NCBI GenBank assembly: GCA_947095535.1
Contig: OX352773.1
Location: 206,170,093-206,234,092, forward strand
Direction of reading: 5' to 3'
From: Poecilobothrus nobilitatus
Lineage: Eukaryota; Arthropoda; Insecta; Diptera; Dolichopodidae
DNA length: 64,000 nucleotides
The notes under the pieces are model-generated. The model did no database searches. It saw only the letters and a program-made list of their open reading frames with translations, and was not told the DNA's origin. Below, piece by piece: positions 1 to 64,000 of this stretch (positions within the stretch are counted from its first letter, which is position 1; the number at the start of each line of letters is the position of its first letter). The position numbers and the translations under genes are program-made.

Positions 1-1620
1 AGTCTACTACAGAAATATTCATTCGTAATAATGCCTTTGTTTAGTTTTGTTTAAAATTTTATTTAAACTATTTGTTTTTTTTTAATAAAAATTTTTTTAT
101 TTATACTAACAACCACTACTTTGAATAAAAATATATGAAATCTTTTGTTTTAAAACTTCAAAAAATCTGATTTTCAAATTTCAAAACGTATAATTTTTAA
201 ACTTCGAAAAAAAAATTGACATTGAAAATTAAAATTCATTTACGATGGAATTTAGAATAGTTAAAAATAGTACGTCGTATCGTAGTTAATTTTTCGTAGA
301 CATTTCACGATGGAATTTAGAATAGGGGTGTTAGTAAAAATATTATATATGTATGTATTTAAGAACTCAGAAATTATAGAATTATTTTATTAATTATTTT
401 ATAATTATATTAATTATTATGTACAAGACCTAAATAAACATTTGATGTGAGTCTCGTGTATGTATAAAAACTATAGATTCAATTAAACTAAAGATGACGA
501 AAAATGCTGATATAATCAATTATTCTGTCTGTATAATTTTTTGAACTTTTTTATATATTATAGAATTTGTTTAATAGTAAAATCGTAATTAGATAGTAAC
601 TTACTATGAAGCTATGACATATAAAAATAACTTTTGATAATATGAAAATTTCTTTCGGTATAATTATCACACATACATATATTATACATATTTATATGTA
701 CATCTAATTTAACCTATCCTATCCTAATTTAACTTTGTTCTAATCTAATGTTAAATCCTTTTTATCCTTAAAAATGGTTATTTAGAAATTTCAGTTCAGT
801 GAAATTTGAGAACAGAATATTAAATGTGGGTCATTACAATGCAACATTCAACTATAATAGTAAGGGAATTAAATAATTATTATGCTGAAACTAAAGTTTA
901 TATTTATATAAAGCATTTTAAAGATTTTGCCTATTTTGTAATTAGGTAATTGACAAAAGAAGATTAAATATATTTGTGGTATAAATAAATAATAAATTTA
1001 TACTTACCATAATGTATTAAAAAAACAATTAACACTGCTATAAGGCTCACTTTGCGGATAAAATTTTCCCAGTATTGAAACATATTTTGTTTGGTTTTTT
1101 TTTATTTTTTTTTTTTGCTTTTTTATTATTTATATTATGTTAAAATTCACTAAATTATAATAAATTTTTTTTTTGTCTAAGAATTGTTTTATATTTTATA
1201 AAATTTTTTTTATAAATTTTGATCAGTTATTGCTTTAAGGTTCATATCAATTTATTTATGTTCTGTTCTGTATGGATTTAATTTGCTTTATTTAGGGTTT
1301 CCTGAAAAATAAAAAAATATAAAATAAATATACATATTATATTGCATTTTTCAAAAAAAAATTAATTATTATAATTTTTTTAATTAAAAAATTAAAAATT
1401 AATATATTTATTTATTTAAGGAGCTCATTAAATTCTCACCGGCTTTTTAATATTAAACTGCAATATGTTTACTCGTGAATATACGATTAAAATAACAAAT
1501 TTTTTTTTTGAAATTGTGTAGATTTGTTTCTTTTTTTATTAAATAAATATTGTTTACTATTTGAATTAAATTAGTAAAACAAAATATAATTTTAATTTTT
1601 GTTTATAAATACAAAAAAAA
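1..1620. other. AT-rich non-coding stretch
   Basis: No open frame with coding character on either strand. A/T homopolymers dominate. The only internal structure I see is a 19-bp perfect direct repeat, ACGATGGAATTTAGAATAG, at 242-260 and 307-325. Confidence 0.7.
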
Positions 1621-2594
1621 ACAAGACAGAATGTAAACCAACGGTTTTTAAAAGTGCACATTTCCAAAACACAATACAAACTGTTTAGAATTGTGGCTTG
1701 CACCAAAATTTGAAAATTTCATATAAGAAAAAATGTGAAAAAGAACTTTTTTAGAATTTTGAGGGGCTGTAAATTCGGAACCCTATATAACTAAGAAAAA
1801 CCGTTAATACACGTAAAAATATATTTCTGGAGATTTAATTTTTATGTCTTGCCGAAGAAAAATGTGTACAGGTGCCAAAGTTACAGCTGTTTAAAAATAG
1901 CAAATTTTCTATTTTTAAGCTCTAATAGCACCTAGGTCGTCCAAAACAATTTTTTCAGAAAACTTATATACTAATTCTAAAAGTTCTTTCTTGTCTCAAA
2001 ATTTCAAGTCTCTATCTAAACGCGTGTCGGAGTTATGAAGAAAAAAAATGAGGCAAAATATGGTTTTCACATAACGGTAAATTTAAATACTAAATTTAAA
2101 AAACTTGTATAATTTTGATATTGCTTTAGAAAGGTAAAAAAAAAAAATGGGGCCTCAGTGACCTAGTGGGTAAGAATGGGTTCGAATCCCACACACGTCG
2201 TAAGAGTTATTCCCCCTTACGACATTTACAGCCACACCTGAACAGGAAAGGCTGTGTTATTTCCTGTCCACATTTATGTGGCAGAGAAATACATTAAAAA
2301 AAAAAAGAAAGGTAAAATTCCTGTCGAATGGCTTTTTCAGATTGAAAAAATGTTAAGCGGAACATGAAATATACGACAAGACTTTTTCATAGTTTGAGGG
2401 ACTGTAGTTCCTTGATGGATGGCGCTACATGAAAAAGTTGTTCCACAAAAATAATTTTTTTATGATATCTACCCATGGTTAAAATTTTTTTCTCTGCCTT
2501 TAACGGTGTAGAAGTTTTATAAACAGACGGGCGGCGGACGGATACAGTGAAACTAATAGGCACATTTTTTAAAATTTTTTTTGGAAATATGCTA
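1621..2594 (-). mobile_element. Family A DINE-like element, copy A1 (carries nested SINE)
   Basis: Read on the minus strand, the 5' end (2594) is a hairpin of GCATATTTCC against AAATGTGCC. A GTCCGCCGCC-type block, 'cttctacaccgtt' and a run of 'taccgttatg' and 'aatttgc' blocks follow. The 3' end (1621) has the inverted GGAAATGTGC arm, the short hairpin AAACC-gtt-GGTTT and the terminus ACATTCTGTCTTGT. The same ends recur at 32980-33767 and 48327-49625, which fixes the boundaries. It encodes no protein. The plan matches Drosophila DINE-1/INE-1 elements, so I infer a non-autonomous Helentron-type repeat. A SINE is inserted at 2140-2305. Confidence 0.7.
2140..2305 (+). mobile_element. tRNA-type SINE, copy S1, inserted in element A1
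   Basis: Starts GGGGCCTCAGTGACCTAGTGG, an A-box-like stretch, followed by a perfect B box GGTTCGAATCC at about 2178-2188, so the head is tRNA-derived with an internal Pol III promoter. The body holds three hairpins: GTCGTAAG/CTTACGAC, ACAGGAAA/TTTCCTGT and CCACAT/ATGTGG. It ends in an A-run. It is flanked by a 12-bp target-site duplication AGAAAGGTAAAA at 2128-2139 and 2306-2317. Family A copies at 33.5 and 49.3 kb are uninterrupted here. Compared with the other copies it lacks about 35 nt between the A and B boxes. Confidence 0.85.
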
Positions 2595-2727
2595 AAAGCA
2601 TCAAACACAAATATTCTTCGTATGTTTTCCTATTCATTTTCGCGTATTTTGAAATGAAAAGATAAGTGTGCACTATATTCTATAATATATATAAGTTGTC
2701 TGTCCGCTAACATAATATTTAAAAAAA

Positions 2728-2897
2728 ATGCATGTAATAAACATAAATGTTACAAGGAAATTACACAGCCTTTCCTTTTGCTGTAAATGTTGTAAGGGGG
2801 AATTATTTTTACCAAATGTGTGGAATTCGAACCCACACTCCCTCGATATTTACAACGTATTTCATACGCTCCCACCCATTAAGCCATTGAGGCCTCT
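2728..2897 (-). mobile_element. tRNA-type SINE, copy S2
   Basis: Minus-strand copy of the same SINE: head GAGGCCTCAATGGCTTAATGGG near 2897, B-box-like GGGTTCGAATTCC, then the CTTAC and AGGAAA...TTTCCTT body. It is diverged and some hairpin stems are broken. It lies about 130 bp beyond element A1. An open frame over it on the plus strand is accidental. Confidence 0.8.
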
Positions 2898-5800
2898 TGT
2901 TCAGGGTTATAACTCCGAACAAAAAAAAAAAATATGTATGATTTTCTTTTTTTTCCTTCTTCACTTTTATGAGAAGCGCAAAGAGTTTTCACAAATTCGA
3001 TTATTATTATTTTATAAGATATAAGTTTCAGATAATGAATTATTATTTAGCTGTTAATAAAATTCGGCTGTAGCTATCGTGCCAGATTATCAAACACTAA
3101 TAATATATTTCTGCTCTATAGGATCAGCTAATCTAACAAGTCTTATTCAAAATTTTTATAACTAAATAATTGCATTACAATGTAGGGTTCCAACAAATTG
3201 GTTAGCCAGTATTCGAATGCGATGGTCTTCAGTCTCTTCACTGCATTTGCTCATATATTATTATTTCTATACATATTACATACTACACATATTTGCATAT
3301 TAGAGTTCGATCAGAAAATCAGGGTTTCAATACTATTTCAACATTATATCTTTTATACATTATTCATACGGGAGATTTAGTTACTATAAATCAATATTTT
3401 TCAATGCTTTATTGTTTAAATGTGCCGGTATAAGAAATAATAAGAGTGAGGCTTTTAGAGTAAGTTACAAAATCAGGGTTTCAATAATGCGACAAGGTGA
3501 AATTTTTTTTTTTTCGCGATTCTAATACTTTACGATTTTAAGTATACCTACTATAGATTATAGAATACAAACAAAAAATAAACAAAAGAATAATTATTGA
3601 TCTTTAAGTATTTTGAATGTGTAGAAAATTATTTAATATCTGGTGCTAAATTTAATTTGGTTTGACAATTTAATGTAAATTTTCTATAATTAAATACTTT
3701 TTAAAGGTTATAATATCAAATTAGTCTGGAAAACAGATTGCGTTTATTATGTTCGAATCTCTCATAATATGATTATACATATATCTATAATGGTTTGAGG
3801 AGATTATATTACACAATATACTCATTTAATTGTAAAAATAGTTTCTCTGAAGTTCAATGATCAATTAATTTGAAAAACTTACAATGTGAAAATGTTTAAA
3901 TATATAAAGCGTTGCCACAACAAAAAAATGTAGCATAGTAGCAAAACTGTAAAAATTGCAAGTAGCACAAAAGTAGCAACAAAATATTGGCAATAAAACA
4001 AGAAAAATATTATAAATTTTTTATTAGATACATAGGTATAATAGGACCGACCTTGTTTTATTAAATAATTCACAATCTTATATACAGATACGCGTATTTT
4101 GTCTACTACTTGCAGATTTCTTCAGTGTTTGTACTTCGAGTAGAAATAATAAATCAGAAAATAAAATAAAAAAATTCATTATTTTAGAGAATTTTTAAAA
4201 AAGTAGCTTTATCGCTAAATTTGGAAAAAGAAGTAGCAAGGTAGCATTTTCATAATTCACAAAAAACAAGTAGCACTTTTGCTACTATAATAACAAAGTG
4301 TCATTTCTAATCTATATTTTATAATATTTGTTGTCCCGGTAATGTTTAAAAATATTTTTGTAAATCTTATGATGCAGGTTCGAAATTTCTATTGATTCAA
4401 TAAAGCTAAAAACACATTTTCCTAATCTACTATATAGATCATTATATTGAAAAATCTTAAGTTACAAAATTAGTATTGTCATTTGTGTAGTTGGAACCGA
4501 AAAATAACAAAAATACTAAAGCTTTTGACTTAGTATTTTTATTAATTTTTGACTTACTATTTTTACTAAAGCTACATGACTGACTTTGAAATAACTTTTT
4601 CATTCTTTTGATCTTAAAATATTAAAAAGTAATTAAAAAGTTCTATAGTTAGTACATATATATCTTCTTTAATTTAATTTCAATGCTTTTAAAAGCTCTA
4701 AAAAACAAATTAAAATACAATAAGAAAAGTTTAATATTTAAAATGTAATACACATTGTATATTATATATGTACTTTTACTTTAAGAATCTGCATTTTTTT
4801 AACCATACCATTTTATATGCATACATATTTATAAATCCTCCGCTGAGAATTAATTTGGTCTATACGCCATTTTCGCCTTTTTTTTATTTGAATATATAGT
4901 TTATGGTAATTTAACACTCTTTTTCAAAATATACAGGCTGATTTTAAAAGTGTATTTCGATTACTGATATATTTAGTGTTCAGTTTATTCTATTATATAA
5001 CTTTTAAAACACATTGGAATTCGTTCATCAAAACTAATTTTTTGTCGTATAGTAATAAATTATTAATAATTTTTATTTAGATTATTAGTTTGGTCTACTA
5101 CCATAATCAATTTATTTGGAACACAGATTTTATTTAATATAATAATATACATATTTACTTATGAACATGAAACAGAAAAAAATTAATTTTCGAATATGCT
5201 TAATGCAAACAATGTCGTCAAACAATTATTACTTAAATGGAATTGAAAATGAAAATAATTACAACTCATTACTCTAGAGTCTAAACCTACCAGAGACGCG
5301 GCTGACGTTGATCCATTTAATCTATTTTAACACCTACCCATTACATTTTGCCATATTAAAATTGAAATTTTGTTTTGCGTCACACATTTAAATAGTTTAC
5401 AAGAAAAAGAATGGAGATAATTTAGAAAAAAATTATAATATTAAAGTTATTAAAATTTATTCATATTAAAATTGTTATTATTTTGTTTTGGTCTAAAGTC
5501 AATCACTTTGACTGTAAACACAAAAAATTTCAAACGTGTCATATTCACGTTTTTGATATGTACTACTTCAAAACTTCGGTACACTTTGATACACTCAACG
5601 TCATTAAGCATTATCCAAGACATAAGAATTAAGGAACTCAATGTAAATTTTTCTTTAATTGTAATTTTTGTTCAGTTGTAAAAAATGGAAGAGGACTATT
5701 TAAAATATAGTCCTGCAATGTCACCATTCCTGCAATGTCACCAGAAATTTATTATATATTTTGCTTTTTCAAATTCATTTTTAAAAACAATATATGTACA

Positions 5801-5911
5801 TACTTTATTTATTAAGAGTTATCAATTCAATAAATATTATAACATTTAATAGTAGATTTTCCTCTAATTTAAAAGAATAAATTTGTAGAGCGATTCTTGT
5901 ATGCCACAAAA
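2898..5911. other. AT-rich non-coding stretch with minor repeats
   Basis: No gene seen. Near 3066-3105 is a short stretch (CGGCTGTAGCTAT) resembling repeat family F at 39.5 and 50.8 kb. From about 3915 to 4290 the words GTAGCA/TGCTAC occur unusually often, including the hairpin GTAGCA-ctt-TGCTAC. At 5712-5743 the 15-mer CCTGCAATGTCACCA occurs twice, 17 bp apart. The rest is low complexity. Confidence 0.6.
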
Positions 5912-5923
5912 CAGTAATAAAAA

Positions 5924-6113
5924 AATTTTTTTTTTTTAATGCATTTCTCTGCCACATAAATGTGGACAGGAAATTACACAGCCTTTCCTGTTCAGGCGTG
6001 GCTATAAATGTCGTAAGGGGGAATAATTCTTACGACGTTTGGTTCAAACCCACAATCCCTCGGTGTTTATAGCATATTTTATACGCTCTTACCGACTACG
6101 CCACCGAGGCCTC
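5924..6113 (-). mobile_element. tRNA-type SINE, copy S3, with target-site duplication
   Basis: Minus-strand copy, the best preserved full-length one: head GGAGGCCTCGGTGGC near 6113, a B-box-like GGGTTTGAACC, the GTCGTAAG/CTTACGAC stem, the ACAGGAAA/TTTCCTGT stem and CCACAT/ATGTGG, then a poly-A tail read as poly-T at 5926-5938. A 12-bp duplication CAGTAATAAAAA flanks it at 5912-5923 and 6114-6125, which supports LINE-type retrotransposition. Confidence 0.88.
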
Positions 6114-6125
6114 CAGTAATAAAAA

Positions 6126-8034
6126 TAAAATGAGCAGTGTATTCTACTGTTGACTACTCACCGATACCTAAAACATATAAAAATGCACAGTCCACATCAT
6201 TTTGTAAGACTACATCCACATGAATTCAACAAAAAGGTATTACAAATGTAATCAACAGCATTTAAAGCATATTCAAATCCTGCTAGTAAGTTATATATAA
6301 AGAAAATTATAGAAATTATTAAAAGAGAAATAAATGGAAATTTTTCTACACTAAGTATAAAATTTCTTTTTAAGAATAAATTTCGCAACTTCATCATTAG
6401 ACAAAAAGGAAACCAAAAAATTCTTGTTTTACTCCGTTATATATTTTTCCTTTAGTAATTTTCACATTACCTGTTCAAGAAATAGCAGCAGACAAAATTT
6501 CGAACATAAAAGACTTATTTTCCTTTTCCACGAAAAGAAGATGATAAACTTTTTTAGTGTTTTAAAATTAAGTAAATTTAGTATAGTAAGAAATTTGAAA
6601 AAATGATTTTATTGTTTTTAATAATGTGTTAATAAAAATTAAAGCAGTTAGTTTTTGCAAAAGAATATTTTACTTTTTCGAAAAAGGATTGACTTCATAA
6701 TTTAGTATTCTTTGTTCGTATCTTAAATAGGAAGTCTCAATAATAACATTTTCATAATATGCTAAAAATCCATTTAATAATAATGAAGAAAAAACTTTAA
6801 TAAAGTCTAATCCTATAAAATTGCTTTATTATACAAATTTTTTAACTGCAAATTAAAGAAAAACAGATAGTGTTTAAAATCGAGGATTTTTAAACCAGTA
6901 CTTTTCCAAAATACTGAGGCTTGTAAGTAAAAATAAAATGAATAGGAAAATAATTGCCGTAAAATGTAAAAATAAAATAAAATTTTAAAAATTAACTCTT
7001 GATATAAGCAGAAAAGAATACAATATGAGTTAAAAACATTCTAAATATATTTTATTTTAAAAATAGCGGTTTCTTTCTTAGAGGAATTGTGAAAAATAAA
7101 ATGAAACCTTCATTAACTTTAAGAGAGCACTATTTAGTTAAAAAGTGTTGCACTTGTATTGAATTATGGAATTTTCTCTTCAAAATACAAGTGTTTAGTT
7201 CTAACTATATTATTGAAGATAATTCCGTTGGAGGTTTTAAATTTTTTTTCGAGAGTTTTTTCTGATTTTAAGAATTTTCATCCTGGTAATCAGTATAGCA
7301 CTATAGACAAAAACGTTCTCCAGCTAAAATTTTATTTTAAATGAGATTTATTCATGAGTTAAATCACATTCTTTAATCTGAAACAGAATTAAAATTTTGT
7401 AAACATACATCCTGACGGACTGACTATGTGCGTGGACAATAAGCAAATTTTTTAAAATTTTTATTCTATATATATGCAAAAAACTAATTAAATAAGAAAC
7501 TTTTGTAGTTAAAGATTTTCTTCAAGCAGATTAAAAGTATTTTCTTTATGATGCCTGTAGCTTTAGTACTTATTCTTTAACTTTATTTAATGTATTTAAA
7601 AAAATCAAATTTTCATTATTACATAGAATACACCTGAAAAATACACTTTGAAACTACACCTAAAAATATACTTAGGGAAAAAAAAAGAGAATATAATAAT
7701 CCTGTAAGAAACAAAAAAAATATAATGTATACAAGAAAAAAACTGATAAACCTAACGATAACTCCATTTTTTTTTCATTGTTATAAAAGAAAAAGGTATA
7801 AACTTTTTTTTTTGTTTTTCGTAGGTACAAAAATAAAATGTAAAGAAACTTTAACAATGAAATTTCTTTTAAATATCTTGTAAAAATAAGGTATTCACCT
7901 AATGGAAAATTGAACGAAAATTGTATATTAGTTTTTCTTTAATAAAATATAACATATACCTATATTAAGGTATATGAATTTAATTTTTTATATTTAAAAG
8001 AGGTACAGAGTGTTAAACAATAAAAGGACTATTT
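6126..8034. other. AT-rich non-coding stretch, possible very old family A remains
   Basis: No gene. At 7151-7193 the words CACTTGTATT and AATACAAGTG form a 10-bp inverted repeat with a 23-nt loop. Between about 6870 and 7480 scattered similarity to family A is visible (TTTTAAACC and CTTTTCCAAAATA at the left, GACGGACTGAC at the right), but it is too decayed to call firmly. The rest is low complexity. Confidence 0.4.
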
Positions 8035-8430
8035 ATCTCCAAGGCAACAATATGTCAACTAGTTCCTAGCTTGCTGCTTCAACCACTTTCAATTATCTTT
8101 ATTTGCAATTTTCAACTTTAATTTTTCAAACATGAAGTATTATCGTTTTCCAGTCAAGTCTTTTTTTGATATTGGTAACTCTGTATACCGCTGAACATAA
8201 CTACTTTATAATTTTGATATTTTTATAAATTTTGTGATTCGCGCTTCTTCAAATAACCCATACAATATCATCATTTATAATCATTATTTCTCCTCTTTGT
8301 TGTTTTCATTGATGATTATGTCCTCTGAGTTATTCCTCAACTTGGCGTATAAGAAATATTTTTCTTAAGATTTTTGCTTTCTACAATGGTTGGATAAAGT
8401 CTCCTGTAATAAGTTATATATGCAGTTTGA
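8035..8430 (-). mobile_element. Possible decayed LINE reverse transcriptase tail
   Basis: The minus-strand translation gives fragments such as KAKILRKIF, DIVWVI and LKVVEAAS in the order and rough spacing expected of the C-terminal part of a non-LTR retrotransposon ORF2. Stops and frame changes break it throughout. This is a weak call by eye; it could be chance similarity. Confidence 0.3.
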
Positions 8431-11289
8431 CAAAATGGGCATGGACTGACAGGTGTTTACACCTAATATATATATATGTCAATATATTTAATATTGTCGA
8501 TATAATTATAAAATCATAAAAAATGTATAGAATATGTTAAGGAGAATGATAAAAATAAATAAATAATAAATATTGTTATTTGGAGTGGAGGGATATAACT
8601 ACAACCACAAAAAAACATTATTATTTGAAGTGTTTGAAAATTGTGTATAATACGAATTTAAAGGTGAAATTTAATCGGATCGTTGTGTTTAATCTTGTAA
8701 ACTATAAGTAAAAGTACTAACTATCAAGTTAAAGCTTCACTTAAGAGCTATTAAAATTAATATGAAAAGCAATCATTTATTACTATTATTACAGAGTTTT
8801 GTTTAAATTCAGTTACCCTTTAAAAAGAATATTAATATGGTCACTTCAATTTGTATATAATATTAATTAATTTTTCCTATATTTTCCATAATATAAATTA
8901 TAAAAGTTTATAATATATAACTTTATTGTTTATGACTCATATGCTTTTATTTTTATGAATAGCTGAATCTGGAATCCCTTAAATTATTTTTATTTAAAAA
9001 ACAAATGGAAATTTTCTCACGTATACCAGATGCCTTTCTATTGTTTTTCTTATAAAATAATCTAATAAATTATTTGGTAAATTTAATGATTAGTACCAGT
9101 CGCCAGACATTACCATACCACTATATTTTTTAATATATATTATATAAAATTTGAAAAAAAAGAAGTTAAATATTTTTGCAATGTTCTTATAATTTGGCGT
9201 ACGATTGCCATAAGTGAGAATATGTGAAAAAAAATTTTTACCATTTAAAATATAATATAATAAAAACATAAAAAAATTCTTTTAAAGTACTTTTTTTTTT
9301 GTTTTGGTTGTTTTAAGAGTAACTGAAGCAAATTACTTGCGTGACAATTTTTAATTTAATTATTTTAAATGTATAGAAGTAAAAAGCAAATAGCTGACAC
9401 TAAACATATCCATCTTACTGTATATAGCTCCAAATGGTATTAGCGTTTTGATTCAGAAGCGTTGTACTTCATGGGGGTAATATTTGGACAACCATATTTT
9501 CTAGTTTTTTTAAGAATTCCACTTAAAAAGTATCTTTGTGATGCTTAATAAAATGTTTTTCTTTCAACTATAATTCGGGAAATAACAGTCGCAAGATTCT
9601 CAAAACCCCAATAGATTTTCATATTCGACAAAATAAAATCTCCGTTCACAAATTAGCCTAAAAATGAATATTAACTAAATAAATTGATTTTTTTTTGTGC
9701 AGTAGATCAAATTTGTAAAACAAAATTTCAAAACCTCAACAATGTGTTTTTATCCGAAAATAAAGTTTATAATTACCCCGAATCTTTGAATTGATATTTG
9801 CAGGCTTTCTAGTTGTTTGCCAAGATTTTTAAGAATACTTAGATAATCTTATATATTTAGAACTTGTTTTTTAACAAAAGAATAATAATTGAATTAAATT
9901 TTAAAATATAAATTTTCTTTTGTTCTCCATTATGTTTAATTTGATTAAAGTTATTAATATTAAACCTTTAATCAAAATAAGGACACGTAATTCTTTATTA
10001 TGCCAAATATACATACATGTATACATAATATATACGTATAAAAATTAATAAACCATATATTAAAAATCTGAAAAACATACAAATGACCTGATTTTAATAT
10101 GAAAATACGATTAAGTATCAATAAAATGAGAATATATACATTCAGGATATAAGAATCCTTGTATGTATGTATTCACTATTCATATATTTTTTAATATTTT
10201 AACAAAGTAAACTTGAAGAATAAACTATAATTTTTTTTTTATAAACAAATAACTCTTTCTTTCATTCTTCAATATATATATATATATATATATATATAGA
10301 TACATTATTTTTTTCATTTTTCTTATCCCTTTTAATTTAATTCAAATTCACTTATCGGAAATAGGACATAAAAATTCTTTTAACCTTTTGTAATAAAAGT
10401 ACTTTCAATGCTGGTTGTAATGTTTCCTTGATTAAGTACTTTTATTTAACATTTATTTTAAACATATATCTGTATATATTGGTATAAGTATATATCTCAA
10501 TCTGTATATTTTGAATAATAGTTGATATAATTTATATAATATATATATGTATATATATGTATGCAGCAATAAATTATCAGTATACGCATATTTATAATGA
10601 AACTAAACTAAAAACGATCTGGAGCATAACGAAATGGTAAGTGAATTTTTTTAAAATGTTATAAGGTAAAAGAGTATATAACAAAAGTGTACGTGAAATT
10701 TTGATTTAATTTTTAGTTTTTTTTTTAATTTTGAAAATGAAATTTTCCAGGAATATCGTTATTTGTTATTTAATAATTCTATACAAAAACATTTATTTCT
10801 CAACACAATCAGATTAATTTCAGATAAAGGATCAAACATGTTGAATGGCTTTTTGAAATACACAAAATTCAGAAGAACTGAATTTAATATTTTACTTTGT
10901 AATTGTTTATAAATAACAAGAAACAAATGATGTTTTAATACGCTATTATAATTGATCATGTATTTTCTAATTATGAAAATGTTTGATGAAAATAATTTTG
11001 CAAGAAAGAAGATGAATTTTTAGGTGAAATTAATAAAATATTGTATCAATACACAGATTTTATTCTAAAGTATTAATATTTTTTTCTTGTTTCATTTTTT
11101 TTATAATGAGAAAAAAGTTTTAGAAAGCCTTAATATTTATTTAATTTGTTTAGTTTGTTTTACAATATTATTTACATATATATACTATCAATATTCATAT
11201 TTATTATTGTTTATAACGAACATTTTATTATTTTGGAAACTTTTGATGAAAAACAAAAATTTTTGGAATTTTTTGAAATGAACTTCTTT
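8431..11289. other. AT-rich non-coding stretch
   Basis: No gene or recognisable transposon. A (TA)n microsatellite occupies about 10272-10298, and TATA-rich runs lie near 10530-10560. The stretch 9420-9800 is slightly less AT-rich but gives no readable frame. Confidence 0.65.
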
Positions 11290-11600
11290 TGTATTTCGCG
11301 AGAGCAGGTAGAAATCTTGCAAGACACCAACGCTCTAAATCTCTTTGGTATAGTTTTCGACTTTAACCAAATAAACGTCACCTCCCAGTTAAATCAAACA
11401 TTTTTTTTTCCCTATGGGAGGTGGGAATCTTCCAAAGACACCAAGAATTTCCCCTTGGTAGTGTCAGATTCTTACTGACTAAACCCACCTGCCCCTTTAG
11501 CCAATAAAGTGGGATGAAACCCTTTCCTGCGAACGCAGTATATTGTCTAGAGAGTAGGGATAGGAAAGGATAGGAAAATGGATACGGAAACATTGAATTG
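11290..11600. repeat. GC-richer block of unknown identity
   Basis: This stretch is clearly less AT-rich than its surroundings (for example CACCTGCCCCTTTAGCC and TCCCCTTGGTAGTGTCAG). Both strands have short open frames, none of known family. It lies directly 3' of the minus-strand Jockey-like fragment at 11497-12470, so it could be that element's 3' untranslated region or a separate repeat. It contains two short imperfect direct repeats around CAAGACACCAA and CAAAGACACCAAG. Confidence 0.45.
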
Positions 11601-12470
11601 GGAGTGGGACATTGGGAGTGGGACTTGCTAATATTGAATCAAATTGGTCCAGCATATGAAGTTGTTGACGTTGACGTAATAAAATCATGGTAAGCTAAGA
11701 ATTTTAGTCTATTATTAATAGTTTTATTATAAAATAATTATTACCAAGCCATGAAAGCTTTTGTACTTTTTCCTACCGCTTTGTCCAATTTTGCTTACCA
11801 AATTCAGATTTTGATAGAGGTAGGGTACACCTAAATATTTAACTATTTTTTATTCATTAATTTTTATATTATTTCGAGCCTTTATTTCAAATTCTTTCAA
11901 GTGTTTTTTTAAATATTATTATTAACTTTGTCCATACTGTGTTAGAGAATAATATCGCTTCGCATTTGTCTATGTTCATTTTCAATAACCATACTTTACA
12001 GTCTACGGTAAAGCTAAATTGTTTTTGTACATTAGTTCGAACCTCTTTTGCATTATTGGCTTCCGAGTATATAATGAGATCGTCAGCAAAGGTGATAGCG
12101 TAATTATCGTGATAGCGCAATCAGAAGATCTGTTGTGTACAGAGAGAATTTACAGTATCTTATTATAAACCACTCTCAATTCGGAATAAATTCTCAGAAT
12201 ATGATTTGTTTGTTTATTATGAAACTATATCTAGTAATCATATCTAATATTAATCTAATTAGATTTTTTAAGAACATTCGTTCTATTAATTTATTATTTA
12301 AACCTTCTATCCATACGCTTTGAAAAGCTATTTCAAGATCTTTAAGATATTCTTTTTTATTAATTAAAATATTAACATATCAATGTGAAATTGACGTCTA
12401 TTGAGGTAAATTATATTATCCAACCATTTTCGAATATGTTTATAATTCAATGAAATTAGACTTTGGATCC
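11497..12470 (-). mobile_element. Decayed Jockey-like non-LTR retrotransposon, reverse transcriptase part
   Basis: The minus strand reads, in order: a degenerate lead, LEIAFQSVWIEGLNNKLIE (equivalent to the D-KAFDSVWHDGL block), SLYTTDLL, then YAITFADDLIIYSEANN with the FADD catalytic motif intact at about 12050-12090. KMNIDKCEAILFS, KYLGV and LLRQRQQLHMLD follow. This is the order of motifs from the palm through the thumb of a Jockey-clade reverse transcriptase. Several stops and at least one frameshift break it, and the VPQG block is not readable. It is a 5'-truncated dead copy; no 5' endonuclease domain is seen. Confidence 0.75.
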
Positions 12471-13786
12471 TTTTATTTTCTGAGTAGAATTTTCAAATTG
12501 TATTGTGGCATAAACAATCAATTAATATGTAAAGGTAAATTTAAAAACAAAAACAAAACGTAAATTTAACCATTTCCAAATGAAAATTTATGGATTTATC
12601 CTGATTATGCTTTTCCTTTGTAAAGAATCTCTATTTGTACAATTTTCACTAGTTTAGTTCACTTAATGAATTCTTAACACATTTCTATTAAAATACTTCT
12701 AAGACATATTTAATCACAAAACTTCAACATGTTTAAAAAAGTCTGCTAGAACACTTCTATGTTGATGCATATTTATCTCATTTAAAACTTTTTTTTATTT
12801 GTTAAAAGAATTTTTCTCTTTGGATTAAAATTTTAATTTTTAATTTTATAATTTTTAAGAATGAACCGACCTTGAAAAATTGTTTTAATTCATAAAAAAG
12901 TATTTGAAAATTTAAAATGTTTTTTCAATTTTTATAAATCTAAATTTAAAAAAAAAAAAAAATTAAAACTAGAACATATTCTTTCTTATGTAAATATAAA
13001 AGGGATTCTATTATTATGCAAACTTTAATATTATTTTCAATTCAAATATAATTTTTAATTCTCAATGCATAATATGAAAATTGAAAATTTATATCAGTTG
13101 AGTGAAATAATATGACTTTGATAGAATTAATATTTTTTGATTTAATATACTTTGAAATATTTTGAGGAGTTCATCTGATATTTTTTTAAATTTTTACGTG
13201 TAAATTTAATGCATCAAGGAAAATCTAGAAAATGCTTTTTTAAAGAAATAACAGTTACAATAATTCATCAGATCAGATGATCTCTTATTCGTTCTTTTAA
13301 TCATTCCAAAGATGTTGTTTACTCGCAGAAAAATCAAATACTGATGCGGAACAGTTAATTACTTTCACATCACTAACACAAACTTTTTTATTGCTTGCTA
13401 TTTATTAAAAATTAAAATATCAGATATAATATATAAAATATTAGAGCTATAAAATATAATACAAGTAGCAAAGGATAAATATTTAATAAGAAAAGTAAAT
13501 TTGACTAAACGAAGAACTTTTAACGAATGAAAATCAGAAAATAAAAAGTTTAGGAATTTGTAATGTAAAGATATCAAAAGCCCTTTTTTTTAAGCTTATA
13601 TTCCATAATTCTATAATACTCTTTGAGGACATTCTTTCTGATAAATAAATGTGTTTCAAATTTTGTGATATTAATAATAGATTTTTTTATATTTTGATTT
13701 CTTTACACATAATCGCGCCAATAAATATGCAATTTTGATAAGTTTTCAAAAGTACTAAATAAAAATTTAATTATCCTTTTAATTAA
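12471..13786. other. AT-rich non-coding stretch
   Basis: No gene, RNA or recognisable repeat seen on either strand; low-complexity A/T sequence only. Confidence 0.65.
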
Positions 13787-14612
13787 AAAACGATGAAAAG
13801 TGCAGTAGAGTAGACTGTGTCAACTCTGGGATACCCGTATGAACGTAATATACCCTGTTTCTATAAAACTTGACCATCTTTTAAAAACTTTCAGATGTTT
13901 TAGTACCGACGTTAACTATATAGATATATTTATGTAAATTGTAGAGTTGTATGACAGCTACCCGAATCCATTGCACAAGCACAACAAAATTTTACAGAAG
14001 TTATGGCCAAAAAACGTTACCATCATTTGCAAGATTTCAGACGCTAACTTCATTATGTTCCAATAGTTGCAAGAAGGCTGAACCGGCAACTCTAGACCAA
14101 TCAATTTTAATGAAAGTTTTTTGCATGTAACTCGACACCTCTTTACAAAACTTCAGATACCTAGACACTGAGTTATTTTCATTTAAAAAGAGAAGTTGTA
14201 TGGCAGCTACCCGAACCTGTCGGACCATCACAACCAAATTTTGCAGAAGTTGTTGCCTAAAACTTGATCATCATTTGCAAAATTTCAGATACCTATAGCT
14301 TGAATAGATACTGAGTTATTTCCATATAAAGAAAGAAGTTGTATGGCAGCTACTCGAACCCGGCGACTGAAAATGCTGAAATTAAATAGCAAAACTAACG
14401 ATTTTGCAAAAGTGACGTAAAAAGAATTTCAGCCTCCTAGCTCCTTTATTTTTGAGTTATCATGCGGACGGAGGAACGTACATGGCTTAATCGACTCAGA
14501 ATTCGATTCCGAGCCGATCCATACCTTTGACACTATATCTAGCTCGACTCCTTTAAGGTGTCACAAACGTAATGGCAAATTGATTATACTCTTGAACATA
14601 GTTCATACGGAA
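13787..14612 (-). mobile_element. Family C DINE-like element, copy C1
   Basis: Read on the minus strand it begins at 14612 with GTATGAAC-tat-GTTCAAG. It then has the conserved lead (TTTGTGACACC, CGAGCTAGATATAG, GGTATGGATCGG, a GTACGTTCCTCCGTCCGC block) and internal units centred on AGCTGCCATACAACTTC, of which two at about 14193 and 14335 are 142 bp apart. It ends at 13787 with GTTCATACGGGTAT, the hairpin AGAGTTGAC/GTCTACTCT and a CATCGTTTTTT terminus. The outermost 5' arm is partly lost. No protein is encoded. Confidence 0.75.
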
Positions 14613-15457
14613 CATTTATGCAATATTTATTAAAAATTAAGGATTCATAATATATAAATGCTACAAGTGAAATGACAGACAAACAAATTAATTTATATCT
14701 AAAAAAAAAACTAAAATATTACCTCACACTACCATTTTTGTAAAATTTTTTTTTCTTTTGATATCATCATCCATTCTTTAATAATATTAAAATTTTATGA
14801 TTTTTTGTTTTTTTGTTGGGCTTTAAATATTAAACATTCGAAACCCAAACCAAATTACCAACCCAAAAAATGCTATTCATATGTATTTTTAAGTACAATA
14901 TGGAACCAGCAAATGAAAACATAAAAATATAAATGAGTATAACAAAAAAATATTATATGGCGAAAATGTCGCATTTATATTTCATGTTTAGAATATTAAA
15001 ATAAATATAAAAAATACAAAAATTTTTATAGAAACAAAATAAAAAATAAAAAATTTTAAAGAAAAGAAAAACCTAAATATGTACACAAAAAATCAGATGA
15101 TCAATTGTTCTTCCACATGGGATATTTATAAGTAACATTTGATCAAAAAAAACAAAAAAAAGGTTTTTATTTAAATCGGTTTCTAGTAGAAATATCAAGG
15201 ACGTTAAACATTTATATAATATTGTTTAAATAAAGAGAATTGATGATATCTTATACCTATATTCTACTTTTTTTTGTTACTCAATATTCACCGAACAATA
15301 TTATGTTATGAATGTGGAATTTCGAATAACTATATAACATAAGTTTTGTTTATTTTAAAAAAATACATCTATAGTTTTATTTATTAATTTAATATAACAA
15401 CTCATAGGCTTTTTAACTAACTTTCCTCTCAGTATTTTGGTCATTTTCGGTTATTCT
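14613..15457. other. AT-rich non-coding stretch
   Basis: No feature recognised; A-rich runs at 14990-15160. Confidence 0.65.
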
Positions 15458-15465
15458 CGAATTTT

Positions 15466-15654
15466 TTCTTATTTTTTTAGTTTATTCCCCATGCTCATAA
15501 ATGTGGCAAGAAAACTGAACAGCTTCAGCTTTCAAGTGTGGCTGTAAATGTCATAAGGGGAAATTATTCTTACGACGTGTGTGGATTCGAACCCACTCTT
15601 GCTCAGGTTTGCAGCATATTTTATACATTCTTACCCATTAGGCCACCAAGGTCC
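15466..15654 (-). mobile_element. tRNA-type SINE, copy S4
   Basis: Minus-strand copy: head GGGACCTTGGTGGCCTAATGGG near 15654, B box GGGTTCGAATCC, the CGTCGTAAG arm, the GCCACA arm, and a 3' tail ending in a short A/T run. An 8-bp duplication CGAATTTT flanks it at 15458-15465 and 15655-15662. Base changes have weakened the second hairpin. Confidence 0.82.
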
Positions 15655-15662
15655 CGAATTTT

Positions 15663-17824
15663 GTTAGGATTTCTTTCCATAATTTTTAGTTTTTTCTCTT
15701 AGTATTTAAAAAATTTTAGTTCCAAAATATTCTGAATTTTTATAAAATCTCAGTATATCTCTGCTCTTACATTTCCAGCGCCTACAAAGAATCTAAAAAT
15801 TGTGAAGCATTGATGTCTAAAAACCTAAAGAAATTCAAGGCTCCTTTAAGCTCAAACAAAACAAATGTACATTTCAATTTTATAACACAATTTTTTTTGT
15901 TTCTCAAGAATTACAATAATCAGGAAAGTTAAATATAATTTAATTAAAAAAAATTTCTTTTATATTAAAAATATGTTACATTTTCGTACGATTACAAAAC
16001 ATAATTTGATTGTGATTTTGATATTTGATTAAATTTGATGAAATATTATATTTTTTAATACAATTACAAAAAGATTTTATTTCAAAATTACATTTGCATT
16101 TTTGTCAAAGATTACCTTTGCATTTGTTGGAGAAGTATATTTAATAATTTCACATAATATTTTATTAATTTTACAAAACGTCTACATCTGCATCGATATA
16201 TTACGAAAATCAATATTTTAACGTACTATATCAAATCTTAAGAAAGGTTCAGTAGTCTCATTTGCCAAAAAAAAAAATTCCTACAATTTAATATTGTTTA
16301 TAACTACAGTTCAAACTTCTATAGTGAATATTTCTTAAAATCTGAAAACGTTAAAATACAGATAATTAAAATTTTGATCGAATAAAAGACATATTTTTGT
16401 AATATGATGTTAAAATTTACCATTATGTGAAACAAAATTTTAAACCTTCCTTATTTAGGAGATCTTAAAGCTTAAAACTTAAAAATTTATAACCTATAGG
16501 AGTATGTTCCTTGCAAACAAACATGTACTAACTCAGGACCAATATTTATCTGCGTCTATGCAATAACCAGAATAACTATAATCCCCAATAATTAGACTTT
16601 CTTTGCGAAATACTATTCAACAATTGAACGGAAATATTCAAATTTTTGAATTTATATTAAAAAAAAAAAGATGACAGGGACATTCTAGGGACACCCAGAA
16701 AATTAAAAATTAAAAAAAAAAAAAATCTAATCAAATAATTTATTTTACTCTTATACTCGCACTAACTACACCTATATTCAAATTTTATGACTTCAATAAA
16801 ATAGGAAAAATAAAACACTTTAATCAGTTTAAGAAATTTCAAAAACTCAATAATATTTTTTATTATTAAATTTTCAATTTTCAAAAATAATAAAAAAAAA
16901 TAAAAAGAAAATCTTGATTTTCCTGTTTAAAAATCTATTTTTCATCCTGTGAAAAGAAGTGAATGAAGAATGATAAAAAAAAAAATATTCTTGTACTAAT
17001 ATAAGTAATAACTAATAAGCAGCAATAAGCAGCTCATCTCTCTATTATAAAATCCATCCATTTTTATATTTTAAATAAATCATCACAAATGGCAATATAT
17101 ACATATGTATATATGGGTATATAACTAAACACTTCATCGTTATTATTATCGTTCAAGTAATTTGTCATTCTTGCGTATTATTACTATTATTTTAGTATTG
17201 TTATAGAATCGACCATTTCTGAATATAAAATCATGATATCTCTCCTTTTTTTTTTCTCACATGTCAATAAGAACAACATAAAATGAAATTTAAAGATGAA
17301 CATAAAAGGAACATAGAAAAATTACAAAAAGAATTAGTAGATATTATTTCAACTATCTTAAATGATGCTGTTGCTGTAATAAGTTTTTTTTTTTTTTAAA
17401 TAAGTCGAATATTTTATTATTTATTCTATAATAAATTATACATATAACAAAACTGATTGAAATCTTCAAGAACCATTAAAAAAAAAACCACTTGTTAACA
17501 AAATAAAATACTGGTTCCTATCTTTAATAGTTGATTTTATTGTAGAAAAAAAAATTTAATAAAATTATTCGAATTATTAAAAATTATGAAATTTGTGATT
17601 TTCAATTCATAAACAACTCCAAGCAATTTTAAAAGCAAATGTGTAATGTGTGAAGCTACAATTTTCTATCATTTTAAGAAATTATATTTAAAACGTCTTT
17701 ATTTTTTGATATTACTATTATATTATTGGTATTCAAATTTCAATATCAGTTTTCAAAATTTAATTCTTTGTTTTTCTTTATTAAATTATTTATTCATTTA
17801 TATTCTACTTATATATTATCAGTT
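15663..17824. other. AT-rich non-coding stretch
   Basis: No gene or named repeat seen. Homopurine and homopyrimidine runs are common (16270, 16650, 16720, 17385). The open frame at 17646-17840 is an AT-rich chance frame rich in F, Y, L and I. Confidence 0.65.
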
Positions 17825-18470
17825 TTTTTTTTCTTATTAAGATTTTTGAGAACATAGGGGTTCCATTTAAAGCCTTCATTCTCCTCTATTCATTCTTTCA
17901 TTTCATTCCAGCATATCTCGGATCTGTTAATTCTTTCAGCACTTTTTCACTTAGCATAAATTATTTGTACATTTTATGATTCGGTTATTCTGTACTATTG
18001 GTTGCAGATGGTTAAGCTTGAACATTTTGTGCATTGGATTTTGTTATGAGATATTAGATATATATTATCCGCGAAGTCAAAGTCTTCTAAGTATTTGTTA
18101 TCAGACCAACTTATGCCTTTTTGAATGTTGCTGACTGCTCTCATGATAGAGTCTAACGCAATTCTATGACATCTTTGTTTGACATCTGCGTTTATTGTTC
18201 CATATGTTTTTAAACATGTGTTTTTTATTATGTTAATTATTTTTTCGTGGCACATTTCTATTTTTAAGAGCACTCCCAATTCTGTTTCTTTAAATGAAGT
18301 CAAAGATTTTTTGAGATCGACGAATATTAGACAAAACCATGATTTGTATTTATGGGGTTTCTTAACAATTATTCGAAGAAAGTTGTAAATAGTTTAATCT
18401 AGGCTGCTTCTGTTCGATTGAAATTCAGCATGTTCATTTCTGTGTGTATATCCTACATTTTAATTTGGAG
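17825..18470 (-). mobile_element. Decayed LINE, internally deleted reverse transcriptase
   Basis: The minus strand reads LIFVDLKKSLTSFKETELG (the F-D--KAFDSV block), KIINIIKNTCLKTYG, IALDSIMRAVSNIQKGISW and EDFDFADNIYLISH. The catalytic FADD is changed to FADN, so this copy is dead. The sequence then jumps to EGFKWNPYVLKN, the extreme C terminus, so most of the thumb and C-terminal region is deleted. A poly-A tail (poly-T at 17823-17833) follows. Motifs and tail match the copy at 27733-28585, so both belong to one family. Confidence 0.72.
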
Positions 18471-19632
18471 TCAATTTTGTATTACCCCAGTTAAAATTTT
18501 GTAGATGGTGTTGAGTAGTATGATAAATATATGAATTATTATTTCCAAATGTGTTAGACTTATTGGAGAGTATACTTGTAGATATTAAAAAGAGAGCTAT
18601 TTATTTAAAAATTTTAGCTCAATTCAAAATGAAAACTATACTATTTAGAAATATTTTAAGTAACAAGCAAACTAACAATGTTATTTTAGTTTTTTATTTA
18701 AAAAAATTAAATCAGCAATCAATATATATTATATTATTTTTCTTAATATTGTATAATGACTTTAGATACCGATATAGTGAATACAATATTATTTTAACAT
18801 TCTTTATTTTCGATATTATTGGATTAACAATTCTTTTTTGGGGGCGGAATTTTTTGTTTATTTAAATTAGGTGTACAAAAAAACTTACTTGTTTTATTGT
18901 TTCTCACTTCAAAATAAAAATTTATCATTCTAATTGAAAAAAAAAATTGTCTTGCACTTAAAATTAGTAAAATTTATTATAAATTCAAAACAAAAAAAAA
19001 ACCAAACTATCTATAAATTAAATTATAACCGGAAATTACAATTATTTTTAATTATTATTATGTTGGACAAAAGCAAAAATTACACCACAAAAATGTAATT
19101 TCATATATGAAATCTTTAACTAATCTTACAACATTAAATTTATTAAAATTTTAATTTATTATTTCTTATTTTTAACTTTTGTTTTAGTTTCTTATTATTT
19201 CTAATGTTTATTAGACATACAAATTATAAAAAAAAAATGTAATCTTTAATTGACAAAGTTCAACTAACTACTGAGTACTGACTACTGACTAAGAAATTCT
19301 TAGTTATCTAATGTATTTGACTTGATTCAAAACTTTAATTAAAAATTTCATCGTTATGACAATTGTCGTATCTAATATTTCAAATAAATATAATGTAAAA
19401 TTTTGTAATGATGAAAGAAAACATTAATTTTAGTTTGGTAAATTCATTTTACAGTTGGGAAAAAATTTTTTTTTGAACTTTTTATTATAAAGATAATTGT
19501 TTTATTTTATTAAATTAAACAAATTTCAGAAAAGTTATAAAATCTATCTATCCGAAATCTATAGTCTAAAAAAGTAGTTTTTATTTTTTTTTTATAATAA
19601 ATTGTTAAAAAAAAAATGTAATTTTTATCTTT
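18471..19632. other. AT-rich non-coding stretch
   Basis: No feature recognised. The 104-codon frame at 18551-18865 has AT-driven composition (I, L, F, N, K) and no family resemblance. Confidence 0.6.
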
Positions 19633-20244
19633 CATTTACACTAAGCGACATGTTGTCAATTATATTATCAAACAATGCTGTCATTGAGTTAATATGAAAT
19701 GTAACAAAAATTGGTATTAACCATAGATATATTAAGTACTTTAGATTGGCACTTTCTCTTTCACTCTAATGTATTTTCCTATACACGAAATTTCAGTCAA
19801 AAATAAAACATATGACATCCAAGTACTGTCGTTCATATGACGTAAGTTGGATGCCAGCTGTTTTTAAATCATAAAATTTCATTAAAATTATCATAAAATC
19901 GCAGTACAGTTCCTCTCATAGATATTGGATATATTATCGTTCTGCAAATAAAATTAATGAATATAAAAGAAAAGTTGAAAAATTAAATGTTAGTATTTTA
20001 CACATATTTTAATTATTTAAATTATTAAGTTTTAAATTAGTTAGTTTAAATTGTTCAAATTGTTGTTTCCAGGGGAAATTAAATTTAAATTTAAACAAAA
20101 AAAAAACATCAATAAACAGCTAACTCAAAATTGACTGAATTTTTATATAGCCAATCTAAAGTACTTAATATATCTATGTCATTAACTGATAGGTGTACAT
20201 CAAAATTAAAAAAATTGACAATACGTGTCACTTAATGTAAATAC
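19633..20244. mobile_element. MITE-like element with two nested inverted repeats
   Basis: The inner pair is perfect over 29 bp, running from CATAGATATATTAAG at 19722-19750 and its reverse complement at 20150-20178. An outer, imperfect pair of about 29 bp lies at 19633-19661 (CATTTACACTAAGCGACATG) and 20213-20244. At the right edge the 17-mer TCACTTAATGTAAATAC is repeated at 20228 and 20251. No coding capacity. TTAA occurs 1-3 bp outside both inner arms, so a piggyBac-like target is conceivable but not shown. The inner arms look younger than the outer ones. Confidence 0.65.
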
Positions 20245-20267
20245 AAGATGTCACTTAATGTAAATAC

Positions 20268-22929
20268 GTCATAATACTTGAGTTTTTTAAATAGTTTATT
20301 ATGAAAACAATAAAATAAAAATTATTTTATGACTCTTAAAACACTTTACAGATATCTTGAAGCTTACTTTTTATTATTTTAAATAACTTACTGTTAATGA
20401 AACCAATTTTTTGTTGTAATGATTTACTATTTTTTAATTTTAAAGTTTTTAATATATCTAAATTTTTAAAATTGAATGTAAATGTTTATTTTTAATATTA
20501 TTTAGCTAAATCTGCTGTAATATACGCCAGTCGGACTATCATTAAACATTCCTATTTTTTTTTTTTTTGTGTAAAAAGATTTTATTACATTTGATGATAA
20601 TAGAATTTTTTGTGTCAACATATAAATAAACAAATTGTAAAAAAATATGATTTTTTAATTCATAACTATTTTCTTTATAATTATTATTCGATATAATCAT
20701 TTTGCATCAGTTTAGTTAAAAGTCTGGTATCAATGTAAATATAATATTTTGAAATCAGACATAACCAAATTATTCAAATTTTATTTTAAATTAAATTTTT
20801 CAAAATATGTTTTAATCATAACAAAATTTCAGCTTTTAATTTGAAATTTTAAATTTAAATATTTCTTTAGCACTTCATATTGTAAGTTTGTAACATCTTA
20901 ACACTATTTTACTGTTATGTACAATACTCGGTTACTATGAATATTGCATATAACTACCATTGTTAAATCTCAATACAAAGCATGTGATTAGTTTCATTTA
21001 AATTTCGTTTGTTCTTTTTTTTCTGTAATGTTATTTTCAGTATACTATGTTATTTAGAGTACTACAGAAAATGTTATTGTAGCAAAGGTTTAAGGTTTTT
21101 AAAAAAAAAAAACGTTTTGTTTTGCAAAATGAAACTTCAGTAGATACATAATAAGAAAATTATGTTACTTTAACTAATAACAAAAAGTTGTAATGAAAAA
21201 AATTAATAATTTAACAAAAAAATAATAAAGCTTTTAAATTAACAATTAAATTTAATTCAATAAACTTTTAAATTTTAATCTGTTAATATGCAGTTCATAT
21301 ATTAATATCATATTTATTCAAAGAAATATAGCCTAAAAGTATGCAAATTTTTAATTTTAATATATACTTGAATTTGGAATTGGGCTTAGTAACCGATGGT
21401 TTTGTAATATTGCAATATTTTATATGTGATTTGTAATATTATTTTTTATTTTTTTTTATGACCTGGGGGAAGTCGGCCCGAATGATTGAACACTTGAAAA
21501 ATAATTTAACAAATCCCGTTTACGATCAAATAATATAATTTAACTATGTATATATTAATAATATAATATAAATAAACCAAAATAAATAATTTTACTATAT
21601 TATATCAATTAATAATAGTACTAGTACTATTTTACATTATACTCATCTTTAAATATCGCATTTAAAATTTAAGATCATCATTTAGATTATGCTGCTCTTA
21701 AAATTATAAATTTATGGAAACCCATACTTTTTTTTTTTATAAAAAATATTAAAATTAATATTAAAAATATTTCATTAAAATTAATATTATTTACATATTA
21801 ATACAATTCTTATTACTTAATCAAACAATTATTCAAAATCTTTTTAAAAAATCATCCTTAGCAAAAAATCCTTTTAAATACTAAATCCTATTAATTACAA
21901 TTTTCAAGGTTTTTTCTTTAAAAATTTATTATTTAGTTATGGTAAAATTCATTCACCTTTTCTGAAATGTCCAATTAATTGGAAATTTTTTAGATTGGAT
22001 TGGAAAAAAAAGAAAATTATTGTATTATCTAAATATTGTTGTTGTTATAATAGAAACAGAAACCCTAAATGTTCTTTCTTATATTTGGATTATTTTAATT
22101 TTGGGAAGTATAATAACGATAAAAGTATGATGATAAAATTTCACTCCAAAAAAAAATATTTTCAAAAAAATTTTTTTCTCCTCAGTATAATAATGTACGC
22201 ATGATTATATATCTAGCTATTAATGTAAAAAAAAATAAAAATATTCTTCCTTAAAGTAGAAAAGTTTCAGCTTAAGTAAAAAAGGTATAGCTTTAGGTAA
22301 AATAAGTTTGTTATTATTATGTAAAACCAAACTGATACAAGAAGTAATCCTAAAGTATAATTTAAAATTACATTAAATGGTAATATGAAAAATTATTTTC
22401 TCTTTGTCATTAAATAAAATGCGATTCCTTTGCAAAATATTTTTTATCTTTTCAAAATTCAAATATTATGATAAATTTGTGTAACTAAAAGTTTAATATT
22501 AATATTGAGATTTTAAGATTAAATCAATATTGATTTAAAAAATTATTTTTAATGATTAAATGCAATGTTGTTTGATTTACATGATCTTTTTTTAAAGGTA
22601 AATATTTGTGTTTAGAACTTATTTATTATACAACAAAAAAAAAATATTTATAAAAAATTACAAATTAATGAAAGAACAAAAATTTAGACGGATGTATGAA
22701 ATTTTATATAAAATATTATATTGATTTTTCATTTAAAGAAACATTTAGTTAAAAATCTCTCCATAACTTCTCAAGTTTATATGTCATAAAATTTAGCTAT
22801 ATGCTTATAATCAAACTAGTAAAGAATTTAAATATATTTGATTTTATAATCTTCTATGACTAATATTTATTTTCAAAATAATTTTAAACTAAGCATAAAG
22901 GTATTAATAAATGCTAATTTGGAAAATGA
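20268..22929. other. AT-rich non-coding stretch with one GC-rich word
   Basis: Nothing coding. At 21461-21490 GACCTGGGGGAAGTCGGCCC stands out as a GC-rich island in A/T sequence; I do not recognise it. Confidence 0.6.
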
Positions 22930-23490
22930 TATTTTAATTTTTTTTTCCTATATACATACAAGCATTGTTTAGTAGTTTCAGTCCGTCCGTTTCTTCGGTT
23001 TAAGAAACTTCTACACCATTTAAGATGAATAATTATGGATAAATCTCTTAAAAATTTAATGTTGTAAAATAAATTTTTTTATGTAGCCTCAGCCATTATC
23101 GAGTTGCGTCAAAACTGAAAAAAGCTCTATTTTCAAAAGTGTAATAATCTTATGTTCTATTTAATACTTTTTCTTTCTAAAAACTCCAATGACAGAACAT
23201 TTTCTTTCTGATAAAACAATATAAAAATTTTTCGGAATTTAGTATTTAAATTTACCCTTATATGGAAACTAAATTTTGCAAGAAGTAACTTTGGAATTCT
23301 TTTTGTCAGAACTTTGAAATTTTAAGAAGAGAAGAGAATGATTTTTGAAAAGAACGTAGAGCTCAAAAATTAAAAATTTGTTGTTTTAGAAAATTTTAAC
23401 TTGCACACTTGTCGTAAGTAATTTACAAAAATTAAAGCTTCAATATTATTTTTTTACATATATCAAAAACTTGTCTAATTATACAGGATT
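22930..23490 (+). mobile_element. Family A DINE-like element, decayed copy A5
   Basis: Plus-orientation relic, opposite to A1-A3. It shows the GTCCGTCCGT block at 22981, AACTTCTACACCATTT, ATGTAGCC, AAAAAGCTCTATTTTC and AGTATTTAAATTTACCCTTATATGG in family A order. The 5' hairpin is unrecognisable and the 3' end is lost. Confidence 0.6.
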
Positions 23491-24869
23491 TTCTTTCTTA
23501 ATTATTCAGGATTCACGTATTATTGTATTGTAAAATTCATTTTATTATTTTCTTTTTTTGGAAATTTACATGTTTAAAAACCTTGATTTTACTAACTGCT
23601 TTATTTTGTTAAAAATTATAGAATCCAATTAATATGATAATTTCATTGTTTTTTGTTGTTTTTCTCCCGTCAATTCTTATAATTTTCATTTTTTATTTTT
23701 ATTATTCCATAAAAAAGCAAAAAAGAAAAAAAAAACAGAAACTTAACCTCACCTTGTGTTCTTTTTCTTTTTTTATTGTTATTTTAGTATTTTAACATTT
23801 TATATTTTTTATTTTGTTCGTTTTTCTTTTCTTTTAAATATTACTTCTTGTTTTTTTTTTTTTGGCTTCTTTTTTATTTAACAATAGGAAGAAAAAATTT
23901 GTTTATATGTTCTTCTCTTTTTTTTCATTTTCTTTTAATATTCAGTTCTCTTTCTCTTTGTATACATATTTCATGTTTTTAATCCTTATATAATATTTAT
24001 CAAAGTATTAAAAATAAAATATAACATATAATAAAATTGTGTACATATTATTTTGTCGGCTAGCCAAATGATCAGATTTACTGCATACATGAAAGAAAAT
24101 CATGATTTTGTTATTTTTAGAAGTATGTAAGAAAATTTTTTTATCAAATTATCAGTTTATTTAAAATTTTGAAAACTATTACCTATATTAGTTCTTAGTG
24201 TGTTTTTTTTCATTGTTCTATATGAATCAATTCAGATTTCTCATCAATTCAGAATTTTTTTCCGTACAGTTAAAGAAAACAAAAGTTTAAAGGTGAAAAC
24301 ATACGCAGAGCAACAGACGACGACGACGGTAGACGAATTTCGTTGGTGAGACACAATACGGTCGAAAATTCTGCTGCGAAAACAATTGTTAAAGGCAACA
24401 TATTTATTGACATGTACAAATGTTTTAAAACTAAAAAAAAGGATGAGTAAAATTGCGAAAATTATTAAAATAATTTCAATTGCTGATGTTTCAAATGTAA
24501 AAAAAATTAATGGGGTTAAATTGCATTAAATGGCGTTAATAATATTTTCAGCGGGCGACGTTTTTCGATTTTATTGTTGGAACTCTAATACAAATGCATG
24601 TGTTTTAAACAGTTCATGCAACACCACGTTTAAACGCCAACAAATTTCTTTCTGAATGTGTTTTCACTTCAAATAATTAAAATGCTAACTCTCGTACTTA
24701 CTAATGATTATGTTAAGTTGTGACTTTTGTTTTTAACAAAATTTAATTAAATTTTAATTTTGAAAATTCAAAATCTGGAAATTTTTAAATATCCTTGCAA
24801 TTTTTGTTATAAGAAAAACATTAAAAAATTAATAAATGTAAATGGTCAATTTTAATTTTTTTTGGAAAT
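23491..24869. other. Polypyrimidine-rich stretch with a possible exon near 24.3 kb
   Basis: From 23560 to 23960 the plus strand is unusually T/C-rich. At about 24298-24347 there is a more complex piece, GCAGAGCAACAGACGACGAC and onward, ending TTG|GTGAGA. It resembles an insect 5' untranslated exon followed by a splice donor. No start codon or downstream exon can be assigned, so I leave it unannotated as a gene. Confidence 0.35.
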
Positions 24870-25200
24870 TTTCTTTTGCATAACGGTAAATTTAAATAAG
24901 TTAAAAATGTATCCAAAATGTATGTATATTTAAAGTTTTTCAGTTTTATTCAGTGGAGCTTCAATTTTAAACATTTCAAATAGTCAGCAGTTTATAAATT
25001 TGGAAACTATTGCTCCGTAAGAGATGGGGCATATATTTTTAGTCCTTCACATTTTTTAATAACTTCTTTCTATGAAAAATTTTGAAAACAGAAGTTTCGA
25101 AAAACGATAGATAGGCTTATTAAACAAATAATAAAGATATTTTTTCAAAATATGTATTTGAAAGTGTGCTTCAAAAAAAAAAAGTGAAGGATTTTCTTTA
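24870..25200 (-). mobile_element. Family A DINE-like element, decayed copy A7
   Basis: TTGCATAACGGTAAATTTAAATA at 24872 and GCTCCGTAAGAGATGGGGCAT near 25013 match, in order, the middle and 5' lead of minus-oriented family A copies. The ends are not found. Confidence 0.45.
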
Positions 25201-27000
25201 TTTCAGATCTTTCGTAACCAAAAATTATATGATAATATTGCATATATTATTGTAACCCACAAACTCTCCTTTTATATCTTTATTTTCCAATTTTTCTGTT
25301 GTTTTAATACAACTTGAGTATTTCATATATTTCATTCCTTAAATCAGATATACATAACATATATGATTGTCATTCTTAACGTAACAAGAATGGCTATCTG
25401 GAAAGCTCTTTATTAATATACACGCAAAATAAATATGTTTATTTGTATATGAATATATGAATGTGAGGGTGTTTTTCATTCAAAAAAGGAAAAACAAAAA
25501 AAAAAATATATTACAGTATAATGAAACTAAAACAAAACAACTAACAAATAAACAATGGAATCTTTAGGTCGTTTCTTATATATATATATACATATATATA
25601 TATTCATACTGTAAATAATAATGAAAATAAGAACGACAAAGGACTATAATTTTTGTTGTTTTGTTTTCTGTTTTCTCTTTTTTGTGTGTCTATTATCTTT
25701 GTTTTAAAAAAAAAATATATATATATATATTTTTTTAAATATGTTTATATGTATTAATATTGTTTATATTATTGTCCTTTGAAGCGGTTTTCTATGTTAT
25801 TATAATTTTATTTTACTTTATTTTTTTTTTGATTCTGTACTGTCATTTTTTTGTTATGTGGTGTGCTTTTCCCTTTTGGGATGTTTTTCTTAATTTCTTT
25901 CTTTTTTTTTTCGTTATTATTATATTGTTTCTATAAATAGGATATCCCGTGTTATCCACCCGGCGGTTTTTGTTCTTTTTTTTTTTGTTTTTTGGTAATA
26001 GAAATAGAAAATTTATAGGACTCTGTTAATGTTGTTATTTATTTTCTTCTATCTTTTGTTGTTTTCATTTCAGTACTTTTAGTACTATAATTTTTTTTGA
26101 TCCTATAATAAACGAAATATAAACAAGTATATAAAAAAAAAAAACAGTTATATTAATATTTATAAATTATATTATATTTATGTACCTATATATAAACATG
26201 TAGTAACATGGTATATATTTATATTAGTAGATAATAAATTTGAAATATTTTTTAAAGACGAGTTGACTTTTGGTTTAATTTTTTATTCTCTGTTTTTTGT
26301 TTTATTATTATTTTATTTTTTCATTTAATACTGCTGCTTCAAGGTTTTATTTTATGAATTTTTTGCATGTTTTTATAGTAACAGTGTTATTTTATTTTAT
26401 ATTGTGTCCAAATTATTAGAATTTTTTCCAATTATTTTTACTTCAGGCATACACAAAAAAAAAAAAACAAAAATCATATTTAATCATAATTTTATTTATT
26501 TTTCTGTTTCTACTTTTTTTTTCTTGATTATCTGTTTTTTGTTTGATAATTTGTGTACTTTTCTTATAATCCCGTTAGATATGATATATTTTTTGTCTCT
26601 TTCTACTTATTATTATTACTTATATTTTTATTTATATTGAACACAAGTAAAAATTTTACTAATATTAGCTTGTATTTTCTTTTAAATAACAGGAAAAAAG
26701 AAAAACAGTTTGTTTTTACTTTATGTAAAAAAGGAATTAACAAGATAAAAAAGTAGCAAGAGATGAAAACAATAATAAGAACGATATAATATTATAATGG
26801 CATAAATAATGACGTGTATTACAAATATGTAAATGTATTCAAATTATAGTAGAAGTGAATATCCTTTTCTAGAAAATAACCATCGCCAAAAATGATTTTT
26901 CTTTTTTCATTTAATTTTTTTTTTTTTCTAAGATTTTCTATGAATTTTAGTTAGAGTTACCATAATTTTTTTTTCGGATGAACTGAAAATTTTGTTGAAA
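25201..27000. other. Low-complexity stretch with AT microsatellites
   Basis: T-rich on the plus strand throughout, with TA microsatellites at about 25580-25604 and 25713-25730. A small GC-rich word, CCACCCGGCGG, sits near 25958. Short frames here are AT-driven. No gene is supported. Confidence 0.6.
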
Positions 27001-27732
27001 ATTATTATTAATTTAGAATTAATAGGTTTTTCGGAATAGATGACCACCACAGTTCGATTTGAAATTTTCAGAAATTAAAATACAATGAAATTGATGAAGT
27101 TTTGTGGAGTACCAATTGGCGCACACGGCACTAAGGGGTTAAAATTCTCATTGTAAATATCTCCAAAAGAGGAAACATCTATATAACTATTCTTGGCGTC
27201 AAAAGATAGGTCTGATAAAGGCCTTCAAACTAGTATATACTATATTGGTACAGGTTGCCCCATTTGAGTACAGGGTATATAAAAGTAAAAAAAAACAAAA
27301 TGTTAGTTTTACTTTTTTGAATATAACGGTAAAAAATATATAGAACTAGCATTTTATTTTTGCATTCTCTCTCTTTCTAAATAGCCCTCATATATTATTC
27401 TAGCCCTATCTTAGTTGTTAAGTGACGACAAAAAATGGTGGGCTTTTCTATGAAAAAAAATTAATATTTCATATAAAAATGGAATTTATTAAATAATAAA
27501 AAAACATATTTTAGAATTTAAAACACATTTTAGAATTTATTTTTGTTTTATTTTTGATTTATTTTAAAATTTGTGAATGTGAAAAATAGGGGAATTTCCT
27601 TTTTCCAGAATACTTAAATATTAATTTGTAACAAATATTCCAGTTCGAGAGCAGATAGTCGAAGCATTTTTTTGAAACATTATATGGCCACCTATCCCAA
27701 AGAACAGCCAATTAATATTTTTTTTTCTTTTT
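27001..27732. other. Non-coding stretch with an unassigned moderately GC piece
   Basis: At 27041-27290 the sequence is more complex than its flanks (GGCGCACACGGCACTAAGGGG, AGGTCTGATAAAGGCCTTC, GGTTGCCCCATTTGAGTACAGGGTATA). No frame stays open and no family is recognised. It may be an old transposon fragment. Confidence 0.45.
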
Positions 27733-28585
27733 TTTGCTCCTCTTAGGAACATAGGATTTCCACTTAACACCTCCATTTCACGCGATTTTGCGCTGATATA
27801 TTAATGTCATCCAAGGAGATGTCACATTTAGCCATTTCTTGATGAATTGTTCTACGCCATGTGATGTTTGGACGGCCGCGTCTTCTAGTACCGTAAAGGT
27901 TCCACTCTAACGCCATACGTGCTATACTTTCATTTGTTTTCCTAAGCGTGTGGCCTATCCACTTCCATTTCCTACACCTGATTTGTTTGGCTATATGTTC
28001 TTCACCGGTTAGTGTCCAGAGGGCTTCGTTGGGTATTGTGTTCGGCCAGAATATGTGTTGTATTATCCTGAGACACTTATTTATGAAAATCTGAAGCTTG
28101 TGGGTTAGGCTGTTGGTTACAAACCAGGTTACCCTGCCTTATGTCAGAACGGTTTTCACGCATGCCCGGAATATTCTTAGTTTCGTTTTTCTGAATTTTT
28201 GAGAATTTCCCCATAGCGGTTGTAATACGTTCAAATACTGCATACATTTGATAAGTTCAAATACTGCTCTCGCTTTCTTTAGCCTGTATTCCACGTCTTC
28301 GTGGCCCGCTAATTGGTAGATATTATACAGCCCAGTTAACAGAAGCTGTTTACAAATTTTATCTGTTGTCCTTTCAGTTGGATGAGTGCCCTGTTGGTGT
28401 TATTTATCCTCATCGCTTTTGTTTTCCCCAAGTTGATTTCTGGACCAGCGTGTTGTTCAAGGTGGTTTAATTTGCTCTGTATGTCGCTCAACTTATGTGA
28501 TAATAGGCAAATATCATCCGCGTACTCCAGGTCTTTGAGTGGGTTTGTCGGGCCCCAAGTAATACCTCTTTTTTTTGTTGAACAG
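27733..28585 (-). mobile_element. LINE 3' half: reverse transcriptase C-terminal region, pseudogene
   Basis: Minus strand from 28585: KKRGITWGP, LKDLEYADDICLLSH with an intact YADD catalytic motif at 28510-28530, GPEINLGKTKAMRIN, EDVEYRLKKARAVFELIK, PLWGNSQKFRKTKLRIF, LWTLTGEEHIAKQI, RCRKWKWIGHTLRK, GTRRRGRPNITWRRT and ISAQNRVKWRC, then a short tail and an A-run. This is the C-terminal region of a RTE/CR1-type non-LTR element. It has three in-frame stops (near 28335, 28138 and 27762) and one frameshift near 28300. It is 5'-truncated, which is usual for LINEs. Same family as 17825-18470 but less decayed. Confidence 0.85.
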
Positions 28586-30479
28586 ATTAGTCAATTAATA
28601 TAATATAGTAAAGCTATTTTGGTTTTGAAAGTTATTTATGCAAACACTAAATTTCAAATTAATTAGTAAGCCCATTTGAAAGCTATAATTTTAAGGGATG
28701 AACTGTATCAATGCAAAATTGCTTTACAAATTATTTCAATAGTTAATTTTTACATATCATTTTTGGATTACTATATAATTGTGTAAATGATTAGTATAGA
28801 AGAATATCTAGTTTTCCTAATATCACCGACCATAAATTCGATGGATCTTAAAATATAACCATAATTTTGTCAGTTTCTGACTTAAAATAATTGATTAAAA
28901 TGATTTCTACTAATTGTAAAAAAAATATTTTGTAAAAATTCTGTAAAAATTTCTGTAAAAAATTCAGTAATAAAATCAAAAAAAAATTTAACTACGAGTA
29001 CAAAAGTTAGGTCACAATTAATAATTTAGTTTGGTGCAGCCAACCTCTGCTTTATAATTTATAATGATCTCCTCAGGGAGCTTTTTCTCCGTCGAACTAA
29101 TCCATCATGCGAAACCACACAATCTGTAAAAAAAAGTCTCGAATTGTTTGAACTATCTTTTTTTTTTTTTCATTTATAAAATAAAATTAAAAGTTTAATA
29201 AATAAACATGCTGCCTAAACGCCATCTAACCAAATTATTGAAATCTTAATTTTGCAACAAATCTAAAATCTCTTAATAAAATAGATTAAATAGTTATTTT
29301 ATAGTTATATATAATATAAAAGAAACGTATTAAAAATAATGGGGCCTGCTGCCTGGAAACCCAAACTGGACAAATTATTGAAACCCGATTTTGTCACCAA
29401 CTCTAAAATCCAACTCTAAAGCTAATTCTATAAATAATTACAAGAATTAAGTAGTGGAGGATTAAATAGATGCTATATCGTCATCACCAAATAGGCCCCT
29501 GGCCCTTACAGTATTTCATTACTTGATCTAAGGTATTTTTCAGGAAAGTTAGAATTTAGTTCCCGAGAATTTTATTTTTTTAAATTTTTTTTTCCAGTAT
29601 GGTAACACTAATAGATGACAAATATAAAAATATTTCTTTTAAGTAAATAAAAATTGAATTTTTTTTTTCTCTTTTCAAATATCATGTACAGATCTTTGGA
29701 AGAAAATATAAAAAAAAACATCTATATATCACCAAATATTTTATTAAATTACCATATAATAAATCTTCTAGCATGTGCCGAGTTTTTTAGACTTCTTTGG
29801 CCTGAAATTGATGTAGTACTTAACTATAATAAAAGATTATGAATATTTTTGAAATGCGAGTACATATATATGAGTTTTTTTTTAAACCTTTAATGTAACG
29901 TAGAATTTATTTTTTGAAATGAAAAAATTTTCCGCGAGTTGTAAAGAAGTCATAAGCAGAATTTATAATATTCTTTAAAAAATCTGAAAAAAGGTATAAT
30001 ATCTAAAGACTTGAAATAATAATCTGTGGGTAGGATAGCAAGAGTAAAAAAAAAAGCACAAACATTTTTTTGTCGCACAGTAAAAGGATACAAATCTGAA
30101 AAGATAGGATAAAGTTTGCGGTTAAAATGTTATTTTTGTTAAAACTCATATACAGAACCGCATATTGTTAAAATTCTTCATAAAAAAAAAATATATAAAT
30201 ATCTTAACTTTTCACTTGTCAGTTTCAATTAAATTTCTATGCGGAAATTGGCCCACGTAAAAATTAAATCGTAAAAATAAATTGTTGTTATATAGGTGTA
30301 AATCTTTATCTAAATCAAGTATATATATATATATATTTCGTATGCTTTAACTATCGTCCTTTAAATTTTTTGGTATTGTGTATATTCTAGTTAAAAGCAT
30401 TTAATTTATAAAATATCAACAATAATACGTAATTCAGTAAGGTTCTGATTTTTTTTAGCGAGGGTAGGTGGGAATAATT
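28586..30479. other. AT-rich non-coding stretch with one diverged direct repeat
   Basis: No gene. Two related segments begin GCTGCCT at 29210 and 29348, each followed by (C/G)AAATTATTGAAA and TCTAAAATC, an imperfect ~138-bp direct repeat. A short less AT-rich piece lies at 29030-29130. A TA microsatellite is at 30320-30336. Confidence 0.55.
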
Positions 30480-31340
30480 TAAAGAAACTATAAAGAAGGT
30501 AAACGAGCACGAGTCCTCTATGAGTGTGTGGTATTTTCATCCATTAAAGATGACATCCCTTTTATTACCAAACAATAAGTTATATGTCCTTTAGTATTAG
30601 TGTACTGCTTGGTTAATGGAAGTAAATTGGGAAGTGAAAATTGTTTTCAAATTAACAGAATAAAGTTGTTAACGTTGAATTTTTGAAAGTTGTATATGTA
30701 ATTCCCACTAAATGTAGCAGACACATAAGGAAGGAAATGGTTACACATACATAAGTTAAATTATACCATCTGAGAATAGGAATGAACTACGCTATTCCTA
30801 TATGAACTACATAGGGGCAGCAGAAATTTTCCTTGTTTAGAATGTTTTCAATAAAGGTATCCGACTTTTAATCTCGTCACAAGTACCCACTCCTATAAGG
30901 TGTCTATAAAATGGGGTAAGTGTTTCTATTAGGCGACGAAGAAGAAGAGAGAGCTTTGAGGTGGCATTGAGATTCTTTATTTGACGAATTGCTTTATTTT
31001 GCACTTTATCAAGAAATTCAAATGTCGTTTTATTCCTAAAAATGTGTATTGTACTCCATCTTCGGTCTTATATAATATGTTTTATAGATGTTCACAGATG
31101 AACAGATGAAAAGAAGACTTTACAATGATGCAAGAAATATGATTGTACAAACTTAAATTTTTACTCCATGCCAAAGTTAAAAAGTTAAGAGGGGATCCAA
31201 GGTGCGGATTAATTTCCAAAGGGCTAAACAGTACTGGGTTTTCTTGGAATTGAAATAGAACCGGTTCATTTGACCGCATTTCGATATTTTGGCTAAAACG
31301 CGATTTAGTTCAATTGAAGTTGAATTTAAAAAAAACAATT
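30480..31340 (-). mobile_element. Decayed LINE, reverse transcriptase C-terminal region
   Basis: The minus strand reads KISKCGQMNRFYFNSRKTQY, SVNIYKT, YIRPKMEYNTH (31035-31080), EFLDKVQNKAIRQI and LLRRLIETLTPFYRHLIG, then CDEIKSRIP. These match, in order, the thumb and post-RT blocks of Jockey/CR1-like elements, whose usual forms are 'YIRP-MEY--HVW', 'LD-VQ--A-RLI' and 'RR---LSLFYR---G-C--EL'. Frames shift at least twice and stops are present. The RT catalytic motif is not included. It is a different family from the LINE at 27.7-28.6 kb. Confidence 0.72.
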
Positions 31341-31879
31341 TTTTGTTTTATTCAGCTCGTCAAATGATTTTTTTAATGTATCCAGTATGATACAAGCATC
31401 TAGTTCATTAGAAAACTAACATTAACTTTTTGAGTCACCATTTACAGAAATTAGTAGGTTAGTAAATAATATTGTTATTTTAATACAGTTACTTTTATTA
31501 GTATAATATATGGTTAATTTTCATTTTAATTTAGACTACTACTTAAAAATGATACTACTGGGATCATGCTTTCCACTCATAATATGATGTTAAACAGACT
31601 AAGATTATTGATTTACGTTATTAATGCTTTGTTTACTTAATAAATAATGATTCAAAATATAATTTTGGTATCATCAAATAAACAATTATTTTAGTATAAA
31701 AAAGATTTTTTTAATTGACAAGTAAAATTTGATTTATTTAACTTCAGATAACTGTAGAATGATTTTTGTCTATAATTTCATGGAGGAAATGTGAGGAAAT
31801 TATTTTAAAAATGAATAAATTGTATGAATAATATGTTAGAATTAATAGTTGAAATCTGAAAAAAAAAGTTTTGAATGAA

Positions 31880-32110
31880 ATTTAAAAAGCAGGTGAATCT
31901 GCAGAGACTGAGGCTAGATGATTCTGTCTATGTAGATTGAAAAAGAAGTACTATCTTAGTAGAATCATACTTATAATATTTTATTTTATGGTTAATGCGA
32001 AATAATAACCATAAAAAGAAGTGTCTTAATAGAAAATAGTGCAACAAAAAAATTTACACAACTCAAATGATTTACTGTAGATCGAAGAAAGTGGAAAAAT
32101 TTTTGATCAT
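31880..32110 (+). mobile_element. Possible LINE C-terminal relic
   Basis: On the plus strand VNLQRLRLDDS near 31895 and VDRRKWKNF near 32078 resemble the 'RLRWLGH' and 'AQDRRKWR' blocks at the C terminus of non-LTR ORF2 proteins. They lie about 60 codons apart, as expected. Everything between them is frameshifted, so this is a weak call. Confidence 0.25.
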
Positions 32111-32230
32111 CTCACATAAATCACAGTTCTTGTTTACAGTGATCACCTTGAACTAAAAGACCGAGAAGAAACTGGGAAGCATAATTTAAATACACTGGAA
32201 TTTTTATTAATGTAATTGATTTCAAAATTA

Positions 32231-32251
32231 TCACTAGGCCACCGAAGCCCC
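32231..32251 (-). mobile_element. SINE 5' stub, copy S6
   Basis: Only 21 bp: on the minus strand it reads GGGGCTTCGGTGGCCTAGTGA, matching the SINE head through its A box (TGGCCTAGTGA). No body follows. It is either a remnant or a coincidence. Confidence 0.4.
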
Positions 32252-32979
32252 TAGTTAAGTTAATATCAGACAAATAAATTATTTTTTTTTTACTGATATT
32301 CAAAAATAAATTTCTATTAGAGGTCGATGGTAGTTGGTACATTAGGAATATAGAATTAAATCTGAGTGCGAAGAAACGATAATAGCAGAATACTTGTATT
32401 TAAATGAAAGTAATGGATTTTCATAAAATTTAAACAATTGAAGTAATTGTTTCAAAAATAAATGAAAATATACTGAAATTAAACAAGTGAAATTTAGTAT
32501 GTTGATTTTATGTAAGAAATTATAATATTGCTCAATTTTCGAAATATTTACGATCGACAAAGGAAATTAAGGATTTTATAAAAAATACTTATTACTTTTT
32601 AAATTGAATTTATATAATCTTCCTGCATAATTGAAAACGTTTTCTCACTACTAATATTTAAAAGTAACTGGGAAGTAAAAAGCAGAAGTGTTTGATTCGT
32701 ACGAAAATTATTGAGTGCAAAAATCAGATGCAACAGATGTTTTGAATATATTTGTTGTAGCAATTTTTGTATATACTTAGCTTTATTTTCTTAGTTTTTA
32801 ACATCTTTTATTTTTTTTGAAATTTATATTTAGATGTATGAAATAAAGGCAAAATGAACACAAATTATAATGTAAAATCTTTAAATACACACATGAATCA
32901 TTTGTGCAAAATATCAAAAATTTACTAATTATGCATTTTTATTTTATTAAAAAAATAAACATGTAAAATAAATCAAAAA

Positions 32980-33767
32980 CAAGACAAAATGTAAACCAAC
33001 GGTTTTTAAAATCGCACATTTCCAAAAGATAATACAAATTATTTAAAATTGCGACTTGCACCAAAATTTGAAAATTTCGTGTAAGAAAAAATGTGAAAAT
33101 AGAACATTTTTGCAATTTAAAGGGGCTACAAATCCGGAATTCTATATATAGCTAAGAATAACTGTTAATACACGTAAAAATATATTACTGGGTCTTTAAT
33201 TTTTATATCTTTAAGAAAAAATTGTGCAGGTGTTTAAATAGTAAATTTTCTATATTTGAGCTCTAAAAACTAATAAACACGGGGTGATCCAAAAAAATTT
33301 TTTAAGGAAACTTATACTAATTCTAAAAGTTCTTTCTTGTCAAAATTTTAAGCCCTTATCTAAAAGTGTGCCGGAGTTATGAAGGTAGAAAAATCATGCA
33401 AAATTTGGTTTTCATATAACGGTAAATTTAAATACAAAATTTAAAAAACTTGTACAATTTTGATATAGAGTTACAAAGGTAAAAAAAAAATTCCTGTCGA
33501 ATGGAGTTTTCAAATTAAAACATTTTAAGCGGAACATGAAATATGCGCATTTAAAAATAGGGCTTTTGAAAGTTTGAGGATCTGGAGATTCCTGATGGAT
33601 GGGGCTATATGAAAAAGTTGTTCCACAAAATTAATTTTTTTATGAGACCATGGTTAAAATTTTTTTTTCTTTATCTTTAACGGTGTAGAAGTTTTGTAAA
33701 CAGACGAACGAACAAACATAGTGAAACTAATAGGCACATTTCTTCAAATTTTTTTTGGAAATGTGCT
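32980..33767 (-). mobile_element. Family A DINE-like element, copy A2
   Basis: Minus orientation. The 5' end at 33767 is the hairpin GCACATTTCC/GAAATGTGC. 'TTCGTTCGTCTGTTTAC' and 'CTTCTACACCGTT' follow. The 3' end has the inverted GGAAATGTGC arm near 33020, the hairpin AAACC-gtt-GGTTT, then ACATTTTGTCTTG at 32980. It has no SINE at the site used in A1, and one copy of the internal unit that is doubled in A3. No coding sequence. Confidence 0.78.
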
Positions 33768-33891
33768 AAAAAAATAAATGAGTAAATTAATATGACATTA
33801 TTTATTGATTTATGTCAAAATTTGATTGACATACAAAATGTATACAATATGTTTTCATATAAATAGACAAAATCTACTTTTTATACCCGTA

Positions 33892-35458
33892 CGATAGGAT
33901 CGGGTATAATAAAATTACTCCTCCGTTTGTAACACCTCGAAATAAGCGAGCTAGATATACCTTCAAAGGTATGGATCGGATCAGAAAAAAATTCTAAGAC
34001 TTTTGAGCCATGTCCGTCCGTCCGTCCGTCCGTCAGCACGCTAACTCAAAAACTAAGAAAGCTAGAATCTTGAAATTTACACAAAATATTCTTGGAGTAA
34101 TTTGTAGGTTCCCTTTTTTTTTTGGTTGAGTTTGGACCAAACCTTAAGGTAGCTCTCGAACACCTAACTTTTAGATCCCCACATTTTTTTTGAAATAGAG
34201 CTATGAAATTTTAACTATTGATAGATCTCACAAAAATATTAATTTTATTTTTAATAACTTTTTTTTGTAGCCCCACCCGTTACGGAGCTACAGCTCCCCA
34301 AAGGTTCAAAAAAGCTCTATATTTAAATTGTTATAGCACAAGTTGTATAAGATATATCTTCATTTTGAAAACGCCAAACGATTACTACTTTCATTAGCTT
34401 TAAAAATATATATACAATAAATATATATTTGTGGCATACGGTGTCTTAATTTACCGTTATGCGAAACTCAAATTTTGCAAAATTCTTTAACCCTTCTATC
34501 TTCTAAACGGTTAAAGTTGGAAACTTGAAATTTTGACAGATCTTTGATCTTTGAAAATTATTATGAGTCATTTCAGAAATTTTTTTTGTATCACTCCCCG
34601 TTTAGGAGCTGTAAAGGGTCAAAAACTGAAAATTTCCTATTTTTAAGCAACTGTAACTTAAACATCTGTTAACATTTTTTTGAAGTAATACACAAAAATT
34701 AAAGCTTCAATATTATACTCTTATTTCTGTTAAAAACTTTTTTTAATAATATAGGGTTACTTTATAATTGACGAAAGTGTTACTTGATTTTTTCAAATTT
34801 TCTAACAAATTTCTTTAACGAATTTTTTCCATTTTGTTTTACTCGATAATTTGAAATTGTTGAGGATATAATGCGTAGTACAAAAAAATGTAAATAAATA
34901 AACAACATAACGGTTGCTTGAAGAATTTTTGTTTATATGATATTGATATATATACATATACTTATATAATATCATGTTTATTTACATATCGTATATGTCA
35001 CTAGTGAATGAATGATAAGAGTATATATGTATATTATATAGCGCCGTATTTACATACATATATGTATTTTATTGTACTTATAAGAAATTATTCTGTCAAT
35101 GGAATATTTAAATATAATATAATATAATATTTAAAATTATATTTACTATTTTGTACTAAGTAAATTTAATATACATTTACCGCTTAGTATTAAATGGTAC
35201 TATAGAATATTTGAAAAAGTTTTGGATTGATAATCGTTATGTGGAAGGTTAAAATCTGCTTTTGAAGAATGTATAAACATATAGTTTGAATATATGTACA
35301 ACCCATAATTCTAGAAATTATAAAATTCACCTAAATTATTTTAAAATACTAAAATATTAAAAAAATAATATTGTAAGCAGAGTGACAGGCTGTGAACACA
35401 CTAACGGTTCGTACGGGTATCTAAGAGTTGACAAAGTCAACTGTATTCTTCCTCGTTT
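33892..35458 (+). mobile_element. Family B DINE-like element, copy B1
   Basis: The 5' end is TATACCCG...CGGGTATA, a hairpin at 33892-33918. The lead follows (TTTGTAACACCTCG, GCGAGCTAGATATACC, GGTATGGATCGGATCAG), then five GTCC units ending GTCAGCACGC. The body has blocks shared with family A (TTACCGTTATGCGAAAC, GCTACAGCTCCCC). The 3' end has TCGTACGGGTAT, the 5' arm inverted, then the perfect hairpin AGTTGAC-aaa-GTCAACT and a TATTCTTCCTCGTTT terminus. It is non-coding, about 1.57 kb, and nearly identical to 53735-55315, so this family moved recently. Confidence 0.85.
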
Positions 35459-37030
35459 CTAAATGATTTTCAAACAAAATCACAATTTTCTTTTATAAGC
35501 ATTATACCTAATACAAACATTACATTTAAAAGATTAAGTTACATTATAGATTAGCTATTTAAAAATAATATTTAAAAATATTTATTGAAAATTTGATTGT
35601 ATATAGAATAAAATATGTATAAAAGTTTATGAACTTTTTATTTTTAATTATTCATAAGTTTATTATTTCGAATCTGAGTTGAGTCATGGTTAATTTTATA
35701 AAATCTCCTTTTATAATTTTCGTTATTATTTTAAGTGGAAATCCTTCAAAATTGTTGATTTAATATAATAAAGGTATACTCAGTGAATTATTTCTATTTA
35801 TTTCTTTATTTTATTATTCGTCCTTCAGAGTTTATTTACACTTAAAATACTTTTATTTTCATGAATATTTGAAGGGCTTCAACAAAACCCAAAACTAAAA
35901 TAACATAAAAAAAAAATTAATTTGAAAAAAAAAGAATTTATGTATCTTCACGTTAATGTATTTATTTTTTTTTTTTTTATTTCTGTTCATTAAAAATAGC
36001 ATTACCTTAGATTATCCAGAATTTTTTTTTAGAAACCACTTTTAACTTTAATTATATAAAAGAACTCAAAAAGTTTTTAAAACAAATACAATGATTTTAA
36101 TCAATAGATTTACATGAAAAATTATTTTTAGCCTTCATAGATAATTTTTTCTTCATAAATCGCAAAATCCTGAAATATATTTTTTACTTTAATATTTTAG
36201 AAAATTTTTTCTATCGGTAATTCAATCTATTTACAATATTATTGAAAAATATTGAGATTTCAGAAAAATTCAGGATACTTCAGAATAAGTTATTTGCATT
36301 ATTGAAAATTCAAGTTATTTGAAAAGAAATTTGATCTACGACCTTAGTAAAAACTTCAATTATACCCTTTCAGAAAGATGAAGGTTAAATAGATTTCTTA
36401 AAAAAAATATATATATATATTTTTTTACTTCTTTCAATTATTCTATGAAATATTCTAAAAAATGTTTTCTATCAGTAAAAGAATAATCATATGCTATTAA
36501 AAATTGTTGGGATGTTAGAAGAATTCGCATTATCTCTGTTATTCCACACAAACATGGTTCAAATGAATAAAAATAAATAAAAATAAATACATATCATGTA
36601 ATTTTGAAAGAAGAATTTTAAGAATTATTTCTGAAATATCAAATCTTTATGTCAAAAACATATATTAAAATCAAGAGTCTAAGATATCATTCATATTAAA
36701 TTGAAAAAAAAAATGCCAATATATTCCTTCCACATGTAATTTCTGAAACTTCTCTATAGTAAGATAAAAATGTATGATTCACAACTTGTGACTGTAGATC
36801 ATCATCTTTTTTTTTTTTTTGATGTTTATTATCAACAATTAATATAAATCTTACACATAGTATTATTTTTACAGATAAGATTTAATTACATTTTCACTAT
36901 TGATATTTTATGGATAATTTGATATATATACAACTTAAATTAAATATACAAATAAATGTTTCATAAATGTTATTATTTAAAATTTTTGTACAACTTATAT
37001 TTATAAAGAGTGATTTATAGTTAATCAAAT
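35459..37030. other. AT-rich non-coding stretch
   Basis: No feature recognised. An (AT)n run lies at about 36408-36422. Confidence 0.65.
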
Positions 37031-37600
37031 GAGGAAAAATGATTAATTGACTCTGTCAACTCTAGGATACACGAACAAAATAGATGCTGTTTTGAGATAA
37101 CATTTAATCATCTTTTAACAAAATTTGACTTATGCAAATTTTTTGTTGTGCGACAGTTATACGAAGCTGTCAGTCCAAACCAAAATTATCATAAAACTGG
37201 ATCTTATTTACAAATTTTTAGTTAGGCATTTTAGGATCTTATTTTCAAATAAATATCCTAAGATGCCTAAATTAATTAAATACCTTTATCTAAGGATATT
37301 TATTTTACAGTTGTATGACAGCTACCTAAACTTGTTACCCTAGACAAAACAAATTTTTTGAAACCACCGTTAGAGCTTGTTTAATTCCAAAATCAAAGTT
37401 TTATATCAAAATAAAATTGTGAAAATTACTTTATTTTTGAGTTATCATGCGGACACATGAACGGATGAGCGTATATAGCTAAATCGATTTAAAATCTAAT
37501 CCTGCGAGTAAGAATATATATAAGCTTTATATTTAGCTCTATATCTATCTTGTTTCCTTTGCAGTTTCACAAACGTAACTAATGGCAAATTTTTTTAATT
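37031..37600 (-). mobile_element. Family C DINE-like element, copy C3 (decayed, 5' end lost)
   Basis: The 3' end is clear at 37043-37075: hairpin TTGAC-aga-GTCAA plus the GTGTATCC arm. Internal units with GTTGTATGACAGCTACC near 37310 and the lead (GAGTTATCATGCGGAC in reverse, TTTGTGAAACTGC, AGATATAGAGC) follow. The terminal TATACCC hairpin is missing after GCAAATTTTTTTAATT. Confidence 0.65.
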
Positions 37601-39445
37601 TTGAAATGGCAAATATATATAACAAGGAAATCCGGTATATTAAATTAAATTTTAAGTATAGATTTACATTAAATAGATTTTTCAATTATTATATTTTTCT
37701 TTTGAATTTAATCCAAATTTTAAATTCGAAGCAATTTTGCTTAATCTTCTTATTTATGAACAATACCATACTTATAGTATTACCATCCCTTAAATTACGT
37801 TGTTCTTACAAATAAATTTTCTCAAATGAATGGAAAATGGAAAGATGAAAATCATTTTATCTTAGAAAATAAGACCAAATTTTTCATTTAAAATTTATAA
37901 AGAGAAATCGGTATTTTTAGAAACGACACGAAAAGAAATAAAAAAAACCATAACAAAAATTATAGTTATACTTACATGTAAATTTATTTGTTAACATAAA
38001 AATGAACAAGGAACTTATCACTACTTGTTGTCCAAAAATTTTCATTACATTATTATTTTAAAACAGTATTATCCTACTTGACAAATACCGAAGTCTAAGA
38101 CAAAAAATTGAGTGTTTTTCAAAAATATTAGTTTCAATTATTCATAAAGAAGAAAAACGTAAATTAAGCAAAAGTAGAAATCTAATATGGAACAGATTAA
38201 ACATATACGAAAAAAAAAGAAATATTTTTAACAAATACTTTAAAGTCCATTGCACACGATCTAATATATGCTCGGCACTTGAATTTAAAATAAAGAAAAT
38301 CGAATAAAATTTGTTAAAATTATAACAGAAGAAAAAAAAATTGTTGGTTTACTATTTTATTTTTATGATTAGCAATTTTTTGTCAAGTGCTTCAATTCTT
38401 TTAACATTGTATTTTTGTTAAAATATTTTTTCAATGTTTTTAATTAATATAATAATTATAATATTCCCTAATATTTCTTTAAATTTTGTTTTTTTTTTTT
38501 CCTGTACTTAACTTGTGATCATATATTTTATAGGCGTAATAAAGAACTTATTTAATATTTTAAAGTTCTCATTTGAATAATGACTGTAGAGAAATGAATT
38601 AAGGCAATTTCAAAATGTTCATGAAAAATATACTCGGTCATAAAAGTGTTAATATTGTGTAATCAAAACCAAAAAAACCAAAAAAACCGTATTATAAAAT
38701 AATAATGAATTTCTAACGAACGAATTGATTAAAATGTAGATTGAATAGATAAATGTAGAAAACATAAAGTGGTGCACAATAAGAAAATTATAAAATTTAT
38801 AAAAAAAAATTTTTTTAAATGCTAATGCCTTATAATTTCAATAACTTACTACAAAATTTCCTTTTGTTTTTGTTTGAACTAAAATTTAAAAACAATAAAC
38901 ACTTTAACAATTTAAAATACCAAAATATACATTTTACTTTTTCGAAATGATTGTACATAAATAAACGAAAGAAAAATTGTTTTTTTTTTAGATTTTCTTT
39001 AATTGTTTATGATGTCGTATATAAATTCAAAAGTATTTAAGTAAAATTGATGACGAAAATAATTAAGCAAAACAAAAATGAAATAAACAAAGAAAATCTA
39101 TTAAAATCTAAAAAGAGCCATAAAACCAATAACAATTACATAACCTAAAACAATTTATATATTATGTTATAATTTTGAAAATCTTAAGTATTTAAGTACT
39201 GTTCAAAATTATTTAAAATAAAATAATAATTTTAAAAATTAAAGACAATCAATTCAATAATTTTATGATTGGTTAACCTAAATTGAAAATTACTTCAAAT
39301 TAAGAAAATAAATCAAAATGTCATTAAAAAAAATTTTTTTTATATCAAAAAAAAATTAATTCAAAAATTGCTTTTGGTAGTGGTATAAAAAGTTAACAAT
39401 TAACTTGGAGTACCTAACCATTGTTGTATCATAAAAAGTAGTTTT
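37601..39445. other. AT-rich non-coding stretch
   Basis: No gene, RNA or repeat recognised. Confidence 0.65.
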
Positions 39446-39690
39446 TTTTCCCTTGCCAGTTCTATAAGAACCATAGAGCATCCACTAACTTATTTATTAA
39501 TTATACTTGACAAAGCTTTAGTTTCTCGAATCATTAATTTCGCTAAGCCGGCTGTAGCTATTGTACAAGATTACACGGTTGTAGCTATGGTACAGGACTA
39601 TATTAGACGTAAATATTTTTTTTTATTTCTACGCCATCTATTAACTTATACAAATATAATTTTTCATTATATAGAAAAACTATAATTGGT
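39446..39690 (-). repeat. Family F repeat, copy F1
   Basis: It shares with 50738-50965 a T-run, CCTTGCCA, a 'GAGCAT-----CACTAA' stretch, TTTAGTTTCT, ATCATTAATTTC, AAGCCG, GGCTGTAGCTATTGTACAAG and TATTTCTACGCCAT. The oligo-T at its left edge suggests a minus-strand poly-A tail, so I infer the 3' end of a non-LTR retrotransposon. It has an internal ~26-bp near-duplication around GTAGCTAT(T/G)GTACA. Confidence 0.55.
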
Positions 39691-40144
39691 AAATGGAACG
39701 CTAATGTTTTATTGAAAAAATTAAAGCCATCTCTAAAAAGATCGCAAACACTATATGAACAAAAATTAAAAATTACAGATTCGATAAATTTCAGTCCCGA
39801 TCACAAAAAACAAAAACAGTAGTTTTTTAAATTCTTATCTTGATTTAGCAGAAATATTTTAATTTTTTAATTTAAAAATATTTAAAATTTTAAAGGGTTT
39901 GAGGTTAAAGTTTACGCCTTAAAAAGGTAACTAATCCCCCTTATTAACTAGTTAACCCTTAAAGGTAACAAGAACAAGGTAACAAATAAGTTTTTTATTT
40001 TTTAGTTGTTTCAAATTGGATTTTGTTTTCAGAAAAGTGTGCTTTTCGATTGTTGTGGAAAAGTTGTTGCTTTACGAAAGTTATTAAGTAAATGGCGATA
40101 TCTAGGTTTTAAATTTAATTATTTCTCTTATAATAATTGCTTTT
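39691..40144. other. AT-rich non-coding stretch
   Basis: No gene. The 12-bp perfect palindrome TTAACTAGTTAA lies near 39945 among GGTAAC words; its meaning is unknown. Confidence 0.55.
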
Positions 40145-40989
40145 TATACCCGTATGAACTATGTTCAAGGGTATAATAAATTTGCCATTACGTTTGTGAC
40201 ACCTTACAGGAATCGAGCTAGATATAGTGTCAAAGGTATGGATCGGCTCATAATCGAATTCTGAGTCGATCAAGCCATGTATGTCCGTCCGGCCGTCCGT
40301 CGGCACGATTACTCAAAAAATAAAGAAGCTAGGAAGCTAAACACTTTTTTACGTCACTTTTGCAAAGTTATTAGTTTATTTAAATCCAGCTTTTTCAGCC
40401 GCCGGGTTCGAGTAGCTGCCATACAACTTCTTTCTTTATATGGAAATAACTCAGTATATATTTAACCTAGGTGTCTCAAATTTTGCAAAATCGTGTCGAG
40501 TTACAGGTCAACAATATCTGTAAATTTTGGTTGTGCTGGGGTGAGAGGGTCGGGTAGCTGCCATACAACTTCTATTTTTAAATGTAAATAATTCAGTAGT
40601 GTCTATTAAAGCTAGTTATCTGAAATTTTGTGAAGAGATGTCCAGTTACATGTCAAAAATTTTTGTAAACTTTGGTTTGTCTAGAGTAGCCGGTTCAGGC
40701 TTCTGGCACCTCTTGGATTTAAAGAAGCTAGGCGACTGAAATCTTACAAATGATGATCAAGTTTTATGGCAACAACTTCTGTAAAATTTGGTTGTGTTGG
40801 TGCAATAGATTTTGGTAGGTGTCATACAATTCTATAATTCACATATATATATCTCGGTAGTTATAACATCGGTAATTAAACATCTGAAATAGTTTAAAAG
40901 ATGAACAAGTTGTATAGAAACAGGATATATTACGTTCATACAGATATCCCAGAGTTGACACAGTCTACTCTACTGCAGTCTTTCTCGTT
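40145..40989 (+). mobile_element. Family C DINE-like element, copy C2 (complete)
   Basis: The 5' hairpin TATACCC-gtat-GAAC-tat-GTTC-aa-GGGTATA is followed by TTTGTGACACC, CGAGCTAGATATAG, GGTATGGATCGGCTC and a GTCCGTCCGGCCGTCCGTCGG block. Internal repeats centred on GTAGCTGCCATACAACTTC lie near 40412, 40554 and 40697, about 142 bp apart, with a decayed one near 40815. The 3' end has GTTCATACAGATATCCC, the hairpin AGAGTTGAC/GTCTACTCT and TCTTTCTCGTT. It is the best copy for defining the family. No coding sequence. Confidence 0.82.
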
Positions 40990-43900
40990 GAATTTTATAA
41001 TTGATTTTCAAATTTCTCAGAAGCTTATAAAACTAGATCAACTCCAGTTTTATTTCTCGTTTTAAGCGTTTTAATTCTCTGATTATTATTTAAAACAACT
41101 AATGAACCCTCCTTTATATATGATTTCACTCCTCAGTTTTAATTATTCTTTTGTGGGATGTATTTTCATTACAAGTTTATTGTAAAATCATTATTATATC
41201 TTTATACTTTCATTTCTCAAATCATTCTTTTATATTATATTCACGTCATTTATAAAAACAATGAACCCTAAACTAATTTCTGAATAAAAATTGTATTACA
41301 CTCTTAAATATATACATATTATATATGTATATAAAAATATATAAAAAGAAAATTTATTAGGACCACATAATATATAGACTGTACGTCTAGTCTCATGTCT
41401 ATTTAACAAACGATTTATCAAATGCATCTAGAAAATACAAAAAATTATGCGCAGAGTTGCATAAATTAAAAGGTATAAAATATGAATTTTATTTCTAGGG
41501 TAATTTTTTATTTTTGTATTAGAAGTCATGTAAATCAATATATGTACAAAATTTAATTTAGATAACATAACTCATAACATAATATAACTGTTTTTTTTTC
41601 CATTTCGGTTTTTTCTTTTTTCATTTTTTCAATAGAAAAATCAACCCGGTAATCTAATCAAAATGTTAATTTAATTTTTCTGTTTTATTTTTGTTTTTTC
41701 GTTATATTTTTTTATTAATAATTTCTGCGCATTCATCATTTTACATTATAAAAGAATTTATTTTCATGTCATAAATTAAAATGTTTAGTTCATTACTTTT
41801 AAACATTTTTTTGTTGCACCCTATTTATTGTGTATGTTTTTATGTTGATGTCTTCTCTCGCTCTACATTTATACACATTCTTTGTTTTACAAATATTAAT
41901 TACTGATTTGGGTGAACCTCCTTTCAATGTATATTTTTTTTTTCTAATATTTATGTTGCGTCTAGTTTAAAGTAATTTCAATTTATATTGATTCATACCC
42001 CCGATTTACATTGCAAAAATCTACCATGTAAATCGTGGTTATGACTGAATATATACCTATTTAATTTAAGTATATAGATTTCATTGAATTTTCTCTATTA
42101 AAAATCCATTTGTATTGAAATTAATTATAATATATAATATATACTATATATACATATATACATATATACATATATACTAGATAATAAAAAATAATATGCA
42201 ATTTCACAAGTCCTAAAAGAATACAAGTCCCTTTTTTTTTAAATTTCAATCAGTTTTTTGATGACCCAAATTTTTTTACTTATCGTTTTCCCTTTCTATT
42301 TCTTTCTCTTACATTTATACATACATATTTTCATTTTAAAATCAGGATAACACTTTTTTTTTTAATAGGGATATATATGTATAATGTATATACTCGTATA
42401 TATATGTTTGTATGCAATTTACCACCTTTTTCAATCTTTTGATAGTTTGTTTTCCTTTTTCTAAATTCGAATAGTTGTTATTGTTATTGTTGTGTTCTAA
42501 ATACCTTTTGAATACACATATGTGTACATATGTATGTATTTATCTATCTACATAATAATATAATATATAATATATGAATTTTTTTTTTTTTTGTTGGTAA
42601 TTCGATTTTTCATATATTTTTCACAACAGTTTTGTATTGAAGCAACACAAAAAAAAAAAGAAGAAAAGAAAAACAAAAAGAGTTATTGTTAAGGGTGTAT
42701 CCTACTGAAATCTGTACAGTGTTAAAAGAAAAATAAAAGTTTGGTTAGGTATTTTTTGTGTTGTTTTAAAAACAAAAACTAAATTTTTATTTTGTTTTAA
42801 ACAAGGATAGCAAAGATTTTATTTATTTTTTTTTTTTTTCCAAATTTTAAATTATACACTTAAGAAAAATTAAATGAAAATTTATCTTATTTAGAGAATT
42901 TTAAATTACAGAAAAAAAAAAGATAACACACACCATTTACATTTTTGTATCGTTTTGAAAAGTTGAAATTTAATTTCTTTTTTTTTTTTTTTTACTTTAT
43001 TAATTGACTTTTTAGCAGTAAAGTATTTTGAAAAAAGAAACACTTTTGTTTTATTTAATCATTTTTCTTTTTCTTTTTTTTTTGACATTTACATATCGCT
43101 TTGTTTGAAAAAAAACTTTGAAGTTTTTTTCTGTTTTATTATGTACAAAAACAAAAACCATAAAAAAAAACACAATAAAAAATTTTAGGATAATATCACC
43201 CGACCGCTTATATGTTTTAATTCGAGATATTTACAGTATATTTTTTAATTTTTTTTATTTTTGTTGTTATCCTTTCGAATGATGATTTCAAACTGACATT
43301 TTAAGGAAAATGAAAATTTAGTTTTATTAGTGGGGAAAAGCTTTTTATTTTTCATAAATAGAAAAGCTTTATTTTGTTATATTTTCTTTTATGTATATAA
43401 AATAAACAGTAGGAAAATTAGCTTTTAATATTGTTTCATTTTCTTTCATTTTTTATAGTAAGGAAAATTTTGGTTTGTGAAATTGAAAAATATGTAGTTG
43501 CGGTTTAAATTTTTTTGTGTAAATTAGTCTATTTTGTGGCATAATATACAAATATACGTTCTAAAAGAATAATAAGTAGTGACATCTGTTAATTTTTTTT
43601 TAGAATTACGAAAAATAAAGAAAATTTGTATCATAGTTTATTTGGCTAAAAAAAAAAATACTTTGCTAAAAGAATTTTTTTTTTTTGTAGTCCTAATCGT
43701 TAACAGGGTCAAAGTTCTAATAAATGTTATATTTTTAAATGGTTATATTTGAATTTATATTAAATATTTTTTCAATTTAAAATTCACAAGCGGCCAAATT
43801 TCTTTAGCTTTATAAATTAAATGTTTGGGAAATATGGATATTCGTTTTTGGCTGGAAAAATTTCGGTTTCAGATAACTGTAAATTTAATTTTTTTTTAAA

Positions 43901-44663
43901 TTTATCCAAAAGAAAAATATTTAAAAAGTTTTTGATGTAGATAGATATAAAAAGATATAAACTGCACATAATTCAAATAACATTAAGTATTCCAAATCAT
44001 ATTTCAATAGAAGTATTTTAATATGTGCTTGACAAATAATACTGACAACAGGATATTATTTCAATATCATTATACTTTCATATTAAAAATTGTTTCAGCT
44101 TTAGTTGTTTTAATAAAAATTCTATAAGTATTTTTTATGTAAGTTTAATTGAATAGACAAAATGATGGTATCAGCTTGAACGATAATCTGAAGATTTTTT
44201 TTATATATGTGTGTAATATTTGGATGAACCACATATGTATATATTACTAAGTCAAGTTACCTTAAAACGTATGTGCCTGAATTAAACTGAAATAAATTAA
44301 TAACTAAGAGAATTTCAAGTTTAAGATTAGAGAATGCAAAATTCCTTTTATTATTCGATATTTTGATAAATCGTAATTAAAACTACTGCAAAAATAATAA
44401 CATATATTTTAAAATATCACAATAAAATTAAAATAGTCATGGCATTTTAAAGATTCTTAAACACTATATGATTGGCAATTTCTGCAAAATAAATTAAAAA
44501 ACATTTAAAAAACAAATATTTATAATCTATAATACAAGAAAATTTGAAAAACAATAACTTCTTAAAATTATTTTATGATTAATTGAAATATAAATTTTCG
44601 ATTTTGGTTAATGTTTTTCTATTTGGTATCACTTTTAAAAATATGTCCGTTCATCTAAGTTAC
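40990..44663. other. Low-complexity stretch downstream of the GMC gene
   Basis: No second gene seen. The plus strand is T-rich with many poly-T tracts from 41590 to 43690, and TATA/TACA microsatellites occur at about 42128-42180 and 42370-42405. The minus-strand gene ends at 44664. Its 3' untranslated region must begin here, but no convincing AATAAA is visible in the first 200 bp on the minus strand, so I cannot place the polyadenylation site. Confidence 0.55.
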
Positions 44664-46705
44664 TTATTTTAATCCCCAATTTTCTTTAATCATATCAGCT
44701 GCTTTTTCAGCAATCATTATTACTATTGCATTAGTATGTCCTGCCGGAATTACTGGAATTATAGACGCATCAACAACTCTCAATCTTTTTATACCATAAA
44801 CTTGTAATTTGGGATTAACAACAGCATCTCTATCATTTGCAGGTCCCATTTTACATGTTCCTGATTGATGTTGAAGACTTGTTCCTATTTGACGTAAACA
44901 ACATTTCCAATAATTGTCACTTTCAAAGATTTCATTTTCACATTTAGCATATGGTACTCGATGAAAATGACTTCCATATTTTTGAAAATGTTTAGTAGTA
45001 GAAAGTTTTAAGATCTAGAAAAAAATAATTACTACATATTATAATTTATTCAAGAACTATATAACAATGTTTACAAATTTAATTCCATCAATCATTGCTT
45101 GAATATCTTCCGGATCGTCTAAAAAATTTGGATCCATTCTAGGCCAATGAAATGGATTTTTACTCTTCAACGAAATTCTACCACGACTTTTTGGATTTAA
45201 TAAAACTGGAACCATACTAAAAGCATGCTGTAATAGGAATTTTGAATTATTTTTTTTTAATTATTGTTCAATAAAATAAAAACTGACCTTGCCTATGATA
45301 CTACCGTAAACTTTTTTATAAAATTCTTCTGTAATTCCTAAAGCATATCGCATACTTCCGGACATATCGTTATTCATGCTACCACCACCTAATACAATTT
45401 CCATGTTTGTATAATCGGCATCTAGTAAATAGTAAACAATTTTAGGTTTCTATTAATAAACAAATGTATAAGTAATGACTTACCAACTTTAGAATTTGGA
45501 GTTTTAATAAAAGCATAAGCTTCAGCACCTCCCGGTATTGTAAATTTGCCCTGACCCATCACAATATACTGGAATATATCAACAGGATTTTGTACTTCTG
45601 ATTCAATTACTGTCATCGGTTGATTGACTAGAAATGTTAGGCCAGGTAATGTAACATGATCTTGAAGATTATATCCAACTTTTAAATTTTGAATTATTGA
45701 TATATTAAATTTTTGTAGATTATCTTTAGGGCCAATCCCAGATAGCATTAAAAGTTGGGGCGATGCTATAGCACCAGCAGATAAAATTATTTCTTTTCTT
45801 GCTTTAACATAATATTTATGACGATTTTTTAAAAATTGTACTCCTTCTGCTTCTTTTGTAATTGGATTTATAAACAGTTTTGTAACCCATGATTTCATAG
45901 AGATATACAAATTACTTCGATTTAAAATAGGTCTTATAAATGCTTTGCTAGTACTACAACGTCGTCCGTTTCTTAAATTAGCTTGCACTGGACTAAAACC
46001 CATCATTTGTTCACCATTCGGATCTGTGATATTGTAACCCATGTCAAGGCCAGATTTTAAAAATGCATTAACCAATTTTGATTTATATGGTGGAAATGTA
46101 ACATCTAAAGGTCCATATTGCCCATGATATTTAGAATTTTGTAACTCCTCAATTCTTATATTTTCAGATTTCCGAAAATATGGTAAAACTTCGTCATAAC
46201 TCCAACCGTAATTACCTAATTTTGCCCAGTGATTATAATCTTTCTTATGCCCTCGATTATAAATCATATAATTAATTAGACTGGTTCCACCAACACCTCT
46301 TCCTTTTGGCCAATTACAAATGCCATATTCCAAACCTTGACATGCGTTTGGTGTTGATTCTGGCCTATAACCCCAATTATAGCGTGTTATGCTTGTGAGA
46401 GCTGCTGTCAGTGGAACATCACTCAAAAATGTTTCTTGATCTCCAGCTTCCAAAAGAAGAACAGTTACATTTTGGATTTCACTTAAACGATTAGCTAATA
46501 CTGTTCCAGCTGTACCAGCACCTACTATAATGAAATCATATTCAGTGTAAAATTTTTCTGTATCTGGTAATCTTGTATTTAATAAAGTTGTTTCTAAATC
46601 ACGAAAAAAATCGACTAGTGTTTGCGATTTAATGAAAGATGGATTTATTATTAAAAATATTGTGATTGAAGCAACAATATCGATCAGTTTTTTTAACTGT
46701 TTCAT
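44664..46705 (-). CDS. GMC-family FAD oxidoreductase (glucose dehydrogenase-like), secreted, four exons
   Basis: Minus-strand exons 46705-45484, 45421-45288, 45227-45075 and 45014-44664 join to 1860 nt, 619 codons plus stop, the usual length for insect GMC enzymes. Introns are 62, 60 and 60 bp with GT/AG ends. Frame carries across every junction. Residues 1-28 form a signal peptide (hydrophobic ASITIFLII). FAD-binding VGAGTAG lies at 61-67, GMC signature 1 (GRGVGGTSLINYMIYNRG) at 135-152 and signature 2 (GAIASPQLLMLSGIGP) at 311-326. The catalytic His is in HQSGTCKMG (about 552). The second active-site position is His in AGHTNA (about 596). Sequons at N79, N225, N262 and N334 fit secretion. 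The family oxidises alcohols or sugars with FAD; the substrate cannot be read from sequence. The start ATG is preceded by AAA, a favourable context. Nothing is broken. No neighbouring GMC gene is present, although insects often have clusters. Confidence 0.95.
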
Positions 46706-48326
46706 TTTAAACTATAGTTTACATTCCTATTGAATAAACTTTCAGTTCAAAAAAGGAATTAAAATCCAAAATTATTTTAAATCAAGATCTGTAAAATAAA
46801 ATAAATAATTATTTTAATCAAATGAAAATATATAATTTAAATGGTAGCTTTTAAGTATTAAAATATAAATATTCTAACTTATTAAACAATTTAAGTTTTA
46901 GTTCTCCCCTAAAAAGTTAATAATTAAAGTTGCTTTAGATTAAATTGCATTATTTCAATTTTTTATTTATTTAGGTTTTACAGCCATATTACTAGCAAAC
47001 GATTCTTTTATATTGCAATTTAGTTGTAATTTAGCGGTAGGGGTGAGGGACCTAACCCTAGAGCTGATTCTGACATTTTAAGAGTTTATTTCTGACATTT
47101 CAGTGCGGAGTTGCTACACTTTTTCCTCGTAGTTTTTTATTATTGGGTCAACCCAGGTATCACAGGAAAAAACGCTGTTGACCTAATAATAATAGAAAAC
47201 TGCTAACTGCACTGGTAAGATTCATTCCCATAAGTCGTCAAGAAATTAAAATTTATAATTTTTTCAGCACAACAGCCTTTACGGAATAAAAGTGTCTATT
47301 TGAGAAAATTTTAAAAAGTGTCTGTTTAGTGTGTTTTACTTAACAACTTCGTTAGTAAAATGATATTACGGTTAGATACTGTTGTAAATTCTTATTTTTA
47401 TCAACATTGGATTGATAAAATAAACTTTACACTATAATACAAATTATTTTGTCTTTGTAGGTACTAGTATATATTTTTAATTATATAGATTAATTAAAGG
47501 TTAAAAAAATTAACAGGTAAATTAGTTTAATAGCACCATCATAATGTAATTTAAATAATTTTCATATTGTTTTGATAATTATTTAACAAATCTAATAGAT
47601 AAAATTAGTACTAAGTCAACAAAAATTAAAAGAAAAATACGAGTATGGTTTAATTTGATTTTTATCTTAACATTTATGGGGAAGATTTATAAAATTTGCT
47701 TCAGTTAAAAAATAACTTTAAGGATCCCTAACTTTGAATGAGAGTTAGTAAATATATTTTTAAATAAAAAACTGATCATAAAAAACATTATTTAAAAAAA
47801 ATAGAATTGTGCTTAATTTCAAGTTTTAAGGCTTTTTATATTCAATATTAATCTGTTCTATATTATAACATGGGTATTGCAATTTCTTAATATCACTTTT
47901 TGTATGTCATAAATTGTGATAACAATTCGAATATTTTTAGAAACGTTTTCAATTTTTTTACTAAAGTTTATTTTTATTTTGTGACTTATGACATGTATTT
48001 ATTCTGTTTCTGTTTTAAATTGAAAATAATAATATTATCATTTATGTTTAATTGAAGTATCGAACGTGTTAAATATATAGTTAAAAGTAAAAAAAAAATA
48101 TCTAAAATATGTTTTTTTTTTATTTCATACAAAATAAAATTCATACGCTAATTCATTCTATGTTAATTTTTAGTTTGCTATAGAAATTTTTAAAAAAAGC
48201 ATTTGCACAACACCGTTAAAATGTTATATAGACAAAAAAAAATAAAAAATAAAAATAATTTGTCCCTGATAAGTTGAAAATAATTGACAGTAAAAGTAAA
48301 AACAGACAGTAAAAGACATTAAAAAA
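46706..48326. other. Upstream region of the GMC gene; AT-rich, with a small inverted repeat
   Basis: The promoter of the minus-strand gene must lie at the left end of this stretch, but I cannot identify a TATA box or initiator with confidence in such AT-rich DNA. The inverted repeat at 47101-47214 is listed separately. TTCTGACATTT occurs twice at 47068-47078 and 47090-47100. Confidence 0.5.
47101..47214. repeat. 114-bp imperfect inverted repeat, MITE-like
   Basis: The ends are CAGTGC (47101) and GCACTG (47214). The core arms TTATTATTGGGTCAAC (47137-47152) and GTTGACCTAATAATAA (47177-47192) pair with one mismatch around a 24-nt loop. CAGTG ends recall hAT-type terminal repeats, but the adjacent 8-mers (TGACATTT, GTAAGATT) are not a duplication. 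It could fold as a long hairpin RNA or be a MITE remnant. Confidence 0.5.
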
Positions 48327-49625
48327 CAAGGTAGAATGTAAACCAACGGTTTTTAAAAGCGCACATTTTCAAAACTCAATACAAACTGTTTAGAAGTGTG
48401 ACTTACACAAAAATTTAAAAATTTCATGTAATAAGAAAAAACGTGAAAATAGGACATTTTTGAAATTTTGAAAGGCCGTAATTCCGGAATCCTATATAAC
48501 TAAGAAAAGCCGTTAACACACGTAAAAATATATTATTGAATCTTTAATTTTCATGTCTTGCCGAAGAAAACTTTGTACAGGTGCCTAAGTTACAGGTGTC
48601 TAAAAATAGCAAATTTTCAATTTTTGAGGCGTAATAACTCTTAAAGAGGAGGTGCTACCAAAAAATTTTCTGAGGAAACTTATACTAATTCTAAAAGTTC
48701 TTTCTTGTCTCAAAATTTTAGGTTCCTACCTAAAGGCGTGCCGGAGTTATGAAAAAAGAAATTTCATGCAAAATGTGGTTTTCACATAACGGTAAATTTA
48801 AATAGTAAATTACAAAATATTACATAATTTTGATATTGTTTTATATAGATAATAAAATTTTCGATCTTCTGGCGGTTTTAGATTGCAAAACTGTTACGCA
48901 GAGCCTGAGATATATACATCTGAAAATGGGGCTTTTTCGCAATTTTGAAAAGCTGCAACGTTGGAACTCTTTACAACTAAAATAAACCTTTAACACACGT
49001 AAAAATATATTACTCTAGCTTTAATTTTTATATCTTGCAGAAGTAAAATTTGTACAGGTTCCTAAGTTGTTTCCTAAGGTGTTTAAAAATAGCAAATTTT
49101 CAATTTTTAAGCCCTAGTAGCTCATAAACAGGGGGTGGTCCAAAAAAATTTTTTGAGCAAACTTATACTAATTCTAAAAGTTCTTTCTTGCCTCAAAATT
49201 TCAAGCCTCCATCTAGAAGCGTACCGGAGTTATGAAAGTAGAAAAATCATGCAAAATTTGGTTTTCACATAACGGTAAATTTAAATACTAAATTTAAAAA
49301 AATTGTATAATTTGGATATTAATTTACAAAGATAAAAGAAATACCTGTCGAATGACGTTTTCAGATTGAAAAAATCTTAAGTAGAACATAAGATATATGC
49401 ATTTAAAAATAGGGCTTTTTCAAAGTTTGAGGGGGTGTAGCTCCGTAATGGGAGGGGCTACATAAAAAAGTTGTTCCACAAAATTATTTATTTTATGAGA
49501 CCTACCCATGGTTAAAATTTTTTTTCTCTTTCTTTAACGGTGTAGAAGTTTTGTAAACAGACGACGGACGGAGGGACAGAGTGAAACTAAGCACATTTTT
49601 TCAAAATTTTTTTGGAAATGTGCTA
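48327..49625 (-). mobile_element. Family A DINE-like element, copy A3, with internal tandem duplication
   Basis: Same ends as A1 and A2: 5' hairpin GCACATTTTTTC/GGAAATGTGC at 49591-49625, GTCCCTCCGTCCGTCG block, inverted arm near 48362, hairpin AAACC-gtt-GGTTT and ACATTCTACCTTG at 48327. The internal unit, marked by TAACACACGTAAAAATATATTA and CTAAAAGTTCTTTCTTG, occurs twice about 480 bp apart (48514 and 48991; 48691 and 49174). A1 and A2 have one. No coding sequence. Confidence 0.78.
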
Positions 49626-49631
49626 AAAATT

Positions 49632-50180
49632 AAAAATTGTGACTTACACCAAAATTTGTAATTTCTTTTAGAACTTTATATAATATAAGAAAATATTGTA
49701 CAAAATCTAAAAACACTTCGGTACTCGGTGACCTAGTGGGTAAGAAAGCATAAAATATGCTGTAAACACTGAGATAGGGTTCGAGTTCGCACACATTGTA
49801 AGAATAATTTCAGCTTAAACACACTTGAAAAACAGAGGTTATACAATTTACTTATCACATTAAGGTAGGACAATAAACTAAAAGAAAATAATAAATGGTT
49901 TTTTCAATTTTTAGAAAATTCTAAGAAAATTTAAGAAAATCTTAATTATAGAAAAGTTGTTACCATATATGTAAAAATATTATATTGAAGCATTAATTTT
50001 TACGTTTTACTTTGAAAATATTTGTAGGGGTGTCTAAGAAAAGCAAATTTTCAATTTTTAACCCATAATACTTCTTAAACAGGGGAGGTGCCAATGTCAG
50101 GTTCTTCTCACAAAATTTCAAGGTTTTGTCTAAAAGTGTTTCGGAAGCAAGAATATGAAGGAAGTAAAATCTTAAAACAC
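49632..50180 (-). mobile_element. Family A, decayed copy A4, interrupted by a SINE
   Basis: It starts six bases after A3 with AAATTGTGACTTACACCAAA, the family A sequence just inside the 3' arm. After the SINE at 49717-49865 the family A unit resumes (ATGTAAAAATATTATATTGAA, GCAAATTTTCAATTTTTAAC, CAGGGGAGGTGCCA, AAAATTTCAAGG). It is more diverged than A3, so it is older. Confidence 0.6.
49717..49865 (+). mobile_element. tRNA-type SINE, copy S5, nested in family A copy A4
   Basis: Head TACTCGGTGACCTAGTGGG with the A box, then AAGCATAAAATATGCTGTAAACACTGA, then a B box GGGTTCGAGTTC at 49777-49789, and a decayed body. It keeps the segment between the boxes that S1 lacks. The tail is poorly preserved and I found no clear target-site duplication. 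Confidence 0.72.
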
Positions 50181-50737
50181 AGTACTATAAATTAACAATT
50201 AAATTAACAAAACTAACTATTAATACCATAAATTGTTAAAAAACATAAAATTAATATATACAGGGTGCTCCACATAAGAATGAAAATATGTTAGGTGGTG
50301 ATTCCACAGCTTAAAACTAGAAAAAAATTGTGTGGGTGGAGGGGTTTATAATTAATCCGTTTCGAGATATTGGGACTTTTATGTTTTTTTGTTTTACATT
50401 ATTAATTGCGTAATAGCCATTAACCCACATGCACCACAGAAGATAATTTAGTCTTATTTGAAACCTAAATTATTCTAAAGCTTTCATCTGCTGAAGCATT
50501 TATTGTTTCAGTGTAATTATTTTTTACTAAATAAATTTTTAAAAACAATAATTTTTCTTAATATGTTCTTAATATTTGGCGAACTGTAAAATTTAGAGAA
50601 AAAGTTACTGAGAATAAAACGATGGTAGTTTATTAACGTTTCCAAATTTTATATTATAACGGTACTTTAATAGTGCATTTTTGAAAGAAAAAACGAACTT
50701 CTTTTGTTTTTCAATGTTTCCGAACCACTTATTTTTT
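50181..50737. other. Non-coding stretch, possible unclassified repeat edge
   Basis: ACAGGGTGCTCCACATAAG near 50262 looks like the terminal word of several insect DNA transposons (CAGGGTGNTCCA type), but I found no matching inverted end. No coding sequence. Confidence 0.35.
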
Positions 50738-50965
50738 TTTTCCTTGCCACTCCTCGAAAGAGCATAGGGCATTCACTAAATAATTTATTACTCATATTTG
50801 TCTAAGTTTCAGTTTCTGAAATCATTAATTTCATTAAGCCGTTGGTTACTCGGCTGTAGCTATTGTACAAGATTATAGAGACATTTGTTTTATTTCTACG
50901 CCATATTTCTACGCTATTATCTTATACAAGAATTATGGTTTATTATTATTTCATTATATACCTAT
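50738..50965 (-). repeat. Family F repeat, copy F2
   Basis: Matches copy F1 at 39446-39690 through CCTTGCCACTC, GAGCATAGGGCATTCACTAA, AAGTTTCAGTTTCTG, ATCATTAATTTC, GGCTGTAGCTATTGTACAAG and TATTTCTACGCCAT. On the minus strand the sequence before the A-run reads MPYALSRSGKEKK, or ALCSFEEWQGKK one frame over, which resembles LINE ORF2 C-terminal ends. I infer a LINE 3' end. Confidence 0.55.
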
Positions 50966-51089
50966 TACAATATGTAATTCCGAACCACTTAGCATATAAC
51001 AATAATTTGGAGTGTCAACACTAACTAATGTTACATCGAAAACAAACTACGAAAAGAAATACTATCCACAAGGATTAGATAAAGAGGTA

Positions 51090-51305
51090 ATAGAAGCCAC
51101 TTTATTGTCTAATATAGGGGAACAATGAAAAATTATAAAGGTATCAGTTACTTTATGGCGAGTAAAAATATATAGAATTCTAACAGGCTTTCTGAAGGAA
51201 CAATACAGACAGGAAAGGGTCATTTGAAAAAAATTGAAAAAGAGAATGATGATATAAGCAGATTCTGTCAAGAAAAAGAAGAATATTCGATCATCTGTTA
51301 AAAAA
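51090..51305 (+). mobile_element. LINE C-terminal relic (post-RT zinc-knuckle-like tail)
   Basis: On the plus strand RILTGFLKEQYRQERVI at 51175-51230 and, after a frameshift, ENDDISRFCQEKEEYSIIC at 51243-51300 match the 'LLTGH---R-HL---G----D-CR-C-EE-ET--HIL' tail of Jockey/I-type elements. The first His/Cys position is mutated, and a stop and frameshift separate the parts. Confidence 0.55.
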
Positions 51306-53734
51306 TCTCATAATAAATCTTTATGTCATTTTGATTGCTGCGAAATAATTTTTTAAATGAAATTTCAATAATGAGCTTATCACGAATTATGTGTTATTTT
51401 ATATTAAATTCAAAAATATGCCCATTATAAAATTCTTTTTAATTCGTATTTTATAAAAATTATTTGCAAAAAAAAAAAAATATGATAAAAATTATGTAAT
51501 AAAAAATATTTCATTTAATACTTATAGGAACTGGCGTACTGCAAAATAAAATACATAATGTAATGTAATGTTCAATGTTTTAAGATGAAGATATATTAAT
51601 TATTCTCATATTTTAATTTTATTTTGTTTTTGTGCCATACCTTTTTCAGTATTTTTATCTTTAACATACCATAAACAATGGTCAATGGTAAAAAAAATTT
51701 TTTTTTTTAAATCTTTATAATATTTTGAAATTTGAATTAATCTTCAATAAAAATTATATTATTTTTACGAAATGTACCATTCACTAATAAATTATTTCTA
51801 ATCACTATTCATGCTATACTCTCCTCTTGCTATTTGATAGTAGGATAGCCCACACCTGTTATATTTAGGGTCTGCGATCAATTATACACCCCAATTATAG
51901 TTTGTCACATGCTAAAGCTTGCTATTTACACTAAAAAAGTTATTTATTAAAAGTTAGTCTAATTAAATTAAAAATAAGCTGATTTTAATGGAAGAAGCAT
52001 TCTCAATTGCTTTTTCCATCAAAATTCTCAAATGATCTTAATTGCCAACAATAATTGCCATCACTATGAATTCAGAAACATATAATCTACCTACAGTTAT
52101 TTTAATACCTATTTAAAGTGTAGTGCATATGTTTTATGCCTATGTAAGCAATAAATTTTAAAGGTAGCGAATCATGTGACTTTATTTCATTTACCCAAAA
52201 TATTATTTGACTGTTTGGATGTTGTCTGGGTTATCATTTGACTGGATTTTTCATTTGTAAAGTGACCTCCAGTCAAATAAAATATAGGTTTGTGATAATA
52301 ACTCCAATTTTAACTATTGTTATATTTCAATAATTAATTGTATTTATATCTAAATTAAATTATTTATTTGATAGTTGTCGGAAGAAAGATAGAAGGTTTA
52401 AGTTGTTTCAAAACATTTTTTGTCCTTTTCTTCAATTAACAATTCCACTTCCGAACGATTCAAAGTTGGAAATTTTCTGTTTCCGTTCGGTCTGTCTGTT
52501 TACAAAACTTCTACTGCACTGTAAAGTTAAAGCAATTAAATTTTAACCACGACCAGGTCTAAAACGCAGCTTATACAGGCGTTTATTGTTAAAAAAATCT
52601 CTCTATTCTCAATATATAAATAACAAATTCTGCTTAATATTTTCACAATTTAAAAACGTCAATATAAAACCAATATAAAAGTTACATAATTTGTTACATT
52701 TGGGTTTTTAAACCTATCGTTATTCGTTATGTATACCCACCGAACAATTTTAGTTAGAACTTTAAAATTTTTAGAGGCGAAAGATCTCATAAGAATAATA
52801 TTAAAAAGGACTAAAATTAACATTAAAGGACATCCTATTAATATAAAATTTTCTTTTGTTTTTAACTTATCTCTAACTTATATGAGAGTTAGACTAAATT
52901 CATTTTAAATTATGATTTTATTCTATAAGTAAAATTCGGCCAAATGATAAAATCTAATTTCGATTTTAAACTTATACTTTTAATAAATTGAATATACAAC
53001 ACACCAATGTAAAGAAACAAATCAGATTTTTACGTCTCATTTGAATTGTTTAAATAAAAAAATAAATAAAACAAAAACATTGGAAACGTCCTTAAGAAGT
53101 AATTGACATTTAAATAAATTACCAATTATTTTAATTTACTTAAATTTTTTTTTCTTTTTCCTTATTTCATTAATATCCAATCTTATATCAGTTAATTGTT
53201 TATCATCCTCATCATAATCATTATCATCAGTATTATTCAATATGACAAAAATAAATTAACAAAAAACAAAAAGAAAATCCACCGTAAATGTTACTTATTA
53301 CACTTTGAAGCTGGACTTGACCCAATTTTTTTTTTAATTTATTCGTTGTTGTATTACACATAAAACATCATAAAAATTATTTTACTTATTACGTTTTTAT
53401 TTTTTTTTTATTTAATTAAAAAATTTAAACCAGCTAAAAAATTATTTTACAATTATGCTGTCAATAAAGAAAATTTAATTTAATAAAATAAAAAAATATG
53501 CAACGAACAAGGCAAAAGTACAATCACGGTCATACAATCCTTGTAATCTGTAATAAAAATCGAACCATATAACATATAGTAACCGTGAAAAAAGTAACAA
53601 AATATGCAGTAGATATACGTATAAATATTTTAAAATAAAAATTTAAAAATACTTTACACACAATTTATATATACATTATTATTACATTCTGCATAAAATA
53701 TGAAGATGTTAATGACCTTAGATAACTGCTTCAT
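51306..53734. other. AT-rich non-coding stretch with one hairpin and a family A scrap
   Basis: An 11-bp perfect inverted repeat, ATTTGACTGGA at 52236-52246 and TCCAGTCAAAT at 52268-52278, could form a hairpin with a 21-nt loop. ATTTGACTG also occurs at 52205. A plus-oriented family A fragment is listed at 52465-52570. Nothing else is recognised. Confidence 0.55.
52465..52570 (+). mobile_element. Family A DINE-like fragment, copy A6
   Basis: TTGGAAATTTTC, CCGTTCGGTCTGTCTG, TTTACAAAACTTCTAC and TTTTAACCACG match the 5' lead of family A in order. The rest of the element is absent. Confidence 0.55.
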
Positions 53735-55315
53735 TATACCCGTACGATAGGATCGGGTATAATAAAATTACTCCTCCGTTTGTAACACCTCGAAATAAGC
53801 GAGCTAGATATACCTTCAAAGGTATGGATCGGATCAGAAAAAAATTCTAAGACTTTTGAGCCATGTCCGTCCGTCCGTCCGTCCGTCCGTCAGCACGCTA
53901 ACTCAAAAACTTAGAAAGCTAGAATCTTGAAATTTACACAAAATATTTTGGGAGTAATTTGTAGGTTCCCTATTTTTTTTGGTTGAGTTTGGACCAAGCC
54001 TTAGGGTAGCTCTCGAACACCTAACTTTTAGATCCCCACATTTTTTTTGCAATAGAGCTATGAAATTTTAACTGCTGATAGATCTCACAAAAATATTAAT
54101 TTTATTTTTAATAACTTTTTTTTGTAGCCCCACCCGTTACGGAGCTACAGCTCCCCAAAGGTTCAAAAAAGCTCTATATTTAAATTGTTATAGCACAAGT
54201 TGTATAAGGTATATCTTCATTTTGAAAACGCCAAACAATTTCTACTTTTATTAGCTTTAAAAGTATATATACAATAAATATATATTTGTGGCATACGGTG
54301 TCTTAATTTACCGTTATGCGAAACTAAAATTTTGCAAAATACTTTAACCCTTTTATCTTCTGAACGGGTTAAGCTGGAAACTTGAAATTTTGACAGAAGT
54401 TAGATCTTTGAAAATAATTTCAGAATTCAGAAATTTTTTTTGTATCACCCCCCGTTTAGGAGCTGTAAGGAGTCAAAAACTGAAAATTTCCTATTTTTAA
54501 ACACCTGTAACTTGAACACCTGTTAAAATTTTTTTGAAGTAATACACAAAAATTAAAGCTTCGACATCATACTCTTATTTCTGTTAACAACTTTTTTTAA
54601 TAATATAGGGTTACTTTATAATTGACGAAAGTGTTACTTGATTTTTTCAAATTTTCTAACAAATTTGTTCAACAAATTTTTTCCATTTTGTTTTACTCGA
54701 TAATTTGAAATTGTTGAGGATATAATGCGTAGTACATAAAAATGCAAATAAATAAACAACATAACGGTTGCTTGAAGAATTTTTATTTATATGATATTAA
54801 TATATATACATACGTATATAATATCATGTTTATTTACATATCGTATATGTCACTAGTGAATGAATGATAAGAGTATAGATGTATATTATATAGCGCCGTA
54901 TTTGCATACATATATGTATTTTATTGTACTTATAAGAAATTATTCTGTCAATGGAATATTTAAATATAATATAATATAATATTTAAAATTATATTTACTA
55001 TTTTGTACTAAGTAAATTTAATATACATTTACCGCTTAGTATTAAATGGTACTATAGAATATTTGAAAAAGTTTTGGATTGATAATCGTTATGTGAAAGG
55101 TTAGAATCTGCTTTTGAAGAATGTACATATAAACATATAGTTTGAATATATGTACAACCCATAGTTCTAGAAATTATAAAATTCGCCCAAATTATTTTAA
55201 AATACTAAAATATTAAAAAAATAACATTGTGAGCAGAGTGACAGGCTGTTAACATACTAACGGTTCGTACGGGTATCTAAGAGTTGACAAAGGCAACTGT
55301 ATTCTTCCTCGTTTT
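53735..55315 (+). mobile_element. Family B DINE-like element, copy B2
   Basis: Aligns end to end with B1 at 33892-35458, with scattered substitutions. The 5' hairpin TATACCCG/CGGGTATA is intact. The GTCC tract has six units against five in B1. The 3' arm TCGTACGGGTAT is intact, but the 3' hairpin reads AGTTGAC-aaa-GGCAACT, so one base pair is lost. The terminus TTCTTCCTCGTTT is kept. It is non-coding. Both copies have T on the outer side of each end, consistent with a T-T insertion target. Confidence 0.85.
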
Positions 55316-55806
55316 TAAATTGAATGGTTAAAGCTCAATGAAAAAAATATAAGAAAAGAATTGGTCAGTTGCATTCTTTATAATATACTGAATACTTCAT
55401 TGTATCATTTTACCTTGAGTTCTGTAACGTATTGTCTTTCATAAGATAAATATAAAAGGTTTTCAAGTATAAAAATATTTGGCATTTTAAAAATGAATGG
55501 TGTAAATTTATTTATGTACATATAAATATTTTTAATTGATGCAGAAATAAACAAGATTTTAATTTCTTAAAACAACAAATATTTACAAAATTTTTAAAAC
55601 GGCAAATGAACAATTTTACATTTTTTAATTAAATATAATTTTAAAATAAAAAAACTTCCTATATACCTTTAAACATTGAAACAAAAGGTAGAAAAATCAT
55701 TCGTTTTCTTTGTTTTGATAAGCAGGATAATGTTTTAAATAAAATTTCACGATCGAGATTCTAATTTAGTTAAAAATATGATACAGTAGTTCAATATCTA
55801 AAATAT
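55316..55806. other. AT-rich stretch upstream of the U6-like sequence
   Basis: No gene. The TATA-like TAAAAATATGA lies 26-36 bp before the U6 start. No match to the insect proximal sequence element (PSEA) is visible at 41-61 bp upstream, which weakens the case for an active promoter. Confidence 0.45.
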
Positions 55807-55905
55807 GTTCTTGCTTGGGTAGAACATATACTAAAATTGGAACTATACAGAGAAGATTAGCATGGCCCCTGCGCAAGGATGACACGTGAAGCGTTCCACA
55901 TTTTT
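55807..55905 (+). ncRNA. U6 spliceosomal snRNA-like sequence with 8-nt deletion (likely pseudogene)
   Basis: It matches insect U6 from the 5' end, GTTCTTGCTTGGGTAGAAC, which still folds as the 5' stem with a G-U pair. It continues through ATACTAAAATTGGAAC, the ACAGAGA box, the AGC of TTAGCATGG and the internal stem-loop GGCCCCTGCGCAAGGATGAC, to GTGAAGCGTTCCACATTTTT. Against Drosophila U6 it has a few changes in the 5' loop, one in GGAAC(T)ATAC, and lacks 8 nt (CAAAATCG) between GACACG and TGAAGCG. That makes it about 99 nt rather than 107. U6 is the catalytic core RNA of the spliceosome and is made by Pol III. The deletion and lack of a clear PSEA point to a pseudogene; there is no A-tail marking retroposition. 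Confidence 0.9.
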
Positions 55906-57913
55906 ACTTCTAGAACACCACGAAATATGGGAACAAGTATAAATAAAGTCACAAAGAATAAAACGCACACATAAATAGAAAATATAAGAATATAATTAGT
56001 TTTAATATAAAAATAGATTAATTAGATAATAAGTTTTTTAAGCTGCCTCACATGCTCTTATGGTAACCGGCCTAAACAAATTAATAAATATGTATTTGCA
56101 CATTTTATTAATAAAAATAAATAAATAAATCTAAAATATTCATAGGATATTGTTGTCTATTCCTTCTTCCAAACAACAACAACATAATTCATATAATGAT
56201 AGTGTATAGTTTTATATAATCAGAAGCTATAATCACCAGATAATCAATAAGAAATTAGTGGATTAGATAAACTATATTTTATATCGACACCTTTCGATCT
56301 GTATCGATGTGTAGCTCATAACAAATATAATGCATGCTAATATAATTTTAGTTAAAAATTTAAAATAATAATTTTTTGATATTATTAAATTTTTTTAAAA
56401 ATTTATTTAAAAAATTATACCTATGCAGAATATTCTGGTATAATAAAACAAAACAATCTTCTTATTTACTTATATGCTCCAAAAATATCACTTCGAGTTA
56501 CAGAAATAAAAACCGATACAACTTTTGATGGCAAGATGTCAAGTAATTAAAAATTTTACTTTTTTTTTTGAATTAATTTTAAATATTTTTTCATAATTTT
56601 AAAATGAAGTAAAAAAACATAAGATTTTATTCATATTGATCTATTTCTGAGCAAAATAATATACGTTTAAGGTTTATCTACATTTTAGACTGCAACCATG
56701 ACTTCTTTATATTAAATGACGTTTTCAGAGAAACTTATTTAGAAGTTTATGTGATTGCGTACCTTATATGATTTATTAATAATTAAAAATTGATGGCATA
56801 TTCGTTTTATATCGCCTACACTTATATGGTGTTTAAATAATTAATGTTTTTAACAACCATTTGTTTGCATATTATTTAACACTTTTTATAAAATATTGTT
56901 CGTAATCATTCTAATTGTTTGTATTATTAAACTGATGATATTTTTTTTTTTTTTTTAAATGCACATTGATTTCGTATATTCGTATTCTAAAATCTATTAA
57001 AATTCGTATTCTAAAATCTTATTAAATTGTGTAAAATGTAAAATAATGAAAAGTTATTCTTACACAAAAAATTATATTTAAAATCAAATAAAATTTACTT
57101 TATAAGGAATTATGCAAAATATTATGAAATTTATATCTTACTATTACAAATTACTTCAAATAGACTATAATTTATCTTAATATCGTTATATTAAATAAAT
57201 CCCAGATTTTATGCAACAATTAGCTAGGTTACGTGGACGAACACCTTATATTAAAATACTTATATAAGAATAACGCCATATAAATAGCTTACCAACATAA
57301 TAGACGATAAAAAATTGCTACCTTATAGTTAATGATCTTAGTACATTAGGATTCAATTAAATTATTTATTCAGAACCTGTTAAGATATGGAATTTAACAG
57401 AGGTATGCTTGCAAGATTTTGTGTCAAATTGTTTTATATCGAAATATGAAAGTTCTGTTTTTTTTTGCTCTGATGAGAATTAATCGAAAGTTTGACAAAA
57501 ATTCAAAGAATAACGAAAATTTGAAAAAATTCTGAATAAATTGACTTATTTCTTACAAAACTAATTATTGTTTTGTTAAACATTTTTTTTGTATAATACT
57601 TTTATGATTTTTTAAAATTAACTATTTATGAAGCCAAAAAAAACGTTATGGCATTTTTTATATATTTTTATACTACTCTTACACAATAACACTACTATAT
57701 TATATAATTTCGTACAAATTACTTTGTTTTATTTTCAGAAAAATATAAAAAACGCTAAAGGTATTCTTAAAACCAGACAAATTCTTGAAGTTTATTAATA
57801 AGATGTGTTAATTACTGCATTTCTAACACTAAAAACCGTAATGCGTTAGATAATAATCTTGTTTCAGTATTAAAACTAAAATTTCAAAATTACAAATTTA
57901 AATTCAGCATTTT
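55906..57913. other. AT-rich non-coding stretch
   Basis: No feature recognised on either strand apart from a near-duplicate ATTCGTATTCTAAAATCT at about 56980-57020. Confidence 0.6.
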
Positions 57914-58965
57914 TATACCCTACACATTAAGTATAGGGTATATTAACTTTGGTATGGTGTTTGTAACCACCAAAAAGAAGCGAGTAAGGTATAGACATGT
58001 ATATATATTCTGAATCAGGATCACCTCCTGAGTCGATTTAGAGATGTCCGTCTGTCCGTACGCCCGATAATACAAAAAATAATGATGCTATCTTGATGGA
58101 ATTTATACTGTAGGTTAACAATGACTAAGATATGGAGGGGATTGTAAATAGGTGAAATCGGACCATGCGTTCGAGTACCTCCCATACAAGTCCCAAAACC
58201 GAATACGCATATATTCGAAATTAATAAGGATAGAAACCTAACATTTTGTACGAGGGTGTGTTTTCCTGAACCCCTGATATCCCTAAAATTTGAGATGAAT
58301 TGGAGTGGTTGTTCGGGTACCTCCCATACAACTCCCAAAACCGAACAAGAATATCTTCGAAATTAATATAGATAGGAACTTCAAATTTGATAGGAGGGTG
58401 CTGTTTCCTAAATCCCTGATTTACCTAAAATTTAAGATGAATTGGAGTGGTCGTTCGGGTACCTCCCATACAACTCCCAAAACCGAACAAGCATATCTTC
58501 GAAATTAATAAAGATAGAAACTTCAAATTTGGTACTAGGGTGTTGTTTGCTGAATCCCTGATTTGTCCAAAATTTAAGATTAATTAGAATGGTTGTTCGG
58601 GTATCTGCCACACAACTCCCAAAACCAAACAAGTATATCTTCGAAATTAATAAATATATAAACTTGAAATTTGATATAAGAATGTTTTACTCTGTTGATG
58701 TCTCTAAAATTTGAGATGAATTGGGGTGGTGGTCCGCGTGCCTTCACACACTTCCCAAGACCAAACTAGCATATTTTCGAATTTAATAAAGATAGAAATC
58801 TGAAATTTTGTACAAAGGTTGTAAAAGCATTTATTTTTTTAGCTTAGTTATATTAAATACCTAACTAATATAACTTATGGATTTTTAATTTAATTTGAAT
58901 TTTTTAGGTGTAGGGTATAAATAAGTGGGTTGCATCGACTTACTGTTACTTTTACTTGTTTTTTG
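57914..58965 (+). mobile_element. Family D DINE-like element with five ~141-bp internal repeats
   Basis: 5' hairpin TATACCC-tacacattaagtata-GGGTATA, then a lead close to Drosophila DINE-1 as I remember it (TTTGTAACCACCAAAAAGAAGCG, ATATATATTCTGAATCAGGATCA, GAGTCGATTTAGAGATGTCC). GTCTGTCCGTACG follows. Five tandem units centred on GTTCGGGTACCTCCCATACA start near 58169, 58311, 58453, 58594 and 58731. The 3' end has GTGTAGGGTATA, the inverted 5' arm, then AAGTGGGTTGCATCGACTT and a TTACTTGTTTTTT terminus. Frames across the repeats, including 105 codons on the minus strand, are by-products of the tandem array, not genes. Confidence 0.82.
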
Positions 58966-61109
58966 TAATTTGGGTGCCAGATTTTTAAATGATTTTGAAA
59001 AACTGGAAAATTGAATTTATAATATTAAATTTAATAATTGGCTTAAGTTTAAACTTACAAACAAAAAAACTTCTAAAACTTCACCTCTTTTTAATGTCTT
59101 ATAAGAAACTGAGATTTAAGATGTTATATTTTACAAAACTGGTCATCAAAAGATTGAAAAGTTGTATAATTTTATCAGCATTTTCATATTTGTTAAAAAT
59201 CTCATAAAACAAAAACCTCAATGAGATTACTAAGTCAACTTAATATCATAATTAAATTTATTAAATAAATTGCATAAAATTTTAACAACCTTATTGTTAC
59301 AAAAAATTAATAAAATAAACTTGAAATTCACTTAATCTTGGCTAATATTCAATGCTTATTATTAAAAACATTTTGTATAAGATTTTGGCAAAATTGAAAT
59401 TTTTTGTTATTCAAGATTATATTAAACTTGAGCCATTTTACATATTGCATAAATATAGAGAAATATTTTTGAATTTTAATTAATTTGAATGTAATTAAAA
59501 ATATTACGATAATGAGCAATTAAACTATATTTTAAAATTATTTCAAAGTTTTACATTTTGTTCAAAAATTTTTTCAAATGTATCAAAACAACACTATATT
59601 TTATTAAAATATATAATTTATAATAGTTACAAAATTGAAGATTTAACAAAGTAACGTAAAAAACTAAACAATTAACAAAGACTTTGTTCTTAATTTTTTT
59701 TTAATTTAAAAACGTTTTATATAAGAAATTAAGAAAATAGGGTAGTCCAGAGAATGTGTATCAGTTTTTTTCAAAAAAGAAGGAGGCGTTATTTTAAAAT
59801 ATAAAAATGTGTTATCAATTGGGTAGGGGGTGCTCTATCGATTGGTGATATTTTAAACTTCCAGAAAGAACCAGAAAAGGATCAGGGCCAGAAAGGTTAA
59901 ACCGGAAATCGACTGAAATTCAGATTTTCAATAAGAACGGGTATTTTTCGAAGTAAATTCCGATTCTTCGCCAAAAAATAAGAAGCTTTTGTCTTAAAAG
60001 TTTTCATGCTAGATTAAATTCATTTTAGATTAATTTAGAGATTAATTTAGATTTAGATTAAATGTTAAATTTTAATGTACTTTAAATTATAACTAAAGTA
60101 AATGAATCAACTAAAAAAAAAAATTATAATTCAAAGATTACACAAAAAAAAAGACAAATATTTACCTTTTTATAATAATATAGTATTTTTGATTTTTTAT
60201 ATTTACTATAAGAATTTTATGTTATGTTATGAAAATTAACTATTCACTTTAAATCAATTTAAATTGATTAATTTTCAATAAATTTTCAAATTAATTTTAG
60301 TACAAAACATTGTTTTTTTTTTTTTTTCAAATTACATTTATCTAATAACTGTAAAACAATTAACATTTAATTCAAATCTTTAAAAATATTTAAAAAAATT
60401 AAAAAGAAAAAATCGAAAGACCTAAGTGAGAAACTTAGTTTTATTAAAAATTTGTTTTTATTGTTAATTTTTTGTTTTTATTTCATTTATAAGAAAAAAA
60501 CAATTAGTATAACATTTTCGCCACGACCCTTTTCCTAATTAAAAAATAAATAGGGTATTTTTTTGCTTCCGATAATACCAAGTAATCACAATAAAGATCT
60601 GTTAAGAACTGAAGAAAACTCTGATAACAAAATAAACACGTATGACGAAATTAAAATGCAAAAAGTAAAAATAAAATAAATTTTGAATAATACACAAAAT
60701 AATTCAACATTAAAAAAAAGCTTTTGATTTAAAACACTTAATATTAAAAACATTGCTTTTTACATTTTTTTTTGCCCCCCCCCAAATGTCCGAAAGCAAA
60801 ATGTTTTAAATTTTAAGTTGAATAAACATATATTATATAAAAAATTTTGTAAATGCCATAAATAAACGTATGTTGATTTAATTATTTGTTTTTTTATTAT
60901 TTAAAATTTTTTTTTTAAAAATAAAGTGTATCAAAATTATTTTTTTTACTAATTTATGTAAACAATAATCAAACATAAGTTTATAGAGAAAGTTTTTAAG
61001 GGAATGAATAAATAAGTTAAGATGAAAATTATTAAATAAAATTGTTTGATAGTTTGAGATATCAAATTAAAATAATAATTAAAATAAAAACAAGAGAAAG
61101 AAAACGGGG
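58966..61109. other. AT-rich non-coding stretch with one unassigned piece
   Basis: 59735-59990 is less AT-rich (GGGTAGTCCAGAGAATGTG, GGGTAGGGGGTGCTCTATCG, AACCAGAAAAGGATCAGGGCC) and unidentified. A T9-G-C9 tract sits at 60765-60783. The 72-codon frame at 58989-59207 looks like chance. Confidence 0.5.
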
Positions 61110-61850
61110 AAGTTAACAACGTTAATCAACGCAATAAGGAATTTGCTCTTAACATCAATGCTACAAAAGCAAGATTTATGATTATTACCAATGGAAATGT
61201 AGTATATAATAGCGCAAACGTCACTATAGCCAAAACATCACAGCCATAGAACATGTAATTAGTTTTAAATATCTCGGTTCCTGGTTGCATGAAAGGCGGA
61301 ATTCTGATAAATGCCGAATAGAGATCACATGAAGTGCCTTTAACAAGTACAAAAATAAAATTGGATAATCGTGATGTCAACATTAACTTATTCCTAAAAA
61401 TTACAATTACAATTAAAATTACAATTCCTAAAATGCTTCGTTTGGCCTACTCTTATATGGTGTAAAAGCCTGGACTCTCAAAGTAGCTTTAAAGCACTGG
61501 TGATGTTGACTTATAGACGTTTGCTAAAGATATCACGTTACAAATATAGAGGTATACGAAAGTTGCAAAAAGTAAAAAAATGTATAATATTTTGGTCATG
61601 AAATGTGAGAAACAAAATATGAATTGCTGCAGTTAGTTGTCGAAGGCAGAGTAGAAGGAAGCTGTGTGCAGAAACAATTATCATGGCTGAGAAACATTCG
61701 CGAGTGGACTGACTTGTGCGCAATTGCGAATTTAGTCCTTACAGCAATAAATAGAATGCAATTTACTAATATTATCACAAACTCAACATAAAACTTAGCA
61801 CGCTTACATCCATAAGCATTGGAAGAAGAAGAAGACTTACAGCATGGATA
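61110..61850 (+). mobile_element. Decayed LINE, reverse transcriptase C-terminal half
   Basis: Plus-strand fragments in three frames give, in order: NEFALNINATKARFMIITN, a 'FKYLGSWL' equivalent near 61270, PKMLRLAYSYMV, YELLQLVVEGRVEGS, KQLSWLRNIREWTD, AIANLVLTAINRMQFTN and a terminal ALEEEED. These match the conserved order of a non-LTR element that usually reads 'LN-KKTK-M-I', 'YLG-W', 'RML-CYV-S-LLYG', 'ELLQLI-QGKI-G' and 'SWLKNLREW'. Many frameshifts and stops. No catalytic YADD is included. It differs from the LINE families on the minus strand. Confidence 0.75.
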
Positions 61851-64000
61851 AGCATTGGAAAAAGAAAACATACTTTAATTATTCGACAATTACATTGGTC
61901 CAAAAAACTTTTAGAGTTTAGAGTTTGATTAGAGTTTTTTTTTAATTTAAAAAGGTAATATCGACAATTTGGAAAAATTTGGACAATTTTATGACAAATT
62001 TTAAAAGAATGAGTTCGAAGCTTTAAAGAACTCTTCTGCTATCTTGAAGAAATCACTAGAAAATCTAGTTTCATCGACCCAATAGATTTTTTAATTTAAT
62101 TGAATCAATAAACTTACTCAGAAAATAAAAACTCAAAATTTTATTTGTAATATAAGTAAATATCATAATTTTGAATATATGGATAATTTGCACTTTAAGC
62201 TATTGTTTTATTTAACGGTTGTTAAATCTTTAAATGATTAGATTTAAGAGACGATTTTATTAAAAATTCAATTAAATTTTTTAATATAAATTAAAAATTC
62301 TATTAATTTTATTATTGTCGAGAAAGAAAAATTATAGATTTACAACCTTGTTTTAAATAAATATTGCAAATTTAAGGAAAATCATATTATGACAATAGAA
62401 TTATTTAAAAATCTAATAGTTTTAGTAACAATAACTATTTAACTTCTAAATATAAAAAACAAAAATAATATTAAAAATTTTTGTGAATTTCACACCTTCT
62501 TCACTTGATAGGAAGTTAACATTCAATAATTTAATTTTTTTTATTTTGTAAAGAAAAACAAAATATTTTAATTTTCTTATAAATTTTATTTTTATTATTA
62601 GCGGTTTTCCGCAAAATTTTATATACATTAATTTTTTTAGTTAGTTTATTTTATTTTAGTTTTATTTTAGTTTCAACTTGAATGCGGTGTGAAATCAGAG
62701 ATACGTTTAGTAAGTATTACATGCCTGGAATCAAAAAATTTGAAGAAAAAAATACATGCTTGATGAGCCATTCAAAAATATTGATGAGGTATACCAAAAA
62801 TAACTTCTCAAAATGCATTTGAAAACTCTGTAAAATAACTTCCAAGTTAGACCGTATAAGGCAAAAATCTTTAAACGTTTAAGTAAAAAAAGAGCTGAGC
62901 CTAATTTCATAAGTTAAATAATGATTTTAAATTTAAATAAAGTTTATCATAGTCATAAAAAAATTTCTAATAAAATTTTTACGGATTTACTTTTGTACTA
63001 AAATCACATGAACAAAAAATTTATAGTTAGTTCAGGATGACTAGATTTTAAGTTAGGATGACTAGATTTAGTGTTAAAACTAGTAGACATTTTTAAATGT
63101 GGTGAAAGTCCTAATTGTACAGAGCAGTTCAATGCAATTTTTCGATACCCTTTAAATTCTTCCAAAAGTCTTCCAAAAATCAAAACGACCCAATTTCGAT
63201 CGCAAAACACAAAAATTACCAATAATAGATTAATGACTAGAAATTTAATTAAATATTAGAATTTCTAAATATATACAGTTATCTATATAACACTGCTTAT
63301 CTATCTCAGAACAAAGGAATAAACATCATAAAAAAATTAAATAATAAAAAATGAACGAAACTATACATAGTTTAAAAATTAATAAAAATAGAAAGGTGCT
63401 TTAAGAAAAATACATAAGCCTTGATAATCCTTAAATACAACTCTGTTAAATGAATCAGTTTTTTTTTTTAAATTTACTTATCCCATACAATAAAAAAAAA
63501 TACGTACATATTTGCATATTCCGTAAAAAAAAAATCAAAATTAACTAAAAATAAAAAATCACACTTTTTTCTTAAACTTCATTTCATTTCATTTCACTGC
63601 ACTACAACAAATTCTTTTTTGTTTTTGTTGTTCGCAACTTGTTAGAGTTAAAATATATGTGACACGAATAATTTAAAAGAAAAAAAGTAACTTTATTTAT
63701 AAATAATATTATGTTATTTATGTATAATTTAAAAATAATTTACAGAAGCTAAAAGAATAAAAGAAAACAAAAACCGGTGATAATTTACCAACAATTATTT
63801 ATAAAAACGTTCAAGTTCAAGGCCAAAACCTGATCGCATTATAATTTTGTTTTTATTTTTTTTTTTTATAGATTTCTTGGCATGCGATATTATGTATTAA
63901 TGTATATATGACTTGCATTTGTTATGAAAAATTCCAAATAATAAAATAAAAAAAATAAAAAACTTAGATATAATAAAAATGGTTTATTGGTGTCTCAAGA
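61851..64000. other. AT-rich non-coding stretch
   Basis: No gene recognised. AGGATGACTAGATTT occurs twice at 63034-63048 and 63055-63069, a 21-bp tandem step. The ~62-codon frames on both strands around 63071-63259 overlap each other and have no family resemblance. Confidence 0.6.

What the first reader, a model, noticed from the sequence alone, without database searches (positions are those of the whole stretch)
1621..58965. Four sequence-distinct repeat families share one DINE-1/Helentron-like architecture
Families A (1621, 32980, 48327), B (33892, 53735), C (13787, 37031, 40145) and D (57914) each have a 5' hairpin whose arm (GCACATTTCC, TATACCCG, TATACCC or TATACCCTACAC) recurs inverted near the 3' end. 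Each then has a GTCC-rich block, internal units, a short 3' hairpin and a pyrimidine/CTYGTTT-like terminus. The arms and hairpins differ while the plan is kept, so ends appear to coevolve within a family. Family A does not start with TATACCC and would be missed by a search on that motif.
Basis: partly seen in the sequence, partly recalled or inferred. Interest (0 to 1): 0.75.

Follow-up and report, generated by a model that had tools for sequence, protein, structure and literature searches.

The report
DINE-1-like rolling-circle transposons in fly DNA
This stretch of fly DNA carries several short, non-coding jumping elements built on the known DINE-1/Helentron plan, and the one less expected feature is that two families with unrelated ends share the same middle.

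Summary
The elements are real and the DINE-1/Helentron reading is largely right, with three corrections. (1) Family A lies on the minus strand: the quoted starts (1621, 32980, 48327) are its 3' ends, as are 13787 and 37031 for C. (2) The families are not all sequence-distinct: B, C and D share a homologous ~200-nt 5' block, B and C also a 3' end; only A has unrelated ends. (3) A 3' hairpin beats shuffles in B1 and C1 only (8 copies folded), not in A or D. Four further A relics turned up (near 7306, 22969, 49630, 52477). The plan, and several types with different subTIRs in one genome, are published for Drosophila DINE-1 and for HINEs. No Rep/helicase match was found in 67 ORFs of 70 aa or more. 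The host looks like a brachyceran fly (nearest gene: Condylostylus, 73%). The least expected result is a ~555-bp module, ~70% identical and in the same orientation, inside both A and B despite unrelated ends, as if ends and middle were exchangeable cassettes. Genome-wide consensus, empty-site and partner searches could not be run, because the genome server did not answer.

The parts
1618..2597 (-). A1: family A element, 5' end at 2597, 3' end at about 1618; interrupted by a SINE at about 2150-2306
32978..33772 (-). A2: family A element, best preserved; 14-nt subTIR GCACATTTCCAAAA
48326..49629 (-). A3: family A element with a 483-bp interior unit in tandem
22969..23600 (+). A4: degraded family A copy (profile match 22969-23489; A-like 3' end near 23560-23600, borderline)
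   Evidence: E 7.7e-44; 3' end 1 of 300 shuffles as good
49630..50171 (-). A5: partial old A copy without preserved ends, abutting the 5' end of A3 and interrupted by a SINE
   Evidence: profile match 50171-49966, E 2.1e-16; 3'-profile match 49667-49630, E 9e-4
52477..52790 (+). A6: relic of an A 5' part
   Evidence: E 9.8e-11
7307..7468 (-). A7: relic of an A 5' part, weakest
   Evidence: E 1.3e-6; 2.6e-7 with the 5' profile
33880..35457 (+). B1: family B element, TATACCCG hairpin, subTIR ATACCCGTACGA
53732..55313 (+). B2: family B element, 95% identical to B1
13787..14620 (-). C1: family C element, 5' tip eroded
40143..40991 (+). C2: family C element with 145-bp central repeats
37031..37600 (-). 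C3: old, diverged TATACCC-lineage copy without a clear 5' hairpin
57912..58965 (+). D1: single family D element, subTIR TTTATACCCTACAC, 142-bp central repeats x4.5
34206..34758 (+). Module X in B1 (about 70% identical to A3 49520-48965 minus)
54063..54612 (+). Module X in B2
48965..49520 (-). Module X in A3

Best explanation
These are non-autonomous rolling-circle transposons of the DINE-1/HINE (Helentron) kind in a brachyceran fly, in two terminal lineages: a TATACCC lineage (B, C, D) and a GCACATTTCC lineage (A). Shown here: the anatomy (T-flanked 5' subTIR with partial inverted repeat, GTCY block, central repeats, inverted subTIR 35-50 nt before the 3' end), sharp copy ends, no coding capacity found. 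Inferred from published work on Helentrons: a Rep/helicase/endonuclease made by an autonomous element elsewhere nicks at the T-rich 5' end, recognises the subTIR/hairpin, displaces one strand up to the 3' end and inserts it between Ts without a fixed target-site duplication. A and B carry the same central module X with unrelated ends; the likeliest history is a recombination or template switch that put one middle between two sets of ends, direction unresolved.
For: subTIRs above chance in A2, B1, B2, C1, D; 5' hairpins above chance in 5 of 6; GTCY block and CTYG-T(n) 3' ends; tandem interiors of 483, 145 and 142 bp; Ts on both sides of the 7 copies with both ends, no fixed duplication; sharp boundaries in A1-A3; no other coding in 67 ORFs. 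The published DINE-1 feature list matches. Shared X: 70% over 563 columns, score 249 against a maximum of 36 in 20 shuffles and 31 in the opposite orientation, with no homology of A ends to B ends beyond GTCC and composition.
Against: No autonomous partner seen. 3' hairpins of A, C2, C3 and D are not above shuffles at 5%. Short non-T direct repeats between own flanks are in excess: sum 39, only the true pairing of 5040 reaches it; P 0.0013 to 0.006 by null. A lacks the conserved 5' block of B/C/D. The A3 subTIR alone is not significant (86/500).
Confidence: 0.8

Rival explanations
1. The shared middle of A and B arose by independent capture of the same host or satellite repeat by two unrelated elements, not by exchange of ends (concerns module X only).
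For: X holds a degenerate internal duplication with an offset of about 310 bp (score 81 against a maximum of 57 in 100 shuffles) and A3 has it in tandem, as a satellite-like source would.
Against: The confident copies of X in the window lie in A or B elements or A relics (A5 has no ends left to tell), and the orientation to the ends is the same in A and B. Only 64 kb was seen.
Confidence: 0.25
2. A and B are sister families whose ends diverged beyond recognition while the middle stayed similar.
For: Both keep the same plan, and X is about 70% identical.
Against: Within B/C/D the ends are the conserved part (B-C 5' block 74-77%) and the middles are unrelated; faster end than middle evolution would have to hold for A/B alone.
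Confidence: 0.15
3. Family A is a MITE of a cut-and-paste transposon that looks similar by convergence, while B, C and D are DINE-1-like.
For: Direct repeats of 9 nt at A2 and 8 nt at A3 flanks, in excess over three nulls together with the other copies; weak 3' hairpin; ends unrelated to B/C/D.
Against: A1 shows only 4 nt; the repeats at A2 and A3 imply different element 3' ends; the 3' repeat is internal by 35-42 nt; GTCY block, CTTG-T(n) end and module X are as in the DINE-1-like families.
Confidence: 0.07
4. The pattern is a chance product of AT-rich sequence.
For: Eroded copies (A3) have subTIR matches that shuffles reach (86/500); several 3' hairpins are at chance.
Against: Multi-copy homology over 0.8-1.6 kb with sharp ends and the best copies at 0-1 of 500 shuffles.
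Confidence: 0.01

Closest known systems
DINE-1/INE-1 of Drosophila (Yang & Barbash 2008, PMC2374699; passages, section 6 part 1 and section 7 seen)
   Same: 13-bp-class subTIRs with partial 5' inverted repeat, GTCY microsatellite, central repeats, no ORF, TT sites; D. willistoni has three types with different subTIRs. B, C and D share the ATACCC start with listed subTIRs.
   Different: Sequences of the families here are their own; family A has a non-TATACCC subTIR and no block homologous to B/C/D; 3' stems of A and D are short. No direct alignment to a DINE-1 consensus was possible.
HINEs/Helentrons (Thomas et al. 2014, PMC4067079; abstract, passages, sections 6 and 27 seen)
   Same: subTIRs near the 5' end and 38-60 bp from the 3' end, T-rich insertion without duplication, several subTIR families per genome. 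By their rule of 11 identical subTIR bp, A, B and D each count as a family from single copies; for C the exact match within one copy is 10 bp.
   Different: No Rep/helicase/endonuclease partner seen here; the 3' subTIR lies 35-50 nt from the end.
Cg_HINE elements of the Pacific oyster (PMC7492417; passages and section 8 seen)
   Same: Modular elements: flanks plus central tandem repeats in fixed relative orientation.
   Different: There a central-repeat cluster is consistently tied to one pair of flanks; here module X sits between two unrelated pairs.
DINE1-like Helitron2_Cv and Helitron3_Cv of Calliphora vicina (PMC3630058; passages seen)
   Same: DINE1-like features in a non-drosophilid fly.
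   Different: Sequences not compared; not available to the tools.
DINE-TR1 (as described in PMC9957191; passages seen)
   Same: ~150-bp central repeats with conservation concentrated in the first 30 bp; C and D repeats (145 and 142 bp) share mainly a ~23-nt stretch, 20 of 23 identical.
   Different: No DINE-TR1 sequence was available for comparison.

Membership tests
DINE-1-like (PMC2374699) | subTIRs of about 13 bp, the 3' one internal | tested here: met
   14 nt in A2 and D, 12 in B1 and B2; 8-10 nt left in A1, A3, C1, C2; 35-50 nt from the 3' end
DINE-1-like (PMC2374699) | Partial inverted repeat beside the 5' subTIR | tested here: met
   5' hairpin above shuffles in 5 of 6 folded; unclear in A1 and C3
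DINE-1-like (PMC2374699) | GTCY-rich block near the 5' end | tested here: met
   Seen in A1-A3, B1, B2, C1, C2 and D by reading; interrupted in A2 and C1; eroded in C3
DINE-1-like (PMC2374699) | 3' stem-loop with 7-11-nt stems | tested here: inconclusive
   B1 has a 7-bp stem (9/200 shuffles), C1 a 5+3 stem (3/200); A has 5 bp and D 5+2, at chance
DINE-1-like (PMC2374699) | Conserved 90-bp core of block A | not tested
   No DINE-1 consensus sequence was available. B, C and D share a ~200-nt block among themselves; A does not share it
DINE-1-like (PMC2374699) | Variable central repeats, no significant ORF | tested here: met
   Tandem units of 483, 145 and 142 bp in A3, C2 and D; no Pfam match for ORFs of 70 aa or more inside the elements
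Helentron/HINE (PMC4067079) | T-rich insertion without target-site duplication, shown at empty sites | tested here: inconclusive
   2-9 Ts on each side of 7 of 7 copies and no fixed duplication, but excess short direct repeats; no empty site could be sought
Helentron/HINE (PMC4067079) | Autonomous partner with Rep/helicase/endonuclease and the same ends | tested here: inconclusive
   None in 67 of 67 stop-to-stop ORFs of 70 aa or more in the window; genome search did not complete
Canonical Helitron (features as given in PMC4067079) | 5' TC and 3' CTRR ends, no inverted repeats at both ends, insertion between A and T | tested here: not met
   5' T(n)ATACCC or T(n)AGCACA, CTYG-T(n) 3' ends, matched subTIRs, T-flanked
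Cut-and-paste MITE | Terminal inverted repeats flanked by a fixed-length target-site duplication | tested here: not met
   3' repeat 35-50 nt internal; flanking direct repeats of 3-9 nt, implied ends inconsistent within family A

The most novel reading that the evidence does not exclude
In this fly's Helentron derivatives the terminal cassettes (5' block plus 3' end) and the central module are exchanged as units: one middle (X) rides between two unrelated pairs of ends (A and B), and one lineage of ends (B/C/D) rides with at least two unrelated middles. Non-autonomous elements could then outlive a lost or silenced transposase by acquiring the ends of another Helentron family.
Probability: 0.4. 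Interest if true: 0.5.

Novelty: new member of a known kind. Interest (0 to 1): 0.3.

Why it matters
For annotation: A-type elements are invisible to searches seeded on TATACCC, although A leaves the most traces of the four families in this window (7, against 2, 3 and 1). For biology: one middle between unrelated ends gives a natural test of which parts of a Helentron derivative are needed for mobilisation (the ends) and which are cargo. The architecture itself is known.

Tried and rejected
Canonical Helitron and cut-and-paste MITE readings: rejected on ends and flanks, with the caveat of the excess short direct repeats. The A/B sharing as a nested A insertion in B: rejected, because the A 5' profile matches B only from about its position 105 on, apart from two matches over the GTCC run at E 0.33 and 0.47, and the A 3' end has no counterpart in the B 3' end. 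A compensatory-change argument for the B and C 3' hairpins: dropped, their stems differ by mismatches rather than clean compensation (read). Relatives outside the genome: five viral contigs patterns gave 0, 1, 0, 0 and 0 matches; the one (L001) matches the window over 31 nt. One genome contigs pattern gave L002, a 25-nt match in the GTCC region. The phage collection gave no match to the B 5' block. These collections hold viral and prokaryote records, and may leave out records near the window's genome, so they say little about fly relatives. The X-module tree did not resolve whether B lies inside or beside A. A literal text search for a DINE-1-type hairpin found nothing.

Papers: PMC4067079 (abstract, passages, sections 6 and 27), PMC2374699 (passages, section 6 part 1 of 2, section 7), PMC3630058 (passages), PMC7492417 (passages, section 8), PMC9957191 (passages). 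Other papers were seen as search listings only; two searches listed none.
Full report
What the window is. 64 kb of AT-rich DNA (GC 19-29% in 2-kb steps). The one long ORF is a GMC oxidoreductase (45422-46705 minus), best match 73% to Condylostylus longicornis glucose dehydrogenase, followed by other flies; Condylostylus is a dolichopodid, Brachycera. A U6 RNA lies at 55807-55905. I read the host as a brachyceran fly; the species is not established. The host genome could not be searched: 14 identical requests did not complete.

The elements. Repeats lie at the nine quoted places. A profile search of the window adds four A relics: 22969-23489 plus (E 7.7e-44), 50171-49966 minus (2.1e-16), 52477-52790 plus (9.8e-11) and 7468-7307 minus (1.3e-6). 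The 13 pieces together cover about 11.2 kb, 17.5% of the window, SINEs inside A1 and A5 counted in.

Plan. The better copies have a T-flanked 5' subTIR with an inverted partner close by, a GTCY-rich block, a variable interior (tandem units of 483 bp in A3, 145 bp in C2, 142 bp in D) and an inverted subTIR 35-50 nt before the 3' end, which is CTYG plus Ts in A1-A3, B1, B2, C2 and D and ATCG plus Ts in C1. Exact subTIR lengths and shuffle counts are in the observation check. 5' hairpins are above chance in 5 of 6 folded; 3' hairpins reach under 5% of shuffles in 2 of 8 folded, B1 and C1. A scan for the plan recovers B1, B2, D and A2 and nothing else; it misses A1, A3 and the C copies (mean 0.54, maximum 3, in 100 shuffles).

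How distinct are the families? Shuffle tests on 200-nt 5' blocks put B1, C2, C3 and D1 in one homology group (6 of 6 pairs at 0/500). Of the 8 pairs of A2 or A3 with these, the lowest counts are 1/500 (A3-B1) and 8/500 (A3-C2), which I put down to the GTCC run and composition. In 60-nt 3' ends B1, C1, C2 and C3 are homologous (6 of 6 pairs at 0/500); D1 matches C1 at 0/500 but B1 at 19/500, C2 at 61/500 and C3 at 494/500. C and D interiors are also related (nhmmer E 1.2e-21 over block and repeats), the repeats mainly through a 23-nt stretch with 20 identical. So B, C and D form one lineage by their 5' block, and A a second.

The shared middle. A3 110-665 and B1 327-879 align at 70% over 563 columns (score 249; maximum 36 in 20 shuffles; opposite orientation 31), in the same element orientation; A1 and A2 match B1 there too (scores 132 and 129). 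Similarity begins inside both 5' blocks and fades before the 3' ends. The A 5' tip and 3' end have no counterpart in B beyond the GTCC run. Within B/C/D the ends are the conserved part and the middle varies; between A and B it is the reverse. I therefore favour exchange of cassettes over divergence of ends, with independent capture of X as a live alternative. In a tree of eight X units A1, A2, A3a and A3b group (91/92) and B1 and B2 group (100/100), with A4 and A5 unresolved, so the direction is open. In oyster HINEs a given central repeat was consistently tied to one pair of flanks, while flanks could carry different repeats (PMC7492417); X departs from that pattern. I saw no report of such a case in the listings or in the passages read; those searches cover open-access papers only.

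Target sites. Seven copies with both ends readable (A1-A3, B1, B2, C2, D1; C1 and C3 were left out because their 5' tips are eroded) have 2 to 9 Ts on each side; a random position has TT just upstream with probability 0.17. Against the reading: the longest non-T direct repeats between own flanks (4, 9, 8, 4, 3, 7, 4 nt) sum to 39. No other pairing of the seven flanks reaches this (1 of 5040 permutations, the true one), and P is 0.0013 against T-run sites drawn at random or nearby and 0.006 against contiguous T-run sites. Lengths are not constant, and in A2 and A3 they imply different element ends, so I do not call them target-site duplications; empty sites are needed.

Coding. All 67 stop-to-stop ORFs of 70 aa or more were scanned against Pfam (the GMC ORF as its 427-aa ATG version): GMC domains, two reverse-transcriptase and two DUF matches, all four below Pfam's cut-offs, and no Helitron, helicase or endonuclease match. 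Shorter relics would be missed.

Compared with what is known. Yang & Barbash define DINE-1 by these features, list subTIRs such as ATACCCGTTACTC and TATACCATACACC, and report three types with different subTIRs in D. willistoni. Thomas et al. tie DINE-1 to Helentrons and describe several subTIR families per genome. DINE1-like elements are recorded in Calliphora. No direct alignment to any of these was possible. The finding is thus a set of new members of a known kind; the modest surprise is the shared middle.

Noticed in passing
2150-2306, 2741-2896, 5927-6113, 15465-15650, 49690-49895: Five copies of a tRNA-derived SINE-like repeat (A/B-box-like head, short body, poly-A in some). The copy inside A1 is flanked by a 12-nt direct repeat AGAAAGGTAAAA, so it inserted after A1 (tRNA origin judged by eye, ARAGORN reports no tRNA gene).
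   Followed up: partly
49600-49670: The 5' end of A3 directly abuts the interior of another old A copy (A5) whose 3' end is missing on both sides of A3.
   Followed up: partly
40405-40677 and 58168-58819: C and D central repeats (145 and 142 bp) share a 23-nt stretch around CCATACAACT (20 of 23 identical), reminiscent of the conserved start reported for DINE-TR1 repeats; not compared directly.
   Followed up: partly
11890-12120, 17998-18393 and 27767-28590, minus strand: Scraps that read like non-LTR retrotransposon reverse transcriptase; two give RVT_1 matches below Pfam's cut-off, the others are judged by eye.
   Followed up: partly
44667-46705, minus strand: A GMC oxidoreductase (glucose dehydrogenase-like) gene in at least two exons.
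   Followed up: partly
55807-55905: A full-length U6 snRNA match about 500 bases downstream of B2.
   Followed up: no
24875-25030, minus strand: A possible further X/A relic, at E 0.03 only.
   Followed up: no
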